NCBI RefSeq assembly: GCF_000425365.1
Contig: NZ_AUDH01000005.1
Span: forward strand, 1 to 64,000
From: Rubritepida flocculans DSM 14296
Lineage (GTDB): Bacteria; Pseudomonadota; Alphaproteobacteria; Acetobacterales; Acetobacteraceae
Direction of reading: 5' to 3'
DNA length: 64,000 nucleotides
In this document: positions 1-64,000 of the stretch, in pieces
Position numbering within the stretch: the stretch's first letter is position 1
Layout: every line of letters begins with the position of its first letter
The notes under the pieces: generated by a model
Seen by the model: only the letters and a program-made list of their open reading frames with translations
What the model was told of the DNA's origin: nothing
Databases searched by the model: none
Position numbers and translations under genes: made by a program

Positions 1-363
1 GCCCCGCTGGTCATCGACCACCCGATGAACGGCATCACCTTTCGGGCCTATGTCGAGCAGCACCTAGCGCCCGCGCTTGCGCCCGGCGACATAGTGATCT
101 GCGACAATCTGCGATGCCACAAGTCACCGGGCGTGCGCGCCGCCATCGAGGCGCGCGGTGCCGAACTGCGCCACCTGCCGCCCTATTCGCCCGACATGAA
201 CCCCATCGAGCAGGTCTTCGCCAAGCTCAAGAACCTCGTCCGCGCCGCCGCGCCCAGGGACATCGAGGCCTTGTGGAACACCATCGGCCAGAGCCTCGAC
301 GCCTTCACACCGAAAGAGTGCGCGAACCACTTCGCCCACTCAGGTTATCTACGGATGATGTGA
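1..363 (+). CDS. IS630-family transposase, C-terminal part
   Basis: Open from the first base, so the 5' end is missing; about 120 residues are visible. This is the C-terminal half of a DDE-superfamily endonuclease (DDE_3 type). The second catalytic Asp is in the ICDN motif and the catalytic Glu in PDMNPIEQ, followed by the usual KLKN tail, as in IS630 transposases. It would cut and rejoin the element at TA targets. The visible part is intact and in frame to its stop, so activity cannot be judged from this window. The stop lies 7 nt before the converging stop of the dehydrogenase gene, which the insertion probably trimmed. Confidence 0.85.
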   Translation, partial: APLVIDHPMNGITFRAYVEQHLAPALAPGDIVICDNLRCHKSPGVRAAIEARGAELRHLPPYSPDMNPIEQVFAKLKNLVRAAAPRDIEALWNTIGQSLDAFTPKECANHFAHSGYLRMM

Positions 364-373
364 AAATGCTCTA
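1..373 (+). mobile_element. Right end of an IS630-family insertion sequence
   Basis: Only the right-hand end lies in the window. It comprises the transposase 3' end and 7 nt after its stop. The outer end probably begins GAGCATTTTCACATC when read on the minus strand, next to a TA at 372-373. TA is the dinucleotide that IS630/Tc1-type elements target and duplicate (family knowledge), so I place the boundary there. The left end is outside the window, so the inverted repeats could not be compared. Confidence 0.6.
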
Positions 374-1270
374 GGCGCCGGGCTGCGCCCGCAGATCCAG
401 CGCCGCGCGCAGCGCATCGAGCAGCCGGCCGAGATCCTCCTCGCGCAGCGCCTCGGGGGGCAGGCGGCCGCGCAAATCCGCCGCCCAGTCCTGCCGCTCG
501 GCGGTGGCGGCGCTCTGCAGCGGAGAGAGCCCGGCCTCGGCCACGGTGCGCGCCACCTCGCGCATCTCCTCGGCGCGGCGGCGGCCATGCTGCAACGCGC
601 GGCCCATCATGTAGCGCGCCTGCGCCGCCCAGTCGGGGTGCGGCAGCGTGTCGGCGAGGCTCGCGAGCACCGGCTGCTCCACCCCGTAATGGCGGGCGGC
701 GAGCAGGCATTCCGTCACCAGCGCCTCCAGCCCCTTGATCATCACGCTGCGGCACATCTTCACCGCCGAGGCGCGGCCGATCTCCTCCGAGAACAGCTCC
801 GCGCGGAAGCCGAGCGCGGCGAGGGCGGGCAGCGCCGCCGCCGCGTGCGGGCCGCCCAGCAGCATGGGCGCGCGCATGCCGTGCGGCGGCACGCTCGTCA
901 TCACCGCCGCCTCGAGGAAGCGCGCGCCCGTGGCCTCGACGATGGCGGCGATCGCCGCCTTGGTTGCGGGCGAGACGGAGTTCACGTCCATGTAGAGCGC
1001 GCCGGGCGAGAGGCCGGGGGCGGCGGCGCGCGCCGCCTCCTCGGCGCGGCCGGCGGTGACGGCGCAGATCACGAGCTCCGCCCCGCGCGCCGCCTCGGCG
1101 GCCGAGGGCGCGAGCGGCAGGCCGAGCGCGCGGGCCTGGCGCGCGGGGGCGGAATCCGCCTCGCCCTGGCGGATGTCGTAGGCGGCGAGCGGCGGCGCGC
1201 CCCGCGCGGCGAGGTCGCGCGCGAAGAGGCCGCCCACCTCGCCGAGGCCGATGAGGGCGAGGCGCATCAT
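371..1270 (-). CDS. NAD(P)-dependent dehydrogenase, 6-phosphogluconate dehydrogenase-like with DUF1932 C-terminus
   Basis: A 299-residue beta-hydroxyacid dehydrogenase-type protein. The N-terminal Rossmann fold has the GLGEVG dinucleotide motif at residues 8-13. The C-terminal half, with a conserved-type Lys in ASAVKMCRS, resembles the DUF1932 domain of phosphogluconate-dehydrogenase-like proteins. It is the last gene of the minus-strand aromatic cluster, 49 nt after the decarboxylase-like gene, so it may oxidise or reduce a hydroxy-acid intermediate; the substrate is unknown. Two ATG codons open the gene; the first is used here. Its stop codon TAG sits exactly at the presumed IS630 junction, so the native C-terminus may be lost, although the length is normal for the family. 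Confidence 0.75.
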   Translation of the reverse strand: MMRLALIGLGEVGGLFARDLAARGAPPLAAYDIRQGEADSAPARQARALGLPLAPSAAEAARGAELVICAVTAGRAEEAARAAAPGLSPGALYMDVNSVSPATKAAIAAIVEATGARFLEAAVMTSVPPHGMRAPMLLGGPHAAAALPALAALGFRAELFSEEIGRASAVKMCRSVMIKGLEALVTECLLAARHYGVEQPVLASLADTLPHPDWAAQARYMMGRALQHGRRRAEEMREVARTVAEAGLSPLQSAATAERQDWAADLRGRLPPEALREEDLGRLLDALRAALDLRAQPGA

Positions 1271-1319
1271 CCCGGGGCGCGCCCCGGCGCGGTGCGGATG
1301 GTCATGGCGGTCTCCTCCA

Positions 1320-2153
1320 TCAGGCGAAGCGCTCGGGCGTGCCGGCCCAGATCTCCTCGAGGCCGAGCGGGCGGGGGATGAGCCCCTGCGCCGCGCACCA
1401 GGCCGAGGCGAGGGCGAGGGCGGGGGCGAGGGCCGCGCGCGTCGTCACCTCCGCGCCCGAGGCGGCCAGCGCCGCGAGCAGCCGCGCGATCTCCTCCGCG
1501 CGCGCGGCCGCGACCTCGCGGCGGGCGATGAGCAGGTGGTTGACGGGCGTGAAGCCGTGCGCGGCGCGGAAGGCGGCGGCCTCGGCGGCGGGGTCGGGAA
1601 AGACGCAGCGCAGCGCCGCATCGGCCGGCGCGTCGCTGCCGAAGATGGCGGCATCCAGCGCGCCCTCGCGCAGCATCGCCTCGAGCGAGGCGCCCTCGGG
1701 CGCGCGCGTGCAGAAGGGCGGGTCGCGGAAGCCCGCCACATGCGCCTCCTCGAAGGTGATCCAGCGCATCGCGGCGGGCGCGAGGCCGTATCCTTCGGCC
1801 AGAACCCCGCGCAGCCACATCCCCGTGGTCTGGCTGTAGGCGCGCACGCCGATGCGGGCCCCGCGCAGATCCCCGGGGCCGCGCAGCGGCGAATCCGCGC
1901 GACAGAGCAGCGAGCCCTCCTGCGCGCGGGCAGCCAGCACGCAGGGCAGCAGCACCACGGGCAGCCCCGCCGCGCGCGCCATGAGGAAGCTCGCGATCGC
2001 CATCTCGCTCAGGTCGTAGCGGCCTTCGCGCAGCATGGGGGCGAAGGCGCGGCTGACGGGCTGCACCGCCACGACCGCGACACCCTCGGGCGGCGCGTCC
2101 AGCAGCGCCGCGCTGCGCGGCGTGCGGCCGATGGCGAGCGAGAGCGCGCTCAC
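1320..2153 (-). CDS. 4,5-dihydroxyphthalate decarboxylase-like (Pht5 family) protein
   Basis: A 277-residue protein with the periplasmic-binding-protein type 2 fold but no signal peptide. The stretches YDLSEMAIAS, LRGARIGVRAYSQTTGMWLRG and ITFEEAHVAGF match the Pht5/phthalate decarboxylase pattern (Asp-Leu-Ser-Glu, then an RGxL segment after a TxxxW core). Known members convert 4,5-dihydroxyphthalate to protocatechuate. The GTG start at 2153 overlaps the galB stop (GTGA), implying translational coupling. Linkage to a 4-oxalomesaconate hydratase fits a protocatechuate 4,5-cleavage theme. It is shorter than typical Pht5 (about 330 residues, from memory), so a related decarboxylase or an ABC-type binding protein used in the cytoplasm remains possible. 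Confidence 0.6.
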   Translation of the reverse strand: MSALSLAIGRTPRSAALLDAPPEGVAVVAVQPVSRAFAPMLREGRYDLSEMAIASFLMARAAGLPVVLLPCVLAARAQEGSLLCRADSPLRGPGDLRGARIGVRAYSQTTGMWLRGVLAEGYGLAPAAMRWITFEEAHVAGFRDPPFCTRAPEGASLEAMLREGALDAAIFGSDAPADAALRCVFPDPAAEAAAFRAAHGFTPVNHLLIARREVAAARAEEIARLLAALAASGAEVTTRAALAPALALASAWCAAQGLIPRPLGLEEIWAGTPERFA

Positions 2154-2866
2154 CCCAGGCTGTCCAGCACATGGGGGAAGACGGACTGGTAGCCCTCTCC
2201 CCACTTGATCGCCTTGTCGCTGTTGCGCGCGGCCTGCGCGCCGCGCTGCAGGGCGACGCGGGTGTAGTACTCCCACAGATGCTCCTGCCCGGCCATGCAC
2301 TCGATGGCGGCGCGCTTCTTCTCCCAGACGGGCGAGATGTCGAGCAGCACATCGGGCTTCCACTCGCACTGCTCGGGCTGGTGCGGCTCGAAGAGGAAGA
2401 CGGGCGGCGCGCCCAGCACCTTCTGCCCCGGGTTGTGGCCATGCGCCTGGGCGGTGATGCGCGCGTGCTGGGCGAACTCCGTCACGCGCGGGTGGTCGTG
2501 GTTGTAGATGTCCTCCTTGCTGTGCGTCAGCACGAAGCGCGGATGCAGGGCGCGGTAGAGGTCCACCAGGCGGTAGAAGGCGGCCTCGGTCAGGTTGATG
2601 GGATAGTCGCCGAGATCCCAGAACTGGATGTCGTGCACGCCCAGCACCTCGGCGGCGCGGCGCGCCTCGGCCTCGCGCTCCTGCTTCACGCGCTCGAGCG
2701 TCATCCCCGGCTGGCGCCAGAGCTTGGCGCTCTCCCCGCGCTCGCCATAGCTGAGGCAGACCACCGTGACCTGCCAGCCGCGCGCGGCGTGCAGCGCGAT
2801 GGCCCCGCCCGCGCGCCAGACGAAATCGGCGGAATGGGCGGAGACGACGAGGGCGGTCTGGCTCAT
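2150..2866 (-). CDS. galB: 4-oxalomesaconate hydratase, PIG-L type (GalB-like)
   Basis: A 238-residue cytoplasmic zinc hydrolase-fold protein. The first metal motif is the variant HSADFVWRAGG near residue 11, instead of the usual HPDDE. A second motif, HSKEDIYNHDHP, lies near residue 115, and a long C-terminal block contains FEPHQPEQCEWKPD and MAGQEHLWEYYTRVA. This variant pattern is characteristic of GalB from Pseudomonas putida gallate catabolism, which hydrates 4-oxalomesaconate to 4-carboxy-4-hydroxy-2-oxoadipate. The assignment is from remembered family sequence. It lies between the esterase and decarboxylase genes in the same operon. No GalA-type dioxygenase, GalC aldolase or GalD tautomerase is in the window. 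Confidence 0.85.
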   Translation of the reverse strand: MSQTALVVSAHSADFVWRAGGAIALHAARGWQVTVVCLSYGERGESAKLWRQPGMTLERVKQEREAEARRAAEVLGVHDIQFWDLGDYPINLTEAAFYRLVDLYRALHPRFVLTHSKEDIYNHDHPRVTEFAQHARITAQAHGHNPGQKVLGAPPVFLFEPHQPEQCEWKPDVLLDISPVWEKKRAAIECMAGQEHLWEYYTRVALQRGAQAARNSDKAIKWGEGYQSVFPHVLDSLG

Positions 2867-2884
2867 GGGGTCATGTCCCGTTGT

Positions 2885-3793
2885 TCAGCGTGGAAGCAGG
2901 CCGAGCAGCGCGTCGGTCAGCGCGCGGTCCGCGCTGCCGATCGCGAAGACGGTCGAGAAGTGGTTGTGCCCATCGAGTTCCAGGATCGCGGGGCAGGGGG
3001 TGCGGGCGGCGCACAGCGCATCGCTGAGCAGCGCGGCCTGGGCGCGGAAGGGCTCCGGCTCGCTGCCCGCGCGCGCGATCAGCAGCGGGATGGAAAGCCG
3101 CGCGAGCCCGGGCAGGGCCGAGCGCGCGGCGAGCAGCGCCTCGTCCTCGCCGTAATAGGCGCGGGTGGTGGCGGCGCGGGGATAGCGCGCCACGTCATAG
3201 ACGCCCGAGACGAGGGCGCCCGCCGCCACGCCTGGCGCCTCGGCGCGCGAGGCGAGGTAATCCGCCACATGCGCCGCCCCGGCTGACTGGCCCATGAGGA
3301 TGATCCGCGCGGGGTCGCCGCCATGCGCCGCGATGTGCGCGCGCAGCCAGGCGATCGCGGCCGCGACGTCCTCGCGCGCCGCGGGAAAGGGGTGCTGCGG
3401 CGCGAGCCGGTAGGTGATGTTCACGCCCACCCAGCCCTGGCGGGCGGCCCAGGCGGCGATGTTGTCGTAGTAGTGGACGCCGGGGCGCGTCTTGTCCCCG
3501 CCCACGAAGCCGCCGCCATGCACGAAGACCAGCACGGGCCGCGCCCCCGCGCCGGGCGTGAAGACGTCGAGGCGATGCCGCGGGTCCTCGCCATAGCGCA
3601 GGTCGCGCAGGGCGGCGACCCCGGGGGCGGGGATGACGGGGGCCAGCGCGGCGCCGGTGGCCGCCACCGCCTCCGGCCCCATGGCCGGACCGATGCGCGC
3701 GATGGCCGCGCGCGCCTCCTCGGGCAGGGCGCTGAACTGGGCGTGCGCCGGAGTGGCGGCGAGCACCGCAAGGGCGAGCAGGCGGCCCATCAT
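2885..3793 (-). CDS. Exported alpha/beta hydrolase (hormone-sensitive-lipase-type carboxylesterase)
   Basis: A 302-residue esterase. The start is the first of two adjacent ATGs at 3793, overlapping the dioxygenase stop as ATGA. The N-terminus MMGRLLALAVLAATPAHAQ is a clear Sec signal peptide with an AHA-Q cleavage site, so the enzyme acts in the periplasm. The oxyanion motif HGGGF (about residue 92), the nucleophile motif GQSAG (about 165) and a late DGHNHF histidine complete an HSL-type catalytic set. It could release an aromatic acid from an ester before uptake, which fits its place between an extradiol dioxygenase and galB. The substrate is inferred only from context. Confidence 0.8.
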   Translation of the reverse strand: MMGRLLALAVLAATPAHAQFSALPEEARAAIARIGPAMGPEAVAATGAALAPVIPAPGVAALRDLRYGEDPRHRLDVFTPGAGARPVLVFVHGGGFVGGDKTRPGVHYYDNIAAWAARQGWVGVNITYRLAPQHPFPAAREDVAAAIAWLRAHIAAHGGDPARIILMGQSAGAAHVADYLASRAEAPGVAAGALVSGVYDVARYPRAATTRAYYGEDEALLAARSALPGLARLSIPLLIARAGSEPEPFRAQAALLSDALCAARTPCPAILELDGHNHFSTVFAIGSADRALTDALLGLLPR

Positions 3794-4758
3794 CCTGCTT
3801 TTCCCTCCGGCAGCGGCGGCGTGCCGTGGGTGTGGAAGCTCTCGATGGTCTTGAGGCCCCAGGCCTGGCCCTTCTTCCGCTCCGTCTCGGTCCAGGTGAT
3901 CGTCCTCCAGTCCGGCGCGAGGACGAGGCGCGCCCCCGCATGCGCCACCTCGATGCGGTTGCCGCCCGGCTCGTAGACGTAGAGGAAGAAGGTCTGCTGC
4001 ACGGCGTGCTTGTGCGGGCCCGTCTCGATGAAGACGCCGGCCTCGAGGAAGGCGTCGGCGGCCTGCAGCACGGCCTCGCGGCTGTCCAGGGCGAAGGTGA
4101 GGTGGTGGAAGCGCCCGGGCACGCCGTGCGCCTCCTTCGTGAAGGCGAAGTCGTAGGACTTGTTGGTGGCGGTGAGCCACATGCCCGCCTCCTCGCCGCT
4201 GTCGAGCTCTATGCGCTCGGTGCAGCGCAGGCCGAGCGTGCGCTCGAAGAACTCGCGGCAGCGCCGCACGTCCACGGCGAGGCAGTTGAAGTGATCGATC
4301 CGGCGCACGTTCACGCCGCGCGCCGGGTAGCGTTCGGCCTGGTTCTTCAGCGCGGGGCGGCGGTCGGGCGGGGCCTCGTACCATTCCGTCTCCCAGTAGA
4401 GCTCGAAGACGTGCCCGTCGGGGTCGAGGAAGCGATAGGCCTTGCCGTGGCCGAAGCTCCTCGGCACTTCCCGCACCGTGCAGCCCTCTGCCTCCAGCGC
4501 GGCGCGGCGGCGCTCGAGCGCGGCGGCGCTGCGCGTGCGGAAGGCGGCATGGCCGAGGCCGGAGCTGGCGGAGGCCGTGAGCACCAGCGAGTAGCGCTCG
4601 TAATCGTCGAAGCCGCGCAGGAAGACGGAAGCGCCCTCCTCGCCGCTGACCGTCATGCCCATCACGTCGCGGAAGAAGGCGAGGGATTCGGCGGGCCTCG
4701 GCGTCAGCAGCTCGACATGGCCAAGATGCGCGACATCCATCACCGGCTCCTGCTCCAT
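3790..4758 (-). CDS. Extradiol ring-cleavage dioxygenase, VOC family (catechol 2,3-dioxygenase-like)
   Basis: A 322-residue two-domain vicinal-oxygen-chelate protein. Expected Fe(II) ligands are His in RRIDHFNCLAV, His in PGRFHHLTFAL and Glu in PGGNRIEVAHAG, matching the type I extradiol dioxygenase layout. It should open a catechol-type ring between or next to the hydroxyls. The start at 4758 is chosen because GGAGGAA stands 6 nt upstream; an upstream in-frame ATG would overlap the LysR gene. It is first in the catabolic run after the regulator gene (31-nt gap) and is translationally coupled to the esterase gene. The true substrate is not determined by the sequence. Confidence 0.85.
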   Translation of the reverse strand: MEQEPVMDVAHLGHVELLTPRPAESLAFFRDVMGMTVSGEEGASVFLRGFDDYERYSLVLTASASSGLGHAAFRTRSAAALERRRAALEAEGCTVREVPRSFGHGKAYRFLDPDGHVFELYWETEWYEAPPDRRPALKNQAERYPARGVNVRRIDHFNCLAVDVRRCREFFERTLGLRCTERIELDSGEEAGMWLTATNKSYDFAFTKEAHGVPGRFHHLTFALDSREAVLQAADAFLEAGVFIETGPHKHAVQQTFFLYVYEPGGNRIEVAHAGARLVLAPDWRTITWTETERKKGQAWGLKTIESFHTHGTPPLPEGKAG

Positions 4759-4789
4759 GGCGCTTCCTCCCGCTCGAACGCGCGCCACC

Positions 4790-5785
4790 CTAGCCGCGTG
4801 GGCGCCGGCGCGTCCCATCGCTTCGCGGTCGGGAGCTATGAGATTCCGGCATGGCCTGCGCCACCTCGGCGAGATGCGCCGAGAGGGCGTCGAGGAAGGC
4901 GCGGGCGGCGGGCGAGGGCGGCGGGTCGGGCGGCATGATCACGCCCGCGGGGCGGGGCGGGCCGGCCGCCGCCACCGGCAGCGCGCAGAGCGCCCCGCGC
5001 AGCAGATCGCCCAGCACCAGGTGGCGCGGCATCACCGCCAGCGCCTCGCCGCCCAGCAGCATCTCGCGGATGAAGCCGTGGGAGGAGCTGCGCAGCGCCG
5101 CCTCGCCCGAGAGGCCGAGCGCGCCGAGGAAGCGCTCGATCTCCTGGCCCAGGCGCTGGCTCGTGGTGGGCAGCAGCAGCGGGTGGCGCGCCAGCGCCGC
5201 GCCCGGCAGCGGGCCGCGCCGCCGGCGCAGCGGATGGCCCGCGCGCGCGATGACGGCGAGCGGCTCCTCCCACATGGGCCGGCGCAGGAATCCGTCGGGC
5301 AAAGGCGGCTCGTAGAGCCGGCCCACCACCAGGTCGATCTCCCGCGCGGCGAGGCGGGGCAGCAGCTCCTCCGTCCGCCCCTCCTCGAGGCGCAGCCGCA
5401 GCCCCGGATGCGTGGCGGAGAGGCGCGCCAGCGCCCCGGGCAGCACGCCCACCGAGGCGACCGGCAGCACGCCGAGCGCAAGCCGCCCCGTGGCCGCGCC
5501 GGCCACCCCGTCCAGCGCCTCGTCCAGCCGGCGCAGCAGGGCGAGCAGCGCCCGCGCTTCGCGGATCATCAGCACCCCCGCCTCGGTGGGCCGCACGCCG
5601 CGCGCGTGGCGCTCGAACAGGCGATGGCCGGCCAGCGCCTCCAGCTCCCGCAGGGCGCGGGTCAGCGCGGGCTGGCCGAGCCCCAGCGCGGCCGAGGCCT
5701 TGAGCAGGCTGCCATGGGTGGCGAGCGCCTCGACCAGCCGCAACTGCGCGGGCTTCAGGCGCCGGTCGAGATGGCGGCCCGGCAC
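4790..5785 (-). CDS. LysR-family transcriptional regulator
   Basis: A 331-residue LysR-type regulator. The N-terminal winged helix-turn-helix is at about residues 10-68 (LVEALATHGSLLKASAALGL, then QPALTRALRELE), followed by a linker helix and a LysR substrate-binding domain to about residue 295. The start is GTG at 5785, 12 nt after the trpG stop, with GAGGG as ribosome site. It is unusual in lying on the same strand as, and directly upstream of, the dioxygenase-galB genes rather than divergent, so it may be part of the operon it controls. PcaQ/GalR-like control of the adjacent aromatic genes is an inference from position. Confidence 0.85.
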   Translation of the reverse strand: MPGRHLDRRLKPAQLRLVEALATHGSLLKASAALGLGQPALTRALRELEALAGHRLFERHARGVRPTEAGVLMIREARALLALLRRLDEALDGVAGAATGRLALGVLPVASVGVLPGALARLSATHPGLRLRLEEGRTEELLPRLAAREIDLVVGRLYEPPLPDGFLRRPMWEEPLAVIARAGHPLRRRRGPLPGAALARHPLLLPTTSQRLGQEIERFLGALGLSGEAALRSSSHGFIREMLLGGEALAVMPRHLVLGDLLRGALCALPVAAAGPPRPAGVIMPPDPPPSPAARAFLDALSAHLAEVAQAMPESHSSRPRSDGTRRRPRG

Positions 5786-5797
5786 GCGCGCCCGCCC

Positions 5798-6373
5798 TCA
5801 GGCCGGCAGCCGGGCGCGGGCGAGGAAGTTGCGCAGGATGCCGTGCCCGTGCTCGGAGGCGATGCTCTCGGGGTGGAACTGCACGCCATGGATGGGCAGG
5901 GCGCGGTGCGCGAGGCCCATGATCAGCCCGTCCGAGGTCTCGGCGGTGATGGCGAGATCGGCCGGCAGCGTCGCGCGCTCCACCACCAGCGAGTGGTAGC
6001 GCGTGGCGCGCAGCGGCGAGGGCAGCCCGGCGAAGAGATCCTCGCCATGGTGCGAGACCTCCCACACCTTGCCGTGGACGGGCTCGGGCGCGCGGATCAC
6101 CCGCCCGCCGAAGGCCTGGCCGATGGCCTGGTGGCCGAGGCAGACGCCGAGCAGCGGCAGCTTCGCCTCCGCCGCCGCGGCGATCAGCGGCAGGCAGATC
6201 CCCGCCTCGTTGGGCGTGCAGGGGCCGGGCGAGAGCACGATGGCCGAGGCGCGCATCGCCTCCTGCACGGTGATGGCGTCGTTGCGCGCCACCACCGGCT
6301 CCACGCCCAGATCGCCCAGGAAGTGGTAGAGGTTGAAGGTGAAGCTGTCGTAGTTGTCGATGAGCAGGAGCAT
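5798..6373 (-). CDS. trpG: Anthranilate synthase component II (glutamine amidotransferase)
   Basis: A 191-residue class I glutamine amidotransferase, the usual length for stand-alone TrpG. It supplies ammonia to TrpE for anthranilate synthesis, the first committed step to tryptophan. The N-terminus [15 protein letters not shown] is diagnostic of TrpG/PabA. The catalytic Cys78 is in GVCLGHQ, and His and Glu are in GVQFHPES. It is separated from trpE by a chemoreceptor gene and followed 12 nt later by a LysR gene instead of trpD and trpC. It could also serve as PabA, as many single amidotransferases do. Confidence 0.93.
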
Positions 6374-6436
6374 GGCCGCAGGGTCCGGCAGGGGCGGGCC
6401 GCGGTCAAGCGCGGCACGTCCTGGTCGGCGCCGGCC

Positions 6437-7864
6437 TCAGCCCTTCACGCCCGACGCCTCGGCCTGGGCGATCAGCTCATCGAGGCGGCGCAGCACCTCG
6501 ACGGAGGCCTGCTGCATCGCGTCGAACTCGCGCGCCACCGCGGCGCGCTCGCCGCGCGCGAAGGCCTCGGCCGCCGCCTTGCCGTGGACATGGACGGCCT
6601 TGTGCGGCGCGGCCAGCGCGGCATAGGCGGGCAGCTTGCGGTAGGGCAGGCTGGCCGGGCCGAAATACCATTTGCCGAGGCGGCAGGCCTCGTCCGAGAC
6701 GAGCTCGTCGGGCTTGAGGGCGAGCAGCCCCGCCTGCATGTCGCCCAGCCGCTTCTTCCAGAGCAGGTGGTCGAGCCGGGCGATGCGCAGCACCTTGTGC
6801 GGGATGGGGCGCTCATAGAGGGCGTTCACATGGCGCAGCGCCAGCGCCTCGGAGGCGCGGCGCGCCTCCACCCCCTCCTTCGCCGCGCCGAGCACATCGG
6901 CCGAGCGCGCGGCCGCGCCCGCCACGTTCTCGGCCAGCGCCTGGGCGGCCCCGCGCTGCTCGGCCAGCAGCTCGGAGATGCGCTGCATGCTGCGCGCGGA
7001 ATCGCCCATGGAGCCGGCCAGGCGCTCCGAGGCGCCGGAGAGCCCGGCGATGCGCTCCTCCACCGTCCCGGCCGCGCCGGCGGCGAGGCCGGTGGCCGTC
7101 GTGACGGCCTCCATCTCCGCCCGCAGCGCGGCGACGACGCGGCGGATGTCCTCGGTGGCGTGGGTGGTCTGGGCGGAGAGGTTCTTCACCTCCGAGGCGA
7201 CCACCGCGAAGCCCTTGCCCGCCTCGCCCGCGCGCGCCGCCTCGATGGTGGCGTTGAGCGCGAGAAGGTTGGTCTGCGCCGCCACCTGCTCGATCATGCG
7301 CGCCGTCTCGGCGATGCGGGCCAGGGTGCCGGCCATGCTGCGCACCTTGTCCTCGGCGTCCTGCACCTGGGCGGCGAGGCGGCGCATCTCCGCCAGCGCC
7401 TCGCCGGCCGTGTCGCGGCCCGCCACGGCGTCGGCCTCGGCGGCGGCCACGTCGCGGGCCACGGCGTCGGCCTCGCCGGCCATCTCCCCCGCGGCGGAGA
7501 CGAGCTGGCGCGTGGCGGCGCTGATCTCGGTGAGCTGTGCCTCCTGCTCGCGCAGCTCGGAGAAGATGCGCGCGCTGAGGATGGCGCTTTCGGCCTCCGC
7601 CCCGACCAGGGCGATCAGCGTCTCGAAGCTGCGGGCGTTCTCGGCCGCCTCCTCGCGCTCGGAGGGGGGCTGGGCGGCGACAGCGGGGGCGGCGGGCGCC
7701 GGGCGCCGGGCGAGGAGCTGGCGCAGCCGCGCCACCGCAGCCTGCCGGCCGAAGGGCAGGGGCGATTCGAGCCGCTGGAGGAGGGGTTCGATCTCGGCGG
7801 CCGGATCGGCGGCGGGGGAGGCGGCCGGCGGCTCGGCCGGGGCGGGCGGGGCGAGTGCGTTCAT
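6437..7864 (-). CDS. Soluble methyl-accepting chemotaxis protein with C-terminal CZB zinc-binding domain
   Basis: A 475-residue protein without membrane segments. An Ala/Pro-rich N-terminus (about residues 1-75) leads into a long helical MCP signalling domain whose hairpin tip contains [29 protein letters not shown]. The C-terminus, from about residue 355, carries HxxW-type and Cys/His residues ([32 protein letters not shown]) typical of the CZB domain, which binds zinc with a Cys/His set. It would signal to CheA/CheW from the cytoplasm, perhaps in response to zinc or oxidants. Start ATG 7864 follows GGAGA. Its place between trpE and trpG is odd; no other chemotaxis gene is nearby. Confidence 0.88.
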
Positions 7865-7883
7865 GCGGGACGTGTCTCCAGAC

Positions 7884-7900
7884 GGGGCGCGCCGCGCCCC
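7884..7900 (-). terminator. GC palindrome between trpE and the chemoreceptor gene
   Basis: GGGGCGCG and CGCGCCCC flank a single base, in the 88-nt gap after trpE and 20 nt before the chemoreceptor start. It could form a transcript hairpin that separates trpE from chemoreceptor expression, but no U-run follows on the minus strand, so a rho-independent terminator is doubtful. Confidence 0.25.
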
Positions 7901-7952
7901 GGCCCGAGCCATGCCCCGGAGATGCTTGCCAAGCCGTTGACGCGGCGCGCCT

Positions 7953-9452
7953 TCAGCCCCCCGAGGCGGCGAAGCGCACCGCCTCCTCCGCCGCGCGGAA
8001 CAGCGCCTTGGCCTTCTGCACGCATTCCTCGTGCTCGGCGCGCGGGTCGGAATCGGCCACCACCCCCGCGCCCGCCTGCACGTAGAGCCGGCCCTCCTTC
8101 ACCAGCGCCGTGCGCAGCGCGATGCACACGTCCATGTTGCCGTCCACGCCGAAATAGCCCACACCGCCCGCGTAGAGGCCGCGGCGCGAGGGCTCCAGCT
8201 CCTCGATGATCTCCATCGCCCGCACCTTGGGCGCGCCGGAGAGGGTGCCGGCCGGAAACCCCGCGACCAGCGCATCGAGCGCGCTCAGGCCCGGACGCAG
8301 CCGCCCGCGCACCTCGGAGGCGATGTGCATCACCTGGCTGTAGCGCTCGATGCGGAACTGCGCGGTGACGCGCACGCTGCCGATGGCGGCCACACGGCCC
8401 ACATCGTTGCGCCCGAGGTCGAGCAGCATCAGGTGCTCGGCGCGCTCCTTGGGGTCGGCCAGAAGCTCGGCCTCCAGCGCGGCGTCCTCCTCCGGGGTCG
8501 CGCCGCGCCGGCGCGTGCCGGCGAGCGGGCGGATGGTCACCTCGCCGTCCTTCACGCTGACCAGGATTTCGGGCGAGGCGCCGACGACGGCGAAGCCGCC
8601 ATGGTCGAAGAAGAACAGGTAGGGGGCGGGGTTGATGCGCCGCAGCGCGCGGTAGAGCGCGAAGGGCGGCAGGGCGAAGGGCGCCTCGAAGCGCTGCGAG
8701 GGCACGATCTGGAAGGCGTCGCCGGCGCGGATGTAGTCGCGCGCGCGCTCCACCGCGGCCATGTAGGCCTCGGGCGTGAAGTTCGAGGCCGGCGCGGGCG
8801 GCGGCGGCAGCCGCGCGGGCGGGGCGGGGCGGGGCAGGGGGCGCGAGAGCGCGGCCTCCGCGTCGTCCAGCCGCTGCTGCGCGCGCGCCCAGGCGGCCTC
8901 GGCGTCGCCGCCCGGCTCGGCCCAGACGGGGGTGGCGAGGGTCAGCGCGTCGCGCACATGGTCGAAGACGGCGATGAGGGTGGGGCGCACCAGCACCGCC
9001 TCGGGGATGCCGAGCACATCGGGCTTGAGGCTCGGCAGCCGCTCCATCTGCCGCACCATGTCGTAGCCGAGATAGCCGAACAGGCCGGCCGCGATGGGCG
9101 GCACGCCGGGCGGCAGCCGCATGCGGATGGCGGCGACGCGCCGCGCGAGCGCCTCGAGCGGCGGCCCCTCCTCCGGCTCGAAGGCGTGCGGCGCCGCGAG
9201 GAACTGGGTGTTGCACTCCGCCACCCCCGCCCGGCAGCGCCAGACGAGGTCGGGCGCGAAGCCGATGGCCGAGAAGCGCCCGCGCGCCGCGCCCCCCTCC
9301 ACGCTCTCCAGCAGGAAGGCGTGCGGCCTGCCTTCGGCGAGCTTGAGGAAGGCGCCGACCGGGGTTTCCAGATCGGCCACCCGCTCGCGCGTCAGGAGCT
9401 GGTTCTCGCCGCGGGCGAAGGCCTCGCGGAAGGCGGCGTCGGGCCCGCTCAT
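7953..9452 (-). CDS. trpE: Anthranilate synthase component I
   Basis: A 499-residue chorismate-utilising enzyme that makes anthranilate from chorismate and ammonia. The N-terminal domain (about 25-170) is followed by the chorismate-binding domain (about 230-490), with landmarks [46 protein letters not shown] and [13 protein letters not shown]. TrpE-type rather than PabB is favoured by length, by these motifs and by trpG downstream. The start is ATG 9452, one base after the ppiD stop. No leader peptide gene is visible upstream because the upstream gene abuts. The ppiD-trpE order is common in alphaproteobacteria (from memory). Confidence 0.93.
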
Positions 9453-9453
9453 C

Positions 9454-11346
9454 TCAGTTCCCCGCCACGCGCTCGAGCAGGCGCGGGTTGATGCGCACAT
9501 CGGCGCGCGCGCGCAGCGCGGCCTGGTGCTGGGTTTCCAGATCCTCGGCCACCGCCTGCGCCCCCTCGCGCCGCAGGGCGGCGAGCTGCTCGGCGAGGTC
9601 GGGCGGCTCGGGCCGCGTGACGCCGAGGAGCTGGATCACCGCGAAGGACTGCGCGCGCGGCACCATGGTCACGCCGCCGGCGGGCAGTTCGAAGCTGGGC
9701 GCCAGCAGGTCGCGCGGCATGGGGTTGCCGCCGCCCGGGCTGCGCGGGAAGGGGCCGAGCTCCTCCGGCCGCGCGCCGGCGGCCTCGGCGGCGGCGGCGA
9801 GGCTTTGCCCCGCCCGCGTGGCGGCGAGCAGCGCGGCCGCGCGCTCCTCCTGGTGGCGGCGGCGCTGATCGGCGATCCAGGCGGCCGTCACCTCCGCGCG
9901 CACCGTCTCGAGCGGGCGCAGCCGGGGCGGGATCACCTCGCGGATCTGCACGGCCATGAAGCCCCAGGGGCCCTCGAGCAGCCGGATCTCGGCGTTGCGG
10001 TCGAGCGCGAAGATGCGCGCGATGGCGGCGTTGCGCGCGGCGTCCGCCACCGGCAGGGCGGCGGGCTCGCCCTCGGGGGTCAGGCCGCGCGCGTCCAGGG
10101 TCGCGGTGGCGAAGCCGAGATCGTAGCGCCGCGCGATCTCCTCGAGGGGCGTGCGCGCGGCCAGCGCGTCCTCGATGCGGTTGGCGCGCTCGAAGGCGAG
10201 ATCGGCGGCGCGCTCGGCGGCGATCTCCTGGCGCAGCTCCTCGCGCACCTCGCCCAGTTCCCGCCGCATGCCGGGCTCGACCTCCGTCACCCGCAGCACA
10301 TGCCAGCCGAAGGGCGAGCGGATGGGGGCGGAGACCGTCTCGGGCGCGAGGGCGAAGGCGGCCTGGGCGAGGGCCGGGATGGGCAGATCGGCGGCGGAGG
10401 AGAGGCCGAGGTCGCTCGCGCTGCCGCCCGCCTCGCGCGCGGCGGCCTCGATCTCGGCGAAGGGCGTGTCGGCGCTCCAGCGCCCGGCCAGCGCCCGGGC
10501 GCGCGCCTCGTCGGGCAGCAGGGCCTGCAGCACGCGCCGGCGCTCGGGCGTCTCGTAGCGGGAGCGATGCGCGGCGTAGGCGTCCTCGATCTCGCGCTCG
10601 CTCACCTCGACGGCGGCGATCATGCGCTCGGCGTTCAGCACCGCCACCGCCACCTCCCGGTATTCGGGGGTGGAGAAGAGGGCCGCGTTGTTCTCGTGGA
10701 AGCGGGCGAGCTGCGCCTCGCCGGGCTCTCCCGGATCGGGCGCCTCGGCGAAGGGCAGCTCCACGAGGGTGACGCTGCGCTGCTCGAGCTGCCAGCCGAG
10801 CAGCGGGCGCGCCGCGGCCTCGGGCAGGGCGGCGCCGGCGCGCACCGCGCCCGCGATCTGCTGCCGCGCGAGGTCGGCGCGCAGCAGGGCGAGGAAGCCC
10901 GCCTCGGTGAGTTCGTTGTTGCGCAGGAAGGCGTTGAACATCTCGCGGGAGAAGCGCCCGTCCGGCCCCTGGAAGCCGGTGATCTGGAAGACGTAGTTGC
11001 GCACCGCCTGATCGGGCACCGTCACGCCGAGCCGCGCCGCCTCCTGCCGCGTCAGCCGGTCGAGCACCAGCCCCTCCACCGCCTGCTCGGCGATGGCGCG
11101 GCGGATGCGCTGGTCGGGCTCGAAGCCGCCCTGCAGGGCGCGGGTGATGCGCTGGAGTTCGCGCCGCGCCGCCTCCTGCGCCTCGCCCACCTCGATCGCC
11201 TCGCCGCCGACGCGCGCCACCGCGTCGTCGCGGCCGATGTTGCGCACCATGTCCTCGATCCCCCACACGGCGAAGGAGAGGATCAGCAGGACGAAGAGCG
11301 CCTTCGCGAACCAGGTGCCGGCCAGCCGGCGCATCCACATCATCAT
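9454..11346 (-). CDS. ppiD: PpiD-type peptidyl-prolyl isomerase/periplasmic folding factor
   Basis: A 630-residue membrane-anchored chaperone. One N-terminal transmembrane segment (about residues 14-30, FAKALFVLLILSFAVWGIED) is followed by a SurA_N/PpiD N-terminal domain, a parvulin-like domain around 265-360 (SDLGLSSAADLP, SPFGWHVLRVTEV) and a C-terminal SurA-like tail. It would help fold secreted and outer-membrane proteins at the periplasmic face. Four methionines lie within the first five residues, so the exact start is uncertain by a few codons. It is transcribed away from tpiA across an 82-nt gap and appears to be the first gene of the ppiD-trp run. Confidence 0.88.
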   Translation of the reverse strand: MMMWMRRLAGTWFAKALFVLLILSFAVWGIEDMVRNIGRDDAVARVGGEAIEVGEAQEAARRELQRITRALQGGFEPDQRIRRAIAEQAVEGLVLDRLTRQEAARLGVTVPDQAVRNYVFQITGFQGPDGRFSREMFNAFLRNNELTEAGFLALLRADLARQQIAGAVRAGAALPEAAARPLLGWQLEQRSVTLVELPFAEAPDPGEPGEAQLARFHENNAALFSTPEYREVAVAVLNAERMIAAVEVSEREIEDAYAAHRSRYETPERRRVLQALLPDEARARALAGRWSADTPFAEIEAAAREAGGSASDLGLSSAADLPIPALAQAAFALAPETVSAPIRSPFGWHVLRVTEVEPGMRRELGEVREELRQEIAAERAADLAFERANRIEDALAARTPLEEIARRYDLGFATATLDARGLTPEGEPAALPVADAARNAAIARIFALDRNAEIRLLEGPWGFMAVQIREVIPPRLRPLETVRAEVTAAWIADQRRRHQEERAAALLAATRAGQSLAAAAEAAGARPEELGPFPRSPGGGNPMPRDLLAPSFELPAGGVTMVPRAQSFAVIQLLGVTRPEPPDLAEQLAALRREGAQAVAEDLETQHQAALRARADVRINPRLLERVAGN

Positions 11347-11428
11347 GCCGCGCGCATAGCGGGTCGGCGGGCTGTTGCCAAACGGCGCGCTGGGCTATCC
11401 CGGAGCGGAAGGAAGGGAGAACGCCCCC
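11347..11428. promoter_or_regulatory. Divergent ppiD/tpiA intergenic region
   Basis: This 82-nt gap between oppositely oriented start codons must hold promoters for both. The only clear signal is the purine-rich GGAAGGGAGA before the tpiA ATG, its ribosome binding site. No convincing -35/-10 pair was picked out. Confidence 0.4.
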
Positions 11429-12178
11429 ATGACGCCCGGGATCCGCCCGCTCATCGCCGGCAACTGGAAGATGCACGGCACGCTGCGCGAGGCCGTGAAG
11501 CTGGCCGAGGCGCTGCGCGAGGGGGCGGAGGGGGTGGATCTGCTGGTCTGCCCGCCCTTTCCGCACATCCACGCCGTGGCGGTGAGCCTGCTGGGCAGCC
11601 GCGTCGCCGTCGGTGCGCAGGACTGCCACGCCGCCCAGCGCGGCGCGCACACGGGCGATGTCAGCGCCGCCATGCTGCGCGACGCGGGGGCCACCCATGT
11701 CATCCTCGGCCATTCGGAGCGCCGAATGGACCACGGCGAGAACGACGCGGCGGTGCTCGCCAAGACCGAGGCGGCGCTGGGGGCGGGCCTCGTGCCCATC
11801 GTCTGCGTGGGCGAGACGGAGGCGGAGCGCCTCGCCGGCCTCGCCGATTCGGTGGTGGAGAAGCAGCTCGCCGGCTCGGTGCCCTATGGCTTCGTCACGG
11901 CGGGCGGGATCATCGCCTATGAGCCGGTCTGGGCCATCGGCACGGGGCGCACGCCCGGCGAGCAGGAGATCGCGGCCATCCACGCCACCCTCCGCCGCGC
12001 GCTGGTGGAGCGCTTCGGCCCCTCGGCGCGGAGCACGCGGCTGCTCTATGGCGGCTCGGTGAAGCCGGGCAATGCGGCGGCCATCCTCGCCCTGCCCGAT
12101 GTGGACGGCGCGCTGGTCGGCGGGGCCTCGCTGGTGGCGGCGGATTTCCTGGCCATCGCCCGCGCCGTGCCGGGCTGA
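11429..12178 (+). CDS. tpiA: Triosephosphate isomerase
   Basis: A 249-residue glycolytic enzyme interconverting glyceraldehyde-3-phosphate and dihydroxyacetone phosphate. The TIM-barrel signatures are all present: AGNWKMHG with catalytic Lys, LGHSERR with catalytic His, and AYEPVWAIGTG with catalytic Glu. The phosphate-binding loop LLYGGSVKPGNA follows. ATG 11429 is preceded by GGAAGGGAGA; an in-frame ATG further upstream would add a non-conserved extension. A family-2 palindrome starts 18 nt after the stop. Confidence 0.96.
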   Translation: MTPGIRPLIAGNWKMHGTLREAVKLAEALREGAEGVDLLVCPPFPHIHAVAVSLLGSRVAVGAQDCHAAQRGAHTGDVSAAMLRDAGATHVILGHSERRMDHGENDAAVLAKTEAALGAGLVPIVCVGETEAERLAGLADSVVEKQLAGSVPYGFVTAGGIIAYEPVWAIGTGRTPGEQEIAAIHATLRRALVERFGPSARSTRLLYGGSVKPGNAAAILALPDVDGALVGGASLVAADFLAIARAVPG

Positions 12179-12195
12179 GGCGGGCGGTCTGATGC

Positions 12196-12216
12196 GGGCG
12201 GCATGGCATGCCGCCC
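12196..12216. repeat. Family-2 palindrome downstream of tpiA
   Basis: GGGCGGCATG and CATGCCGCCC are perfect inverted arms around one base. It sits between the tpiA stop and the serC start. The same GGCATG-N-CATGCC core recurs at 17483, 50123 and 57606, each time at a gene 3' end. It may act as a transcript-end hairpin or a REP-like element. Confidence 0.7.
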
Positions 12217-12270
12217 CTGGACGGGCAGGCCCCGTTGCCGGGGGCGCGGGCGCGTGCCACCACCGCGGCC

Positions 12271-13395
12271 ATGCTGAAGCCCGAACGCCCCCATTTCTCC
12301 TCCGGCCCCTGCGCGAAGCGGCCCGGCTTTTCGCTCGCGGCGCTCGAGGGCGCGCTGCTCGGCCGCAGCCACCGCGCCGCCGCACCCAAGGCGCGCATCG
12401 CGGAGGTGATCGCGCGCTCCCGCGCCATCCTGGGCATGCCCGAGGACTGGCGGCTCGGCGTCGTGCCCGCCTCGGACACGGGGGCGGTGGAGATGGCGCT
12501 GTGGTCGCTGCTCGGCCCCCGCGGGGTGGATGTGCCGGTCTGGGAGAGCTTCTCGGGCGAATGGGCGGCCGACATCGCCGAGCAGCTCCGCCTGCCCGAT
12601 GTCCGGATATTGCGCGCGCCCTATGGCCGGCTGCCCGATCTCGCGGCGGTGGACTGGGCGCGGGACGTGGTCTTCGTCTGGAACGGCACCACCTCGGGCG
12701 TGCGGCTGCCCGATGGCGGCTGGATCGCGCCCGACCGCGAGGGGCTCGCCATCTGCGACGCCACCAGCGCGGCCTTCGCCATGGCGCTGCCGTGGGAGCG
12801 GCTCGATGTCGTCACCTGGTCCTGGCAGAAGGTGCTGGGGGGCGAGGCGGCGCACGGCATGCTGGCCCTTTCGCCGCGCGCCGTGGCGCGGCTCGAATCG
12901 CACACGCCGCCCTGGCCGCTGCCCAAGATCTTCCGGCTGACCAAGGGCGGGAAGCTGATCGAGGGGATCTTCCGGGGCGAGACGATCAACACCCCCTCGC
13001 TGCTCTGCGTGGAGGACGCGCTGGACGGGCTGCGCTGGGCCGAGGCGGTCGGCGGGCTGCCGGCGCTGATCGCGCGGGCCGAGGGCAACCTCGCCCTCGT
13101 CTCGGACTGGGTGGCGCGCAGCGACTGGGCGGCTTTCCTGGCCGAGGAGCCGGCCACGCGCTCCTGCACCTCCGTCTGCCTGCGCTTCAAGGCGCTGGCG
13201 CCGGAGCGCCAGCCCGAGGTGGCGCGGCGGATGGCGGCCTTCCTCGAGCGCGAGGGCGTGGCGCTCGACGCCGCGCATTACCGCGACGCCCCGCCCGGGC
13301 TGCGCCTGTGGTGCGGCGCGACGGTGGAGCGCGAGGATGTGGCGCGCGTCCTGCCCTGGCTGGACGCGGCCTATGAGGCGGCGCTCAAAGGCTGA
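12271..13395 (+). CDS. serC: Phosphoserine aminotransferase
   Basis: A 374-residue class V PLP aminotransferase of the alphaproteobacterial SerC type. It converts 3-phosphohydroxypyruvate and glutamate to phosphoserine in serine synthesis and is also used in pyridoxal phosphate synthesis. Landmarks are [12 protein letters not shown] at the N-terminus, the cofactor Lys in [15 protein letters not shown], and [22 protein letters not shown]. The start MLKPERP at 12271 matches the family N-terminus; upstream in-frame codons read through the palindrome region and are rejected. serA, commonly adjacent in related genomes (from memory), is missing. Confidence 0.93.
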
Positions 13396-13398
13396 GAG

Positions 13399-13929
13399 CT
13401 AGTTCCGCCGGATGTCCCGCCGGCTGAGCTCGGCCGCCGCCGCCCCGCCCGCCACCGCCACGGCGGGCAGCCGCGGAAGGCTGCCCAGGCGGCGCAGCGT
13501 CTCGCGCGGCCCGAGGGGGAAGAGCTCGGGCAGGTTCAGCGCCGCCTCGGCGCGCACGGGGCTGCCGGCCTCCAGCCCCTCGGCGGCGGCGCGCAGCGCG
13601 CGCTCCACCGCCTCGCCGGGCGCGTCGGGGGCGATGCCGAGGGCGGCGCGCATCTCCCGCCGCCCCTCCTCCAGCGCGGTGAGGGCGGCGGGGTCCGTCC
13701 CCGGGGCCCAGCGCGGGTCGCTGCGGAAGCTGCGCGCCAGGAACTCGAGCTGCGCGGCGGCGATGGCGGCCCCCCGCGGATCGCCGGCATAGGCGCTGGT
13801 GTCGCCGAGGTTGCGCGGCCCGTAGAGCGCCGCCCCCCGCACCGGGTCGCCCACGCCGCCGAGATAGTCCGCCACCGGGTCGGCGGCGCAGGCGGCGATC
13901 AGCAGGGGCAGGGCGAGCAGCGGGCGCAT
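13399..13929 (-). CDS. Predicted lipoprotein of unknown function
   Basis: A 176-residue protein I do not recognise. The start at 13929 gives MRPLLALPLLIAACAADP, a lipoprotein signal with lipobox IAAC (Cys at residue 15), so it is probably anchored to a periplasmic membrane face. The rest is Ala/Arg-rich and helical, without identifiable domains. The stop lies 3 nt from the serC stop, so the two genes converge; its start diverges from hisZ across 61 nt. The ribosome site is weak. Confidence 0.6.
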   Translation of the reverse strand: MRPLLALPLLIAACAADPVADYLGGVGDPVRGAALYGPRNLGDTSAYAGDPRGAAIAAAQLEFLARSFRSDPRWAPGTDPAALTALEEGRREMRAALGIAPDAPGEAVERALRAAAEGLEAGSPVRAEAALNLPELFPLGPRETLRRLGSLPRLPAVAVAGGAAAAELSRRDIRRN

Positions 13930-13990
13930 GGCCGCATCCTGCCCCAGCGCATCTTGCCGTCCAACCACCCCCCTGCCACACAGCGCCGGC

Positions 13991-15147
13991 ATGAACGACA
14001 CGCCCCCCATGGCGCCCGGCCTGCTGCCGGCCGGCCTGATGGACCTCCTCCCCCCCGAGGCGGAGCGCGAGGCCGCGCTGGTGGCCGCGCTGATGGAGAG
14101 CTTCGCCCGCCACGGCTACGAGCGGGTGGAGCCGCCGCTGCTCGAGTTCGAGGAGGGGCTGCTCGCGGGCTCCGGCGCCGCCGTGGCGGAGCAGACCTTC
14201 CGCCTGATGGACCCGGTGAGCCAGCGCATGATGGGGCTGCGCGCCGACATCACGCCGCAGGTGGCGCGCATCGCGGCCACGCGGCTCGGCCTGCAGCCCC
14301 GCCCGCTGCGCCTCTGCTACGAGGGCCAGGTGCTGCGCGTGCGCGGCAGCGAGCTCGCGCCCGCCCGGCAGCTCACCCAGGCCGGCATCGAGCTGATCGG
14401 CGGCGCCGCGCCCGAGGCGGACGCCGAGGTGGCGCTGGTGGCGGCCGAGGCGCTCTTCCGGCTCGGCATCGCGGGCATCACCCTCGACATCACCCTGCCG
14501 CGCATGGCGCAGACGCTGCTGGAGGCGGCGGGGCTGGGCGCGCCGCTGGCCGGGCGGCTGATCCGCGCCCTCGACCGCAAGGACGCGGCGGCCGTCGCCG
14601 CGCTGGCCGGCGAGGCGGGGCCGGTGGCGGGGCTGCTGCCGCCGCTGCTGGCCGCGGCGGGGCCCGCGCCGGCCGCGCTCGGCGTGCTGGAGGCGCTGGC
14701 GCTGCCCGAGGCCGCGCGCGCCATCGCGGCCAATGCGCGCGAGGTGATCGAGGCCATCGCCCGCCGCGCGCCGGGCCTGCGCATCACGCTCGACCCGGTG
14801 GAGTTCCGCGGCTTCCGCTACCATGTGGGCGTCGCCTTCACGATCTATGGCCCCGGCGCGACGGGCGAACTCGCGCGCGGCGGGCGCTACCTCTCGGCCA
14901 ATGACGAGCCGGCGACGGGCATGACGCTCTATCCCGATGCGGTGCTGCGCGCCGCGCCGGCCACGCCGCGCCGGCCGCGCTGCTTCCTGCCGCCCGGCAC
15001 CGCTCCGGCCGTGGGCGAGGGGCTGCGCGCGCAGGGCTTCGCCACGGTGGCCGCCCTCTCGGCGGCGGATGATCCCCGCGCGCTGCGCTGCTCCCACGCC
15101 TGGGACGGGCGGGCGGCGCGGCCCCTCACGCAGGAAGGTTCGGACTG

Positions 15148-15148
<1 letters not shown>
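13991..15148 (+). CDS. hisZ: ATP phosphoribosyltransferase regulatory subunit
   Basis: A 385-residue paralogue of histidyl-tRNA synthetase that lacks tRNA-charging function and forms the regulatory part of the short-form HisG complex, giving histidine feedback. The class II synthetase-like core is visible: [43 protein letters not shown] and a late [13 protein letters not shown]. Start ATG 13991 is the methionine nearest the conserved N-terminus. The stop shares one base with the purA start (TGATG). Pairing with purA supports hisZ over hisS. The matching short hisG is outside the window. Confidence 0.92.
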
Positions 15149-16437
<1,289 letters not shown>

Positions 16438-16487
16438 GCGCGCGCCGCCTCCCGCGCCAATCTCCGTGGCCGGGAGGAACCCGCACC

Positions 16488-17441
16488 ATGCATCGCCGCA
16501 CGCTGCTCGCGCTCGCCACGCCCGCCCTCGCCACGCCCGCCCTCGCCACGCCGGCCCTCGCCCAGGCGCGGCCCTTGCGGATCGTCGTGCCCTATCCGCC
16601 GGGCGGCAGCGCCGATGTGCTGGCGCGCGCGCTGGCCGAGCAGATCACCGCCTCGGGCAGCCGCGCCGCCATCGTGGAGAACCGCGCCGGAGCATCCGGC
16701 ACCATCGGCGCGCTGGCGGTGGCGCGGGGGCCGGCCGATGGCGGGGTGGTGCTGCAGGCCGACGGCTCGCCCATGTCCATCCTGCTGGAGGCGGGGCGCA
16801 CCCAGTACCGCGCGGAGGATTTCGCGCCCGTCGCGCGGCTCGCCACCTCGCCTTTCGTGCTGGCGACGCGGCCCAACGGCGCCTTCGGCACGCTGGCCGA
16901 GGTGGTGGCGGCCGCGCGCGCCGCGCCGGGGCGCATCACCTACGCCACGCCGGGCATTCTCAGCTTCGCGCATGTGGTGGCCGAGCGCTTCGCCGCCGCC
17001 ACGGGCATCGAGATGACCCATGTGCCCTTCCAGGGCACGGGCCCGGCCACGGCCGCCGTGCTGGGCGGGCAGGTGGACCTGATTCCCGTGCCGCCCGGCC
17101 AGGTGCTGGACCAGGGGGGCGGCGCCATCTTCCGCCCCATCGCCATCACCACCGAGGCGCGCCACCCCGCCTTGCCCGCCACGCCCACCTTCCGCGAGGC
17201 GGGGACCGACCTGGTCTTCGCCGGCTGGCGCGGCTGCTTCGCGCCGGCGGCGACGCCGCCCGAGACACTGGCGGGGCTGGAGGCGCTGCTGCGGGCCGCC
17301 CTCGAAGGCCCGGGCGGGCAGGCGGCGCTGCAGCGGCTCGGCGAGGCGCCGGCCTGGCTCGGCCAGGCCGATTTCGCGCGCTTCTGGGCGGAGGATCGCG
17401 CGGCGATCCGCGCCATCCTGCCCCGGCTGCCGCGGGAGTGA
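16488..17441 (+). CDS. Bug-type (tripartite tricarboxylate transporter) periplasmic substrate-binding protein
   Basis: A 317-residue TctC/Bug family binding protein, exported by a signal peptide ending ALAQA. Family landmarks are RIVVPYPPGGSADVLARALA, VENRAGASGTIG, FAPVARLATSPFVLA and THVPFQGTGPATAAVLGGQVDL. Bug proteins bind small carboxylates and related acids and pass them to TctAB; no tctAB is here, so this is an orphan binding protein, as is common for the family. The signal peptide contains three tandem LATPA units encoded by a 15-bp repeat. It lies 50 nt after purA and converges with livM. Confidence 0.88.
   Translation: MHRRTLLALATPALATPALATPALAQARPLRIVVPYPPGGSADVLARALAEQITASGSRAAIVENRAGASGTIGALAVARGPADGGVVLQADGSPMSILLEAGRTQYRAEDFAPVARLATSPFVLATRPNGAFGTLAEVVAAARAAPGRITYATPGILSFAHVVAERFAAATGIEMTHVPFQGTGPATAAVLGGQVDLIPVPPGQVLDQGGGAIFRPIAITTEARHPALPATPTFREAGTDLVFAGWRGCFAPAATPPETLAGLEALLRAALEGPGGQAALQRLGEAPAWLGQADFARFWAEDRAAIRAILPRLPRE
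16512..16556 (+). repeat. 15-bp tandem repeat in a signal peptide
   Basis: Three consecutive copies of CTCGCCACGCCCGCC (the third has one change), plus a partial fourth, encode LATPA repeats in the hydrophobic core of the Bug protein signal peptide. Unit gain or loss would keep the frame and change signal length by five residues. Confidence 0.85.
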
Positions 17442-17482
17442 AGGGAAAGGGGCGGGGCGGTTTCTCGCGCCCCGCCCCCTTG

Positions 17483-17511
17483 ATACGGTCGGCATGACAT
17501 GCCGACCGTAT
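17483..17511. repeat. Family-2 palindrome between convergent genes
   Basis: ATACGGTCGGCATG and CATGCCGACCGTAT form perfect 14-nt arms around one base, midway between the stop of the Bug protein gene and the stop of livM. Being symmetric, it could end transcription from both sides. No T-run follows, so this would not be a classical intrinsic terminator. Confidence 0.75.
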
Positions 17512-17537
17512 GAGGCGGCTCGGCAGGCCGCACGGCG

Positions 17538-18524
17538 CTACAGCCGCACCCGCAGCCAGTTGCCGATCTCGCCCACGATGCCGCGGCGGAAGGCGAGCAC
17601 GCAGAGCACGAAGATCACGCCCTGGATCACCGTCACCCATGCGCCAAACTCCGCGAGGTAGTTCTGCATGGTGATGATCACGGCCGCGCCCATCACCGGG
17701 CCGAAGATGGTGCCGAGCCCGCCGACCAGCGACATCAGCACCACCTCGCCCGACATGGTCCAGAACACGTCGGTCAGCGTCGCGATGCCGAAGACGATGG
17801 CCTTGGTCCCGCCCGCCACGCCCGAGAGCGCGGCCGAGAGGACGAAGGCCATCAGCTTGTAGTCGTCCGTGCGGTAGCCGAGCGAGGTGGCGCGCGGCTC
17901 GTTCTCGCGGATGGATTTCAGCACCATGCCGAAGGGCGAGTGGATGATGCGGTGGATCAGCAGGAAGCCGATCAGGAACACCGCCGCCACCACCCAGTAC
18001 ATCGTCATGTCCGAGCGCAGGTCGAAGACGCCGAACAGCACGCCGCGCGGAATGGCCTGGATGCCGTCCTCGCCGCCGGTGAACTCGGCCTGCAGGCAGA
18101 AGAAATAGACCATCTGCGCGAAGGCCAGGGTGATCATGGCAAAGTAGATGCCCTGGCGCCGGATGGCGATGGCGCCGATCACGAGGCCGAGCCCGGCGCC
18201 CACCGCGCCGCCGATCAGGATGGCGAGCTCGGGCGGCAGGCCCCAGACCTTCGCCGCATGCCCCGCGAGGTAGCCGCCCATCCCGAAATAGGCGGCGTGC
18301 CCGAAGCTGAGCAGCCCGACATAGCCGATGAGCAGGTTGAAGGCGCAGGCGAAGAGCGCGAAGCACAGCACCTTCATGAGGAAGACGGGATAGAGGAAGA
18401 AGGGGCTGATCGCGATGAACGCCAGCATGATCGCGAAGGCGGCGAGCTGGGTGCGCGTGAAGCCGAAGAAGACCGTGTCTTCCTGCTTGAAATCCGTGCC
18501 GGAGAAGCCGCCGGGAGCCGCCAT
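17538..18524 (-). CDS. livM: Branched-chain-type ABC transporter permease (LivM)
   Basis: A 328-residue inner-membrane permease with about nine hydrophobic segments. It has the LivM family hallmark LFACAFNLLIGYVGLLSFGHAAYFGMGGYL near residues 60-90 and a cytoplasmic loop with HSPFGMVLKSIRENEPRA that contacts the ATPases. It is the last gene of the minus-strand arm of the N-heterocycle locus, 3 nt after livH. In this setting it probably imports an aromatic or heterocyclic acid rather than leucine; that is inference. It lacks the extended N-terminus seen in leucine-specific LivM. Confidence 0.92.
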   Translation of the reverse strand: MAAPGGFSGTDFKQEDTVFFGFTRTQLAAFAIMLAFIAISPFFLYPVFLMKVLCFALFACAFNLLIGYVGLLSFGHAAYFGMGGYLAGHAAKVWGLPPELAILIGGAVGAGLGLVIGAIAIRRQGIYFAMITLAFAQMVYFFCLQAEFTGGEDGIQAIPRGVLFGVFDLRSDMTMYWVVAAVFLIGFLLIHRIIHSPFGMVLKSIRENEPRATSLGYRTDDYKLMAFVLSAALSGVAGGTKAIVFGIATLTDVFWTMSGEVVLMSLVGGLGTIFGPVMGAAVIITMQNYLAEFGAWVTVIQGVIFVLCVLAFRRGIVGEIGNWLRVRL

Positions 18525-18527
18525 GTC

Positions 18528-19412
18528 TCAGGCCCTCCCGAACAGGCCGGCCGGCCGCGTGAGCAGCACGATGGCCATGACGACGAAGATCACGGTGGAG
18601 GAGGCCTCCGGCCAGAACACCTTGGTCAGCCCCTCGATGACGCCGAGGGCGAAGCCCGTCACCACGGAGCCGAGGATGGAGCCCATGCCGCCGATCACCA
18701 CGACGGCGAAGACGATGATGATCAGGTTCGCCCCCATCTGCGGGTTCACCGAATAAATCGGCGCGGCCAGCACGCCCGCGAAGGCGGCCAGCGCCACGCC
18801 CGCGCCGTAGGTCAGCGTCATCATGCGCGGCACGTTGATGCCGAAGGCCTGCACCAGCGCCGGGTTCTCGGTGGCCGCGCGCAGGTAGGAGCCGATCTTG
18901 GTCTTCTCGATCACCAGCCAGGTGGCGAGGCACATGACGATCGCCACCACCACCACCCAGCCACGGTAGATCGGCATGAACATGAAGCCGAGATCCCAGC
19001 TTCCCTGCAGCTCCGCCGGGATGCGGTAGGGCATGCCGGAGCTGCCGAACTCGTTGCGGAACACGCCCTCGATGACCAGGCCCACGCCGAAGGTGAGCAG
19101 CAGCCCGTAGAGGTGGTCGAGCTTGTACAATCGGCTGATCATGGTCCGTTCGATCAGCACGCCGGTCAGCCCCACGAGGACGGGGGCGAGCAGCAGCGCC
19201 CACCAGTAGCCCAGGCCCGCCCAGTTCAGCAGCATCCAGGCCACGAAGGCGCCCATCATGAACTGCGCGCCATGCGTGAAGTTGATGACGTTGAGCATGC
19301 CGAAGATGACGGCGAGCCCGAGCGAGAGCAGGGCGTAGAAGGCCCCGTTGATCAGCCCGAGCAGCAACTGCCCGAAGAGCAGCGGCGCGGGGATTCCGAA
19401 GATCTCATCCAT
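18528..19412 (-). CDS. livH: Branched-chain-type ABC transporter permease (LivH)
   Basis: A 294-residue permease with about eight membrane segments. Hallmarks are GLINGAFYALLSLGLAVIFGMLNVINFTHGAQFM near the N-terminus and ATENPALVQAFGINVPRMM in the cytoplasmic loop. It pairs with LivM to form the membrane channel of the transporter. The gene is separated from the upstream binding-protein gene by 105 nt containing a strong hairpin, and the stop is 3 nt before livM. Confidence 0.92.
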   Translation of the reverse strand: MDEIFGIPAPLLFGQLLLGLINGAFYALLSLGLAVIFGMLNVINFTHGAQFMMGAFVAWMLLNWAGLGYWWALLLAPVLVGLTGVLIERTMISRLYKLDHLYGLLLTFGVGLVIEGVFRNEFGSSGMPYRIPAELQGSWDLGFMFMPIYRGWVVVVAIVMCLATWLVIEKTKIGSYLRAATENPALVQAFGINVPRMMTLTYGAGVALAAFAGVLAAPIYSVNPQMGANLIIIVFAVVVIGGMGSILGSVVTGFALGVIEGLTKVFWPEASSTVIFVVMAIVLLTRPAGLFGRA

Positions 19413-19492
19413 CGGCGTGCGTCGTTCCTTCGATCTCTGGCCGGGCGGCGCCGCGACGCGCCGCAGCGCGGGCGCGGCGCATCGCGACGGGC

Positions 19493-19511
19493 GAGGGCCG
19501 CGAGGGCCCTC
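19493..19511 (-). terminator. Hairpin between binding-protein gene and livH
   Basis: GAGGGCC and GGCCCTC arms enclose a 5-nt loop, 6 nt downstream of the binding-protein stop. No U-tract follows. Such hairpins after binding-protein genes often stabilise upstream mRNA or partly terminate, giving more binding protein than permease (general knowledge of ABC operons). Confidence 0.4.
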
Positions 19512-19517
19512 GGGGGA

Positions 19518-20765
19518 TCAGCTCCGCACCAGGGCGCAGCCGCCGGCCGCGAGCGGGCGGAAGGCCTGGTCGGCCGGCACCGTCTGCAGCAGGGTGTAGT
19601 AGTCCCAGGCGTAGCGGCTCTCGTTCGGCGCCTTCACCTGGAACAGATAGGCGGGATGGATCTTGCGCCCGTCGGGGCGGATGGTTCCCTCGCCGAAGGC
19701 GTCGTCGCTGGTGGGCATGGCCTTCATGCGGTTCACCGCGTCCACGCCCGAGGCCTTGGCCGCCGCCACGCCCATCTCGCCCACCGCCTTGAGGTAGTGC
19801 AGCACCGCCGAGTAGCAGCCCGCCTGCACCATGGAGGGGCGCAGATTGCCCGGCACCGGCCCGAGCCGCTGGGTGAAGGCGCGGGTGCGGTCGTTCAGAT
19901 CCCAGTAGAAGGTCTCGGTCAGCACCAGGCCCTGCGCCGTCTGCAGGCCGAGGCTGTGCACGTCGGTGATGAAGACGAGCAGCCCCGCAAGGCGCACGCC
20001 GCGCCGCGTCAGCCCGAACTCGGCCGCCTGCTTGATGGAGTTGATGGTGTCGCCGCCGGCATTGGCGAGGCCCACCACCTGTGCCCGGCTCGCCTGCGCC
20101 TGCACGAGGAAGGAGGAGAAATCGGTCGTCCCCGGGAAGGGCGTGCGCACGGAGCCCAGGATGCGCCCGCCCGCCTGGCGCACGAACTCGGAGGTGTCGC
20201 GCTCCAGCGCATGGCCGAAGGCGTAGTCGGCGGTGATGAAGAACCAGGTCTGCCCGCCGGCGGCCACCATGGCGCCGCCGGTGCCGCGCGCCAGCATCCA
20301 GGTGTCGTAGGTCCAGTGCACGGTGTTGGGCGAGCACTGCGCGCCCGTCAGGTCCGAGGTGGCGGGGCCGGAGGCGAGGAAGACCTTGTTGCGCTCGCGC
20401 ACGATGGTGTTGACGGCGAGCGCCACCGAGGAGGTGGGCACGTCCACGATCACGTCGATGCCGTCGCGGTCGATCCACTGGCGCACGACGGTGGAGCCGA
20501 CATCGGGGCGGTTCTGGTGGTCGGCCTGCACCACCTCGACGTTCACGCCACGCTGGGTGATGCCGCTCTCCTGCACCGCGAGGCGCACGGCCTGGGTGGA
20601 GCCGGGGCCGGAGATGTCCCGATACAGGCCCGACTGGTCGTTCATCACGCCGATGCGGATGGTGTTCGCCGCCTGCGCCTTGGCGGAGCGGTAGGGCAGG
20701 GCGCCCCAGACCGGGGCGGTGGCGGCCGCGCCCAGAACGGCGCGGCGGGTGGTCTCGTGGCTCAT
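19518..20765 (-). CDS. ABC transporter periplasmic binding protein, LivK/aromatic-acid type (copy 1)
   Basis: A 415-residue type I periplasmic binding protein. The N-terminus has a twin-arginine-like TTRRAVLGA and a hydrophobic stretch ending AKAQA, so it is exported by Sec or possibly Tat. The ligand domain begins NTIRIGVMNDQSGLYRD; the middle has FFITADYAFGHALERD and the C-terminus DDAFGEGTIRPDGRKIHPAYL. It belongs to the LivK-like group often linked to aromatic or amide substrates. It is highly similar to the next gene upstream, indicating tandem duplication. It feeds the LivHMGF transporter encoded around it. Confidence 0.88.
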   Translation of the reverse strand: MSHETTRRAVLGAAATAPVWGALPYRSAKAQAANTIRIGVMNDQSGLYRDISGPGSTQAVRLAVQESGITQRGVNVEVVQADHQNRPDVGSTVVRQWIDRDGIDVIVDVPTSSVALAVNTIVRERNKVFLASGPATSDLTGAQCSPNTVHWTYDTWMLARGTGGAMVAAGGQTWFFITADYAFGHALERDTSEFVRQAGGRILGSVRTPFPGTTDFSSFLVQAQASRAQVVGLANAGGDTINSIKQAAEFGLTRRGVRLAGLLVFITDVHSLGLQTAQGLVLTETFYWDLNDRTRAFTQRLGPVPGNLRPSMVQAGCYSAVLHYLKAVGEMGVAAAKASGVDAVNRMKAMPTSDDAFGEGTIRPDGRKIHPAYLFQVKAPNESRYAWDYYTLLQTVPADQAFRPLAAGGCALVRS

Positions 20766-20802
20766 CTTGCTCTCCTCGGTTCTTCTCGTTGCGTGGGAAG
20801 CC

Positions 20803-22044
20803 TCAGGTGCGGACCATGGGGCAGGCGCCCTCGGAGAGCGGCCGGAAGGCCTCCTCGGGCGTCACCGTCTGCAGCACCTTGTAGTAGTCGAAGCGGCCGC
20901 GGCTTTCGGCGGGGCTCTTCACCTCGCACAGATAGGCGGGGTGCATCTTGCGCCCGTCCTCGCGGATCGTGCCCTCGCCGAAGGCGTCGTCGCTCGTGGG
21001 CATGCGCTTCATGCGCGCCACCACGTCGCGCCCGCTGGCCTTGGCCGCGGCCACGCCCATGTCGGCCACGGTCTTGAGGTAGTGCAGCGTGGCCGAATAG
21101 TCGCCCGCATGGCTCATCGCCACCGGCATGTCGGCGCCGGAGAGCTGCAGCACCCGCTGGGCCACGCGCCGCGTGCGGTCGTTCAGATCCCAGTAGAAGG
21201 TGTTGGCGCAGACGAGGCCCTGCGCCGTCTGCAGGCCGAGCGCATGCACGTCGGTGATGAACAGCAGCAGCGAGGCGACGCGGATGCCGCGGCGCGTCAC
21301 GCCGAACTCGCCGATCTGCTTGATGGAGTTGATCGTGTCCGCGCCCGCGTTGGCGAGGCCGATCACCTGCGCGCGGCTGGCCTGGGCCTGGACGATGAAG
21401 CTCGAGAAGTCGGTGGTGCCAGGGAAGGGGTGGCGCACCTGGCCCAGCACCCGCCCGCCCGCCTGGCGGACGAAGTTCGCGGTGTCGCGCTCCAGCGCAT
21501 GGCCGAAGGCGTAGTCGGCGGTGATGAAGAACCAGTTCTGCCCGCCCGCGCGGACGGTGGCGAGGCCGCTCACCTTCGCCAGCATGTAGGTGTCGTACAC
21601 CCAGTGGATGGTGTTCGCGTTGCAGGCGCGCCCGGTCAGGTCGGAGGTGGCGGTGGAGGTGGCGATGGCCACCTTGTTGCGCTCGCGCGCGAGTTCCGAA
21701 ACCGCCAGCGCCACCGAGGAGGCGGCGAGGTTCAGCACCATGTCCACATTGTCGCGGTCGAACCACTGCCGGGCGATGTTCACGCCCACGTCGGGCCGGT
21801 TCTGGTGGTCGGCCTGCACCATCTCGACGTTGAAGCCGCGGTTGCCGAACTCCTGGATGGCGAGCCGCGTGGCGGCGATGGAGTTGGGCCCGTTCAGGTC
21901 GCGGAAGGGGCCGGAGAAATCGCTCAGCAGCCCGATGCGGATGGTGTTGGCGGCCTGGGCGCGCGCCGGGCGGTGCGGCAGCGCGCCGAGCAGCGGCGCG
22001 GCGGCGGCGGCGCCCAGAAGCCCGCGGCGGTGGATCTGGCTCAT
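20803..22044 (-). CDS. ABC transporter periplasmic binding protein, LivK/aromatic-acid type (copy 2)
   Basis: A 413-residue paralogue of the downstream copy. Shared blocks include AANTIRIG, ADHQNRPDVG, FFITADYAFGHALERDT, FPGTTDFSSF, GLQTAQGLV and PTSDDAFGEGTIR. Start ATG 22044 gives MSQIHRRGLLGAAAAAPLL, an RR-containing signal sequence. The differences concentrate in the N-lobe (for example DFSGPFRDLNGPNSIA against DQSGLYRDISGPGSTQ), so the two may accept related but different ligands for one transporter. It lies 59 nt after livF. Confidence 0.88.
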   Translation of the reverse strand: MSQIHRRGLLGAAAAAPLLGALPHRPARAQAANTIRIGLLSDFSGPFRDLNGPNSIAATRLAIQEFGNRGFNVEMVQADHQNRPDVGVNIARQWFDRDNVDMVLNLAASSVALAVSELARERNKVAIATSTATSDLTGRACNANTIHWVYDTYMLAKVSGLATVRAGGQNWFFITADYAFGHALERDTANFVRQAGGRVLGQVRHPFPGTTDFSSFIVQAQASRAQVIGLANAGADTINSIKQIGEFGVTRRGIRVASLLLFITDVHALGLQTAQGLVCANTFYWDLNDRTRRVAQRVLQLSGADMPVAMSHAGDYSATLHYLKTVADMGVAAAKASGRDVVARMKRMPTSDDAFGEGTIREDGRKMHPAYLCEVKSPAESRGRFDYYKVLQTVTPEEAFRPLSEGACPMVRT

Positions 22045-22103
22045 CTTGGTCGTCTCCCTGTCTCTCTCTTGTTCTGTGTTCGTTTCCCGCGGCGGGGCGG
22101 CGG

Positions 22104-22850
22104 TCACACGCCGAGGTATTCGTGCAGCCGCTCCATCGCGCCGGCCATCTCCTCGTTGCGCACCGCATCCACCACGCGGCCGTGCTCCATGACGTAGTGG
22201 CGGTCGGCCACCGTCTGGGCGAAGCGGAAGTTCTGCTCCACCAGCAGCACGGTGAAGCCGCGCTGCTTGAGCTCGCGGATGGTGCGGCCGATCTGCTGCA
22301 CGATGACGGGCGCGAGCCCCTCCGAGGGCTCGTCCAGCAGCAGCAGCTTCGCCCCCGTGCGCAGGATGCGCCCGATGGCGAGCATCTGCTGCTCGCCGCC
22401 CGAGAGCTTGGTGCCCGGGCTGCGCGTGCGCTCCTTGAGGTTGGGGAACATCTTGTAGATCTCGTCCACGGGAAGCCCGCCGGGCCGCACCTCGGGCGGC
22501 AGCATCAGGTTCTCGTAGACGGTGAGCGAGGCGAAGATGCCCCGCTCCTCCGGGCAATAGGCGATGCCCGCGCGCGCGATCTCGTCCGGCCGCGCGCCGA
22601 TCAGCTCCCGCCCCGCGTAGTGGACGGAGCCCGAGCGCCGGCCCACCAGCCCCATGATCGCGCGCAGCGTGGAGGTCTTGCCCGCGCCGTTGCGGCCGAG
22701 CAGCGTGACCACCTCGCCCTCGCGGATCTCGATGTCCACCCCGTGCAGCACATGGCTCTCGCCGTACCAGGCCTCGAGCCCCTTCACGCGCAGCAGGGGC
22801 GCCGTGCCGTCGGTCGCGGCGAGCGGGAGTTCGGCGAGCTGGTCAGCCAT
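22104..22850 (-). CDS. livF: Branched-chain-type ABC transporter ATP-binding protein (LivF)
   Basis: A 248-residue ATPase with Walker A GRNGAGKTS (about residue 52), Q-loop region, signature LSGGEQQMLAIGR, Walker B LLLLDEPSEGLAP and switch His replaced by the LivF-type VEQNF. The short LivF form, without the LivG C-terminal extension, is clear. The start overlaps the livG stop by 8 nt, so the two ATPases are translationally coupled. Confidence 0.94.
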   Translation of the reverse strand: MADQLAELPLAATDGTAPLLRVKGLEAWYGESHVLHGVDIEIREGEVVTLLGRNGAGKTSTLRAIMGLVGRRSGSVHYAGRELIGARPDEIARAGIAYCPEERGIFASLTVYENLMLPPEVRPGGLPVDEIYKMFPNLKERTRSPGTKLSGGEQQMLAIGRILRTGAKLLLLDEPSEGLAPVIVQQIGRTIRELKQRGFTVLLVEQNFRFAQTVADRHYVMEHGRVVDAVRNEEMAGAMERLHEYLGV

Positions 22851-23628
22851 GGGAGGCGCCCTCCGGAACGCCGACGGAGGCGGGGTCGGTCCCGAGATAG
22901 GCCGCCTGCACCTCGGGGTTGCGGCTCACGCTCGCGTAGTCCCCCTCGGCCAGCACCTGGCCGCGCGTCAGCACCGTGATCACGTCGCACAGGCCCTCGA
23001 CGACCTTGAGGTTGTGCTCCACCAGCAGCACGGTGCGGCCCTTCGAGACGCGCCTGATCAGCGCCACGATGCGGTCCACGTCCTCATGCGTCATGCCGGC
23101 GGTGGGCTCGTCCAGCAGCATCATCTGGGGGTCCATCGCCAGCGTGGTCGCGATCTCGAGCGCGCGCTTGCGGCCGTAGGGAAGCTGGCCGGCCTGCAGC
23201 GTCGCGTAGTCGGTCAGCCCCACATCCTCGAGCAGTTCCTCGGCGCGGCGGTTGTAGCGGTCGAGCACCGTCTCCGAGCGCCAGAAATCGAAGCTCGCGC
23301 CGCGTTCGCGCTGCAGCGCCACGCGCACGTTCTCGAGCACCGTCAGGTGCGGGAACACCGCCGAGATCTGGAATGAGCGGATGAGGCCGAGCCGCGCGAC
23401 CTCGGCGGGCTTCATGCTGGTGATGTCGCGCCCGTCATAGGTGATGCGCCCGCGCGTGGGAATGAGGAACTTGGTGAGCAGGTTGAAGCAGGTGGTCTTG
23501 CCCGCCCCGTTGGGGCCGATCAGCGCGTGGATGCTGTGCCGCCGGACGCTGAGGTTGACGCCCTGGACCGCGACGAAGCCGCGGAACTCCTTCGTCAGAT
23601 CCTCCGTCTGAAGGATGATGTCGCTCAC
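22843..23628 (-). CDS. livG: Branched-chain-type ABC transporter ATP-binding protein (LivG)
   Basis: A 261-residue ATPase with Walker A IGPNGAGKTT, the LivG-specific RSFQISAVFPHLTVLENV and Walker B MLLDEPTAGM. The signature segment reads LPYGRKRALEIA, where LSYGxQR or similar is usual. GTG at 23628 is preferred because a G-rich ribosome site precedes it and the conserved domain begins at once; an in-frame ATG farther upstream would run through a perfect palindrome. It is the first transporter gene of the arm, 122 nt after the xdhB-type gene. Confidence 0.92.
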   Translation of the reverse strand: MSDIILQTEDLTKEFRGFVAVQGVNLSVRRHSIHALIGPNGAGKTTCFNLLTKFLIPTRGRITYDGRDITSMKPAEVARLGLIRSFQISAVFPHLTVLENVRVALQRERGASFDFWRSETVLDRYNRRAEELLEDVGLTDYATLQAGQLPYGRKRALEIATTLAMDPQMMLLDEPTAGMTHEDVDRIVALIRRVSKGRTVLLVEHNLKVVEGLCDVITVLTRGQVLAEGDYASVSRNPEVQAAYLGTDPASVGVPEGASHG

Positions 23629-23651
23629 CCGTCGCCGCCCCCTTGTCCGTT

Positions 23652-23675
23652 CCGCCGCATCGGCCGATGCGGCGG
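23652..23675. promoter_or_regulatory. Perfect 24-bp palindrome upstream of livG
   Basis: CCGCCGCATCGG is followed immediately by its exact reverse complement, 24 bp in all, centred about 36 nt before the livG start and about 87 nt after the molybdopterin-subunit stop. A spacer-less even palindrome fits a dimeric regulator's operator better than a terminator, because a hairpin would need to open a loop in the middle. Its role is inferred only. Confidence 0.45.
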
Positions 23676-23750
23676 GCCACCCTGTTCCGGCGCTCATGCG
23701 GCGCCTGTTCTCGCTTGTATGGCGGGGCGTTGTGGCGCTGGCAAGCGCCT

Positions 23751-26039
23751 TCACGCGCCGCCCTGCGCTGCCTTCATTTCGAGCAGAATCCGTTCGGGCG
23801 TGGCCGGCAGGTCGAGCCGGGCGAGCCCCGTGGCGTCGCGCAGCGCGTTCACCACCGCGGTGGCGAGCAGCAGCGGCGGCTCGCCCACCGCCTTGGAGCG
23901 GAAGATGGTGTTCGCCCGCGCCGGCGCCCCCTCCAGCAGCCGCACCTTCAGCACCGGCGGCACGTCGCGCGAGCCCGGGATCTTGTAGGTGGAGGGGCCG
24001 AGGGTGCGCTGCCGGCCGGCTTCGTCCCACCACAGCTCCTCGGTGGTGAGCCAGCCCATCCCCTGCACGAAGGCGCCCTCGATCTGGCCGAGGTCGATGG
24101 CCGGGTTCAGGCTGCGCCCGCAATCCTGCACGATGTGCGCCGAAAGGCAGCGGTGCTCGCCCGTCAGCGTGTCGAGCAGCACCTCCGCCACCGCCGCGCC
24201 GTAGGTGAAGTAGAAGAAGGGCGCGCCGCGCATCGCCGCCGCGTCCCAGTGGATGTCGGGCGTCTTGTAGAAGCCGGTGGCGGAGAGGCTCACGCGCTCC
24301 CGCCAGCAGAGCCTGGCGAGTTCGGCGAAGGAGAGGCGCTCATTCGCCCCGGGCCGGGCGGGGAAGATCGCGCCGTCCTCGAACACCACCTCCTCGGGCG
24401 CGCAGCCGAAGCGGCGCGCCGCCACCTCCGTCATGCGGGCCTTGATGGCGCTCGCCGCCGCATGCGCCGCCCAGCCGTTGAGGTCGCTGCCCGTGGAGGC
24501 GGCGGTGGCGCTGGTGTTGGGCACCTCGGCGGTGGAGGTCGCGGTGATGCCCACCTGCTCGACGGGCACGGAGAACACCTCCGCCACCACCTGGGCCACC
24601 TTGATGAACAGGCCCTGGCCCATCTCCGTGCCGCCATGGGCGAGGCGGATGGAGCCGTCGGTGTAGACATGCACCAGCGCGCCGGCCTGGTTCAGATGCA
24701 CGATGCCGAAGCTGATGCCGAAGGCGCAGACGAAATGGCCGAGCCCCCGCCGCAGCGTGGGGTGGGCGGCGTTGAAGGCGGCGATCTCCGCCCGCTTCGC
24801 CTCCCAGCCCGCATCGCGCTTCGCCTCGGCCATCACGCGCCGGGCGAGTTCGGGCTCCAGCGCCTGGCCATAGGGGGTGCGATCGGCGAGGTTGATTGCG
24901 CGCAGCGCCTCCACGTCGCGGCCGAGATGCCGGGCCATGGCGTGCAGCACATCCTCCATCAGCAGCGCGCCCTGCGGGCCGCCGAAGCCGCGGAAGGCGG
25001 TGTTGCTGACGTGGTTGGTCTTCACCGCGCAGGCGGTGATCTCGAGCTCCGGCGCGGCGTAGCAGTTGAGCGCATGGGTGAGGGCGCGGAACACCACGCC
25101 CCCCGACATGTCCACGCTGTGCCCGCCATCGGCGGCGAGCAGCGCGCGCAGCGCCAGCAGCCGGCCCTCGGCGTCGAAGCCCGCCTCCCAGCGGTAGAGG
25201 AAGGGATGGCGCTTGCCGGTGGCCGCCATGTCGGCCCGCCGCGGCAGGCGCAGCTTCACCGGCCGGCCCGTCAGCCGCGCCGCCACCGCCGCCGCCGCCG
25301 CCACCCAGCTCGCATTGCTCTCCTTGCCGCCGAAGCCGCCGCCCATGCGCCGGCAGGTGACGGTGACGCGCTGATAGGCCACGCCCAGCACGCGCGCGAC
25401 GATGTGCTGCACCTCGCTCGGGTGCTGGGTGGAGGAGTGGACGAGCATCTCCCCCTCCTCGCCCGGGATGGCGAGGGCGATCTGCCCCTCGAGGTAGAAA
25501 TGCTCCTGCCCGCCGGCGCGGAACTCGCCCGAGAGCCGGTGCGGGGCGCGCGCGAGCCCGGCCGCCGCGTCGCCCTCGCGGATGGTCTGCGGCGGGATGA
25601 TCCAGGCCTGCCGCGCCAGCCCCTCCTCGATGGAGAGCACGGGCGGCAGCGGCGCGATGGCGGGGGCGATGGCGGCGGCCGCGCGCAGCGCCGCATCGCG
25701 CGTCTCGGCCACGACGATGGCGAGCGGCTGGCCGTGATGCTCCACCAGCCCCTCGGCCAGCAGCGGCTCGCCGGTCGCGATGGGGGCGATGTCGTTCTCG
25801 CCCGGGATGTCGGCGGGCGTGACGATCCGCACCACCCCGGGCATGGCGAGGGCGGCGGCGAGGTCGAGCCCCTCGATCCGCCCATGCGCGACGGGCGAGA
25901 GGGCGAGTGCGGCATGCAAAGTGCCCGCGGGTTCGGGCAGATCGTCGAGGAAGCGCGCCGCGCCAGTCGCGTGGCGCAGCGCGCTGTCGTGCCGCATGGC
26001 CTGGCCGGCGCGGCGCAGCGGAGGGGGCGCGCCGTCCAT
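23751..26039 (-). CDS. Molybdenum hydroxylase large subunit, XdhB type
   Basis: A 762-residue molybdopterin-binding subunit of the xanthine dehydrogenase family. The N-terminal a/b-hammerhead domain (about 15-125) is followed by the molybdopterin domains, with motifs MGGGFGGKES, TAFRGFGGPQGALL, GGTEMGQGLFIKVAQV and VGEPPLLLA near the end, where the catalytic Glu resides. The start shares a base with the stop of the FeS/FAD gene, giving a two-subunit enzyme. In the enamidase locus it could hydroxylate nicotinate or a related heterocycle; true xanthine dehydrogenase cannot be excluded. No XdhC chaperone is visible. Confidence 0.85.
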   Translation of the reverse strand: MDGAPPPLRRAGQAMRHDSALRHATGAARFLDDLPEPAGTLHAALALSPVAHGRIEGLDLAAALAMPGVVRIVTPADIPGENDIAPIATGEPLLAEGLVEHHGQPLAIVVAETRDAALRAAAAIAPAIAPLPPVLSIEEGLARQAWIIPPQTIREGDAAAGLARAPHRLSGEFRAGGQEHFYLEGQIALAIPGEEGEMLVHSSTQHPSEVQHIVARVLGVAYQRVTVTCRRMGGGFGGKESNASWVAAAAAVAARLTGRPVKLRLPRRADMAATGKRHPFLYRWEAGFDAEGRLLALRALLAADGGHSVDMSGGVVFRALTHALNCYAAPELEITACAVKTNHVSNTAFRGFGGPQGALLMEDVLHAMARHLGRDVEALRAINLADRTPYGQALEPELARRVMAEAKRDAGWEAKRAEIAAFNAAHPTLRRGLGHFVCAFGISFGIVHLNQAGALVHVYTDGSIRLAHGGTEMGQGLFIKVAQVVAEVFSVPVEQVGITATSTAEVPNTSATAASTGSDLNGWAAHAAASAIKARMTEVAARRFGCAPEEVVFEDGAIFPARPGANERLSFAELARLCWRERVSLSATGFYKTPDIHWDAAAMRGAPFFYFTYGAAVAEVLLDTLTGEHRCLSAHIVQDCGRSLNPAIDLGQIEGAFVQGMGWLTTEELWWDEAGRQRTLGPSTYKIPGSRDVPPVLKVRLLEGAPARANTIFRSKAVGEPPLLLATAVVNALRDATGLARLDLPATPERILLEMKAAQGGA

Positions 26040-27400
26040 CACGCGAAGACCTCGGCGGCGAGCCCGGCATGGCGCAGCGCAAGCCGCCGCAGCAGCCCGC
26101 GCGCCGCCTCCAGCCGGTAGGCGGCGCTGCCGCGCCAGTCGCTCATCGGCGCGAAGTCGAGCGCCTTGCCCGCCGCGCGCAGCGCCGCGTCGTCGAGCGG
26201 CCGGCCGACCAGCGCGGCCTCGGCCGGAAGGCAGCGGCGGGCGCGCGCATCCATGCCGCCGAAGGCGAGGCGGGCGGCGCGCACCACCCCGCCCTCCATC
26301 TCGATGCAGGCGGCGAGCGAGACGGCGCTGATGTCCTGGTCATGCCGGCGCGAGAGCTTCTCGGCCGCGAGGAAGGCCCCTGCCGGCGGGCGCGGCAGAT
26401 GCACGGCGAGGATCAGCTCGTCCTCGGCCAGCGCGGTGCGGCGATAGCCGGTGAGGAAGGCCTCGACGGGCAGGCGGCGCGTGCCGCCGGGGCGCGCGAG
26501 CTCCACCTCCGCGCCGAGGGCGATCAGCACGGGCAGGGAATCGCCGATGGGCGAGGCGGTGCCGAGATTGCCCGCCACCGTGCCGAGGCCGCGGATCTGC
26601 CGCGAGCCGAGCCGCGCGAAGAAGGGCGCGAGCGGCGCAAGCGCGGGCTCGGCCCGGCAGAGCGAGAGCAGCGCGCGATAGGGCGCGGCCGCGCCGATCC
26701 GCCAGCCCGAGGGGCCGGCGCCGATCCCCTGCATCTCGGCCACGTTCAGCAGGCAGATCACCTCCTCGGGCCGCTCGCGATGCTCCGAGAGGCGCAGGCC
26801 GAGATCGGTGCCGCCCATCAGCAGCCAGGCCGCCGGATGGGCGGCGCGCAGCGCCAGCGCCTCGGCCAGCGTGGCGGGCAGGTGGAAGCCGCCGAAACGG
26901 GCCGAGGCGCGCGGCGGCAGGGCAGGGGGCGGCGCGCCGTCATCCTCCATGCGCGCCAGCGCGTCGAGGATGGGGCGATAGCCCGTGCAGCGGCAGAGAT
27001 TGCCCGCCAGCGCCTCGTGCGGATCGCCGCCCTCGCGCGTGTGCGCCCAGGCGCTCATCACGATGCCCGGGGTGCAGAAGCCGCATTGCGTGCCGTCGCT
27101 CTCGGCGAGGATGCGCGGCAGCGGGTGCTGGGGCCCCAGCCCCTCGATGCTGCGCAGCGCGCGGCCATGAAGCTGGCCCAGCGCGCAGAGGCAGGCGTTG
27201 ATGGGGGTGCGGGCGCCCTCCGCCTCCTCCAGCACCACGGTGCAGGCGCCGCAATCGCCCTCGGCGCAGCCCTCCTTCGTGCCGGTCAGCCCCTGGGCGC
27301 GCAGCCAGTCGAGCAGCGTCATGGTCGGCGGCGTGCCGGGCGGCAGGCGGCGCGGGGTTCCGTTCAGCACGAACTCGATCTGCTGCTGCATGTTCCGCAC
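26039..27400 (-). CDS. Molybdenum hydroxylase small subunit with [2Fe-2S] and FAD domains, XdhA type
   Basis: A 453-residue electron-transfer subunit. The N-terminal ferredoxin-like domain has Cys45, Cys50 and Cys53 (EGCAEGDCGAC); the second [2Fe-2S] site has CGFCTPG and CRCTGY near 105-140; the FAD domain from about 165 contains LLMGGTDLGL and GTVAGNLGTASPIGD. Electrons from the molybdopterin subunit pass via two clusters to FAD. GTG 27400 is chosen because GGAAGG stands 5 nt before it; ATG 27391 is an alternative. It follows the DUF1185 gene by 30 nt and overlaps its partner. Confidence 0.87.
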   Translation of the reverse strand: MRNMQQQIEFVLNGTPRRLPPGTPPTMTLLDWLRAQGLTGTKEGCAEGDCGACTVVLEEAEGARTPINACLCALGQLHGRALRSIEGLGPQHPLPRILAESDGTQCGFCTPGIVMSAWAHTREGGDPHEALAGNLCRCTGYRPILDALARMEDDGAPPPALPPRASARFGGFHLPATLAEALALRAAHPAAWLLMGGTDLGLRLSEHRERPEEVICLLNVAEMQGIGAGPSGWRIGAAAPYRALLSLCRAEPALAPLAPFFARLGSRQIRGLGTVAGNLGTASPIGDSLPVLIALGAEVELARPGGTRRLPVEAFLTGYRRTALAEDELILAVHLPRPPAGAFLAAEKLSRRHDQDISAVSLAACIEMEGGVVRAARLAFGGMDARARRCLPAEAALVGRPLDDAALRAAGKALDFAPMSDWRGSAAYRLEAARGLLRRLALRHAGLAAEVFA

Positions 27401-27430
27401 CCGGCCCTTCCGCCGCAGCTTACGGCGATG

Positions 27431-28009
27431 TCATCTGAGCCCGTCCTCGCCGATGATGCCCTCGACCGTCAAGCCGCCGATGCGCGGCAGCGGCCGCCCG
27501 CCATCGGTCAGCGCGAGGCAGAGCAGGATTTCGTCGCGCGCGGGCGCATCCGGCAGGCGGAACTCGATGGCGTCGAAATGGCTCCGCACATAGGCGGCGT
27601 CCTTGTGGCCGAGCGGGATGTCGATGGCCGCACCCGGCCCGCCGCGCTTCTTGGCGGAGGGGATCAGCGCCGGCCCCTTGCCCAGCGCGGCGCGCACCGG
27701 CGCGCCCATCTTGGGGTGCAGCAGGGCCGCGGCGTGCTCGAGCTCGCCCGCCTCGCCCACGATGGCCGCCTTGCCGAAGCTGTGCACCCTTGCGCCCTCG
27801 ATGCCGAGCGCGGCGATGGCGCGCGCGGCGAGTGCGGCACCCAGCTCCGCCCCGGCCTCGATGAGGGGGGTGAGATCCTCGACATAGCGCCCGGCGAAGG
27901 GGTTCTCGATCACGCAGGCGGCGACGGCGCGGCGGATGGGGGGCGCGATCGCGCGCCCCGCCTCGCGCGCGGTCTCGTGGACCAGCACGGCCCAGGCGCG
28001 CGGGCTCAT
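27431..28009 (-). CDS. Amino-acid-synthesis family protein (DUF1185/PF06684)
   Basis: A 192-residue protein of the AA_synth (DUF1185) family, whose biochemical role is not established. Visible family features are a central VIENPFAGRYVEDLTPLIEAGAELG segment, GKAAIVGEAGELEHAAALLHPKMG and the C-terminal block with IPLGHKDAAYVRSHFD. The start overlaps the enamidase-like stop as ATGA, so the two are made together. It therefore probably contributes to the same pathway, perhaps acting on the ring-opened product; this is inference. Confidence 0.75.
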   Translation of the reverse strand: MSPRAWAVLVHETAREAGRAIAPPIRRAVAACVIENPFAGRYVEDLTPLIEAGAELGAALAARAIAALGIEGARVHSFGKAAIVGEAGELEHAAALLHPKMGAPVRAALGKGPALIPSAKKRGGPGAAIDIPLGHKDAAYVRSHFDAIEFRLPDAPARDEILLCLALTDGGRPLPRIGGLTVEGIIGEDGLR

Positions 28010-29166
28010 GCCCGCAGCTCCGGGATGCGCGCGGCGGGGGGCGTGTTGCGGCTGCGGCCGCAGACGATCTTCCCGTCCACGATCACCATGCCGATGCCGG
28101 GCAGCTCGCCCTCCATGAAGGCCTCGGCCGCGTCGCGCCCCGCGCCGCCGATGGGCGCGTCCAGCAGCACGAGATCGGCCGCCCGCCCGGGCGCGATCAC
28201 CCCCGCCTCGATCCCGCGCCAGCGCGCGGTGTTGCCGCCCGCCGCCGCGATGGCGAGGCCCGGATCGAGCCCGCCGACCGAGCACAGGAGGGAGATGGTC
28301 CGCAGCACGCCGAGCGGCTGCACGCCCGAGCCCGCGGGGCTGTCCGTGCCGATCACCAGCCGGTCGAGCCGCCCCATCTCGCGCAGCACGCCCAGCGCAT
28401 GCAGCGCGTTGCGCGGGTTGCCGTTGTGCACCACCTCGATGGCGCGGGAGGTGCCCTCGATGACCTTCGTCAGCTCCGCGCGCGGCAGCGAGGTGGGCCC
28501 GCCATTGATGTGCGCCACGATGTCGGCGTCCGCGGCGATGACCACCGGCGCGGCCATGAGGTTCGAGCCGGCGATGGAGGGCCCGCCGCAGTGGATCATG
28601 GCGTTGAGCCCGGCGGCGCGCACCCAGCCCATCACCTGCGCCACCTCCGCCTCGTCCTTGACGGTGCCGAGGCCGAACTCGCCCACGAAGCGCACCCCGG
28701 CCGCGGCCATCTCGGCGTAGTCGGCCTCGGTGAGGCCGCGCTCGGGCACCGGCGCGCCGGCCAGCACCCGCGCGCCCATGGGCCGGAAGGCCGAGAAGGC
28801 GCGCTGCGCGGCGATGGCGAGCGCCTTCACCCCCACGGGATCCTTCGGCCGGCCGGGCAGATGCACCTCGCCCGCGCTGATCAGCGTGGTGGTGCCGCCA
28901 TGCACCATGCCCTCGATCCAGCCGAGCTGGTTCTGCCGCGGCGTCCAGTCGCCGAAGGCGGGGTGCACGTGGTTGTCGATCAGCCCGGGCATGACGGCGC
29001 AGCCCTGCGCCTCGATCACCTCCGCGCCCTCGGCGTCCATCTCCGCGGCGCGGCCGATGGCGGCGATGCGGCCCTGCTCGATCAGGATCGCGTCCGCCTC
29101 GAGGCGCGGGGCGGCGATGTCGCCCGAGAAGACGAGTCCGAGCCCGCGCAGCAATGTCCGTGTCAT
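28006..29166 (-). CDS. Enamidase-like cyclic amidohydrolase
   Basis: A 386-residue amidohydrolase-superfamily protein. Metal ligands are expected at His66 and His68 (IDNHVHPAFGDW), with further His in MIHCGGPSI and AHINGGPTS and an Asp in GTDSPAGSG near residue 275. The sequence pattern resembles enamidase of Eubacterium barkeri, which opens 1,4,5,6-tetrahydro-6-oxonicotinate to 2-formylglutarate with release of ammonia. The 6-hydroxynicotinate-reductase-like gene a few kilobases away on the other strand supports this reading. It is the first gene of the minus arm, starting 63 nt from the divergent operon. Another cyclic-imide or dihydroorotase-type substrate is the alternative. Confidence 0.72.
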   Translation of the reverse strand: MTRTLLRGLGLVFSGDIAAPRLEADAILIEQGRIAAIGRAAEMDAEGAEVIEAQGCAVMPGLIDNHVHPAFGDWTPRQNQLGWIEGMVHGGTTTLISAGEVHLPGRPKDPVGVKALAIAAQRAFSAFRPMGARVLAGAPVPERGLTEADYAEMAAAGVRFVGEFGLGTVKDEAEVAQVMGWVRAAGLNAMIHCGGPSIAGSNLMAAPVVIAADADIVAHINGGPTSLPRAELTKVIEGTSRAIEVVHNGNPRNALHALGVLREMGRLDRLVIGTDSPAGSGVQPLGVLRTISLLCSVGGLDPGLAIAAAGGNTARWRGIEAGVIAPGRAADLVLLDAPIGGAGRDAAEAFMEGELPGIGMVIVDGKIVCGRSRNTPPAARIPELRA

Positions 29167-29229
29167 GCAAGCCTCCCCAAGGGCCGCGGGGAGCGTAGTT
29201 TCCGATTGAGCGGCGCGCCAAGGGGCCGC
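29167..29229. promoter_or_regulatory. Divergent control region of the N-heterocycle locus
   Basis: These 63 nt separate the start codons of the two arms and should carry both promoters. On the minus strand TTGGCG (29221-29216) and TACGCT (29197-29192) are spaced 18 nt, a plausible sigma70-type promoter for the enamidase arm. For the plus arm only AAGGGG, the ribosome site, is obvious. No regulator gene lies in either arm, so the controlling factor must be elsewhere. Confidence 0.35.
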
Positions 29230-30015
29230 ATGCTCCGACGAAACGAAATGGAGCGGACGAGGTTGGGGAACTATTGGCGGCCCGCGACGCTGGAGGCGGC
29301 GCTGCGGATTCTCGTGGAGCAGGCGCCGCGCCTCCTGGCCGGCGGCACCGATGTCTATCCGGCGCTGACCCAGGCGGCCGCCTGGGGGGCGGCCCCCGCG
29401 CCGGCGCTGCTCGACCTCACGGGCATCGCCGCGCTGCGCGGGGTGACGCGCACGGGCGGGACGTGGCGCATCGGCGCCCTCACCCCCTGGGCGGTGCTGC
29501 GCGACGCGCCGCCCGCCCCGGGCTTCCGCGCCCTGGCCGAGGCGGCGGCGCAGGTGGGCGGGCGGCAGATCCAGGCGCGCGGCACCATCGGGGGCAATCT
29601 CTGCAACGCCTCGCCCGCGGCCGATGGCGTGCCGCCGCTGCTGATCCTCGACGCGGCGGTGGAGCTCGCCTCGCCCCGGGGCCTGCGCGTCCTGCCGCTG
29701 CGGGAGTTCCTGCCGGGCGCGCGGCGCACGGCCCGCGCGGCGGATGAGATCGTGACGGCCATCCTCGTTCCCGTGGCGGCGGCGGAGGCGCCCTCGGTGT
29801 TCCTCAAGCTCGGCGCGCGGGCGCATCTCGTCATCTCCATCGCCATGGTCGCGGCCAGCGCGAACGGGCGGGTGGCGGTGGGGGCCTGCTCGGAGGTGGC
29901 GCGGCTGTGGGAGGAGGGGCTCGCGCCCATCGACGATGTGCGCGCGAGCGCCGCCTATCGCCGCGCCGCGGCCGAGGAGCTGGTGGCGCGGGCGCGCGCG
30001 AGGCTCGCCGCATGA
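29230..30015 (+). CDS. Molybdenum hydroxylase FAD-binding subunit (CoxM-like)
   Basis: A 261-residue FAD subunit. The family features are NYWRPATLEAALRIL at the N-terminus, RLLAGGTDVYPAL (FAD pyrophosphate loop) and QARGTIGGNLCNASPAADG (second FAD loop), followed by a small C-terminal domain. It passes electrons from the molybdopterin enzyme to an acceptor. ATG 29230 is preceded by AAGGGG at 5 nt; ATG 29248 is possible. It is coupled by ATGA to the fused catalytic subunit, together forming a second hydroxylase distinct from the one on the minus arm. Confidence 0.87.
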   Translation: MLRRNEMERTRLGNYWRPATLEAALRILVEQAPRLLAGGTDVYPALTQAAAWGAAPAPALLDLTGIAALRGVTRTGGTWRIGALTPWAVLRDAPPAPGFRALAEAAAQVGGRQIQARGTIGGNLCNASPAADGVPPLLILDAAVELASPRGLRVLPLREFLPGARRTARAADEIVTAILVPVAAAEAPSVFLKLGARAHLVISIAMVAASANGRVAVGACSEVARLWEEGLAPIDDVRASAAYRRAAAEELVARARARLAA

Positions 30016-32636
30016 TCCGCCTGACCGTGAACGGCGCGCCGCGCGCGCTCGATCTGCCGGGCGGGACGCGGCTTTCCGCCGCGCTGCGCGAGACGCTGGG
30101 GCTGACGGGCACCAAGATCGGCTGCGACGCCGGGGATTGCGGCGCCTGCACCGTGCTGATCGACGGCGCCCAGGCCTGCGCCTGCCTCACCCCGCTCGGC
30201 CAATGCGAGGGGGCGCGGGTGGAGACGGTGGAGGGCCTGGCCGCCACCCCCGAGGGGCGGGCGCTGATCGCGCGCTTCCACGCCGCGGGCGCGGCACAAT
30301 GCGGCATCTGCACGCCCGGCATGCTGGTGGCCGCGACCGAGCTGCTGCGCGCCAACCCCGCGCCCTCGGAGGCGGAGGTGGAGGCGGCGCTGGGCGGCGT
30401 GCTCTGCCGCTGCACCGGCTATCGGCGCATCATCGAGGCGGTGCGCGGCGCGGGGCCGGCGGCCGAGCCGGGGGCGGTGGGGGCGCGGCTGCCGCGGCTC
30501 GACGGCGCGGCCAAGCTCGACGGAAGTGCCCGGTTCGGGGCCGATCTCGCCCCGGCCGATGCGCTCTGGCTCAAGGCCGTGCGCTCGCCGCACGCCCATG
30601 CGCGCTTCGTCCTGCCCGACATCCCGGCCTTCCTGGCCGCCCATCCCGGCATCCGCGCGGTGCTGACGGCGCGCGACGTGCCGGGGCGCAACGGCTACGG
30701 CATCTATCCGCACATCAAGGACCAGCCCGTCTTCGCCGAAGGCGAGGCCCTTTATCGCGGCGACGCGGTGGCCGCGCTGGTGGGCGCGCGCGAGGCCGTC
30801 GAGCGCGCGGAACTGCCCGTGGCCTGGACGCCGCTGCCCGCCCGTCACGACCCCGAGGCCGCGCTCGGCGGCCCGCCGCTGCACGCGGCCTTCCCGGACA
30901 ATGTGCTGGCCGAGGGGCTGGTGCGCCGCGGCGATCCGGAGGCCGCCTTCGCCGCCGCCGCACATGTCGCGGAGGGCGCCTTCCGCACGAGCTTCGTCGA
31001 GCACGCCTACATCGAGCCCGAAGCGGGCTTCGCGCGGCGAATCGGCGAGCGCATCGAGATCTGGTGCGCCACCCAGGCCCCGGCGATGGACCGCGAGGAG
31101 GTGGCGGGCGTGCTCGGCCTGCCGCTCGAGGCCGTGCGCATCATCCCGAGCCATTGCGGCGGCGGCTTCGGCGGCAAGCTCGATGCGGGGATGCAGCCCA
31201 TGCTCGCCGTCGCCGCCTGGGTCCTCGACCATCCCGTGCGCGCCGTCTGGTCGCGGCCCGAGAGCATGGCCGCCAGCACCAAGCGCCACCCCGCGCGCAT
31301 CGCGGCGCGCGCCGCCTGCGACGCGGAGGGCCGCCTGCTCGCGCTCGACTTCGAGGGGCTCTACGACACGGGCGCCTATGCCTCCTGGGGGCCGACGGTG
31401 GCGGGGCGCGTGCCGGTGCACGCCACCGGGCCCTATCGCGTGCCGCATGTGCGGGCGCGGGCGCGGGCGGTGTTCACGCACCAGCCGCCCTCGGGCGCCT
31501 TCCGCGGCTTCGGCGTGCCCCAGGCGGCGGTGGCGCAGGAGGCGCTCTACGACCGCCTGGCCGACGCCTGCGGCATGGACCGGCTGGAGTTCCGCATCCT
31601 CAACGCGCTGACGCCGGGCGACGTGACGGCGACGGGCCAGCGCCTCGCCCATTCCGTGGGCCAGCGCGAGTGTCTCGAGGCGCTGCGCCCGCGCTGGGCG
31701 GCGCTGCGCGCGGAGGCCGCGCGCCGCAACGCGGCCGGCGGGCCCTGGCGCCATGGCGTGGGGGTGGCGGGCATGTGGTACGGCATCGGCAACACCGGCA
31801 TGTCCAACCCCTCGGAGATGCGGCTGATCCTGGGCGCGGATGGCCGGCTCTCCTTCCGCAACGGGGCGGTGGACATCGGCCAGGGCAGCGCCACCGTGCT
31901 CGCCCAGATCGTGGCGGAGGCGCTCGGCCTGCCGGTCGTGGCCATCGCCCAGATCCATGGCGACACGGCGCTCACCCCCGATGCGGGCAAGACCAGCGCC
32001 TCGCGCCAGACCTTCGTCTCGGGCCGCGCGGCGCTGGCCGCGGCCCTGGACCTGCGCGCGAAGCTCAACGGCGCGCTGGGCTGGGACGGGGCGCGGGTGA
32101 CGGTGAACGGCGAGCCCTATGCCGGGCCGGGGCTCGAGGGCCATGGCCGTTTCGACCCGCCCACCGTGCCGCTCGACGCGGAGGGCCAGGGCACGCCCTA
32201 CGCCACCTACGGCTTCGCGGCGCAGCTCTGCGCGCTGGCGGTGGATGTGCGGCTTGGCACGGTGCGGCTCGAGCGCTTCGTCGCCGCGCATGACGTGGGG
32301 CGCGCGATCAACCCCACGCTGGTGGAGGGGCAGATCCATGGCGGGATCGCCCAGGGCATCGGGCTCGCGCTGATGGAGGAATACATCCCCGGCCGCACCG
32401 AGAACCTGCACGACTACCTGATCCCCTCCTTCGGCGATGTGCCGCCCATCGAGTGCATCCTGATCGAATCGCCCGAACCGCTCGGGCCCTATGGCGCGAA
32501 GGGGGTGGGCGAGCCCGCGCTGGTCGCCACCGCGCCGGCCATCCTCTCCGCCATCCGCGACGCGACGGGCGCGCAGATCGCGCATCTGCCCGCCCTGCCG
32601 CACCGTGTGCTGGAGGCGCTTGGCCATGGCCGATAG
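30012..32636 (+). CDS. Fused [2Fe-2S]-molybdopterin hydroxylase subunit
   Basis: An 874-residue fusion of two subunits that are usually separate. Residues 1-155 form the ferredoxin-like small subunit with Cys38, Cys43 and Cys46 and the second cluster CGICTPG and CRCTGY. After a short linker, residues from about 165 form the molybdopterin subunit with CGGGFGGKLDAG, SGAFRGFGVPQAAVAQ, VDIGQGSATVLAQI and GAKGVGEPALVATAP. It would hydroxylate an N-heterocycle or aldehyde using water. The fusion, plus a separate FAD subunit, differs from the XdhAB-type pair on the other arm. Substrate assignment to nicotinate or its analogue rests on the adjacent reductase gene. Confidence 0.85.
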   Translation: MIRLTVNGAPRALDLPGGTRLSAALRETLGLTGTKIGCDAGDCGACTVLIDGAQACACLTPLGQCEGARVETVEGLAATPEGRALIARFHAAGAAQCGICTPGMLVAATELLRANPAPSEAEVEAALGGVLCRCTGYRRIIEAVRGAGPAAEPGAVGARLPRLDGAAKLDGSARFGADLAPADALWLKAVRSPHAHARFVLPDIPAFLAAHPGIRAVLTARDVPGRNGYGIYPHIKDQPVFAEGEALYRGDAVAALVGAREAVERAELPVAWTPLPARHDPEAALGGPPLHAAFPDNVLAEGLVRRGDPEAAFAAAAHVAEGAFRTSFVEHAYIEPEAGFARRIGERIEIWCATQAPAMDREEVAGVLGLPLEAVRIIPSHCGGGFGGKLDAGMQPMLAVAAWVLDHPVRAVWSRPESMAASTKRHPARIAARAACDAEGRLLALDFEGLYDTGAYASWGPTVAGRVPVHATGPYRVPHVRARARAVFTHQPPSGAFRGFGVPQAAVAQEALYDRLADACGMDRLEFRILNALTPGDVTATGQRLAHSVGQRECLEALRPRWAALRAEAARRNAAGGPWRHGVGVAGMWYGIGNTGMSNPSEMRLILGADGRLSFRNGAVDIGQGSATVLAQIVAEALGLPVVAIAQIHGDTALTPDAGKTSASRQTFVSGRAALAAALDLRAKLNGALGWDGARVTVNGEPYAGPGLEGHGRFDPPTVPLDAEGQGTPYATYGFAAQLCALAVDVRLGTVRLERFVAAHDVGRAINPTLVEGQIHGGIAQGIGLALMEEYIPGRTENLHDYLIPSFGDVPPIECILIESPEPLGPYGAKGVGEPALVATAPAILSAIRDATGAQIAHLPALPHRVLEALGHGR

Positions 32637-34113
32637 GACGGAGCAATTCGGCGCGCGCGAGGGGACGGAGGGCATCGTGCGCTGCGACGCCTGCCCGGTG
32701 CTCTGCCGCATCAGGCCCGGCCGCGCCGGCGCCTGCCACCGCTACGCCAATGAGGGCGGGCGGCTGGTGCGGACCGATCCGCTGGTGCTGCTCACCCGCA
32801 CGGTGGAGGCCGCGGAGCCCGTGGTGCCCTTCCTCGAGGGCGCGGAGGAATGGGCGGGCGAGCTTGCCCCGCGCGAGCAGGTCTTCGTCACCGCCATCGG
32901 CGCGGGCACCACCTATCCGGACTACAAGCCCGCGCCCTTCATCGTCAGCGCCCGCCATGAGGGGGTGGACACGGTGACGGTCGTCACCGAGGGCATCTTC
33001 AGCTACTGCGGCCTCAAGGCGAAGATCGACACCGACCGCCATCTCGGCCCCGAGGCCGCGCCGGTGCGCCATGAGGGCGAGCAGATCGGCCATGTCACCA
33101 CCGCCGAATACGGCTCGCAGATGCTCTCGCTCGGCGGCGTGCGCCACCTCACGGGCGGCTCGAAGCGCGAGGGGCAGGTGACCTGCGCCGCGCTGCTCGC
33201 CCTCTGCCGGAAGGAGGCGATCGAGGTCGAGATCGAGGGCGGCGCGCGCCTTGTGCTGCAGGCCGGCGCCGCGCCCATCGTCAACGGCGTGCGCGAGAGC
33301 CGCATGCGCGTGGGCTGCGGCAGCGCGGCCATCGGCATCTTCGCCCAGCAATGGCACGGCCATGTGGACGAGGTGGTGGTGCTGGACGACCACATCACCG
33401 GCGTGCTGACCGAGCACCAGGCGGGGAAATGCCTCGGGATGCGCCCCTCCGGGCTGCGCGTGCGCGGCCGGCGCTCCACCCCCGGGCGCTATTTCCAGGT
33501 GGCGCATCCCGGCGCGGGCTGGGGCGGGACGGACATCACCGATCCGCTCTCGGTCATCGAGGGCTTCGACCCCAAGCAGGCCTGGCCCGGCATGCGCGTG
33601 CTGATGACCAGCACGACGGGCGAGGACGCGCTGTGGTTCGAACTCGACGAGGCGCTGCGCCCCGTCCCGCGCCCCATGCCCGAGGCGGTGGCGCGCACCG
33701 TCGCGCGCATCGGCGAGAACTGCGAGCCGGCGATGACCTCCATCCTCTTCATGGCCGGGGCGGGCGGGTCGCTGCGCGCGGGGGTGACGGAGAACCCCAT
33801 CCTGCTCACCCGCCGCGTGCAGCAGGGCGAGGTGCGCGTCACCATGGGCGGCGCGCCCTGCTATCTCTGGCCCGGGGGCGGCATCACCATCATGGCGGAT
33901 GTGCTGCGCATCCCCGACAACGCCTTCGGGCATGTGCCCACGCCCGCCCTGGTCGCGCCCATCGAGTTCACCATGCGCGCCGATCTCTACGCCGCGCTCG
34001 GCGGGCATGTGGAGCACGCGCTGCCGCTTGCGGAACTGCTCGCGCGGCACGCGGCGGAGAGCGAGAGCGCGCCCTGGCCTGCCGCCAATCCCTGGCCCGA
34101 GGCCCCGAGATGA
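32626..34113 (+). CDS. 6-hydroxynicotinate reductase-like iron-sulfur protein
   Basis: A 495-residue cytoplasmic protein. The N-terminus has Cys20, Cys23, Cys27 and Cys37 (CDACPVLCR, then GRAGACHRY), a probable iron-sulfur site. The rest is a conserved single-family sequence with VTEGIFSYCGLKAKIDTD, CGSAAIGIFAQQWHGHVDEVVVLDDHITGV and a C-terminal block with GGGITIMADVL. From memory this matches the 6-hydroxynicotinate reductase family (EC 1.3.7.1), known from Eubacterium barkeri nicotinate fermentation and of similar length. It would reduce 6-hydroxynicotinate to 1,4,5,6-tetrahydro-6-oxonicotinate, the enamidase substrate. The start overlaps the preceding gene by 11 nt. The electron donor is not encoded here. 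Confidence 0.75.
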   Translation: MADRTEQFGAREGTEGIVRCDACPVLCRIRPGRAGACHRYANEGGRLVRTDPLVLLTRTVEAAEPVVPFLEGAEEWAGELAPREQVFVTAIGAGTTYPDYKPAPFIVSARHEGVDTVTVVTEGIFSYCGLKAKIDTDRHLGPEAAPVRHEGEQIGHVTTAEYGSQMLSLGGVRHLTGGSKREGQVTCAALLALCRKEAIEVEIEGGARLVLQAGAAPIVNGVRESRMRVGCGSAAIGIFAQQWHGHVDEVVVLDDHITGVLTEHQAGKCLGMRPSGLRVRGRRSTPGRYFQVAHPGAGWGGTDITDPLSVIEGFDPKQAWPGMRVLMTSTTGEDALWFELDEALRPVPRPMPEAVARTVARIGENCEPAMTSILFMAGAGGSLRAGVTENPILLTRRVQQGEVRVTMGGAPCYLWPGGGITIMADVLRIPDNAFGHVPTPALVAPIEFTMRADLYAALGGHVEHALPLAELLARHAAESESAPWPAANPWPEAPR

Positions 34114-35000
34114 TGGACGCCGCCGCCTGGCCGCCGCCGCAGCGGCAGCTTCTGCCCGATGGGCGGCTGCTGCTGGAGGACGGGCCGATCCGCCTCGTGA
34201 TCGGCTTGGAGGGCGCGCGGGCGGCGGTGCTGGAGGCGCGCGAGGCGGCGGCGCGCGCGCTGGAGGGCGTGCTGCCCGCCCTGGCCGAGGAGGTCGCGCT
34301 GCTGCGCCAGCCGCTCATGGGCCGCCCGCCCGCCGTGCGCCACCCCGTGGCGCGGCGCATGGTGGAGGCCGCCTGGCCCTATCGCGCGCATTTCGTCACG
34401 CCCATGGTCGCCGTGGCGGGGGCGGTGGCCGAGCATGTGCTGCTCGGGCTCACCGCCGTCCCGGGGCTCACCATGGCCTATGTGAACAATGGCGGCGACA
34501 TCGCCCTGCACCTCTCGGGGCAGGCGACGCTGCGCGTGGGCCTCGTGGAGCGGCCCGAGGCGGGGGCGCCCGATGGGCTGGCGGTGATCCGCGGCGGCGA
34601 TGCGGTGCGGGGCATCGCCACCTCGGGCTGGCGCGGGCGCAGCTTCTCGCGCGGGATCGCCGATGCGGTGACGGTGCTCGCCACCCGCGCGCCCGAGGCG
34701 GACGCCGCCGCGAGCCTGATCGCCAACGCGGTGGACGCCGAGCACCCGCTGATCCGCCGCGCGCCGGCGCAGAGCCTCGACCCGGACAGCGACCTGCGCG
34801 ACCTGCCGGTGACGGTGGATGTGGGCGCGCTGCCGCCCGAGATCGTGCACCTCGCCCTCGATCGCGGCGAGGCCTTCGCCGAGGGGCTGCTGGCGCGCGG
34901 GCTGGTGCTGGGCGCCTGCCTGCGCCTGCAGGGGCAGGTGCGGGTTCTGGGCGCCTCGGGCGCGCTGGTGAATTTCGGGCGCGAGGAGAGGCTCGGCTGA
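34110..35000 (+). CDS. UPF0280 (ApbE-like) family protein
   Basis: A 296-residue protein of the UPF0280 family, distantly related to the FAD:protein FMN transferase ApbE. Supporting segments are HFVTPMVAVAGAVAEHVL, MAYVNNGGDIALHLSG (an ApbE-like NxGGD motif) and ATSGWRGRSFSRGIADAVTVLA. No signal peptide or lipobox is present, so it is cytoplasmic, unlike classical ApbE. The start overlaps the reductase stop as ATGA and it is the last gene of the plus arm. It may mature a flavin centre on the reductase, which is inference; a role as an independent enzyme is possible. Confidence 0.72.
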   Translation: MMDAAAWPPPQRQLLPDGRLLLEDGPIRLVIGLEGARAAVLEAREAAARALEGVLPALAEEVALLRQPLMGRPPAVRHPVARRMVEAAWPYRAHFVTPMVAVAGAVAEHVLLGLTAVPGLTMAYVNNGGDIALHLSGQATLRVGLVERPEAGAPDGLAVIRGGDAVRGIATSGWRGRSFSRGIADAVTVLATRAPEADAAASLIANAVDAEHPLIRRAPAQSLDPDSDLRDLPVTVDVGALPPEIVHLALDRGEAFAEGLLARGLVLGACLRLQGQVRVLGASGALVNFGREERLG

Positions 35001-35145
35001 GCCGGGCGGCGTCCCATGCGGTCCTTCTCGCGCGCAGCCTGGGCGCCACCCGGGGCGGCGGGTCGCGCTGCGCCTTTAACAAAGTCATGCCAGCGGCCGC
35101 TGGCATGCGCCCCGGCCGTGCTATGCTGGGTCAGGTCAGGCGGGG
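35001..35145. other. Intergenic region carrying a family-1 repeat core
   Basis: The 145 nt between the UPF0280 gene and the repeat-protein gene hold the short family-1 palindrome (35086-35107) preceded by a degenerate tail. No clear terminator for the long upstream operon was seen. Just before the next start, CAGGCGGGG serves as its ribosome site. Confidence 0.5.
35071..35107 (-). repeat. Family-1 palindromic repeat, short copy
   Basis: The core 35086-35107 is a perfect 22-bp palindrome with half-site CATGCCAGCGG. It equals the two 15-nt arms of the long copies at 57 kb overlapped, with the 25-nt centre missing. The preceding CGCCTTTAACAAAGT resembles the reverse complement of the TTTGTTTTGGCGCG tail of the long copies, which sets the orientation. 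Confidence 0.75.
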
Positions 35146-35649
35146 ATGAGCATGGCGGAGCGCGATGATCGGCTGAGGCGGCGGCTTTTCGTGCTGCGCG
35201 CCGCGAGCGCGGGCGGCGCGGCCCTGGCCGCCCCGGCCTGGGCGCAGGGCACCAAGGCCGGGCGCAGCCCGCCCGCACCGCCGCAGGGCGGGCCCGCGCC
35301 CCCCTTCGGCGTGAGCGACGCCGACCCCGGCGACCCTCCCGGGCGCGGTCGCGGTACCGGCCCGCAGCCTCCGCGCAGCGGCCTGACCGACAGCGACCCC
35401 AACGACCCGCCGGGCCAGGGCCGGGGCGGCGGCGCCCCGGGCATGAGCGACGCCGACCCCGGCGACCCTCCGGGGCGCGGCCGTGGCGCCCGCCCGCCCG
35501 GCCAGGGCGTCAGCGACGCGGACCCCACCGATCCGCCGGGCCAGGGAAGGGGCGGCGCACCCCGCCCCCCCTCCGGCCCCACCGACACCGACCCGAGCGA
35601 CCCTCCCGGCCGCGGGCGCGGCGCGCCCCCGGGCGGAAAAGGGGCCTGA
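35146..35649 (+). CDS. Exported low-complexity protein with DxDPxDPPGxGRG repeats
   Basis: A 167-residue protein of unknown function. An arginine-rich start followed by LRAASAGGAALAAPAWAQG gives a Sec or Tat signal (cut near residue 34). The mature part has five imperfect repeats: SDADPGDPPGRGRG, TDSDPNDPPGQGRG, SDADPGDPPGRGRG, SDADPTDPPGQGRG and TDTDPSDPPGRGRG, separated by Pro/Gly linkers. The regular acidic triplets could bind divalent metal, but this is not the RTX nonapeptide. Two possible ATGs (35146, 35152) lie 6 nt apart. It is monocistronic between the heterocycle operon and the PepSY operon. Confidence 0.65.
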   Translation: MSMAERDDRLRRRLFVLRAASAGGAALAAPAWAQGTKAGRSPPAPPQGGPAPPFGVSDADPGDPPGRGRGTGPQPPRSGLTDSDPNDPPGQGRGGGAPGMSDADPGDPPGRGRGARPPGQGVSDADPTDPPGQGRGGAPRPPSGPTDTDPSDPPGRGRGAPPGGKGA

Positions 35650-35777
35650 CAGGGGCGCATGACTCCCTGCCGAATGATGCCGCCTCTCTCGCCCGCGGCC
35701 TCGGCCTCGCGGCGATGAGCCAGGGCCCGCCGCCGCGGTTCAGCCCGCGTTCAGCGCCCGGGGCGCAGCAAGCCCGC
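35650..35777 (+). promoter_or_regulatory. Upstream region of the PepSY two-component operon with an 11-bp direct repeat
   Basis: At 35738-35759 the sequence GTTCAGC occurs twice with an 11-bp period, GTTCAGCCCGC then GTTCAGCGCCC. Tandem direct repeats one helical turn apart are the usual binding pattern of OmpR/PhoB-type response regulators (established), so this is a candidate autoregulatory site for the regulator two genes downstream. The repeat ends 18 nt before the PepSY start codon, so the transcript start must be close by or upstream of it. Confidence 0.45.
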
Positions 35778-36158
35778 ATGCGCCGACGCCTGCTTGCGGT
35801 TCTCGCCCCCGCCTTCGCCCTCGCGCCGCTCGCCCTGCCGGGGTCGGGGCGGGCGCGCGCCAGCGAAAGGCGCGACCATGAGCGCGCGCGCGCCGCGCTG
35901 GAGGCGGGGCAGATCCGCCCCCTCTCCGACCTGTTGGCCGAGGTGGAGCGCCGCTTCCGCGGCCGCGTCATCGAGGCCGAGCTGGAGCGCGACGACGCCC
36001 AGTGGCTCTACGAGCTCAAGATCCTGCCGCCCAACGGGCGCGTCTTCATCGTCGAGCTGGATGCGGCCACCGGCCAGCTTCTGCGCTCGCGCGGGCCGGT
36101 GCAGGAGCGCGCGCCGGGCGAGACCGCCGCCCCCCGCCCGGGCCCGGCCCTGCGCTGA
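35778..36158 (+). CDS. Periplasmic PepSY-domain protein
   Basis: A 126-residue exported protein. Start ATG 35778 gives MRRRLLAVLAPAFALAPLAL, a signal peptide; cleavage is likely near residue 29. Residues about 30-105 form one PepSY domain (ARAALEAGQIRPLSDLLAEVERRFRGRVIEAELER, then YELKILPPNGRVFIVELDAATGQLL). Small PepSY proteins encoded next to OmpR-type systems are thought to modulate the sensor kinase in the periplasm (inference from recurrent linkage). It is first in a three-gene operon with the regulator and kinase, separated from the regulator by 52 nt. Confidence 0.8.
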   Translation: MRRRLLAVLAPAFALAPLALPGSGRARASERRDHERARAALEAGQIRPLSDLLAEVERRFRGRVIEAELERDDAQWLYELKILPPNGRVFIVELDAATGQLLRSRGPVQERAPGETAAPRPGPALR

Positions 36159-36210
36159 GACCCCGCCGCCGCCATGGACCACCCCCCCGCCGCGGGTGCA
36201 AGCTGAGGCC

Positions 36211-36873
36211 ATGCGCCTGCTCGTCGTCGAGGATCACGCGCAACTGAGCGCGCAGCTCCGCCAGGGGCTGAGCGAGGCCGGATTCGTCGTGGATGTCGCC
36301 GCCGACGGCGAGGAGGGCGCGCATCTGGGCGAGACCGAGCCCTATGACGCGGTGGTGCTCGATCTCGGCCTGCCCCGGCTCGACGGCCTGTCCGTGCTGC
36401 GGCGCTGGCGGGCGGGGGGGCGGAGCATGCCCGTGCTGATCCTCACCGCGCGCGACGCCTGGAGCGAGAAGGTGGAGGGGCTGAACGCCGGCGCCGACGA
36501 CTACCTCGCCAAGCCCTTCGCCATGGGCGAGCTGGTGGCGCGGCTCAACGCGCTGATCCGCCGCGCGAGCGGCGTGGCCTCGCCGGTGCTGCGCTTCGGC
36601 CCCGTCGCGCTCGACACCGCGACCCGCATGGTCACGCGCGAGGGGCAGCCCGTGCGCCTCACCGCGCTGGAATACGGGCTGTTCCAGTATCTGGCCCTGC
36701 ATGCGGGCCGCCCCGTCTCCAAGACCGAGCTGACCGAGCATCTCTACGCGCAGGATTTCGACCGCGATTCGAACACGCTCGAGGTCATCGTCGCGCGGCT
36801 GCGGCGCAAGCTGGGCGAGGGGCTGATCGAGACCATCCGCGGCCAGGGATACCGGCTGCTGCCGCCGCGATGA
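36211..36873 (+). CDS. OmpR-family response regulator
   Basis: A 220-residue DNA-binding regulator. The receiver domain (1-115) has phospho-acceptor Asp51 in VVLDLGLPRLDG, conserved Thr in ILTARD and Lys in YLAKPFAMGEL. The winged helix domain (about 125-220) ends RRKLGEGLIETIRGQGYRL. Its partner kinase is encoded immediately downstream with an ATGA overlap. The direct repeat before the PepSY gene is its best candidate binding site. Confidence 0.93.
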   Translation: MRLLVVEDHAQLSAQLRQGLSEAGFVVDVAADGEEGAHLGETEPYDAVVLDLGLPRLDGLSVLRRWRAGGRSMPVLILTARDAWSEKVEGLNAGADDYLAKPFAMGELVARLNALIRRASGVASPVLRFGPVALDTATRMVTREGQPVRLTALEYGLFQYLALHAGRPVSKTELTEHLYAQDFDRDSNTLEVIVARLRRKLGEGLIETIRGQGYRLLPPR

Positions 36874-38234
36874 ACGCCGCGCCGCCGCGCCTGCCGCGCA
36901 GCGGTTCGCTGACCTGGCGGCTTGCGGCCTCGGCCGCCTTCTGGGTGGCCATGGGGCTCGGGCTCATCGGCTGGTTCGTGATCCGCACCGACGCGCGCCA
37001 GATCGAGGCCGCGGCCGATGCGCGCATCGAGCGCCAGCTCGATGCGCTGGTCGCCGCCGTGGCCTTCGACCGCGCCCTCGGCCCGCTGCTGACCCGCCCG
37101 CTCGCGGATCCGGAGTTCGAGAGGCCGCTTTCGGGCTTCTACTGGCAGCTCACCGGGCCCGGGGGCACGGTGCTCACCTCGCGCTCGCTGTGGGATTCGC
37201 GCCTGCCGCCGCCCCGGCCGGGGGAGGGGCGGCTGGTGGCGCGCGACCTCTGGGGCCCGCGCGGCGAGGCGCTGCGCGTGCTGGAGCGCGAGGTGACCAT
37301 CGAGGCGCCGGGCGGGCGGGTGCCTATTTCCGTGCAGCTCGCCGTGCCGCGCGCCGCCATCGACGAGGAGATCCTGAGCCTGCGCCGCGGCGTGGTGCTC
37401 GCCTTCGCCATGCTGGGCGCGGGGCTCGTCGTCGTCGTGGTCGGGCTGGTGGTCTGGGGGCTGAGGCCGCTGCGCCGCACCCAGGAGGAGCTGGTGGAGG
37501 TGCGCGAGGGCCGGCGCCAGCACATGGACGTGACCGCGCCCTCCGAGATCGCGCCGCTGGTCGAGGAGATCGAGGCGCTGATCGAGCAGAACCGCGCCAC
37601 GGTGGAGCGCGCGCGCCACCATGTCGGCAACCTCGCCCATGCGCTCAAGACGCCCATCGCCGTGCTGCGCAACGCGCTCGACAGCGGCGACGCCGAGGCC
37701 GCGCGCGCCCAGGCGATGACGCTCGACCGGCTGGTGCAGCACCATCTGCGCCGCGCCCGGGCCGGGGCGCTGGCCGGCAGCGCGGCGGGCGAGAGCGCGC
37801 CCCATGAGGTGGCGCAGGCGGTGGCCACCGCGCTCTCGCGCCTCACCGCGCAGCGCGGCCTCGCGATCGAGGTGCGCGGCGAGCGCGCGGCGCGCGTGCG
37901 CGCCGACGCCCAGGACCTGACAGAGATGCTGGGCAACCTGATCGAGAACGCGACCAAATTCGCCGCCCGCCGCGTGCGGGTCACGGTCAGCGCGCCGCGC
38001 GGCCTGCCCGTGGCCATCGAGATCGAGGACGACGGGCCGGGCCTGTCGCCGGGCGAGGATGCGGCGGCGCTGGCCCGCGGCGTGCGGCTCGACGAATCCA
38101 AGGCGGGCTCGGGCCTCGGCCTCGCCATCGTGAACGATCTGGCGCAGCTCTACGGCGGGCGGCTCAGCCTGGGCGCGAGCCCGTCGCTGGGCGGGCTGCG
38201 CGCGCGGCTCGAACTGCCCCCCAGCCGGGGGTGA
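36870..38234 (+). CDS. Membrane sensor histidine kinase
   Basis: A 454-residue kinase. Two membrane segments (about 17-38 and 172-195) enclose a periplasmic sensor of about 130 residues, followed by a HAMP-like linker. The phospho-acceptor is His257 in NLAHALKTPIAV, and the ATPase domain has NLIENATKF, EDDGPGL and GSGLGLAIV. The layout resembles PhoQ-like kinases with an HxLKTP box. It is translationally coupled to the response regulator. The stimulus is unknown; the PepSY partner suggests an envelope or metal/peptide cue (inference). Confidence 0.92.
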   Translation: MNAAPPRLPRSGSLTWRLAASAAFWVAMGLGLIGWFVIRTDARQIEAAADARIERQLDALVAAVAFDRALGPLLTRPLADPEFERPLSGFYWQLTGPGGTVLTSRSLWDSRLPPPRPGEGRLVARDLWGPRGEALRVLEREVTIEAPGGRVPISVQLAVPRAAIDEEILSLRRGVVLAFAMLGAGLVVVVVGLVVWGLRPLRRTQEELVEVREGRRQHMDVTAPSEIAPLVEEIEALIEQNRATVERARHHVGNLAHALKTPIAVLRNALDSGDAEAARAQAMTLDRLVQHHLRRARAGALAGSAAGESAPHEVAQAVATALSRLTAQRGLAIEVRGERAARVRADAQDLTEMLGNLIENATKFAARRVRVTVSAPRGLPVAIEIEDDGPGLSPGEDAAALARGVRLDESKAGSGLGLAIVNDLAQLYGGRLSLGASPSLGGLRARLELPPSRG

Positions 38235-38261
38235 AGCGGGCCGCCGCCCGCATCATCGCCT

Positions 38262-39446
38262 TCAGCCCCGCCCTTCCTGCCCCGCCTCCAGGATGCTCGC
38301 GAGGAAGGCGGTGAAGCCGAGCTGCAGCCCCGCCACCGCCACCGTGCTCCAGACGAGGAAGAGCCGCGGCGAGACGGGGTCCTCGATGTCGCCGAAGCCC
38401 GCCCCCGCCCAGCCGCCGAAGGTGGCGGCCATGCCGGCCACGCCCGCGAGCAGCAGCAGCGCGGCCAGGATCAGGCCGCTCTCCAGCATGGGCAGGCGCC
38501 GCCACCAGGACTCGCGCATCGGCGGCAGATAGCCGCGCCGCATGCCGACGAGCCGCGAGATCAGCGCGAAGGCCACCGCCTGCATCCCCGCGAGCAGGAA
38601 GAGGCATCCCGCCATCAGGCTGTGCAGGTCGAGCCGCACGGGACCGAGCACGACGGGCCCGCCCGCCAGCAGCAGCACCAAGCCGGCCCCGAGCCCGAGC
38701 AGCGCAAGCCCCGGATAGAGGAACAGCCAGCGGGGCGAATAGAACAGCAGGAAGCGCAGATGCCGCCAGCCGTCGCGCCAGGTGCGCAGATGCGGCGGGC
38801 GGGACCGCCCGTCCGGGCGCAGCCGTGTGGGCACCTCGGCGATGCGATAGCCCGCCAGCGCGGCGCGCACCACCATCTCCGAGGCGAACTCCATCCCCGG
38901 CGTGACGAGATTGAGCGCGAGGATGCGCTCGCGCGAGAATCCGCGGATGCCGCAGTGGAAATCCCCCGTCGGCACGCGGAAGAAGAGCCGGCCGAGGAAG
39001 GAGAGCACGGGGTTGCCGAGCCAGCGGTGCAGGAAGGGCATCGCCCCCTTCTCGATGCCGCCGCGGAAGCGGTTGCCCATCACGAGCTCCGCCCCGCCGC
39101 GCAGCGCCTCCACGAAGGCGTCGAGATTCGCGAAATCGTAGCTGTGGTCGCTGTCGCCCATGATGACGAAGCGCCCGCGCGCGGCGGCGATGCCCCCGCG
39201 CAGCGCCGCGCCGTAGCCGCGCTCGGCCACCGGCACGACGCGCGCGCCGAGGGATTCGGCGATGGCCTGGCTGCCGTCGGTGCTGCCGTTGTCGGCCACC
39301 AGCACCTCGCCTCTGACGCCGCTGCGCGCGAGGAAGGCCTGCGCGTCGCGGATGCAGAGCGCGAGGGTCTCCGCCTCGTTGAGGCAGGGCATGAGGATGG
39401 TGAGTTCGAGCTCGCCTTCGGCGGGCGCGGGGGAGGGGGTGGTCAT
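38262..39446 (-). CDS. Membrane-anchored family 2 glycosyltransferase (polyprenyl-phosphate sugar type)
   Basis: A 394-residue protein. Residues 10-235 are a GT2 domain: LTILMPCLNEAETL, VADNGSTDGS, MGDSDHSYDF (the metal-binding DxD-type site) and GNRFRGG. The C-terminal third has about four membrane helices. This resembles dolichyl/undecaprenyl-phosphate mannose or glucose synthases, which load a lipid carrier for envelope glycan modification. It lies 104 nt after livM of the second transporter on the same strand, with no functional link evident. Confidence 0.83.
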   Translation of the reverse strand: MTTPSPAPAEGELELTILMPCLNEAETLALCIRDAQAFLARSGVRGEVLVADNGSTDGSQAIAESLGARVVPVAERGYGAALRGGIAAARGRFVIMGDSDHSYDFANLDAFVEALRGGAELVMGNRFRGGIEKGAMPFLHRWLGNPVLSFLGRLFFRVPTGDFHCGIRGFSRERILALNLVTPGMEFASEMVVRAALAGYRIAEVPTRLRPDGRSRPPHLRTWRDGWRHLRFLLFYSPRWLFLYPGLALLGLGAGLVLLLAGGPVVLGPVRLDLHSLMAGCLFLLAGMQAVAFALISRLVGMRRGYLPPMRESWWRRLPMLESGLILAALLLLAGVAGMAATFGGWAGAGFGDIEDPVSPRLFLVWSTVAVAGLQLGFTAFLASILEAGQEGRG

Positions 39447-39550
39447 GGCGTCCGGATCGTTCGCGCCCTCACTGGGCCAGCGCCGCGCCGATGTCGAGGG
39501 TCATGGCCGCGGCCGGCACCTCCGCCAGGGGCGTCCTTGCTCCGGCCGCA

Positions 39551-40486
39551 TCAGCGCCCCGGCCGCTCGCCCAGCAGCCCCTGCGGGCGGTGGAGGAGGA
39601 TGAGCTGCAGCGCGAGGCCGATGAGGAAGAGCCGCACATAGGCCGCGCGCGTCGCCGCCTCGCCGGGAAGCTGGGCGGCGAGGAAGTCGCTCGCCGCCCA
39701 GATCGCCCAGACCGCGACCGCGCCCAGGATGGCGCCGCGGTTGTTTCCCGAACCCCCCGCGATCAGCATGACCCAGACGAGGAAGGTGGCGGTGACGGGG
39801 TCGAGCGCATCGGGCCCCATGAACTTGAAGAAGCCCGCGAGCATCGCCCCCGCGAGCCCCATGCAGCCCGCCCCCAGCACGAAGGCAGCGAGGCGGAAGG
39901 CGCCCGGGTTCTTGCCCACCGCCTTCGCCGCCTCCTCGTCCTCGCGGATGGCGCGCAGCGTGCGGCCGAAGGGGCTCCTCGCCGTCGCCTCGGCCATGGC
40001 GTAGAGCCCCGCCGCCACCAGCAGCACCAGGGCGAGGAAGGCGAACTGCCCCGCGGGCTCGCCCAGGGATTCGAGCGGGCGCGGAATGCCCGGCACGCCG
40101 AGCGGCCCGCCCGTCAGCCAGTCCTCGTTGCGCACGACCAAGCGCAGGATCTCGCCGATGCCGATGGTGGCGATGGCGAGGTAGTCCGCCCGCAGCCGCA
40201 GCGCCGCCGCGCCGACGGGCAGGGCGAGCAGCGCGCCGGCCAGCGCGGCCAGGGGCCAGGCCACCCACCAGGGCCAGCCGAAGCCGCCCCCATGGGCCGC
40301 GCTCTGCTGCGCGCTCTCGGGCGCCGTCAGCAGCGCGGCCGTGTAGGCGCCCACCGCCAGGAAGCCGAGGCCGCCGAAATTCATCAGCCCCGTCAGCCCC
40401 CATTGCAGGTTCAGCCCGAGCGCGAGGCAGGCATAGACGCCCGCCAGGGTCAGCATGGTGGCGAGGTAGAGAAGGGCGGCTTCCAT
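39551..40486 (-). CDS. Branched-chain-type ABC transporter permease (LivM), second system
   Basis: A 311-residue permease with about nine membrane segments and the LivM hallmarks CLALGLNLQWGLTGLMNFGGLGFLAVGAYT and ARSPFGRTLRAIREDEEAAKAVGKNP. It completes a LivHMGF-plus-binding-protein transporter encoded between 39551 and 44133. The start shares a base with the livH stop. The nearby deacylase genes suggest cargo such as an N-acylated amino acid or small peptide (inference). Confidence 0.9.
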   Translation of the reverse strand: MEAALLYLATMLTLAGVYACLALGLNLQWGLTGLMNFGGLGFLAVGAYTAALLTAPESAQQSAAHGGGFGWPWWVAWPLAALAGALLALPVGAAALRLRADYLAIATIGIGEILRLVVRNEDWLTGGPLGVPGIPRPLESLGEPAGQFAFLALVLLVAAGLYAMAEATARSPFGRTLRAIREDEEAAKAVGKNPGAFRLAAFVLGAGCMGLAGAMLAGFFKFMGPDALDPVTATFLVWVMLIAGGSGNNRGAILGAVAVWAIWAASDFLAAQLPGEAATRAAYVRLFLIGLALQLILLHRPQGLLGERPGR

Positions 40487-41370
40487 CAGCCCATCCCCTT
40501 GAACAGCCCCTGCGGGCGGAAGATCAGCACGAGGATCAGCACCGCGAAGGCCACGGCGGTCTTGTAGGAGGGGTCGAGCAGCGGCGCGGTGCCGATCCAG
40601 GGGTAGGAGGAAAGCTCCTCCGCGAGGCCCAGGATCAGCCCGCCCAGCGCCGCCCCCCAGGGCCGGCCGATCCCGCCCAGTATGGCCGCGGCGAAGGCCG
40701 CGAGCAGCACGTTGAAGCCGAGCAGCGGCGTGAGCTCCGTGTCGATGGCGAGGAACACGCCCGCGATGGCGGCCAGCCCGGCCGAGACGGCCCAGGTGAG
40801 GCGGATCACGCCGGCCACCGGCACGCCGGTGACGCGCGCGAGGTCGGGGTCATCGGCCATGGCGCGCATGGCCCGGCCCGCCCGGCTGTGGGAGAGCAGC
40901 AGATGCACCGCCAGCGCCGCCGCCAGCGCCCCGCCCAGGATGAACAGGTGCCGCTGCTGGATGCGGATCTCGCCCAGGAAGAGCGGCGGCGTGAAGCCGC
41001 GCGCGTAGCTCTCCGGCGTCGGGCCCCAGATCAGGTAGACGAGGGCGCGGATCATCAGCGCCACGCCGAAGGAGGAGATGAGCAGCACCGCCGGGGCGGA
41101 GCGGCGCAGCGGCGCGTAGAAGGCGCGGTCGGCCGCCAGCGCCACGGGGATGGTGGCCAGCACCGCGACGGGAATGGCGAGCCAGGGCGAGACGCCGAGC
41201 ACCCCCACCGCCACCAGCGCCGCATAGGCGCCCCAGGTCATCAGATCCCCATGCGCGAAATGGGCGAAGCGCATCACGCCATAGACGAGCGAGACGCCTG
41301 CGGCGGCCAGCGCGTAGATGCTGCCGAGCACCAGGCCCGGGATCAGGTAGAAGGTGACGAACTCGATCAT
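40486..41370 (-). CDS. Branched-chain-type ABC transporter permease (LivH), second system
   Basis: A 294-residue permease with about eight membrane helices. Hallmarks are PGLVLGSIYALAAAGVSLVYGVMRFAHFAHGDLM near the N-terminus and RAMADDPDLARVTGVPV in the cytoplasmic loop. It begins 3 nt after livF and overlaps livM, so the permeases are made together. It differs clearly from the first system's LivH and is not a recent duplicate. Confidence 0.9.
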   Translation of the reverse strand: MIEFVTFYLIPGLVLGSIYALAAAGVSLVYGVMRFAHFAHGDLMTWGAYAALVAVGVLGVSPWLAIPVAVLATIPVALAADRAFYAPLRRSAPAVLLISSFGVALMIRALVYLIWGPTPESYARGFTPPLFLGEIRIQQRHLFILGGALAAALAVHLLLSHSRAGRAMRAMADDPDLARVTGVPVAGVIRLTWAVSAGLAAIAGVFLAIDTELTPLLGFNVLLAAFAAAILGGIGRPWGAALGGLILGLAEELSSYPWIGTAPLLDPSYKTAVAFAVLILVLIFRPQGLFKGMG

Positions 41371-41373
41371 CGC

Positions 41374-42078
41374 TCAGGCGCCCAGGAACATGCGGCCGAT
41401 CTCCGGGTTGGCGGCCACGGCGGGCCCCCTGTCCTCGAAGCGGTTGCGGCCCTGGGCGAGGACGAGGCCGCGGTCGGCGATGGCGAGCGCAGGGCGTGCG
41501 TTCTGCTCCACCATCAGCACGGCGATGCCGGCCGCGGCGATGGCCTGCACGCGCTCGAAGATCAGCGCGCAGAACTTGGGCGAGAGGCCCGCCGTCGGCT
41601 CGTCCAGCATGATGAGCTTGGGGGCGAGCATCAGCGCCCTCCCCACCGCCAGCATCTGCCGCTGCCCGCCCGAGAGGCTGCCCGCCAGCGCGCGACGCCT
41701 GGTCTTGAGGTCGGGGAAGGTCGCGTAGGCGCGCTCCAGCCCCTCCGCGCTGGCCTCGGGGCGCACATAGGCGCCCATGCGGAGGTTCTCCTCCACCGTC
41801 AGCGAGGGGAAGACGTTGCGCTCCTGCGGCACATAGGCGAGGCCGCGGCCCACCATCTCCTCCGCCGGGCGGTTCGTGATCTCCGCGCCGTCGAAGCGGA
41901 TCGCGCCCTGGCGCACGCGAACGAGCCCGGCCACCGCCTTCATCGCGGTGGATTTCCCCGCCCCGTTGGGGCCGATGATGACGAGGATCTCGGCCGGCGC
42001 CACCTGGAAGGAGACGCCCTGGAGGATGTCGGCCTCGCCATAGCCGCCCACCACCTCCCGCACCTCGAGCAGGCTCAT
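41374..42078 (-). CDS. Branched-chain-type ABC transporter ATP-binding protein (LivF), second system
   Basis: A 234-residue ATPase with Walker A GPNGAGKST, signature LSGGQRQMLAVGRALM and Walker B LIMLDEPTAGLSP. The LivF-type VEQNARPALAIADRG follows. Start MSLLEVREVVGGYG at 42078 matches the domain beginning; longer in-frame starts reach back toward the livG stop. It lies 43 nt after livG. Confidence 0.92.
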   Translation of the reverse strand: MSLLEVREVVGGYGEADILQGVSFQVAPAEILVIIGPNGAGKSTAMKAVAGLVRVRQGAIRFDGAEITNRPAEEMVGRGLAYVPQERNVFPSLTVEENLRMGAYVRPEASAEGLERAYATFPDLKTRRRALAGSLSGGQRQMLAVGRALMLAPKLIMLDEPTAGLSPKFCALIFERVQAIAAAGIAVLMVEQNARPALAIADRGLVLAQGRNRFEDRGPAVAANPEIGRMFLGA

Positions 42079-42121
42079 CGCGCCCCCGCCGCGGCGCGGG
42101 GCGGTGACCATCCGCCGCCCA

Positions 42122-42901
42122 TCACGCCGCCTCGATCGCCATGCCGAGATAGGCCTCGGCCACCACCGGGTCGGCGCGGACCTCCTCCATGCTGCCGCTC
42201 GCGATCACGCGGCCTTCCGCCATGCAGTGGACGGGCGCGCAAAGCTCGGCCACCAGGTCGAGGTCATGCTCGATCACGAGGAAGGTGATCCCCTCCTCGC
42301 GGTTCAGCCGCGCGATGCCGGCCGCGATCTCGCGCAGCAGGGTGCGGTTCACCCCCGCCGCCGGTTCGTCGAGCAGGATCACGCGCGCGCCGCTCATCAG
42401 CGCCCGGCCGAGCTCGACCAGCTTCTTCTGCCCGCCGGAGAGGGCGCTGGCCGGGGCCTCCGCGTGGCGGGCGAGGTTGAGCCGCTCGAGCACCGCATCG
42501 GCACGGGCGGCGAGTGCCGCCTCCTCGCGCGCGATGCGCCCGCGCGCGAACCAGGGCGCGGGCAGCCGCTCACCCGCCTGGTCGCGCGCGGCGACCATCA
42601 GGTTCTCGCGCACGGTGAGCCGGGCGAAGAGGCGCGGGATTTGGAAGGTGCGCGCGAGCCCCGCCGCGTGCAGCGCCCAGGGGCTCTGGCCCGTCACCTC
42701 GCGGCCGAACAGGCGCACATGCCCCGCATCGGGTCGGTGGAAGCCCGCGATGGCGGCGAAGGCGGTGGATTTCCCCGCGCCATTGGGCCCGATCAGCCCG
42801 GTGATCGAGCCCTCGGGCACGGCGAAGGAGACGCCATCGAGGGCGGTGACGCCCCCGAAGCGCTTCACCAGCCCCTCGACCTCCAGCGCGGCTGCGCTCA
42901 C
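42122..42901 (-). CDS. Branched-chain-type ABC transporter ATP-binding protein (LivG), second system
   Basis: A 259-residue ATPase with Walker A GPNGAGKST, the LivG-type LARTFQIPRLFARLTVRENLMVA, signature ALSGGQKKLVELGRALM, Walker B VILLDEPAAGVN and His in VIEHDLDLV. The GTG start at 42901 overlaps the binding-protein stop as GTGA, which is preferred to an ATG upstream inside that gene. Confidence 0.92.
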   Translation of the reverse strand: MSAAALEVEGLVKRFGGVTALDGVSFAVPEGSITGLIGPNGAGKSTAFAAIAGFHRPDAGHVRLFGREVTGQSPWALHAAGLARTFQIPRLFARLTVRENLMVAARDQAGERLPAPWFARGRIAREEAALAARADAVLERLNLARHAEAPASALSGGQKKLVELGRALMSGARVILLDEPAAGVNRTLLREIAAGIARLNREEGITFLVIEHDLDLVAELCAPVHCMAEGRVIASGSMEEVRADPVVAEAYLGMAIEAA

Positions 42902-44133
42902 TCGCTGAGCTGCGCGACCGAGGTGAGCCGCCCGCCCCGCACGGCCCAATGCTCGATGCGGCCCTGGGCGTCGCCGGTGGCGTTGAACTCCACGGGGCCG
43001 GAGGCGCCCTCGTAGTTCACCTTGGCGCCGCGCGCGATGAGGTCGCGCGCGCGGGCGAACTCGCCGGGGCCCACCACCTCGCCCGGGCCATTGGCCACGG
43101 TGCGGAGGTTGGCGCGGATGGCGGCGCGCTCGGCGCTGCCGGCGGCCTGGATGGCGAGGCCGATCACATAGGCCGCGTCATAGGCCTGGGCGACGAAGGC
43201 CGCGCCGGGGTCCATCTGCGGGTTGGCGCGGCGGAAGGCGGCGGCATAGGCCTCGCGCCGCTCGGGCGCGGCGGCGGTGCCGGGGCCGGTGCCGAACATC
43301 CCCTCCAGCGCGCGCGCGCCGATCTGGTCGATCACGCCCTGGTCGCGCATGCCGTCGGTGCCGATGTAGCGCTGGAAGAAGCCGTTCTCGATGGAGTTGC
43401 GCAGGATGGTGTTGCCGCCCGAGGCCGGGTAGCCGATCAGCAGCAGCGCCTGCGGGTTGCCCGTGCGCGCGAGCGTCTGCAGCTCGGCGCGGTAGGAGGG
43501 GCGGTTCTCCTCGTAGTTCTGCGCGCCCGCGACGGTGCCGCCGCGCGCCTGGAAGGCGGCGGTGAAGCTGCCCGCGAGGCCGCGGCCGTAGTCGTTGTTG
43601 ATGGCCATGATGGCCACGCGCTCGATGCCCGCCTCGCGCACCAGGCGCGCGAGCACCTGGCCCTGCAGCCCGTCGGGGACGGCGGTGCGGAACACCGTGT
43701 CGTTGTCGTTGATCTGGCTGACGGCCGGCGCGGTGGCCGAGGGGCTCACGATGGGCACGCCCGCCGGCACCGTCACGGCGTTGGCCACCGCGATGGTGAT
43801 GCCCGAGGCCATGGGGCCGATGATGGCCGAGACGTTCTCGGCCTGCACGAGGCGGGTGGCGACCGTCACGCCCGCCTGGGGGTTCGTCTGGTCATCGGCC
43901 TCGACCATCTGCAGCCGCCGGCCGTTCAGCACGCCGCCCGCGGCGTTCATCTCCTCGAAGGCCAGCACGATGCCGGCGCGGATGGGCGGCACGAAGGCCG
44001 CGAGCCCGCCGGTGGCGGAGAGGATCACGCCGATGCGGATGGCCTCGCCCTGGGCGCGGGCGAGGGAGGGCGCGAAAAGGCTGGCGGCGCCGGCGGCCAG
44101 CGCGGCGCGGCGGGGCAGGCGGAGGGCGGTCAT
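42898..44133 (-). CDS. ABC transporter periplasmic binding protein (LivK type), second system
   Basis: A 411-residue exported binding protein. The signal has LPRRAALAAGAASLFAPSLARAQ with a twin-arginine-like pair. The ligand domain starts AIRIGVILSATGGLAAFVPP and contains ADDQTNPQAG, GPMASGITIAVA and MAINNDYGRGLAGSF. It is first of its five-gene transport operon, with AGGGAG as ribosome site. It is more like general amino-acid LivK proteins than the two paralogues at 19.5-22.0 kb. Confidence 0.88.
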   Translation of the reverse strand: MTALRLPRRAALAAGAASLFAPSLARAQGEAIRIGVILSATGGLAAFVPPIRAGIVLAFEEMNAAGGVLNGRRLQMVEADDQTNPQAGVTVATRLVQAENVSAIIGPMASGITIAVANAVTVPAGVPIVSPSATAPAVSQINDNDTVFRTAVPDGLQGQVLARLVREAGIERVAIMAINNDYGRGLAGSFTAAFQARGGTVAGAQNYEENRPSYRAELQTLARTGNPQALLLIGYPASGGNTILRNSIENGFFQRYIGTDGMRDQGVIDQIGARALEGMFGTGPGTAAAPERREAYAAAFRRANPQMDPGAAFVAQAYDAAYVIGLAIQAAGSAERAAIRANLRTVANGPGEVVGPGEFARARDLIARGAKVNYEGASGPVEFNATGDAQGRIEHWAVRGGRLTSVAQLSE

Positions 44134-44174
44134 GGGCGGGTCTCCCTGTCGGCTTCTTTATGGCCGGGGATTAA

Positions 44175-44190
44175 CGCCCCGTCAGGGGCG
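44175..44190 (-). terminator. Hairpin between deacylase gene and transporter operon
   Basis: CGCCCC and GGGGCG arms enclose loop GTCA, 17 nt downstream of the deacylase stop on the minus strand. It is followed by GTTAAT rather than a U-run, so it is at best a weak terminator. It may separate the deacylase pair from the transporter genes. Confidence 0.35.
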
Positions 44191-44207
44191 GCGCAATGCC
44201 GGCCGTC

Positions 44208-45905
44208 TCAGCGCCCCCGCCGCAGCAGCCGCCCGGGCAGGGCGCCGGTCGCCACCCCGTCGCGATAGGTCACGACGCCTCGCTTGAGGGTGGCGCGATA
44301 GCCGCGCGCGCCTTGCAAGAGCCGCCGCCCGCCCGCGGGCAGGTCATGGACCATGCGCAGGGCGGGGAGGGAGAGCTCCTCCTCTGCGATCAGGTTGAGA
44401 TCGGCGAGCAGGCCGGGCGCGATCACGCCGCGGTCGGTGAGACCCATCGCGCGCGCCGTGTCGCTCGTCTGCCGCCGCACCAGCTCCTCCATCGCAAAGC
44501 CCCGCTTCGACCAGTGCGCGAGGAGGAAGGTGGGGAAGCTCGCGTCGGAGATGAAGCCGACATGCGCGCCCCCGTCGGAGAGGCCGACGATCGCGATGCG
44601 GTGCCGGAGGCATTCGGCGGAGGCATCCAGCGTGTAGTCGGCAGAGTTGGTGAGCGGCGCGAAGAGGAAGTTCCTCCCCTCGCCCTCGGCGAGGAGGTCG
44701 TAGGCGACCTCCTCGGGGCGGCGCCCCTCGCGCGCGGCGCGCGCCTCGATGCTCGCCTCGCGCGGCGGCGCGTAGTCGGGCGGATCGCCGAAGGGGAACA
44801 TGCGCGCCCAGGAGAGGCGCGTGATCAGCGGGAAGCTCGATCCCGCGATCCGGTCCTCGGAGAGGATGGCGGCGCGCCGCGACGGCTCGCGCATGGCCGC
44901 GGCGCGCTGCGCGGGCGGCAGGTGCTGGATGGCACGGTAGGAGGGGCAGCCCGAGAAGGGGTTCTGGGACCCTTCGAGGCCGAGCAGGATGCCGATGGGC
45001 CGCGGGGGGAAGACGGGGCGGATGTCGAGCCCATGCGCCGCGGCGTCCTCGGCCAGCGCCAGCAGCTCCTTCCACGCCTCGGTGCGGTCATGCCGCGCGG
45101 TGAGGCTGAACACCACGGGCTGGCCGGAGGCGGCGGCGACGCGGCGCACGATCGCGAACTCGGTGGCCGGATCGGGCGTGTTCCAGTCGGAGACGAGTTC
45201 GAGCAGCCCGCCGCCGCCCTCGGCCATGCCGCAGGCGAGGCCGACAAGCTCCTCCTCCTGCGCCTTGAGGGTGGGGGTGGGGTCGCCCGCCAGCGTCCTG
45301 TGGCTGATGGTGCGCGAGGTGGAGGCGCCGAAGGCGCCGGCGGCCACCGCCTCGGCGGTGAGGGCGCGCATCGCCGCGATGTCCGCCGCCGTCGCGTTCT
45401 CGAGCCGCAGCGCGCGCTCGCCCATCACATGCACGCGGAGCGCGCCGTGCGGCAGCAGCGCCGCGATGTCGATGTCGCGGGGCCTGCGTTCCAGCGTGTC
45501 GAGATATTCGGGGAAGCTCTCCCAGGACCAGTTCAGCCCCTCGTGCAGCACAGGGCCGGGGATGTCCTCCACGCCCTCCATGAGCGCGATCAGGGTCTCG
45601 CGGTCGGCCGCGCGGCAGGGCGCGAAGCCGACGCCGCAATTGCCCATCAGCGCCGTGGTCACGCCATGCCACGCGGAGGGCGCGAGGTGCGAATCCCAGA
45701 CCGCCTGCCCGTCGTAGTGGGTGTGGATGTCCACGAAGCCGGGCGTGACGAGCAGCCCCTTCGCCTCGATCTCCTCGCGCCCGCGCGAGGGCACCGTGCC
45801 GACGAGGACGATCCGCTCGCCCTCCACCGCGATGTCGGCCTCAAAACCGGGCGCGCCCGTGCCGTCCAGCACCCAGCCGTTGCGGATGACGAGATCGTGG
45901 CTCAT
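44208..45905 (-). CDS. N-acyl-D-amino-acid deacylase-like amidohydrolase (copy 1)
   Basis: A 565-residue amidohydrolase of the D-aminoacylase family. Metal-binding His pair is in VDIHTHYDGQ (about residue 60), followed by MGNCGVGFAPC with the family Cys, TSRTISHRTLAGDPTPT, and the C-terminal GLSDGGAHVGFISDAS with catalytic Asp. The end, GVVTYRDGVATGALPGRLLR, is typical. It would hydrolyse an acyl or carbamoyl group from a D-amino acid or similar compound. The start overlaps the upstream paralogue's stop as ATGA. Substrate is unknown. Confidence 0.82.
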   Translation of the reverse strand: MSHDLVIRNGWVLDGTGAPGFEADIAVEGERIVLVGTVPSRGREEIEAKGLLVTPGFVDIHTHYDGQAVWDSHLAPSAWHGVTTALMGNCGVGFAPCRAADRETLIALMEGVEDIPGPVLHEGLNWSWESFPEYLDTLERRPRDIDIAALLPHGALRVHVMGERALRLENATAADIAAMRALTAEAVAAGAFGASTSRTISHRTLAGDPTPTLKAQEEELVGLACGMAEGGGGLLELVSDWNTPDPATEFAIVRRVAAASGQPVVFSLTARHDRTEAWKELLALAEDAAAHGLDIRPVFPPRPIGILLGLEGSQNPFSGCPSYRAIQHLPPAQRAAAMREPSRRAAILSEDRIAGSSFPLITRLSWARMFPFGDPPDYAPPREASIEARAAREGRRPEEVAYDLLAEGEGRNFLFAPLTNSADYTLDASAECLRHRIAIVGLSDGGAHVGFISDASFPTFLLAHWSKRGFAMEELVRRQTSDTARAMGLTDRGVIAPGLLADLNLIAEEELSLPALRMVHDLPAGGRRLLQGARGYRATLKRGVVTYRDGVATGALPGRLLRRGR

Positions 45906-47614
45906 GCGTTCCGCTCCCCTTGGGCTCCGCGCACCAGGCGGCCGGGCAGGGCGCCCGTCGCCTCGCCGTGCATCTGCACCACCTCGCCGCTGACGAGGGT
46001 CGCGACGTAGCCCTCCGCGCCCTGGACGAGGCGCTTGCCGCCGGCGGGCAGGTCGTAGCGCATCTCGGGGCGCTTGAGCGCCAGGCTTTCGAAGTCGATC
46101 ACGTTGAGGTCGGCCTTGAGGCCCGGCGCGATGCGCCCGCGGTCGTTGAGGCCGAGGGCGCGCGCGTTGTCGAGGGAGAGGCGCTTCACCACGAACTCCA
46201 CGGGCAGCCGGCCGCCGCGCGCGCGGTCGCGTGCCCAGTGGGTGAGCATGTGCGTGGGCGCCGAGGCGTCGCAGATGTAGCCGACATGCGCGCCGCCGTC
46301 GCCGAGGCCGATCAGCGTGTCGGGATGCGTCAGCATCTCGCGGATGTCGTCGAGGTTGCCGTGCGCGTAGTTGAGGATGGGCCGGTTGAGGATGGCGCGG
46401 CCGTCCTCCTCGAGCATCCAGTCGTAGCAGAGATCCGCGGGGTCGCGCCCCTGGGCGCGCGCCTGTTCGAGCACGGAGGCCTCGGGCGGCGGCTCGTAGT
46501 CGAGCGTGAGCTTGTAGATCCGCGCCCAGTTGTTGAGCCGCGCGCGCAGCGCCGGATCCTCCGTGGGCTCGGCGAGGATGCGCGCGCGGCGGGCGGGATC
46601 GCGCAGCGCGGCCACGCGCTCGGGCATGGGCAGGTGCGCGACCTCGCGGAAGGAGGGGCGGGTGAGGAAGGGGTGCTGCGAGAGCTCCCAGCCGAACATC
46701 AGCCCCACGGCCCGGCCCATCACCTGGCCGGTGACGCGCAGCCCCTCGGCGTTCGCCTCGCTGACGCGCGCCATCAGCCAGCGCCAGAACTCGGGCCGGC
46801 TCTCGCGCTGGAGCAGCGAGAAGGTCATCGGCCGGCCGGAAAGGGCGATGACGCGCCTGAGCCTCTCCCACTCCTCCTCGGCGGGCTCGTCGAAGTCGGA
46901 GATCACCTGGAACCAGCCGCCGCCCAGCGCACGCGCGATCTCGGCGAGCTCGATCTCCGCCGCGCCGAGGGTGGGGGTGGGCTCGCCCGCCAGCGTCCTG
47001 TGCGCGATGGCGCGGGAGGTGGAGAAGCCGAGCGCGCCGGCCGCCACCCCCTCGCGCGCGAGGCGGGCCATCTCCGCGCGGTCGGCCGCGGTGGCGGGTT
47101 CGCGCGCGAAGCCGCGGCGGCCCATGACGTGCACGCGGAGCGCGGCGTGCGGCACCTGCGCCGCGATGTCCATGTCGTAGCGGCGCGCGTCCAGCGCATC
47201 GAGGTAGTCGGGGAAGCTCTCCCAGTTCCAGGGGAGGCCCTCCGTCAGCACCACCTCGGGCAGGTCTTCCACACCCTCCATGAGCGCGACCAGCATCTCG
47301 CGGTTCTCGGGCCGGCAGGGGGCGAAGCCCACGCCGCAATTGCCGAGCAGCGCCGTCGTCACCCCGTGCAGCGAGGAGGAGAGGAGGCGCGAACTCCAGG
47401 TCGCCTGCGCGTCGTAATGGGTGTGGATATCGACGAAGCCCGGGGTGACGAGCAGGCCCCGCGCGTCGATCTCGGGCGTGCCGCGGGGCACGGAAAGGCC
47501 GCGGCCGACGGCGGCGATACGCGCGCCGGCGAGCACCACATCGGCCTCCACGGGCGGCGCGCCGGCGCCGTCCAGCACCGTGCCGCCGCGGATGAGGAGC
47601 GTGGGCTCCCTCAT
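45902..47614 (-). CDS. N-acyl-D-amino-acid deacylase-like amidohydrolase (copy 2)
   Basis: A 570-residue paralogue of the downstream gene, with the same marks: VDIHTHYDAQATW, LGNCGVGFAPCRPENRE, TSRAIAHRTLAGEPTPT and GLGDGGAHVGYICDAS. The middle regions diverge (for example RPEFWRWLMARVSEANAEGLRV), so substrate ranges may differ. Start ATG 47614 follows GGGAGGA, which lies inside a predicted 7-bp hairpin. The two genes form a coupled pair just upstream of the second liv-type transporter, on the same strand. Confidence 0.82.
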   Translation of the reverse strand: MREPTLLIRGGTVLDGAGAPPVEADVVLAGARIAAVGRGLSVPRGTPEIDARGLLVTPGFVDIHTHYDAQATWSSRLLSSSLHGVTTALLGNCGVGFAPCRPENREMLVALMEGVEDLPEVVLTEGLPWNWESFPDYLDALDARRYDMDIAAQVPHAALRVHVMGRRGFAREPATAADRAEMARLAREGVAAGALGFSTSRAIAHRTLAGEPTPTLGAAEIELAEIARALGGGWFQVISDFDEPAEEEWERLRRVIALSGRPMTFSLLQRESRPEFWRWLMARVSEANAEGLRVTGQVMGRAVGLMFGWELSQHPFLTRPSFREVAHLPMPERVAALRDPARRARILAEPTEDPALRARLNNWARIYKLTLDYEPPPEASVLEQARAQGRDPADLCYDWMLEEDGRAILNRPILNYAHGNLDDIREMLTHPDTLIGLGDGGAHVGYICDASAPTHMLTHWARDRARGGRLPVEFVVKRLSLDNARALGLNDRGRIAPGLKADLNVIDFESLALKRPEMRYDLPAGGKRLVQGAEGYVATLVSGEVVQMHGEATGALPGRLVRGAQGERNA

Positions 47615-47620
47615 GGCGTT

Positions 47621-47645
47621 CCTCCCGATCCCTGGCGGCGGGAGG
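47621..47645 (-). promoter_or_regulatory. Hairpin covering the ribosome site of a deacylase gene
   Basis: On the minus strand CCTCCCG pairs with CGGGAGG, and the second arm contains the GGGAGG ribosome site 7 nt before the ATG. Folding would hide the site and lower translation. There is no sign of a ligand-binding aptamer. Confidence 0.35.
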
Positions 47646-47709
47646 ATGGCACGCGCCGCCGGCCGGGGGGAGGGGGCGGAGGGGAAGGGCGGCCGTCGCG
47701 CCGGCCGGA

Positions 47710-48939
47710 TCAGGCCGCGCGCACCAGCACGTGCTTCTTGCGCCCGGCCGAGAGCTTGGCCGCCCCGTCGCGCAGATCCTGCGCGGTGACCGGGCGCAGC
47801 GCGTCGGAGACGGGCGCGTCGTTCAGCCGCACCCCGTTCTGCGCGACGAGGCGCTTGGCCTCGCCCTTGGAGGCCGCGAGCCCGGCGCTGACAAGCAGAT
47901 CCGCGACCGGCGCGGGCAGGGTGGCGGTGATGGAGGGCAGGGTCTCGGCCGCCGCCCCCTCCTCGAAGGTGCGGCGCGCCGTCTCGGCCGCCGCCTCGGC
48001 CGCGGCGCGCCCGTGCAGCAGGGCGGTGGCCTCGGTGGCGAGCACCTTCTTCGCCTCGTTCACCTCCGCGCCCTGCAGCGCGCCGAGGCGGCGCACCTCC
48101 GCCATGGGCAGATCGGTGAAGAGGGCGAGGAAGCGGCCCGCATCCGCATCCTCCGCGTTGCGCCAGAACTGCCAGTAGTCGTAGGGCGAGAGGCGGTCGG
48201 GGTTCAGCCAGACCGCGCCGGCCGCCGTCTTGCCCATCTTCGCGCCCGAGGCGGTGGTGATGAGCGGCGAGGTGAGGCCGAAGGCCTCCGCCCCGTCCAT
48301 GCGGCGGATCAGGTCCGCCCCCATCACGATGTTGCCCCACTGGTCGCTGCCGCCCATCTGCAGCACCACGCCGTGGCGGCGGCGCAGCTCCAGGAAGTCG
48401 TAGCTCTGCAGCAGCATGTAGTTGAACTCGATGAAGGTCAGCGGCTGGTCGCGCTCCAGGCGCAGGCGCACGCTGTCCATGCTCAGCATGCGGTTCACGC
48501 TGAAGTGGCGGCCCACCTCGCGCAGGAAGGGGATGTAGCGGAGCTGGTCGAGCCATTCCGCGTTGTCGAGCATGAGGGCGCGGCCCGGCCCCTCGCCGAA
48601 CTCGAGGAAGCCCGAGAAGCTGCGGCGGATGCCCGCCTTGTTGGCCTCGATCGCCTCCTCGCTCAGCAACTGGCGCGTCTCGTCGCGGCCCGAGGGGTCG
48701 CCGATCTTCGTGGTGCCGCCGCCCATCAGCACCACCGGGCGGTTGCCGGTGCGCGCGAGCCAGCGCAGCATCATGATCTGCATGAGATGGCCGACATGCA
48801 GGCTGTCGGCCGTGCAGTCGAAGCCGATATAGCCGGCGAGGGGCCCTTTCGCGAGCTGGGCCCGCAGGCCCGCCTCGTCCGTCACCTGGTGGATGAAGCC
48901 GCGCTCGCGCAGCACATCGAGGAAATCGCCGGCGCTCAT
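47710..48939 (-). CDS. tyrS: Tyrosyl-tRNA synthetase
   Basis: A 409-residue class I synthetase charging tRNA-Tyr. The HIGH-type motif is HVGHL after FDCTADSL, the KMSKS-type loop is GAKMGKT, and [10 protein letters not shown] is the Tyr-binding segment. An S4 RNA-binding domain occupies the last 65 residues ([18 protein letters not shown]). Start [10 protein letters not shown] at 48939 matches the family; the in-frame extension toward 49023 would overlap the divergent anmK start. It lies 95 nt before the deacylase pair on the same strand. Confidence 0.96.
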
Positions 48940-48991
48940 GGTCGAAGCTGTTCCGTTTGGCGTGGGGGGCGTGCCGTAGCACACTCCCCCG

Positions 48992-50119
48992 ATGCTGAGA
49001 ATCGTGGGGCTGATGAGCGGCACCTCGCTCGACGGGGTGGACGCGGCCTGGGTGGAGACGGACGGGGAGAGGGTGGGCGCGCTCGGCCCCGCGCTGACCC
49101 TTCCCTATGAGCCCGCGCTCCGGCGCGACCTGCGGCGGCTGCTCGACATGGCGGAGGGGATCGGCGGCGAGGATCCCTTCCTGCGCGATGTCGAGGCGCG
49201 GCTGACGGAGCGCCATGTCCAGGCGGTGGAGCGCCTGCGGCGCGAGGCGGCGCGGGCGGGGCTCGCCGAGCCCGAGCTGATCGGCTTCCACGGCCAGACC
49301 ATCCTGCACCGCCCCCTCCGGCCGGGCGATCCGCCGGGGGCGCGGGGCCGCACCTGGCAGATCGGCGATGCGCGGGCGCTGGCGCGCGCCACGGGGCTTT
49401 CGGTCGCCTTTGATTTCCGCTCGGCCGATGTGGCGGCGGGCGGGCAGGGCGCGCCGCTCGTCCCCGTCGCCCATGCCGCGCTGGCCGCCGCCCTGCCCAA
49501 GCCGCTCGCGGTGCTGAACCTGGGCGGCGTGGGCAATGTCACCTGGCTCGGCGCCGAGGGCGGGCTGATGGCCTTCGACACGGGCCCCGCCAACGGGCCG
49601 CTGGACGACTGGGCGCGCCGCTCCACGGGGCGGGACTACGACAAGGACGGGAATCTCGCCCGCGCGGGCCAAGTGGACGGGGCGGTGCTGGGGCGGCTGA
49701 TGGAGCACCCCTACCTGGCCGCGCCGCCGCCCAAATCCCTCGACCGGCTGGATTTCGACCGCGCGCTGCGCGAGGCGGGGGGGCATCTGCTCTCGCCGCA
49801 GGATGGGGCGGCCACGCTGGTCGCCTTTGCCGCGGTCTGCGTGGCCATCGCCGCGCGGCATTTCCCCGAGCCGCCCCTGCAATGGCTGGTGGCCGGGGGC
49901 GGGCGGCGCAACCCGGTGCTGATGCGCGCCCTCGCCGCCGCCCTGCCCGAGCCGGTGCGCCCGGTGGAGGTGTGCGGCTGGAACGGCGATGCGCTGGAGG
50001 CGCAATGCTTCGCCGTGCTGGCCGCGCGCACCGCCCGCGGCCTGCCCATCAGCTTCCCCGGGACCACGGGCGCGCCCCAGCCACTGCCCGGCGGGCAGAT
50101 CCTGGGCGGGCTGCTCTGA
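48992..50119 (+). CDS. anmK: Anhydro-N-acetylmuramic acid kinase
   Basis: A 375-residue ASKHA-fold kinase recycling 1,6-anhydro-MurNAc from peptidoglycan turnover to MurNAc-6-phosphate. The N-terminal [16 protein letters not shown], the [11 protein letters not shown] segment, [23 protein letters not shown] and [12 protein letters not shown] are diagnostic. It is divergent from tyrS over 52 nt, an arrangement common in alphaproteobacteria (from memory). The ribosome site is weak. A family-2 palindrome follows the stop directly. Confidence 0.95.
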
Positions 50120-50122
50120 TCC

Positions 50123-50143
50123 GGGCGGCATGGCGTGCCACCC
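50123..50143. repeat. Family-2 palindrome downstream of anmK, degenerate
   Basis: GGGCGGCATG and CGTGCCACCC are inverted arms with 8 of 10 pairs kept, beginning 4 nt after the anmK stop. A degenerate family-1 unit follows 24 nt later, the same order as at 57.6 kb when that locus is read on the minus strand. Confidence 0.6.
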
Positions 50144-50167
50144 CTCTCGCGCGCAGGCTCGGCGTTG

Positions 50168-50248
50168 CGGCTGCGCGCCGAAGCAAAGGCATGCCTGCCG
50201 CCGCGCCGCCGCTTCAGGGCTCAACGGAAACGGCCCCCGGGATGAGCC
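50168..50248 (-). repeat. Family-1 palindromic repeat, degenerate copy
   Basis: Read on the plus strand it begins CGGCTGCGCGCC, continues GCAAAGGCATGCC and ends GGGATGAGCC. It aligns over about 80 nt with the reverse complement of the copy at 57473, including the AACAAAGGCAT tail and the CTCAGGAGTCGAAA centre (here TTCAGGGCTCAACGG). The inverted arms have decayed. Confidence 0.6.
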
Positions 50249-50330
50249 ATCGCCATCCCGTCACGCCGCCGTGCCCGGGGCTGCGCCAGGCTCGGGCGCC
50301 CTTCCTCTCCATGCTGCGACGCGTGCGGGC

Positions 50331-50819
50331 GCGTCCGTCCCGCTCCTGCCCACCGCGGCGCAGATGCGGCGCATCCGCCCGCATGTTCCGCTCTCGCGCG
50401 GCATCCCGCGCCTGGACGACCGGCGCGTCCTCGGCGGCATCATCTTCGCCATCCAGGGTGGCCTGCGCTGGCGCGACGCCCCGCCGGGCCATGGCCCGCA
50501 CAAGACCCTCTGCAACCGCTTCCTCCGCTGGGCCGCATGGGCGTGCCACGCGCGCGGGCGTTGATCGCCGGCCGCGGCGACGACAGCAACGCGTTCCGCC
50601 CCGCGCTCGCCGGGCGAGGCATCGAGGCCTGCATTCCCTCGAAGAAGAACCGCAAGCAGCCCATCCCGTAGGACAAGGCGCTCCATCGCCAGCGCCAGCG
50701 CATCGAGATCGCCTTCGACCGGCTGAAAGACTGGCGACGCATCGCCATGCGCTACGACCGCTGCGCGCGCATCCTCTTCGGCGCCGTCACCCTCGCCGCC
50801 ATTGTCACAGTGTGGATCG
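50331..50819 (+). pseudogene. Remnant of an IS5-family transposase
   Basis: The N-terminal part (LLPTAAQMRRIRPHVPLSRG, then IPRLDDRRVLGGIIFAIQ, GLRWRDAPPGHGPHKTLCNRF) matches IS5/IS427-type transposases. It then jumps, with a frame change near 50560, to the C-terminal part (CIPSKKNRKQPIP, then QRIEIAFDRLKDWRRIAMRYDRCA). The catalytic middle is missing and an in-frame TAG stands at about 50669, so the gene is dead. No terminal repeats were identified. It lies between anmK and the 3' end of the exopolysaccharide operon. Confidence 0.8.
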
Positions 50820-50841
50820 GGGCAGGGGGCCTAGGCCTGGA

Positions 50842-51717
50842 TCACAGCTCCAGTATCCGCTCCGGCGCCGCGCGGCCGCGCAGCAGATCCCACAGCCCGA
50901 TCATGTTGCCCTTGAAGCGGCCCCAGCGGTCCACCTCCGGCTCGGGCCAGGGGCTCATCAGCAGGTTCTTGAGGCAATGCCGCGCCGCCGAGGGCAGGGC
51001 GTGGCTCCAGGGAAAACTGCCCTTGCGCGCGAGGTAGATGGGGTTCACCACTTGGCTGTAACCCAGCCGCACCCCGGGCACCCGCCCCGACTTCGCGCCC
51101 AGATGCACGCCCCGCGCGCCGGCGAGGCGCAGGATGCGCCCATGCGGCAGCAGCCGCCGCGTCAGGTCGATGTCCTCGTACCAGGCGTAGAGCGGCAGGC
51201 GCTCGTCGAAGCGCAGCCCGTGCGCGCGCATGGGCGCGAGGCGCAGCGCCATGTTGCAGCCATAGCCGTTGAAATGCGGCGCGACGGCGAGCGGATCATC
51301 GGGCGGCGCATCGGCGGCGAGCAGCGCGCGGCCCTCCGCCACGCCGATGCCGGGCCCCTTCGCGCCATCGGCGATGACGGTTCCCGTCGCCACCGCGCAG
51401 TCGGGATGCGCGCGCATCACCGCCTCCAGCACCGCGAGCCATTCGGGCGCGGGCAGGAAATCGTCGTCGAGGTAGAGCAGCAGGTCGCACTCCGCCACCG
51501 CGTCGAGGATGCGGTTGCGCTGGCGCGGCAGCCCGCCCGGGTTCTGGAGGAGGAACTCCGCCTCCGGGAAGCGGGCGGGCAGGCCCGCCACATCCTCCTC
51601 CGTCACATGGCAGACGAGGAGGCGGTCGGGCGCGCGGGTCTGGCGGCGCAGCTCCTCGAGCACCTCGCCCAGAATGGCCGCGCGCCCGCGCGTGGCGATG
51701 CCGACGGCGATTCTCAT
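50842..51717 (-). CDS. Family 2 glycosyltransferase
   Basis: A 291-residue soluble GT-A fold enzyme. MRIAVGIATRGRAAILGEVLE begins the nucleotide-sugar domain, LLLYLDDDFLP carries the DxD metal site, and WYEDIDLTRRLLP is the typical ED acid-base segment. It is the last gene of the exopolysaccharide operon, with its start overlapping the previous stop (ATGA). The sugar and linkage cannot be told. An IS5 remnant lies 22 nt past its stop. Confidence 0.87.
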   Translation of the reverse strand: MRIAVGIATRGRAAILGEVLEELRRQTRAPDRLLVCHVTEEDVAGLPARFPEAEFLLQNPGGLPRQRNRILDAVAECDLLLYLDDDFLPAPEWLAVLEAVMRAHPDCAVATGTVIADGAKGPGIGVAEGRALLAADAPPDDPLAVAPHFNGYGCNMALRLAPMRAHGLRFDERLPLYAWYEDIDLTRRLLPHGRILRLAGARGVHLGAKSGRVPGVRLGYSQVVNPIYLARKGSFPWSHALPSAARHCLKNLLMSPWPEPEVDRWGRFKGNMIGLWDLLRGRAAPERILEL

Positions 51718-52577
51718 GCGACCGGCTCCAGCGGCGCGGGCCAGGGCAGGGGGCGGGCGAGCATCCCGCGCAGCCGGCCCTGGAAGGTGGCGAGGTAATA
51801 CCAGGCGTGCAGCAGGTTCAGCCGCAGCAGCGCGAGCAGCGCGCCCCCGAGCGGCCGGTAGAGGAAGGCGAGGCGGAGGCGCAGCGGCGCGCCATGCCGG
51901 CGCAGCGCGAAGCCGAGCCCGAGCCCGTAGCGCCCCGCGCGCCGCGCCGCCTCGCGCGTGAGGCGCTTGTCGGGGTGCACGACGCGCAGCTCCGGCGCGT
52001 AGCGGGCGTGCAGCCCCGCGGCGAGGGCGCGGCAGACGAGGTCATTGCCCTCCGCGCTGCCGAAGCGCGCGCCGGGGCCCATGGCCTCGTCGAAACCGCC
52101 GAGGCGCAACGCCGCCTCGCGCCGGAGCCAGAGGTTGAACTCGATCACGCTGGTCCAGACATTCTCGAGCGTGATCGGCCCGCGCTCCGTGTTCCAGCGG
52201 CCCGAGCCGAGCCCGCCGCCCGGCGCCGCCGCGGGGCCCGTCAGCACCGCGAGGCTGCCGTCGCTGTCGAAGGCGAGGCGCACCCGCGCGAGCACGCCCG
52301 GCGGCAGCACGCAGTCGTCGTCGGGGAAGGCCACGATGTCGCCGCGCGCGTGGCGCAGGCCGAGGTTGCGGCCCGCATTGGCGTTGGCGCGCTCCATCCG
52401 CAGATGGGTGAGCGGCAGCCGGCCCGCATAGCGCGCGAGCAGCGGATCGAGCCGCGCATCGTCGTTCTGGTCCACGAGGATCACCTCGAAGGCCGCGCGC
52501 TGGCCCTCGAGCAGGCTGTCGAGCAGCAGGCCGATCTCCTCGACCCGGCCGCGGGTGGCGACGATGAGGGAGATCAC
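51714..52577 (-). CDS. Family 2 glycosyltransferase
   Basis: A 287-residue GT-A enzyme. SLIVATRGRVEEIGLLLDSLL starts the domain, VAFPDDDCVLPPG is the metal-binding DDD site, and AEGNDLVCRALAAG the acceptor-side segment. The GTG start at 52577 overlaps the preceding glycosyltransferase stop (GTGA); no nearby ATG fits. It probably adds one sugar to the lipid-linked repeat unit. Confidence 0.87.
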   Translation of the reverse strand: MISLIVATRGRVEEIGLLLDSLLEGQRAAFEVILVDQNDDARLDPLLARYAGRLPLTHLRMERANANAGRNLGLRHARGDIVAFPDDDCVLPPGVLARVRLAFDSDGSLAVLTGPAAAPGGGLGSGRWNTERGPITLENVWTSVIEFNLWLRREAALRLGGFDEAMGPGARFGSAEGNDLVCRALAAGLHARYAPELRVVHPDKRLTREAARRAGRYGLGLGFALRRHGAPLRLRLAFLYRPLGGALLALLRLNLLHAWYYLATFQGRLRGMLARPLPWPAPLEPVA

Positions 52578-53686
52578 GCCCGCGCCTCCATCGCCCGCGC
52601 CACCGCCGCAGCCAGCCCCTCGCGGAAGCGCGCGATGGAGAAGCGCAGCGCGTTGGCGCGGCAGGCCTCGGGGCGGAAATCGCTTTCGCGCGCGAGGAAG
52701 GCGCGCACCGCGGCGCGGATGGCCTCGGCGCTCTGCTCGGGGAAGAGAAGGCCGGTCTCGGGGGTGGCGATGTCCTCCGCGCCGCCGCGGGCGAAGGCGA
52801 GCAGAGGCGCGCCGGCCGCCTGCGCCTCCACCATGCCGATTCCGAAATCCTCCTCGGCCGGGAAGACGAAGGCGCGCGCGCCCTGCAGCAGCGCCACCAG
52901 CTCCGCCTGCGGCACGCGGCCGCGGATCTCGATGTTGGGCGCGCCGGCGGCGGCCGCGCGCACGAGGGGCGCGGAAGGCCCGTCGCCCACCACGATCAGG
53001 CGCTGGTCGGGCAGGGCGCGGAAGGCCTCGGCCACCAGCTCGATGCGCTTGTAGGGCACCTGGCGCCCGGCCACGAGGAAATGCCCGCGCGGGCCGGCGC
53101 CGAGGGGGAAGCCCTCCACGTCCACCGGCGGGTGCAGCACCTGCGCCTCGCGCCGCCAGGCCTTGGCGATGCGCCGGGCGATGTAGCGCGAGTTGGCGAG
53201 GATCGCGTCGGGCCGCGCCGCGCTCGCCTGGTCCCATTGCCGCAGGCGGTGCAGCAGCCAGCGCGTGTAGAGCGAGGCCGGCCCGCGCTCGAGCCCCGCC
53301 TGCGCGAGATACTGGTGCTGCAGGTCCCAGGCGTAGCGCATCGGCGAGTGGACGTAGCTGAGGTGCAGCGTGCCAGGCCCCGTGATGGCCCCCTTGGCGA
53401 CGGCGTGCGAGGAGGAGAGCACGAGATCATAGCCGCGCAGGTCGAACTGCTCGACGGCGAGCGGCATGAGCTGGAGGTAGTGGCGGAAGCGCCGGCGCGC
53501 GAAGGGCAGGCGCTGGAGGAAGCTGGTGCGCGGGGTGCGCCCGCCGAGGAAGCCGCGCTCGGTCTCGGGCAGGAAATCCACCAGCGCGAAGAGATCGGCC
53601 TCGGGAAAGACGGCGAGCATCTGCTCCACCACCCGCTCCGAGCCCGCGTAGCTGTCCAGCCATTCATGGACGATGGCGACCTTCAT
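52574..53686 (-). CDS. Family 4 glycosyltransferase
   Basis: A 370-residue GT-B retaining glycosyltransferase. The N-terminal domain begins MKVAIVHEWLDSYAGSERVVEQML; the C-terminal donor domain has GRQVPYKRIELVAEAF and the EX7E-type PAEEDFGIGMVEAQAAGAPLLA. WbaZ-like mannosyltransferases show the same layout (from memory), but the sugar is uncertain. Start and stop both overlap neighbours by 4 nt within the operon. Confidence 0.9.
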   Translation of the reverse strand: MKVAIVHEWLDSYAGSERVVEQMLAVFPEADLFALVDFLPETERGFLGGRTPRTSFLQRLPFARRRFRHYLQLMPLAVEQFDLRGYDLVLSSSHAVAKGAITGPGTLHLSYVHSPMRYAWDLQHQYLAQAGLERGPASLYTRWLLHRLRQWDQASAARPDAILANSRYIARRIAKAWRREAQVLHPPVDVEGFPLGAGPRGHFLVAGRQVPYKRIELVAEAFRALPDQRLIVVGDGPSAPLVRAAAAGAPNIEIRGRVPQAELVALLQGARAFVFPAEEDFGIGMVEAQAAGAPLLAFARGGAEDIATPETGLLFPEQSAEAIRAAVRAFLARESDFRPEACRANALRFSIARFREGLAAAVARAMEARA

Positions 53687-54738
53687 GCGGCGAGGAACTC
53701 CAAGAGGCGGCGCGCGGCCGCGTCCCAGGAAAACAGGGCGGCGCGGGCGCGCCCGGCGGCGATGAGGCCCTCGCGCCGCGCGGGCTCGGCCGCGAGGCGC
53801 GCCACCGCCTCGCCCAGGCTCTCGGGGCGCGCGGGGTCGAACCACAGCGCGGCCTCGCCGCACACCTCGGGCACCGCGCCCATGGGGGCCGCGATCACCG
53901 GGCAGCCGCACCACATGGCCTCCACGGGCGGCAGGCCGAAGCCCTCGTAGAGCGAGGGAAAGAGCAGGCAGAGCGCGTTCTCGTACAGCGCCCGCAGCTC
54001 CGCGTCGCTCACCCTGCCCAGCGCGCGCACCTCCTCGGGCGGGCGGCCCTCGCCGCGGAACACCGCGGCATCCTTCGCCCCCGCCACGGCGAGCACCGCC
54101 CCCGCCCCGGCGAGTGCCGCGCGCGCATGGGCGAGCGCGGCGAGGTTCTTGTGCGCCGCGCCGGTGCCCACCACCAGCGCATAGCCGCCCGGCGCGAGCC
54201 CGTGGCGCGCCAGCACGCCCGGATCGGCGGGCGCGCGCAGGATGTGCTCGCCCCCCTCCCAGGTCACGCCGATGCGCGTGGGGTCGAGCCCGAGATGATG
54301 CGCGATGCGCCCGGCCGAGAAATGCGAGACGGAGAGGATGCGCGCCCCGCGCGCCACCAGCCCCCTCTGCAGCAGCCGGTACCAGAGGCGGAACTTCCAG
54401 GAGTAGCTGCCGGGCGTGTCGAACACCCCCGCGTCATGGATCACCACCGCCTGGCGGCGCGCGAGCAGCGGGCCCGTGTTGCCGAGGCCGAGCAGCAGCC
54501 CCTCGGCCGCGCGCGGCAGCTCGAGCTGCTCCCAGAGCTGCCCGCCGCGCCGGCCGACATGGCGTGGCGCGAGATGGGGATAGGCCGCAAGCCCCTCCGC
54601 CCCCGGCGGGGCGAGCAGGCGGAGGGCGGGGGCCTCGCCCCGCGCGGCGAGCCCGTCCAGGGCGGCCGCCATCTCGCGCGCATAGCGCTGCACGCCGGTG
54701 AGCCCCTGTGTGAGGAAGCGGCCGTTGAGGGTGATCAT
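53683..54738 (-). CDS. Family 4 glycosyltransferase
   Basis: A 351-residue GT-B enzyme. N-terminal NGRFLTQGLTGVQRYAREMA is followed by VIHDAGVFDTPGSYSWKFR, and the donor domain contains GTGAAHKNLAALAHA and the EX7E motif FPSLYEGFGLPPVEAMWCGCPVI. It is translationally coupled to both neighbours. It likely adds a sugar, possibly mannose-type, to the growing unit at the cytoplasmic membrane face. Confidence 0.9.
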   Translation of the reverse strand: MITLNGRFLTQGLTGVQRYAREMAAALDGLAARGEAPALRLLAPPGAEGLAAYPHLAPRHVGRRGGQLWEQLELPRAAEGLLLGLGNTGPLLARRQAVVIHDAGVFDTPGSYSWKFRLWYRLLQRGLVARGARILSVSHFSAGRIAHHLGLDPTRIGVTWEGGEHILRAPADPGVLARHGLAPGGYALVVGTGAAHKNLAALAHARAALAGAGAVLAVAGAKDAAVFRGEGRPPEEVRALGRVSDAELRALYENALCLLFPSLYEGFGLPPVEAMWCGCPVIAAPMGAVPEVCGEAALWFDPARPESLGEAVARLAAEPARREGLIAAGRARAALFSWDAAARRLLEFLAA

Positions 54739-56255
54739 GGCGCCAGCGCCTCGCGCAGCTTCCAGGGGCGGCGCAGCAGCGGGCGCAGCCGCCGGCGCTC
54801 CTCCGGCGAGAGGGCGCGGGCCGCCACCCCCGCCGCCAGCAGCAGCCCGCCCGCCGCCGCCCCGGCCGACCACGGCCCCTCCGGCGCCAGCACGCTGGCC
54901 GAGAGCCCGGCCAGCGCGGCGAGGCCCGGTGCGGCCAGCGCGCGCGCGGCCGCCGCGGCGGCGGGATAGGCGCGCGCGGCCAGCCAGAGCTTGCCCGCCG
55001 CATCGGCCAGCGCGCGCAGCGCCCAGGCCAGCGCCGCGCCCTCGATGCCGAAGCGCCAGAGCAGCAGCGCCGACAGGGGCAGGAACAGCAGCACCTGCGC
55101 CAGCACCAGCTTCGCCGTGAGGTCCGGCCGGCCGATCGCCTCCAGCAGCGCATTGGGCGCATAGGCGAGGCAGGAGAAGAAGATGCCGAGCGCGAGCAGC
55201 CGCAGCACCGTCCCGCCCTCGGCGGCGAAGGCCGCGCCCAGCCACAGCCGCAGCGCGAACTCCCCGAAGCCCGCGAGCAGCAGGCAGGGCGGCAGGGTCA
55301 GCGCCAGGATCAGCAGCGCGCCGCGCCGCATCAGCCCCGCCGTCGCCTCCGGCAGCGGCCGGAAGGCCGAGGCCATGGCTGGCAGCAGCGCCTGCGCGAC
55401 CGCGACGGGGATGATCCACATGCGCAGCACGAGGTCGAGCGGCGTGGCGTAGTGCGCCACCGCCGCGAGCGTGAGCAGCGCGCCGATCAGGAAGCGGTCG
55501 GCGTAGAGCAGCGCCTGGTTGAGCACCGAGGCGAAGGTCAGCCAGCCGCCGATGCGCAGCAGCGGCCAGACCAGCGCGGGCGAGCCCAGGGACAGGCGCG
55601 GCAGCAGCCCCCGGCACAGCCAGGCGTAGGACAGGGTGTTGGCGAGCCGGCAGGCCAGCAGCACCAGCATCACCGCCACCAGGCTCTGCCAGGCGAGCAG
55701 GACGAGCGCCGGGCCGATGTAATACATGGCGGCGACAGGGATGGTGACGAGGTTCGCGGCACGGAACCTCTGATGCGCCGCCAGCACGCCCCACAGCGCC
55801 GCGTTGACCACGACGAGCGGCGCGGCGAGGGCGAGGAGGCGGAAGGCGGTCAGCGCCTCCGCCTGCAGGGCGGGGGGCACGTTCAGCGCCCGCTCCATGA
55901 GCCAGGGCAGCAGGGACCAGAGCAGCCCCGCGCCGAGCGCGGCGAAGAGGCCGAGCGCGAGCAGCGCCGTGCCCACCAGCCGGCCCGCCTCGGCATCGCG
56001 CCCGCCCTCATGCGTCATCCTCTCGGACAGCGCGCGCGTCAGCGCCGGGCCCACGCCGAGGTCGAAGATGCCGAAGACGCCGACCAGCGCGAGCGCCAGG
56101 GTGAACAGGCCCCAGCGCTCCAGCCCCATCTGCGCGATCAGCACCGGGGTGAGCAGCAGCGCGAGCAGCAGCGGCAGGCCGCGCCCGAGCGCGTTCCAGA
56201 ACAGGCCGGAGAGCAGTCGCCCGGCCCCGGCCCGCGCGGCGGCGGAATCGCTCAT
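54735..56255 (-). CDS. Polysaccharide flippase (Wzx/MATE-like)
   Basis: A 506-residue integral membrane protein with about 14 hydrophobic segments. The first helix region (SGLFWNALGRGLPLLLALLLTPVLIAQMG) and RALSERM loop are typical of the Wzx family in the MOP exporter superfamily. It would move the undecaprenyl-linked oligosaccharide to the periplasm. No Wzy polymerase or Wzc/Wza homologue is in the window, so the export system is incomplete here. The ATGA overlap couples it to the next glycosyltransferase. Confidence 0.85.
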   Translation of the reverse strand: MSDSAAARAGAGRLLSGLFWNALGRGLPLLLALLLTPVLIAQMGLERWGLFTLALALVGVFGIFDLGVGPALTRALSERMTHEGGRDAEAGRLVGTALLALGLFAALGAGLLWSLLPWLMERALNVPPALQAEALTAFRLLALAAPLVVVNAALWGVLAAHQRFRAANLVTIPVAAMYYIGPALVLLAWQSLVAVMLVLLACRLANTLSYAWLCRGLLPRLSLGSPALVWPLLRIGGWLTFASVLNQALLYADRFLIGALLTLAAVAHYATPLDLVLRMWIIPVAVAQALLPAMASAFRPLPEATAGLMRRGALLILALTLPPCLLLAGFGEFALRLWLGAAFAAEGGTVLRLLALGIFFSCLAYAPNALLEAIGRPDLTAKLVLAQVLLFLPLSALLLWRFGIEGAALAWALRALADAAGKLWLAARAYPAAAAAARALAAPGLAALAGLSASVLAPEGPWSAGAAAGGLLLAAGVAARALSPEERRRLRPLLRRPWKLREALAP

Positions 56256-56371
56256 TCTGGGTTCACCCCGAAACCGGCGCGCCTTCTAGCCGCTGGGGGC
56301 GGGGTGCGGAACCTCGCCCGTCATGCCGGCGGCTGGGCCGCACGGCCGCGGATCATGCCAGGCGGCCGGCG
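56256..56371. other. Gap between priming transferase and flippase genes
   Basis: The 116 nt contain TCATGCCGGCGG and GATCATGCCAGGCGG segments that recall the arms of the family-1 repeats but do not form matching long arms. It may be a decayed copy. No promoter was recognised. Confidence 0.3.
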
Positions 56372-57109
56372 TCAGACCGCACCCTTGCGGGAGAGCACGG
56401 CGAAGGGCGTGCGCAGCAGGATGGCGAGGTCGCGCCACAGGGAGGGCCGCGCCACATAGGCCACATCGAGCGCCACGCGCTGCGCGTAGCTGGTGTCCGA
56501 CCGGCCCGAGACCTGCCACAGCCCGGTGATGCCCGGCCGCACGCTGATGTAGTGGGCGGCGGCCGCGCCGTAATAGCCATCGAGCTCGGCCTGCGTCACG
56601 GGGCGGGGGCCGACGAGGCTCATCTCGCCGCGCAGCACGTTGATGAGCTGCGGCAGCTCGTCGAGCGAACTGGCGCGCAGGAAGCGGCCCACCCGCGTCA
56701 CGCGGGGATCGCGGCGCAGCTTGCGCGTGGCCTCCCACTCGGCGCGGGCCGCGGGGTCGGCCGCCAGCAGCGCCTCGAGCCGCGCCTGGCTGTCCACCAC
56801 CATGGAGCGGAACTTGAGGCAGCCGAAGGGCTGGCCGCCGCGCCCCACGCGCCGATGCGCGTAGAAGGCGGGCCCGCCATCGGCCCGCACCAGCAGGGCG
56901 AGCAGGAGGAAGAGCGGCGCGAGCAGCAGCAGCAGCGCCCCCGCGCCCAGAATGTCGAGAGCGCGCTTCAGCGCGGGGCGCAGCCCCTCGCGCCAGGCGC
57001 GGTGCGGCGGCGCAGCCAGCGCCTCGGGCGGCGCGTAGCCCGCGCCGATGCGGCTTTCGCGCGCCGCGCTGTCGCGTTGCAGGGACGAAAGAGCGTCCAG
57101 GCCCGGCAT
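56372..57109 (-). CDS. Undecaprenyl-phosphate sugar phosphotransferase (priming glycosyltransferase)
   Basis: A 245-residue bacterial sugar transferase of the WbaP/ExoY family. One hydrophobic hairpin (about residues 50-72) is preceded by KRALDILGAG. The catalytic domain has CLKFRSMVVD, LRASSLDELPQLINVLRGEMSLVGPRP and RPGITGLWQVSGRSD. It attaches the first sugar-phosphate to undecaprenyl phosphate and so starts repeat-unit assembly. It lacks the long N-terminal domain of WcaJ-type enzymes. It is the first gene of the minus-strand exopolysaccharide operon. Confidence 0.93.
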   Translation of the reverse strand: MPGLDALSSLQRDSAARESRIGAGYAPPEALAAPPHRAWREGLRPALKRALDILGAGALLLLLAPLFLLLALLVRADGGPAFYAHRRVGRGGQPFGCLKFRSMVVDSQARLEALLAADPAARAEWEATRKLRRDPRVTRVGRFLRASSLDELPQLINVLRGEMSLVGPRPVTQAELDGYYGAAAAHYISVRPGITGLWQVSGRSDTSYAQRVALDVAYVARPSLWRDLAILLRTPFAVLSRKGAV

Positions 57110-57200
57110 CTTGCGCCATCCGTGACGGGGCCGGTCGTCGCGCCCCGTCGGGTTCGTCGCGGCGGGGGAGGGCCCACCCCTCCCTGGCCGCGGGGGGGCT

Positions 57201-57216
57201 TATCCCCTTGGGGATA
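57201..57216. promoter_or_regulatory. Candidate operator upstream of the exopolysaccharide operon
   Basis: TATCCCC and GGGGATA form perfect arms with a 2-nt spacer, about 92 nt upstream of the priming-transferase start. The size and symmetry suit a dimeric repressor or activator. No matching regulator is encoded nearby. Confidence 0.35.
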
Positions 57217-57346
57217 GGCGGCTTTTGGACCCGCTTGGGGCAAGATTGTGGCGGCGCAACAAATCGGAAGCCTGGCGGATCATTCCCTCTCCGGCGGGAA
57301 TCCGCCATTTCCCGCCGAGCGTGCATGGCGGGGAATGGGCCGGACT

Positions 57347-57430
57347 CATGCCAGCGGCCGCTTGCTTCGACTCTTGAGCAAGCGGCGCGGCCGCTGGCAT
57401 GCCCTTGTTTTGGCACGCCGCCGCCCACCA
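57347..57430 (+). repeat. Family-1 palindromic repeat, copy A
   Basis: Arms CATGCCAGCGGCCGC (57347-57361) and GCGGCCGCTGGCATG (57387-57401) are perfect 15-nt inverted repeats around a 25-nt centre. The centre contains TTCGACTC and forms an alternative 9-bp stem, CCGCTTGCT with AGCAAGCGG. A tail CCCTTGTTTTGGCACGCCG follows. This defines the long form of the unit together with copy B. Confidence 0.85.
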
Positions 57431-57443
57431 ACCCGGCGTGCGC

Positions 57444-57473
57444 GATACGTCCGGCGTGACCGCCGCCCGTATC
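57444..57473. repeat. Degenerate family-2 palindrome between family-1 copies
   Basis: The ends GATACG and CGCCCGTATC keep the outer arms of the family-2 palindrome at 57606, but the GGCATG/CATGCC core has decayed. It links copy A to copy B and shares its last base with the arm of copy B. Confidence 0.5.
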
Positions 57474-57555
57474 ATACCAGCGGCCGCGGATTTCGACTCC
57501 TGAGGAGCGGGCGCGGCCGCTGGTATGCCTTTGTTTTGGCGCGCAGCCGCCACAC
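57473..57555 (+). repeat. Family-1 palindromic repeat, copy B
   Basis: Arms CATACCAGCGGCCGC (57473-57487) and GCGGCCGCTGGTATG (57513-57527) are again perfect. Relative to copy A, both arms changed together (CATGCC to CATACC and GGCATG to GGTATG), preserving pairing. The centre is also exactly 25 nt and shares TTCGACTC and TGAG; the tail CCTTTGTTTTGGCGCGC is conserved. Confidence 0.85.
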
Positions 57556-57605
57556 CGGATCCCATCGAAGCAAAGCTTCGCTGGGGGCCCGTCAACCCTG
57601 CGCGC

Positions 57606-57636
57606 GATACGGGCGGCATGTCATGCCGACCGTATC
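57606..57636. repeat. Family-2 palindrome overlapping the puuE stop codon
   Basis: GATACGGGCGGCATG and CATGCCGACCGTATC pair at 14 of 15 positions around one base. The puuE stop codon (57637-57635 on the minus strand) is formed inside the right arm, so the element encodes or replaced the gene's end. Confidence 0.75.
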
Positions 57637-58546
57637 ACAGCCGCTCCGCCACGCGGGCGAGCCAATGGGCCGCGATCTCCCGTCGCCGCGCCACCCAGAT
57701 TTCCGGCCGTCGGGCGACATGGGCGAGCACCGCCGCGAGCCCCGCCATGCGCCCCGGCCGGCCGATGATGCGCAGGTGCAGCCCGATGGAGAGCATCTTC
57801 GGCGCGCGCTCGCCCTCCCCGAGCAGCCACTCGATCGCGCCGATGCAGTAACGCGCGAAATCTTCCGCCTGCACGAAGCCGCCGCCGGGCGAGAAGCGCA
57901 TGTCGTTGCAGTCGAAGCCGTAGGGGAGGATGACATGCCCCGGCGCGTGCAGCCGCGGCAGGTCGTCGTCATAGGCGTCGCTGTCGTAGAGGAAGCCGCC
58001 ATGCTCGATCAGCAGCCGCCGCGTGTTGGGCGAGGCGGCGGAGCGCGTGTGCCAGCCCAGGGGCGCCTCGCCCGTCGCGTCGCGGATGGCGGCGACGGTG
58101 GCGGCGATCACGGCGCGCTCGGTCGCCTCCTCCATCTCGGCGTGGCGCTCCCAGCGCCAGCCATGGGCGCTGACCTCGTGCCCCGCCGCATGCGCCTCGC
58201 GCGCGAGGAAGGGATTGGCCGCGACCGCCCGCCCGCAGGCGGAGAAGGTGGCGGGCATCGCATGCGCGGCGAAGGCGTCGAGGATGCGCCAGAACCCCGC
58301 GCGCGCGCCGTAGGCGTAGTGCGTCTCCATGCAGGGGTCTGGCATGCTGTCCACCTCCTCGCGGATTTCGTGCAGGCTCTCGTTGCGCGCATCGCCGCTC
58401 GCGAGGCTGAGCTCCGCGCCCTCCTCCACGTTCACCACGAAGCTGAGCGCGAGCCGCGCGCCGCCCGGCCAGCGCGGATCGGGCGGGCGCCGGCCGTAGC
58501 CGACAAGGTCGCGGGTCGTCGGCGGCATTCCTCCGGGCAGCGGCAT
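57635..58546 (-). CDS. puuE: PuuE-type polysaccharide deacetylase/allantoinase
   Basis: A 303-residue NodB-fold protein of the PuuE group. The N-terminus DLVGYGRRPPDPRWPGGARLALSF and NVEEGAE, then ATFSACGRAVAANP and GHEVSAHGWRWE, match this group. PuuE of Pseudomonas acts as a metal-independent allantoinase in purine breakdown (family knowledge); other members deacetylate or hydrolyse different amides. Start 58546 has GAAGGA 6 nt upstream. The stop lies in a family-2 palindrome. No other purine-catabolic gene adjoins, so the substrate is uncertain. Confidence 0.72.
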   Translation of the reverse strand: MPLPGGMPPTTRDLVGYGRRPPDPRWPGGARLALSFVVNVEEGAELSLASGDARNESLHEIREEVDSMPDPCMETHYAYGARAGFWRILDAFAAHAMPATFSACGRAVAANPFLAREAHAAGHEVSAHGWRWERHAEMEEATERAVIAATVAAIRDATGEAPLGWHTRSAASPNTRRLLIEHGGFLYDSDAYDDDLPRLHAPGHVILPYGFDCNDMRFSPGGGFVQAEDFARYCIGAIEWLLGEGERAPKMLSIGLHLRIIGRPGRMAGLAAVLAHVARRPEIWVARRREIAAHWLARVAERL

Positions 58547-58608
58547 GGGGCGTCCTTCGCAGCGGCTGCGCGCGGGTTTAGGAAGGGAGCGACACGAGGA
58601 GAAGCCCC

Positions 58609-59541
58609 ATGCTGACCGCCGACGCCAAGGGCGTGTGCGTGATCTGCCCCACGCCCTTCACGCCCGATGGCGCGCTCGACGAGACGAGCGCCGCGACGAT
58701 GACCGAGGCCTATGTGGCGGCCGGCGCCACCGGCCTCACCATCCTCGGCATCATGGGCGAGGCGCCGAAGCTCGACCAGGAGGAGGCGATGGCGCTGCTG
58801 CGCGTGGTGCTGCGCCATGCGCAGGGACTGCCCGTGATCGTGGGCGTCTCGGCCCCCGGCTATGCGCCCATGCGCGCGCTGGCCGCCCGCGCCATGGAGG
58901 CCGGGGCGGCGGGCGTGATGATCGCCCCGCCCTCCGGGCTGCGCGGGGATGACGCCGCGCTCGCCTGGCTGCAGGGCGCGGCCGAGGCCGTCGCGCCCGC
59001 CCCCTGGGTGCTGCAGGATTTCCCGCAGGCGAATGGCGTGCACCTCTCCCCGCGCGTGATCGCCGCCCTCGCCGCCGATCCGCGCTGCGTCATGCTGAAG
59101 GCGGAGGACTGGCCGGGCCTCGACAAGATCGCCACCCTCGTTGGGATGATGGCGAAGGGCGAGATGCGCCGCATCGCCATCTATGGCGGCAATGGCGGGC
59201 TCTTCCTGCCGGAGGAGACGCTGCGCGGCGCTGACGGCGTGATGACGGGCTACGCCTTCCCCGAAATGCTGGTGCGGCTGCGCGCGCTGCTGGCGGAGGG
59301 CCAGCGCGAGGCGGCGATGGACCTCTTCGAGGCGCATCTGCCGCTGATCCGCACCGAGCACCAGCCAGGGCTCGGCCTCGCGGTGCGCAAATACGTGCTG
59401 GCGCGGCGCGGCATCATCGCCCACCCCACGCTGCGCGCGCCCGCGCCGAAGCTCTCGGACGCCACGCGCGCGGAGGTGGAGGCGATGCTCGCCCGCCTCG
59501 CGCGGCGCGATCCGCTGGCGCGGCTGCCGGCGGCGGCATGA
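58609..59541 (+). CDS. Atypical dihydrodipicolinate synthase-family protein
   Basis: A 310-residue TIM-barrel protein of the DapA/NanA family. The Schiff-base Lys is conserved (Lys164, CVMLKAED). However, the GTTGE motif reads GIMGE (47-51) and the catalytic Tyr of YNxP is replaced (QDFP, Gln136), so DapA activity is unlikely. It is more probably an aldolase or hydratase-aldolase on a 2-oxo acid. It is divergent from puuE and coupled by ATGA to a dehydrogenase gene, suggesting a small sugar-acid or keto-acid pathway (inference). Confidence 0.78.
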   Translation: MLTADAKGVCVICPTPFTPDGALDETSAATMTEAYVAAGATGLTILGIMGEAPKLDQEEAMALLRVVLRHAQGLPVIVGVSAPGYAPMRALAARAMEAGAAGVMIAPPSGLRGDDAALAWLQGAAEAVAPAPWVLQDFPQANGVHLSPRVIAALAADPRCVMLKAEDWPGLDKIATLVGMMAKGEMRRIAIYGGNGGLFLPEETLRGADGVMTGYAFPEMLVRLRALLAEGQREAAMDLFEAHLPLIRTEHQPGLGLAVRKYVLARRGIIAHPTLRAPAPKLSDATRAEVEAMLARLARRDPLARLPAAA

Positions 59542-60268
59542 CGCTCGCGGGGCGCATCGCCCTCGTCACCGGCGCGCAGCAGGGCATCGGGGCCGCCATC
59601 TGCGCCGCGCTCGCGCGCGAGGGGGCGCGGGTGGCGGTGAACTGGCTCGACGACGAGGCGGCCGGCCGGCGCGTGGCGGAGGGCTGTGGCGGCCTCGCCA
59701 TCCAGGCGGATGTGGCCACGGCCGAGGGGCGCGCGCATCTGCAGGCGGAGACGGAGCGGCGGCTCGGCCTGCCCGACATCCTGGTCTGCAACGCCGGCAT
59801 CTTCCCGCGCGCGGAGTTCCTCGACCTCACCGAGGCGATGTGGGATGCGGTGCTCGGCGTGAACCTCAAGGCCGCCGCGTTCCAGACGCAGCTCTTCGCG
59901 CGCGCGCTGGCGGCGGCGAAGCGGCCGGGCGCGGTGCTCACGCTCTCCTCCTCGGCGGTGCGCGGCGATCCGCGCGGGGCGCACTACAGCGCGAGCAAGG
60001 CGGGGCTGCTCGGCCTCACCCGCGCCATGGCGCTGGCGCTGGCGCCGCACCGCATCCGGGTGAACGCCATCGCGCCGGGACTGACAGACACGGCCCAGCC
60101 GCGCGGCGGCCACAGCGAGGCGGAGCTGATGGAGCGCGCGCGCGGCATTCCGCTCGGCCGCATGGGCACGCCCGAGGACATCGCCGAACTCGCCGCCTTC
60201 TTGGCGAGCGAGCGCGCCGGCTGGATCACCGGCCAGGTGCACCACATCAATGGCGGGATGTGGATGCC

Positions 60269-60272
<4 letters not shown>
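59538..60272 (+). CDS. Short-chain dehydrogenase/reductase
   Basis: A 244-residue classical SDR. The cofactor motif is TGAQQGIG near residue 10, NAG is in CNAGIFPR, and the catalytic Ser-Tyr-Lys set is in SSSAVRGDPRGAHYSASKAG. The C-terminus GWITGQVHHINGGMWMP is typical. It is coupled to the DapA-like gene upstream and to greB downstream (GTGA). The substrate is unknown, probably a sugar, sugar acid or hydroxy acid by context. Confidence 0.88.
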
Positions 60273-60807
<535 letters not shown>

Positions 60808-60811
<4 letters not shown>

Positions 60812-61986
60812 GCCGCCGCCGCACCGTTCTGCTGCTGGGCACGACGCAGACCCTCGCCTGGGCGGGCAGCTACTACCTGCCCGCCGTGCTGGCGGCGAGC
60901 ATGGCCCGCGACCTCGGCGTCAGCGTCTCCTTCGTCTTCGTCGCCGTCTCGGCGGCGCTGCTGCTCACCGCCGTGCTGGGCCAGCCGGTGGGGCGGGCGG
61001 TGGATCGGCGCGGGGGCCGGGTGGTGCTGGTCGCCTCCAACCTCGTGATGGTGGCGGGGGTGCTGGTGCTGGCCCTGGCGCAGGGGCCGGCGACGCTGCT
61101 TGCGGCCTGGGCGCTGCTCGGCCTCGCCATGGGGATGGGACTCTACGACCCGGCCTTCGCCGCGCTCGCACGGCTCTATGGGCGCGAGGCGCGCGGCCCG
61201 ATCACCGGGATCACGCTGCTCGCCGGTTTCGCGAGCACGCTGGGCTGGCCGCTGACGGCGGCGATGGAGGCCTGGTGGGGCTGGCGCGGGGCCTGCCTCG
61301 GTTGGGCGGCGATCCATCTGCTGGTCAGCCTGCCGCTGAACCTGCTGCTGCCGGGGGCCGAGCACCGCGCGCCCGACGCGGCCAGGCCGCCGCCCGCGTC
61401 CGCCGACGCGAAGCAGGCGCGCGACACCCGCCGCCAGGCCTGGCTCATGGCCTTCATCTTCTGCGCGGGCGCCTTCTCGGCGGCCGCGCTTTCGGCGCAT
61501 CTGCCGGGGCTGCTGCTCGCGGCGGGGGCGGCGCCCGCGGCCGCCATCGCCGCGGCGGCGCTGATGGGCCCCGCCCAGGTGGCCGCGCGGGCGCTGGAGG
61601 CCACGCTGCTGCGCCGGGCGCATCCGCTGCTCTCGGCCAAGCTCGCCAGCATCGCCCATCCGCTGGGGGCGATGCTGCTGCTCGCCGTGGGCGCGCCGGT
61701 GGCGGCGGTGTTCGTGCTGCTGCACGGGGCGGGGAACGGGGTGCAGACCATCGTGCGCGGCACGCTGCCGCTCGCGGTGTTCGGCCCCGCGGGCTACGGG
61801 GCGCGGCAGGGGATGATCGTCGCGCCCTCGCGCTTCTTCGGCGCGCTGGCGCCCGCCCTGTTCGGGATGGTGGTGGAGGCGGGCGGGGCGCAGGCGCTGT
61901 GGCTGACCGTGGCGCTCAACCTCGCCGCCTTCATGGCGCTGTTCTTCCTTCGCGTCGCGCCAGCATCGCCAGAAGCGTCGCGTTGA
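60808..61986 (+). CDS. MFS transporter
   Basis: A 392-residue membrane protein with about 12 helices. The loop between helices 2 and 3 reads GQPVGRAVDRRGGRVVLVASN, a major-facilitator motif A variant. A central loop rich in Arg/Ala (about 185-205) separates the two halves. The start overlaps the greB stop (ATGA). The 3' end overlaps the converging hydrolase gene by 56 nt. The substrate is unknown. Confidence 0.85.
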
Positions 61987-62773
61987 AGGCCTCGGGCGCC
62001 TCATAGGCCACCCAGTGGCCCGCGCCCGGGATCACCGCCTCGAGCAGCGAGGGGTCGGCCTCGCGCAGCACGGCGAGGCGCGCCTCCACCTCCGGCCAGG
62101 CCACCGCGTCGAACTCGCCCCAGATGCCGTTCAGGGGCGCGCGCACGCGGCCGAGCGCATCGCGCAGCGAGGCCCCGGAGGCGAAGCGGCGCGAGCGCAG
62201 CCGCGCATGGCGCGTGTTCCATTCCTGGATGGCGAGCGCGGTCGCGTCGATGCGCGCGGGGTCGCGGATCATCAGCCGCGCGAGGTTCTCGCGGTGCGCG
62301 GCCATCCGCGCCTCGCCCTCCTTCTCGCGCACCTTGAGCAGTTCGAGCGGCGGGCGCGGCAGACCGAGCGAGGCGGCGCCGACGAGCGTGAGGCTCGCCA
62401 CGCGCGCGCCCTCGATGGCGGCGAGATGCCCGCCCACATTGGCGCCGAAGGAGAAGCCGCAGAGGTGGTAGCGCCGCGCGGGGCCGAGCAGCGCCACGAG
62501 CCCCTCGGCCAGCGGGATGGCGGCGTCCTCCGGCGTGCCTTCGCCGGGCGGCATGGCGCTTTCGCCGAGGCCCGGGATGTCGGGCGCTAGCACCGCGTAG
62601 CGGCGCGCGAGAGCGAGGATGTTGCGCAGCCAGTGCCGCCAGCTTCCCGAGCCGCCATGCAGCAGCACGAGCGGCATGCCCTCGCCCCAGAGACGCCAGA
62701 CCGTCTCGCCCTCGCCGCAGGGGGTGCGGCGCAGCGTGGCGCGCCGGTCCAGTTCCTCGATCTCGTCGTTCAT
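61931..62773 (-). CDS. Alpha/beta-fold hydrolase
   Basis: A 280-residue serine hydrolase. The oxyanion segment is LVLLHGGSGSWRHW, the nucleophile elbow GFSFGANVGG, and the final His is in IPGAGHWVAYE, as in meta-cleavage-product or epoxide hydrolase relatives. No signal peptide. The start at 62773 overlaps the stop of the EamA transporter gene (ATGA), and the 3' end overlaps the MFS gene on the opposite strand. The substrate cannot be named. Confidence 0.87.
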   Translation of the reverse strand: MNDEIEELDRRATLRRTPCGEGETVWRLWGEGMPLVLLHGGSGSWRHWLRNILALARRYAVLAPDIPGLGESAMPPGEGTPEDAAIPLAEGLVALLGPARRYHLCGFSFGANVGGHLAAIEGARVASLTLVGAASLGLPRPPLELLKVREKEGEARMAAHRENLARLMIRDPARIDATALAIQEWNTRHARLRSRRFASGASLRDALGRVRAPLNGIWGEFDAVAWPEVEARLAVLREADPSLLEAVIPGAGHWVAYEAPEAFNATLLAMLARREGRTAP

Positions 62774-63640
62774 GCGGGGGTGCTCCTGCCGCGCCGCGCT
62801 TCCACGCGCGCGATCCAGCTCGTGGCGAGGAAGATGACGGCTGCGCCGGCCAGGGTGGAGGCGCTCGGCACCTCGTGGAAGACGAGCCAGCCGAGCGCGG
62901 CCGCCCAGATGAGGTCGAGGAACTTCACCGGCTGGGCGCTCGAGATGTCGGCGAGCTTGTAGGCGGTGGTCAGCAGCCAATGGCCGAGGCTGCCGAGCGC
63001 GCCGCAGAGCAGCACGAGCCCCCATTGCGCGAGGCTCGGCGCCTGCCAGAGCCAGGCGGCCACGGGCAGGGTGAAGAGCGCCACCGTCAGCGCCTGCCAG
63101 GCGACGATCACCTCCGGCCGGTCATGCCGCGTTAGCGCCTTGGCCATCAGGAAGGAGGCGGCGAAGAGCGGGGCGGAGGCGAGCATGATCAGCAGATGCT
63201 GCCCGCCCGCGCCGGTCAGCTTGGGGCCCACCACCACCAGCACCCCCGCGAAGCCCAGCAGCGCCGCGGCCCAGCGCTGCCAGAACATCGGCTCCTTCAG
63301 GAAGAGCACGGCGCCGAGCATGATGAAGAGGGGGGCCGGTGAAGCCGATCGCCGTCATGTCCGCGAAGGCGATGTGGGGCAGGGCGGCGAACCAGAAGAA
63401 CAGCGCCACTGTGTGCGTCGCGCCGCGCAGCACCTGGCCCCCCGGCGCCTTGGGGCGATAGGCCGAGAGGCCCGTGCGCCAGATCAGCGGCAGCATCACC
63501 ACGAGCCCCGCGGCGTAGCGCAGGAACTGCACCTGGAAGGGGGGCAGCTCGCTCGCCAGGCCGCGCAGATTCGCGTTCAGGGCCGCGAAGGTGACGCCTG
63601 CGGCCGCCGCCAGCGCCATGCCCTGCAATGCGGGGTTCAC
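62770..63640 (-). pseudogene. EamA/DMT-type transporter gene with a frameshift
   Basis: Two halves of one ten-helix drug/metabolite transporter lie in different frames. The N-terminal part starts near VNPALQGMALAAAAG (GTG 63640 or ATG 63619) and runs to AIGFTGPPL; the C-terminal part continues LFIMLGAVLFLKEPMFW and runs to the stop at 62770. The break falls at a run of six G (63330-63335), where five would restore the family sequence. It is either a real inactivating insertion or a homopolymer sequencing error. It is coupled to the hydrolase gene. Confidence 0.8.
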
Positions 63641-63840
63641 GGATCGAGCGAGGCCGCCGCGCGAAGGGGCTCGGCGGCGACCGGCCGCAGGCGCCGGGCG
63701 ATGCTGCGCGGGATGTCCAAGGGGCGCATGGCGGGCCGCTCCCAAGTCTGTGGGCGCAGCGTGGCGCGCCGCGCGCCCTTGCGGAAGCCCCCGCGCCCCC
63801 TACCATCGGGCGCAACCTTCCGCTGCCAGGACGCCCCGCG

Positions 63841-64000
63841 ATGCCGGACACGAACCTCCCCTTCGACCCCACGCGCCTGAAGTTCGGCATCGGCCAGCCC
63901 GTGCCGCGGCAGGAGGACCCGAAGCTGCTGCGCGGCCAGGGCCGCTACACCGACGACCTCGCCCTGCCCGGCATGCTCTGGGCGGTGGTGGTGCGCAGCC
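63841..64000 (+). CDS. Molybdopterin-binding hydroxylase large subunit, CoxL type, N-terminus
   Basis: Only 53 residues are in the window; the gene continues past the right edge. The sequence QPVPRQEDPKLLRGQGRYTDDLALPGMLWAVVVRS is the conserved start of the aldehyde oxidase/xanthine dehydrogenase a/b-hammerhead domain in CoxL-like subunits. It is divergent from the transporter gene. This is the third molybdenum hydroxylase large subunit in the window; its small and FAD subunits are presumably downstream. Confidence 0.8.
   Translation, partial: MPDTNLPFDPTRLKFGIGQPVPRQEDPKLLRGQGRYTDDLALPGMLWAVVVRS

Follow-up and report, generated by a model that had tools for sequence, protein, structure and literature searches.

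Two divergent operons in the genome of Rubritepida flocculans DSM 14296 raise the question of whether this bacterium carries a reductive route for the degradation of nicotinate (vitamin B3). The operons lie in a 64,000-nucleotide stretch of contig NZ_AUDH01000005.1 (the window), for which an earlier note had proposed a reductive nicotinate pathway with its own uptake system. Based on computed homology, gene order and co-occurrence, combined with chemistry taken from the literature on relatives, we read the locus as a catabolic gene cluster through which nicotinate would be degraded reductively, by uptake, hydroxylation, partial ring reduction and an ammonia-releasing ring opening, and we place the probability of this reading at roughly 0.8.

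Organization of the divergent locus

Inspection of open reading frames and start codons resolved two divergent operons, with frames open where the earlier note had placed its genes (Table 1). The minus arm holds an enamidase homologue, a DUF1185 protein, a xanthine-dehydrogenase-type molybdoenzyme and a Liv transporter, while the plus arm holds the FAD and FeS-Mo subunits of a proposed nicotinate dehydrogenase, a homologue of 6-hydroxynicotinate reductase (Hnr) and a UPF0280 protein. The 63-nt spacing claimed for the two arms is reproduced when measured from the enamidase-like ATG at 29166 (-) to the first ATG of the FAD subunit at 29230 (+); use of the later ATG at 29248 would widen the gap to 81 nt. 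A promoter scan of positions 28900-29500 found no sigma-70-like site, a repeat search in the gap returned nothing useful, and no regulator, ferredoxin or 2-formylglutarate enzyme was identified within the cluster. The DUF1185 and UPF0280 genes were absent from the earlier reader's gene list.

Table 1. Features of the divergent locus, in window coordinates.
Feature	Position	Strand	Evidence
LivM-type permease	17538..18524	-	ORF; best NCBIfam model UrtC 134.8 bits, below cut-off
LivH-type permease	18528..19412	-	ORF; best NCBIfam model UrtB 191.9 bits, below cut-off
Periplasmic binding protein 2	19518..20765	-	PF13458 333 bits
Periplasmic binding protein 1	20803..22044	-	PF13458 311.1 bits (from 22020); start ATG 22044
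LivF-type ATPase	22104..22850	-	best NCBIfam model UrtE 233.7 bits, below cut-off
LivG-type ATPase, GTG start	22843..23628	-	best NCBIfam model UrtD 224.5 bits, below cut-off
Mo subunit, xanthine-dehydrogenase-type	23751..26042	-	TIGR02965 983.5 bits, cut-off 849.5
FeS + FAD subunit, same xanthine-dehydrogenase-type enzyme	26039..27391	-	TIGR02963 398.7 bits, below cut-off 467
DUF1185 (AA_synth) protein, clade B	27431..28009	-	PF06684 239 bits; PDB 2qtp 260.6 bits
Enamidase homologue, proposed ring opener	28006..29166	-	PDB 2vun 358.8 bits, residues 1-382
Divergent intergenic gap	29167..29229	.	63 nt
FAD subunit, proposed nicotinate dehydrogenase	29230..30015 (alternative start 29248)	+	best PDB hit 3hrd_C 90.6 bits
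FeS-Mo fused subunit, proposed nicotinate dehydrogenase	30012..32636	+	PDB 1dgj 383.6 bits, 3hrd_A 263.8 bits
Hnr homologue	32626..34113	+	relatives so annotated; model pLDDT 81.7
UPF0280 protein, ApbE-like fold, proposed Hnr maturation factor	34110..35000	+	NF003322 335.1 bits, cut-off 290

A proposed reductive nicotinate route

The earlier note had described an enamidase-like amidohydrolase and had suggested a search of its sequence as a check; the best solved relative proved to be enamidase itself (2VUN), aligned end to end, with the next PDB entry at 37.2 bits. In that alignment 170 of 383 columns are identical, and the metal-site motifs of enamidase (HxH, GE, H, H and D) are in register in the homologue. 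The protein would hydrolyse 1,4,5,6-tetrahydro-6-oxonicotinate, an enamide-lactam, to ammonium and 2-formylglutarate.

Upstream of this step, the FAD and FeS-Mo subunits would together hydroxylate nicotinate at C6. The best match of the FAD subunit, 3hrd_C, is the corresponding subunit of nicotinate dehydrogenase from Eubacterium barkeri (next PDB hit 60.7 bits). With the E. barkeri nicotinate fermentation cluster the window shares the enamidase homologue and this subunit. The FeS-Mo subunit reached no NCBIfam cut-off, and among its matches aldehyde oxidoreductases outscore nicotinate dehydrogenase, whose sequence is divided between two chains. FeS and Mo parts are fused in one protein in the window; in E. 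barkeri the FeS chain and the large and medium Mo chains are separate (3hrd). The intermediate reduction, from 6-hydroxynicotinate to 1,4,5,6-tetrahydro-6-oxonicotinate, would fall to the Hnr homologue. Its proposed identity agrees with the earlier note and comes from full-length homology to annotated relatives, a comparison that reaches E. barkeri Hnr only indirectly; in 17 of the 26 plasmid records holding a relative, that relative is annotated as 6-hydroxynicotinate reductase. Electrons would probably come from ferredoxin: ferredoxin-NADP reductase genes accompany Hnr at 9 of the 12 plasmid loci (8 retrieved with one query and one more with another), and a homologue with 50% identity is encoded elsewhere in the window's genome.

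A cluster of this kind has a precedent. The available text of PMC3511419 describes, for Azorhizobium caulinodans ORS571 and Bradyrhizobiaceae, a conserved cluster in which an Hnr homologue is accompanied by the genes of the first three steps, by a putative ABC transporter and by two conserved proteins of unknown function; it also reports that strain SG-6C mineralises nicotinate via 6-hydroxynicotinate, and links this kind of cluster to growth of SG-6C on nicotinate and to the Azorhizobium pathway. Compared by gene content, the window likewise has an Hnr homologue, a putative hydrolytic ring opener, a putative ABC transporter and two such proteins, and we infer that the two conserved unknowns of that source correspond to UPF0280 and DUF1185. 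Because that source already describes such a cluster, a reductive route in aerobes cannot count as new. The pathway claim of the earlier note is upheld as far as homology goes, with the enamidase and FAD subunit nearest to E. barkeri enzymes, but not as a previously undescribed aerobic branch; the locus adds one member to a little-known aerobic reductive vitamin B3 route.

Nicotinate uptake would be the task of the Liv-type importer. The LivHMGF-type proteins and two binding proteins expected from the earlier note are present, the latter as PF13458 matches and the former with NCBIfam Urt models below cut-off. Close counterparts of the window's binding proteins occur in near relatives only, and other loci carry another Liv set. 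This variation of transporter proteins between clusters would fit the same chemistry acting on another pyridine carboxylate or N-heterocycle, such as a chlorinated or N-methylated nicotinate, in place of free nicotinate, as would the entry of 6-chloronicotinate into the same route in SG-6C, given in the available text of PMC3511419. We nevertheless consider another substrate improbable, since nicotinate enzymes of E. barkeri are the closest solved relatives of both the enamidase and the FAD subunit, and since in 6 of 92 loci a missing FeS-Mo enzyme is replaced by a NicAB-type enzyme, which a depositor annotated as nicotinate dehydrogenase.

Two molybdenum hydroxylases are present, as the earlier note had it, and they are of different kinds. 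Across 80 related loci, Hnr (80), UPF0280 (78) and the FeS-Mo subunit (73) are kept together and the FAD subunit is found in 65, whereas the large and small subunits of the xanthine-dehydrogenase-type pair occur in 3 and 4, respectively. Placing both enzymes in the route thus stands for the FAD/FeS-Mo pair and fails for the second enzyme. The large subunit of the latter is the genome's only protein above the TIGR02965 cut-off, and by sequence the enzyme looks like the genome's xanthine dehydrogenase; we retain the label "xanthine-dehydrogenase-type" because the TIGR02963 cut-off is missed and XdhC (TIGR02964) appears in the genome only below its cut-off (64.6 and 38.1 versus 161.6 bits, contig C3). 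With a large subunit scoring as xanthine dehydrogenase inside the minus-arm operon, the cluster might be thought to serve mainly a purine pathway built around this enzyme, yet its rarity in the related loci makes that reading very improbable, and we set it aside. The pair, which distinguishes the window from the Azorhizobium/Bradyrhizobiaceae cluster as given in the available text of PMC3511419, is a local insertion and probably lies outside the nicotinate route.

UPF0280 as a possible Hnr maturation factor

Hnr and UPF0280 are carried by the same 44 of 289 Alphaproteobacterial genomes, a count from which weak matches were dropped. In our reading UPF0280 probably serves the maturation of Hnr. 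The function of UPF0280 is now testable because, in the sampled Alphaproteobacteria, strong matches to it occur only alongside Hnr. By fold, ApbE, Ftp or FmnB made up all but two of the 21 Foldseek hits with E ≤0.001 (19 hits, TM-scores 0.29-0.53), and in a profile alignment the ApbE motifs GGD, ATSG and ADAxAT have counterparts in UPF0280. Of the catalytic Ser, His and Asp that the available text of PMC12052999 gives for ApbE, UPF0280 keeps the Ser (in ATSG) and the Asp (in ADAxAT), whereas the profile alignment offered no counterpart for the His; nor does PF02424 match UPF0280. Because of the missing His we rejected UPF0280 as a true ApbE member, and say that it may work like ApbE rather than that it is one.

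The window's genome contains no ApbE, and we propose that UPF0280 attaches flavin to Hnr. UPF0280 would be a dedicated maturase that places a covalent flavin on Hnr, with Thr388 as the best candidate site, without the ApbE histidine, and Hnr would be a flavin and iron-sulfur reductase whose fold is unmatched in the PDB. We offer this tentatively and regard it as more apt to be wrong than right. The Hnr of E. barkeri reportedly carries a covalent flavin (a 2006 abstract); a literature search for covalently bound flavin together with 6-hydroxynicotinate found no paper. Were the proposal true, a second class of flavin transferase would be found in UPF0280/COG2122, a family whose known links so far are with sulfide use and the synthesis of homocysteine.

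The Hnr sequence offers a lead to the attachment site. Four G-x-[S/T] stretches are conserved at both ends in 73 or more of the 74 sequences, and one of them, S-L-R-[A/S]-G-[V/A/I]-T, is the candidate flavin stretch. It partially matches the flavin-attachment motif D-x-x-[S/T]-G-A-[S/T] printed in the available text of PMC12052999: residue 382 is Ser, not Asp, and G-A-T appears in 6 of 74 sequences. The stretch is a lead only. The Hnr-like protein had no NCBIfam match and no PDB sequence match up to E 1, and its single Pfam match, GCV_T_C, falls below cut-off. Foldseek with the Hnr model likewise found no PDB match at E 0.001; the T-protein-related entries 1wos and 1pj5 reached probabilities of only 0.25 and 0.20 and were not accepted as structural relatives. 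Since no fold relative is detectable in the PDB, a structure of Hnr would be informative.

UPF0280 might instead serve the sulfur or iron-sulfur chemistry of Hnr, as a sulfur trafficking protein that attaches no flavin. Hnr has eight conserved Cys, and the lack of a counterpart to the ApbE His fits such a role. In the available portion of PMC5764234, homocysteine synthesis in Desulfovibrio vulgaris needs COG2122 together with DUF39, a role in persulfide modification is suggested for COG2122, and its ApbE homology is said not to seem to extend to the flavin-binding region; similarly, the accessible part of PMC12068725 names MA1715 a sulfur trafficking protein. We hold this to be a serious possibility, if short of a probable one: Cys is absent from the invariant or nearly invariant columns of UPF0280, and the counterparts of the three ApbE motifs would be left to explain. 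The covalent flavin reported for E. barkeri Hnr also speaks against it.

A possible exchange of ring openers among relatives

Of the 44 genomes with Hnr and UPF0280, 18 carry enamidase and 25 carry a caprolactamase-like HyuB (the partner of HyuA); none carries both and 1 carries neither, under identity limits chosen after the data had been seen. The best NCBIfam models for HyuA and HyuB of Hnr loci are the caprolactamase subunits, at 499.6 and 315 bits; given cut-offs of 1000, these proteins are not caprolactamase itself, and the likeness to HyuA/HyuB lactam hydrolases such as caprolactamase (CapAB) is confined to the relatives. The window's genome has six other Hydantoinase_B matches, but a search of it found no HyuA/HyuB of this close caprolactamase-like type. 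Many relatives thus carry, where the window has enamidase, a different ring-cutting enzyme that probably uses ATP. This poses a testable question: are enamidase and the caprolactamase-like pair, the latter presumed to use ATP, alternative openers of one and the same reduced ring?

The DUF1185 protein would probably be a helper of a later aldehyde step. Among the 80 related loci, its clade B is present in 20 of the 21 that have enamidase, in 1 of the 33 that have HyuAB and in 7 of the 26 that have neither. A strict confinement of this clade to enamidase loci was rejected, as copies with at least 60% identity occur in 5 of 8 HyuAB plasmid loci, alongside all 4 enamidase plasmid loci.

Locus layout and the proposed nicotinate route

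The two arms of the locus start 63 nt apart, as the earlier note stated. In the plus arm each adjacent pair of genes shares a few bases, and the minus arm is transcribed in the order enamidase, DUF1185, FeS and FAD subunit, Mo subunit, livG, livF, two binding proteins, livH and livM. The genome comprises 3.83 Mb in 74 contigs, with the window at the start of contig C5. Because the closest named relatives of its 6-hydroxynicotinate reductase homologue (Hnr), among the matches listed, come from Roseococcus sp. SKW89 (96%) and R. suduntuyensis (85%), the host appears to be Roseococcus-like, a lineage that is aerobic.

Genes of the two arms and neighboring features
Feature	Position	Arm or strand
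TctC-type tripartite tricarboxylate binding protein (PF03401), adjoins livM	16470-17441	plus strand
Molybdenum subunit, xanthine-dehydrogenase-type enzyme	23751-26042	minus arm
FeS and FAD subunit, xanthine-dehydrogenase-type enzyme	26039-27391	minus arm
DUF1185	27431-28009	minus arm
Enamidase homologue	28006-29166	minus arm
FAD subunit, proposed nicotinate dehydrogenase	29230-30015	plus arm
FeS-Mo subunit, proposed nicotinate dehydrogenase	30012-32636	plus arm
Hnr homologue	32626-34113	plus arm
UPF0280	34110-35000	plus arm
167-residue ORF with signal-like start, downstream of UPF0280	35146-35649	
Further Liv-type permeases and Peripla_BP_6 binding protein, downstream; preceded by response regulator, histidine-kinase-like protein and glycosyltransferase	39551-44133	
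Another molybdenum hydroxylase large subunit, crossing the right window edge	G000:C5:63916-66177	

The ORF downstream of UPF0280 carries S/T-D-x-D-P-x-D-P-P-G-x-G-R-G repeat units, and a similar protein is clustered in four of the related loci (best 80 of at least 595).

Against the PDB, the enamidase homologue matches 2VUN over its full length (358.8 bits; second entry, 37.2 bits), with identity in 170 of 383 alignment columns and the metal-site motifs in register; we take the motif residues to be metal ligands. The FAD subunit has Eubacterium barkeri nicotinate dehydrogenase as its top match (3hrd_C, 90.6 bits; next, 60.7). Since the FeS-Mo subunit scores higher against aldehyde oxidoreductase (1dgj, 383.6 bits) than against 3hrd_A (263.8 bits), its function is not settled by sequence alone. 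The reductive nicotinate locus recognized in the earlier note is real, and its reading is correct in outline. The oxygen-tolerant branch proposed there matches a described route and is thus not new. According to the available portion of PMC3511419, strain SG-6C mineralizes nicotinate via 6-hydroxynicotinate and encodes, in a gene cluster, a homologue (42%) of E. barkeri Hnr. This cluster, also conserved in other proteobacteria including Azorhizobium caulinodans, covers steps one to three and adds a putative ABC transporter and two unknown but conserved proteins. The accessible text of PMC9304392 attributes the tetrahydro-oxonicotinate route to both E. barkeri and A. caulinodans.

The second molybdenum hydroxylase is rare among these loci. 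Its large subunit is the sole protein genome-wide above the xanthine dehydrogenase cut-off of TIGR02965 (983.5 versus 849.5 bits), while the small subunit falls under its cut-off (398.7 versus 467 bits); XdhC gave below-cut-off matches only in this genome, on another contig. Among the best 80 of at least 595 related loci, the large subunit occurs in three (L039, L040 and L044, a few near relatives) and the small subunit in four. On these sequence grounds, we read 23751-27391 as a probable xanthine-dehydrogenase-type enzyme inserted into the nicotinate operon.

Pairing of Hnr with UPF0280

Two features of this system appear worth pursuing: the pairing of Hnr with UPF0280, an ApbE-like-fold protein and proposed Hnr maturation factor, and the exchange of ring openers. 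We surveyed 289 Alphaproteobacterial genomes, the window's own included, and found Hnr in 45 (E 0.001) and UPF0280 (NF003322) in 48. After removal of one genome with a 36-residue Hnr match (G182) and four with UPF0280 below the cut-off (G099, G109, G121, G143), and with G064 and G087 retained despite matches split over contigs, the two sets are the identical 44 genomes. UPF0280 is missing from two of the best 80 of at least 595 loci, L084, where its start is present at the contig end, and L107, where Hnr has no UPF0280 gene within 10 kb.

Searches with Hnr gave nothing in NCBIfam and, in Pfam, a single match under the cut-off; the PDB yielded none up to E 1 by single-sequence search and one at E 1.3 by profile search. 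Its predicted model (74 sequences, pLDDT 81.7, pTM 0.71, residues 78-99 poorly predicted) found no PDB structure with Foldseek at E ≤0.001 (best E 0.089). Among plasmid records with an Hnr relative, 17 of 26 are annotated 6-hydroxynicotinate reductase. Seven cysteines are invariant in 74/74 sequences and one more is present in 72/74. The N-terminal CX2CX3CX9C resembles the motif of AmmeMemoRadiSam radical SAM enzymes, and a protein of this family (TIGR04337, 636.6 bits) accounts for the weak Hnr match in genome G001; short Hnr matches of this kind occur in four genomes, of which one was checked. The positions concerned are residues 15-50 of the window's Hnr and L167 198-1307.

E. barkeri Hnr carries a covalent flavin. 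The UPF0280 model (75 aligned sequences, pLDDT 92.6) retrieved DVU1097 first and flavin transferases next; at E ≤0.001, 19 of 21 Foldseek matches are ApbE, Ftp or FmnB (TM-scores 0.29–0.53). A UPF0280 profile (75 sequences) aligned with an ApbE profile (17, from genomes of the class) over residues 105-206 (probability 94.7, E 6.2e-8). Here NNGGD, ATSG and ADAAAS of UPF0280 line up with the GGD stretch, ATSG and ADAWAT of ApbE, respectively; nothing in the UPF0280 profile aligns with the stretch that holds the ApbE histidine. The ApbE catalytic triad and target motif are as given in the accessible part of PMC12052999. ApbE (PF02424) has no match in the window's genome. In the open-licence papers searched, we found no report joining covalent flavin with 6-hydroxynicotinate, and UPF0280, DUF375 or PF04040 by name appeared in a single paper, on another subject.

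Exchange of proposed ring openers, and DUF1185

Related loci were collected by a contig scan with 23 aligned Hnr proteins (alignment A1); because the best 80 of at least 595 stretches were kept, the set leans to close relatives. Scored by tblastn at 1e-10, these 80 contain Hnr in 80, UPF0280 in 78, FeS-Mo in 73, FAD in 65, DUF1185 in 59 and enamidase in 21. A hydantoinase/oxoprolinase pair (HyuA/HyuB; PF01968, PF02538) is confined to loci without enamidase, giving 33 loci with the pair, 21 with enamidase, none with both and 26 with neither. The 12 plasmid loci examined, from 26 records with an Hnr relative, divide into four with enamidase and eight with HyuA/HyuB, again none with both. With identity limits, the combined 92 loci comprise 25 with enamidase, 41 with HyuA or HyuB, none with both and 26 with neither; ten of the latter are flanked by a full 10 kb on either side, and their opener therefore lies elsewhere or is of unknown kind. 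A tree of Hnr, built by a quick method without bootstrap and with 67 labelled rows including the window, requires at least eight changes between the two opener states.

The whole genomes divide similarly. Enamidase was found in 23 genomes (E 1e-40; 19 with ≥50% identity) and HyuB in 32 (E 1e-180; 27 with ≥64%), these identity limits being set after the lists were seen. With them, the 44 Hnr genomes include 18 with enamidase, 25 with HyuB, none with both and one with neither (G064, 68% complete); without them, G104 has both (enamidase-like protein, 39%) and G064 gains an enamidase-like fragment. Openers also occur without Hnr in G082 (53% enamidase) and in G114 and G217 (64-65% HyuB). Hnr and the opener are at most 15 kb apart in 13 of 18 enamidase and 14 of 25 HyuB genomes; in the rest the opener is farther away or on another contig, and its link to Hnr there rests on similarity. 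In this genome survey, scoring was limited to the top few candidates per genome and may have missed some. The Fisher values for the 92 loci and for the genome survey leave relatedness uncorrected.

Six of the 92 loci hold a NicAB-type dehydrogenase, three per opener type, and 76 hold FeS-Mo, never together (identity limits 45% and 48%); below these limits, the FeS-Mo gene of L135 has a NicB-like neighbor matching at 27%. As NicAB accompanies both opener types and one pair is annotated by its depositor as nicotinate dehydrogenase, both openers are probably tied to nicotinate. Among NCBIfam models, one HyuA and one HyuB come closest to caprolactamase subunits (499.6 and 315 bits, respectively), under the cut-offs of 1000. 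In the open-licence papers searched, we found no report joining 6-hydroxynicotinate reductase with hydantoinase, which the available portions of PMC9304392 and PMC3511419 do not mention.

DUF1185 clade B, which includes the window's copy, occurs in 20/21 enamidase, 1/33 HyuAB and 7/26 other loci (best 80 of at least 595), on a tree with printed support of 0.145 on the clade B side and 1.0 on the other and with copies under 150 residues excluded. This link to enamidase is weakened by the 12 plasmid loci, where a copy of ≥60% identity is present in 4/4 enamidase and also 5/8 HyuAB loci. The fold of DUF1185 and its neighborhood with branched-chain amino-acid transport genes are described in the accessible part of PMC2954203. 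In that of PMC7913881, the homologue TgnF stimulates TgnE-dependent succinic semialdehyde oxidation, citing a source on trigonelline degradation. DUF1185 may have an accessory role at an aldehyde step.
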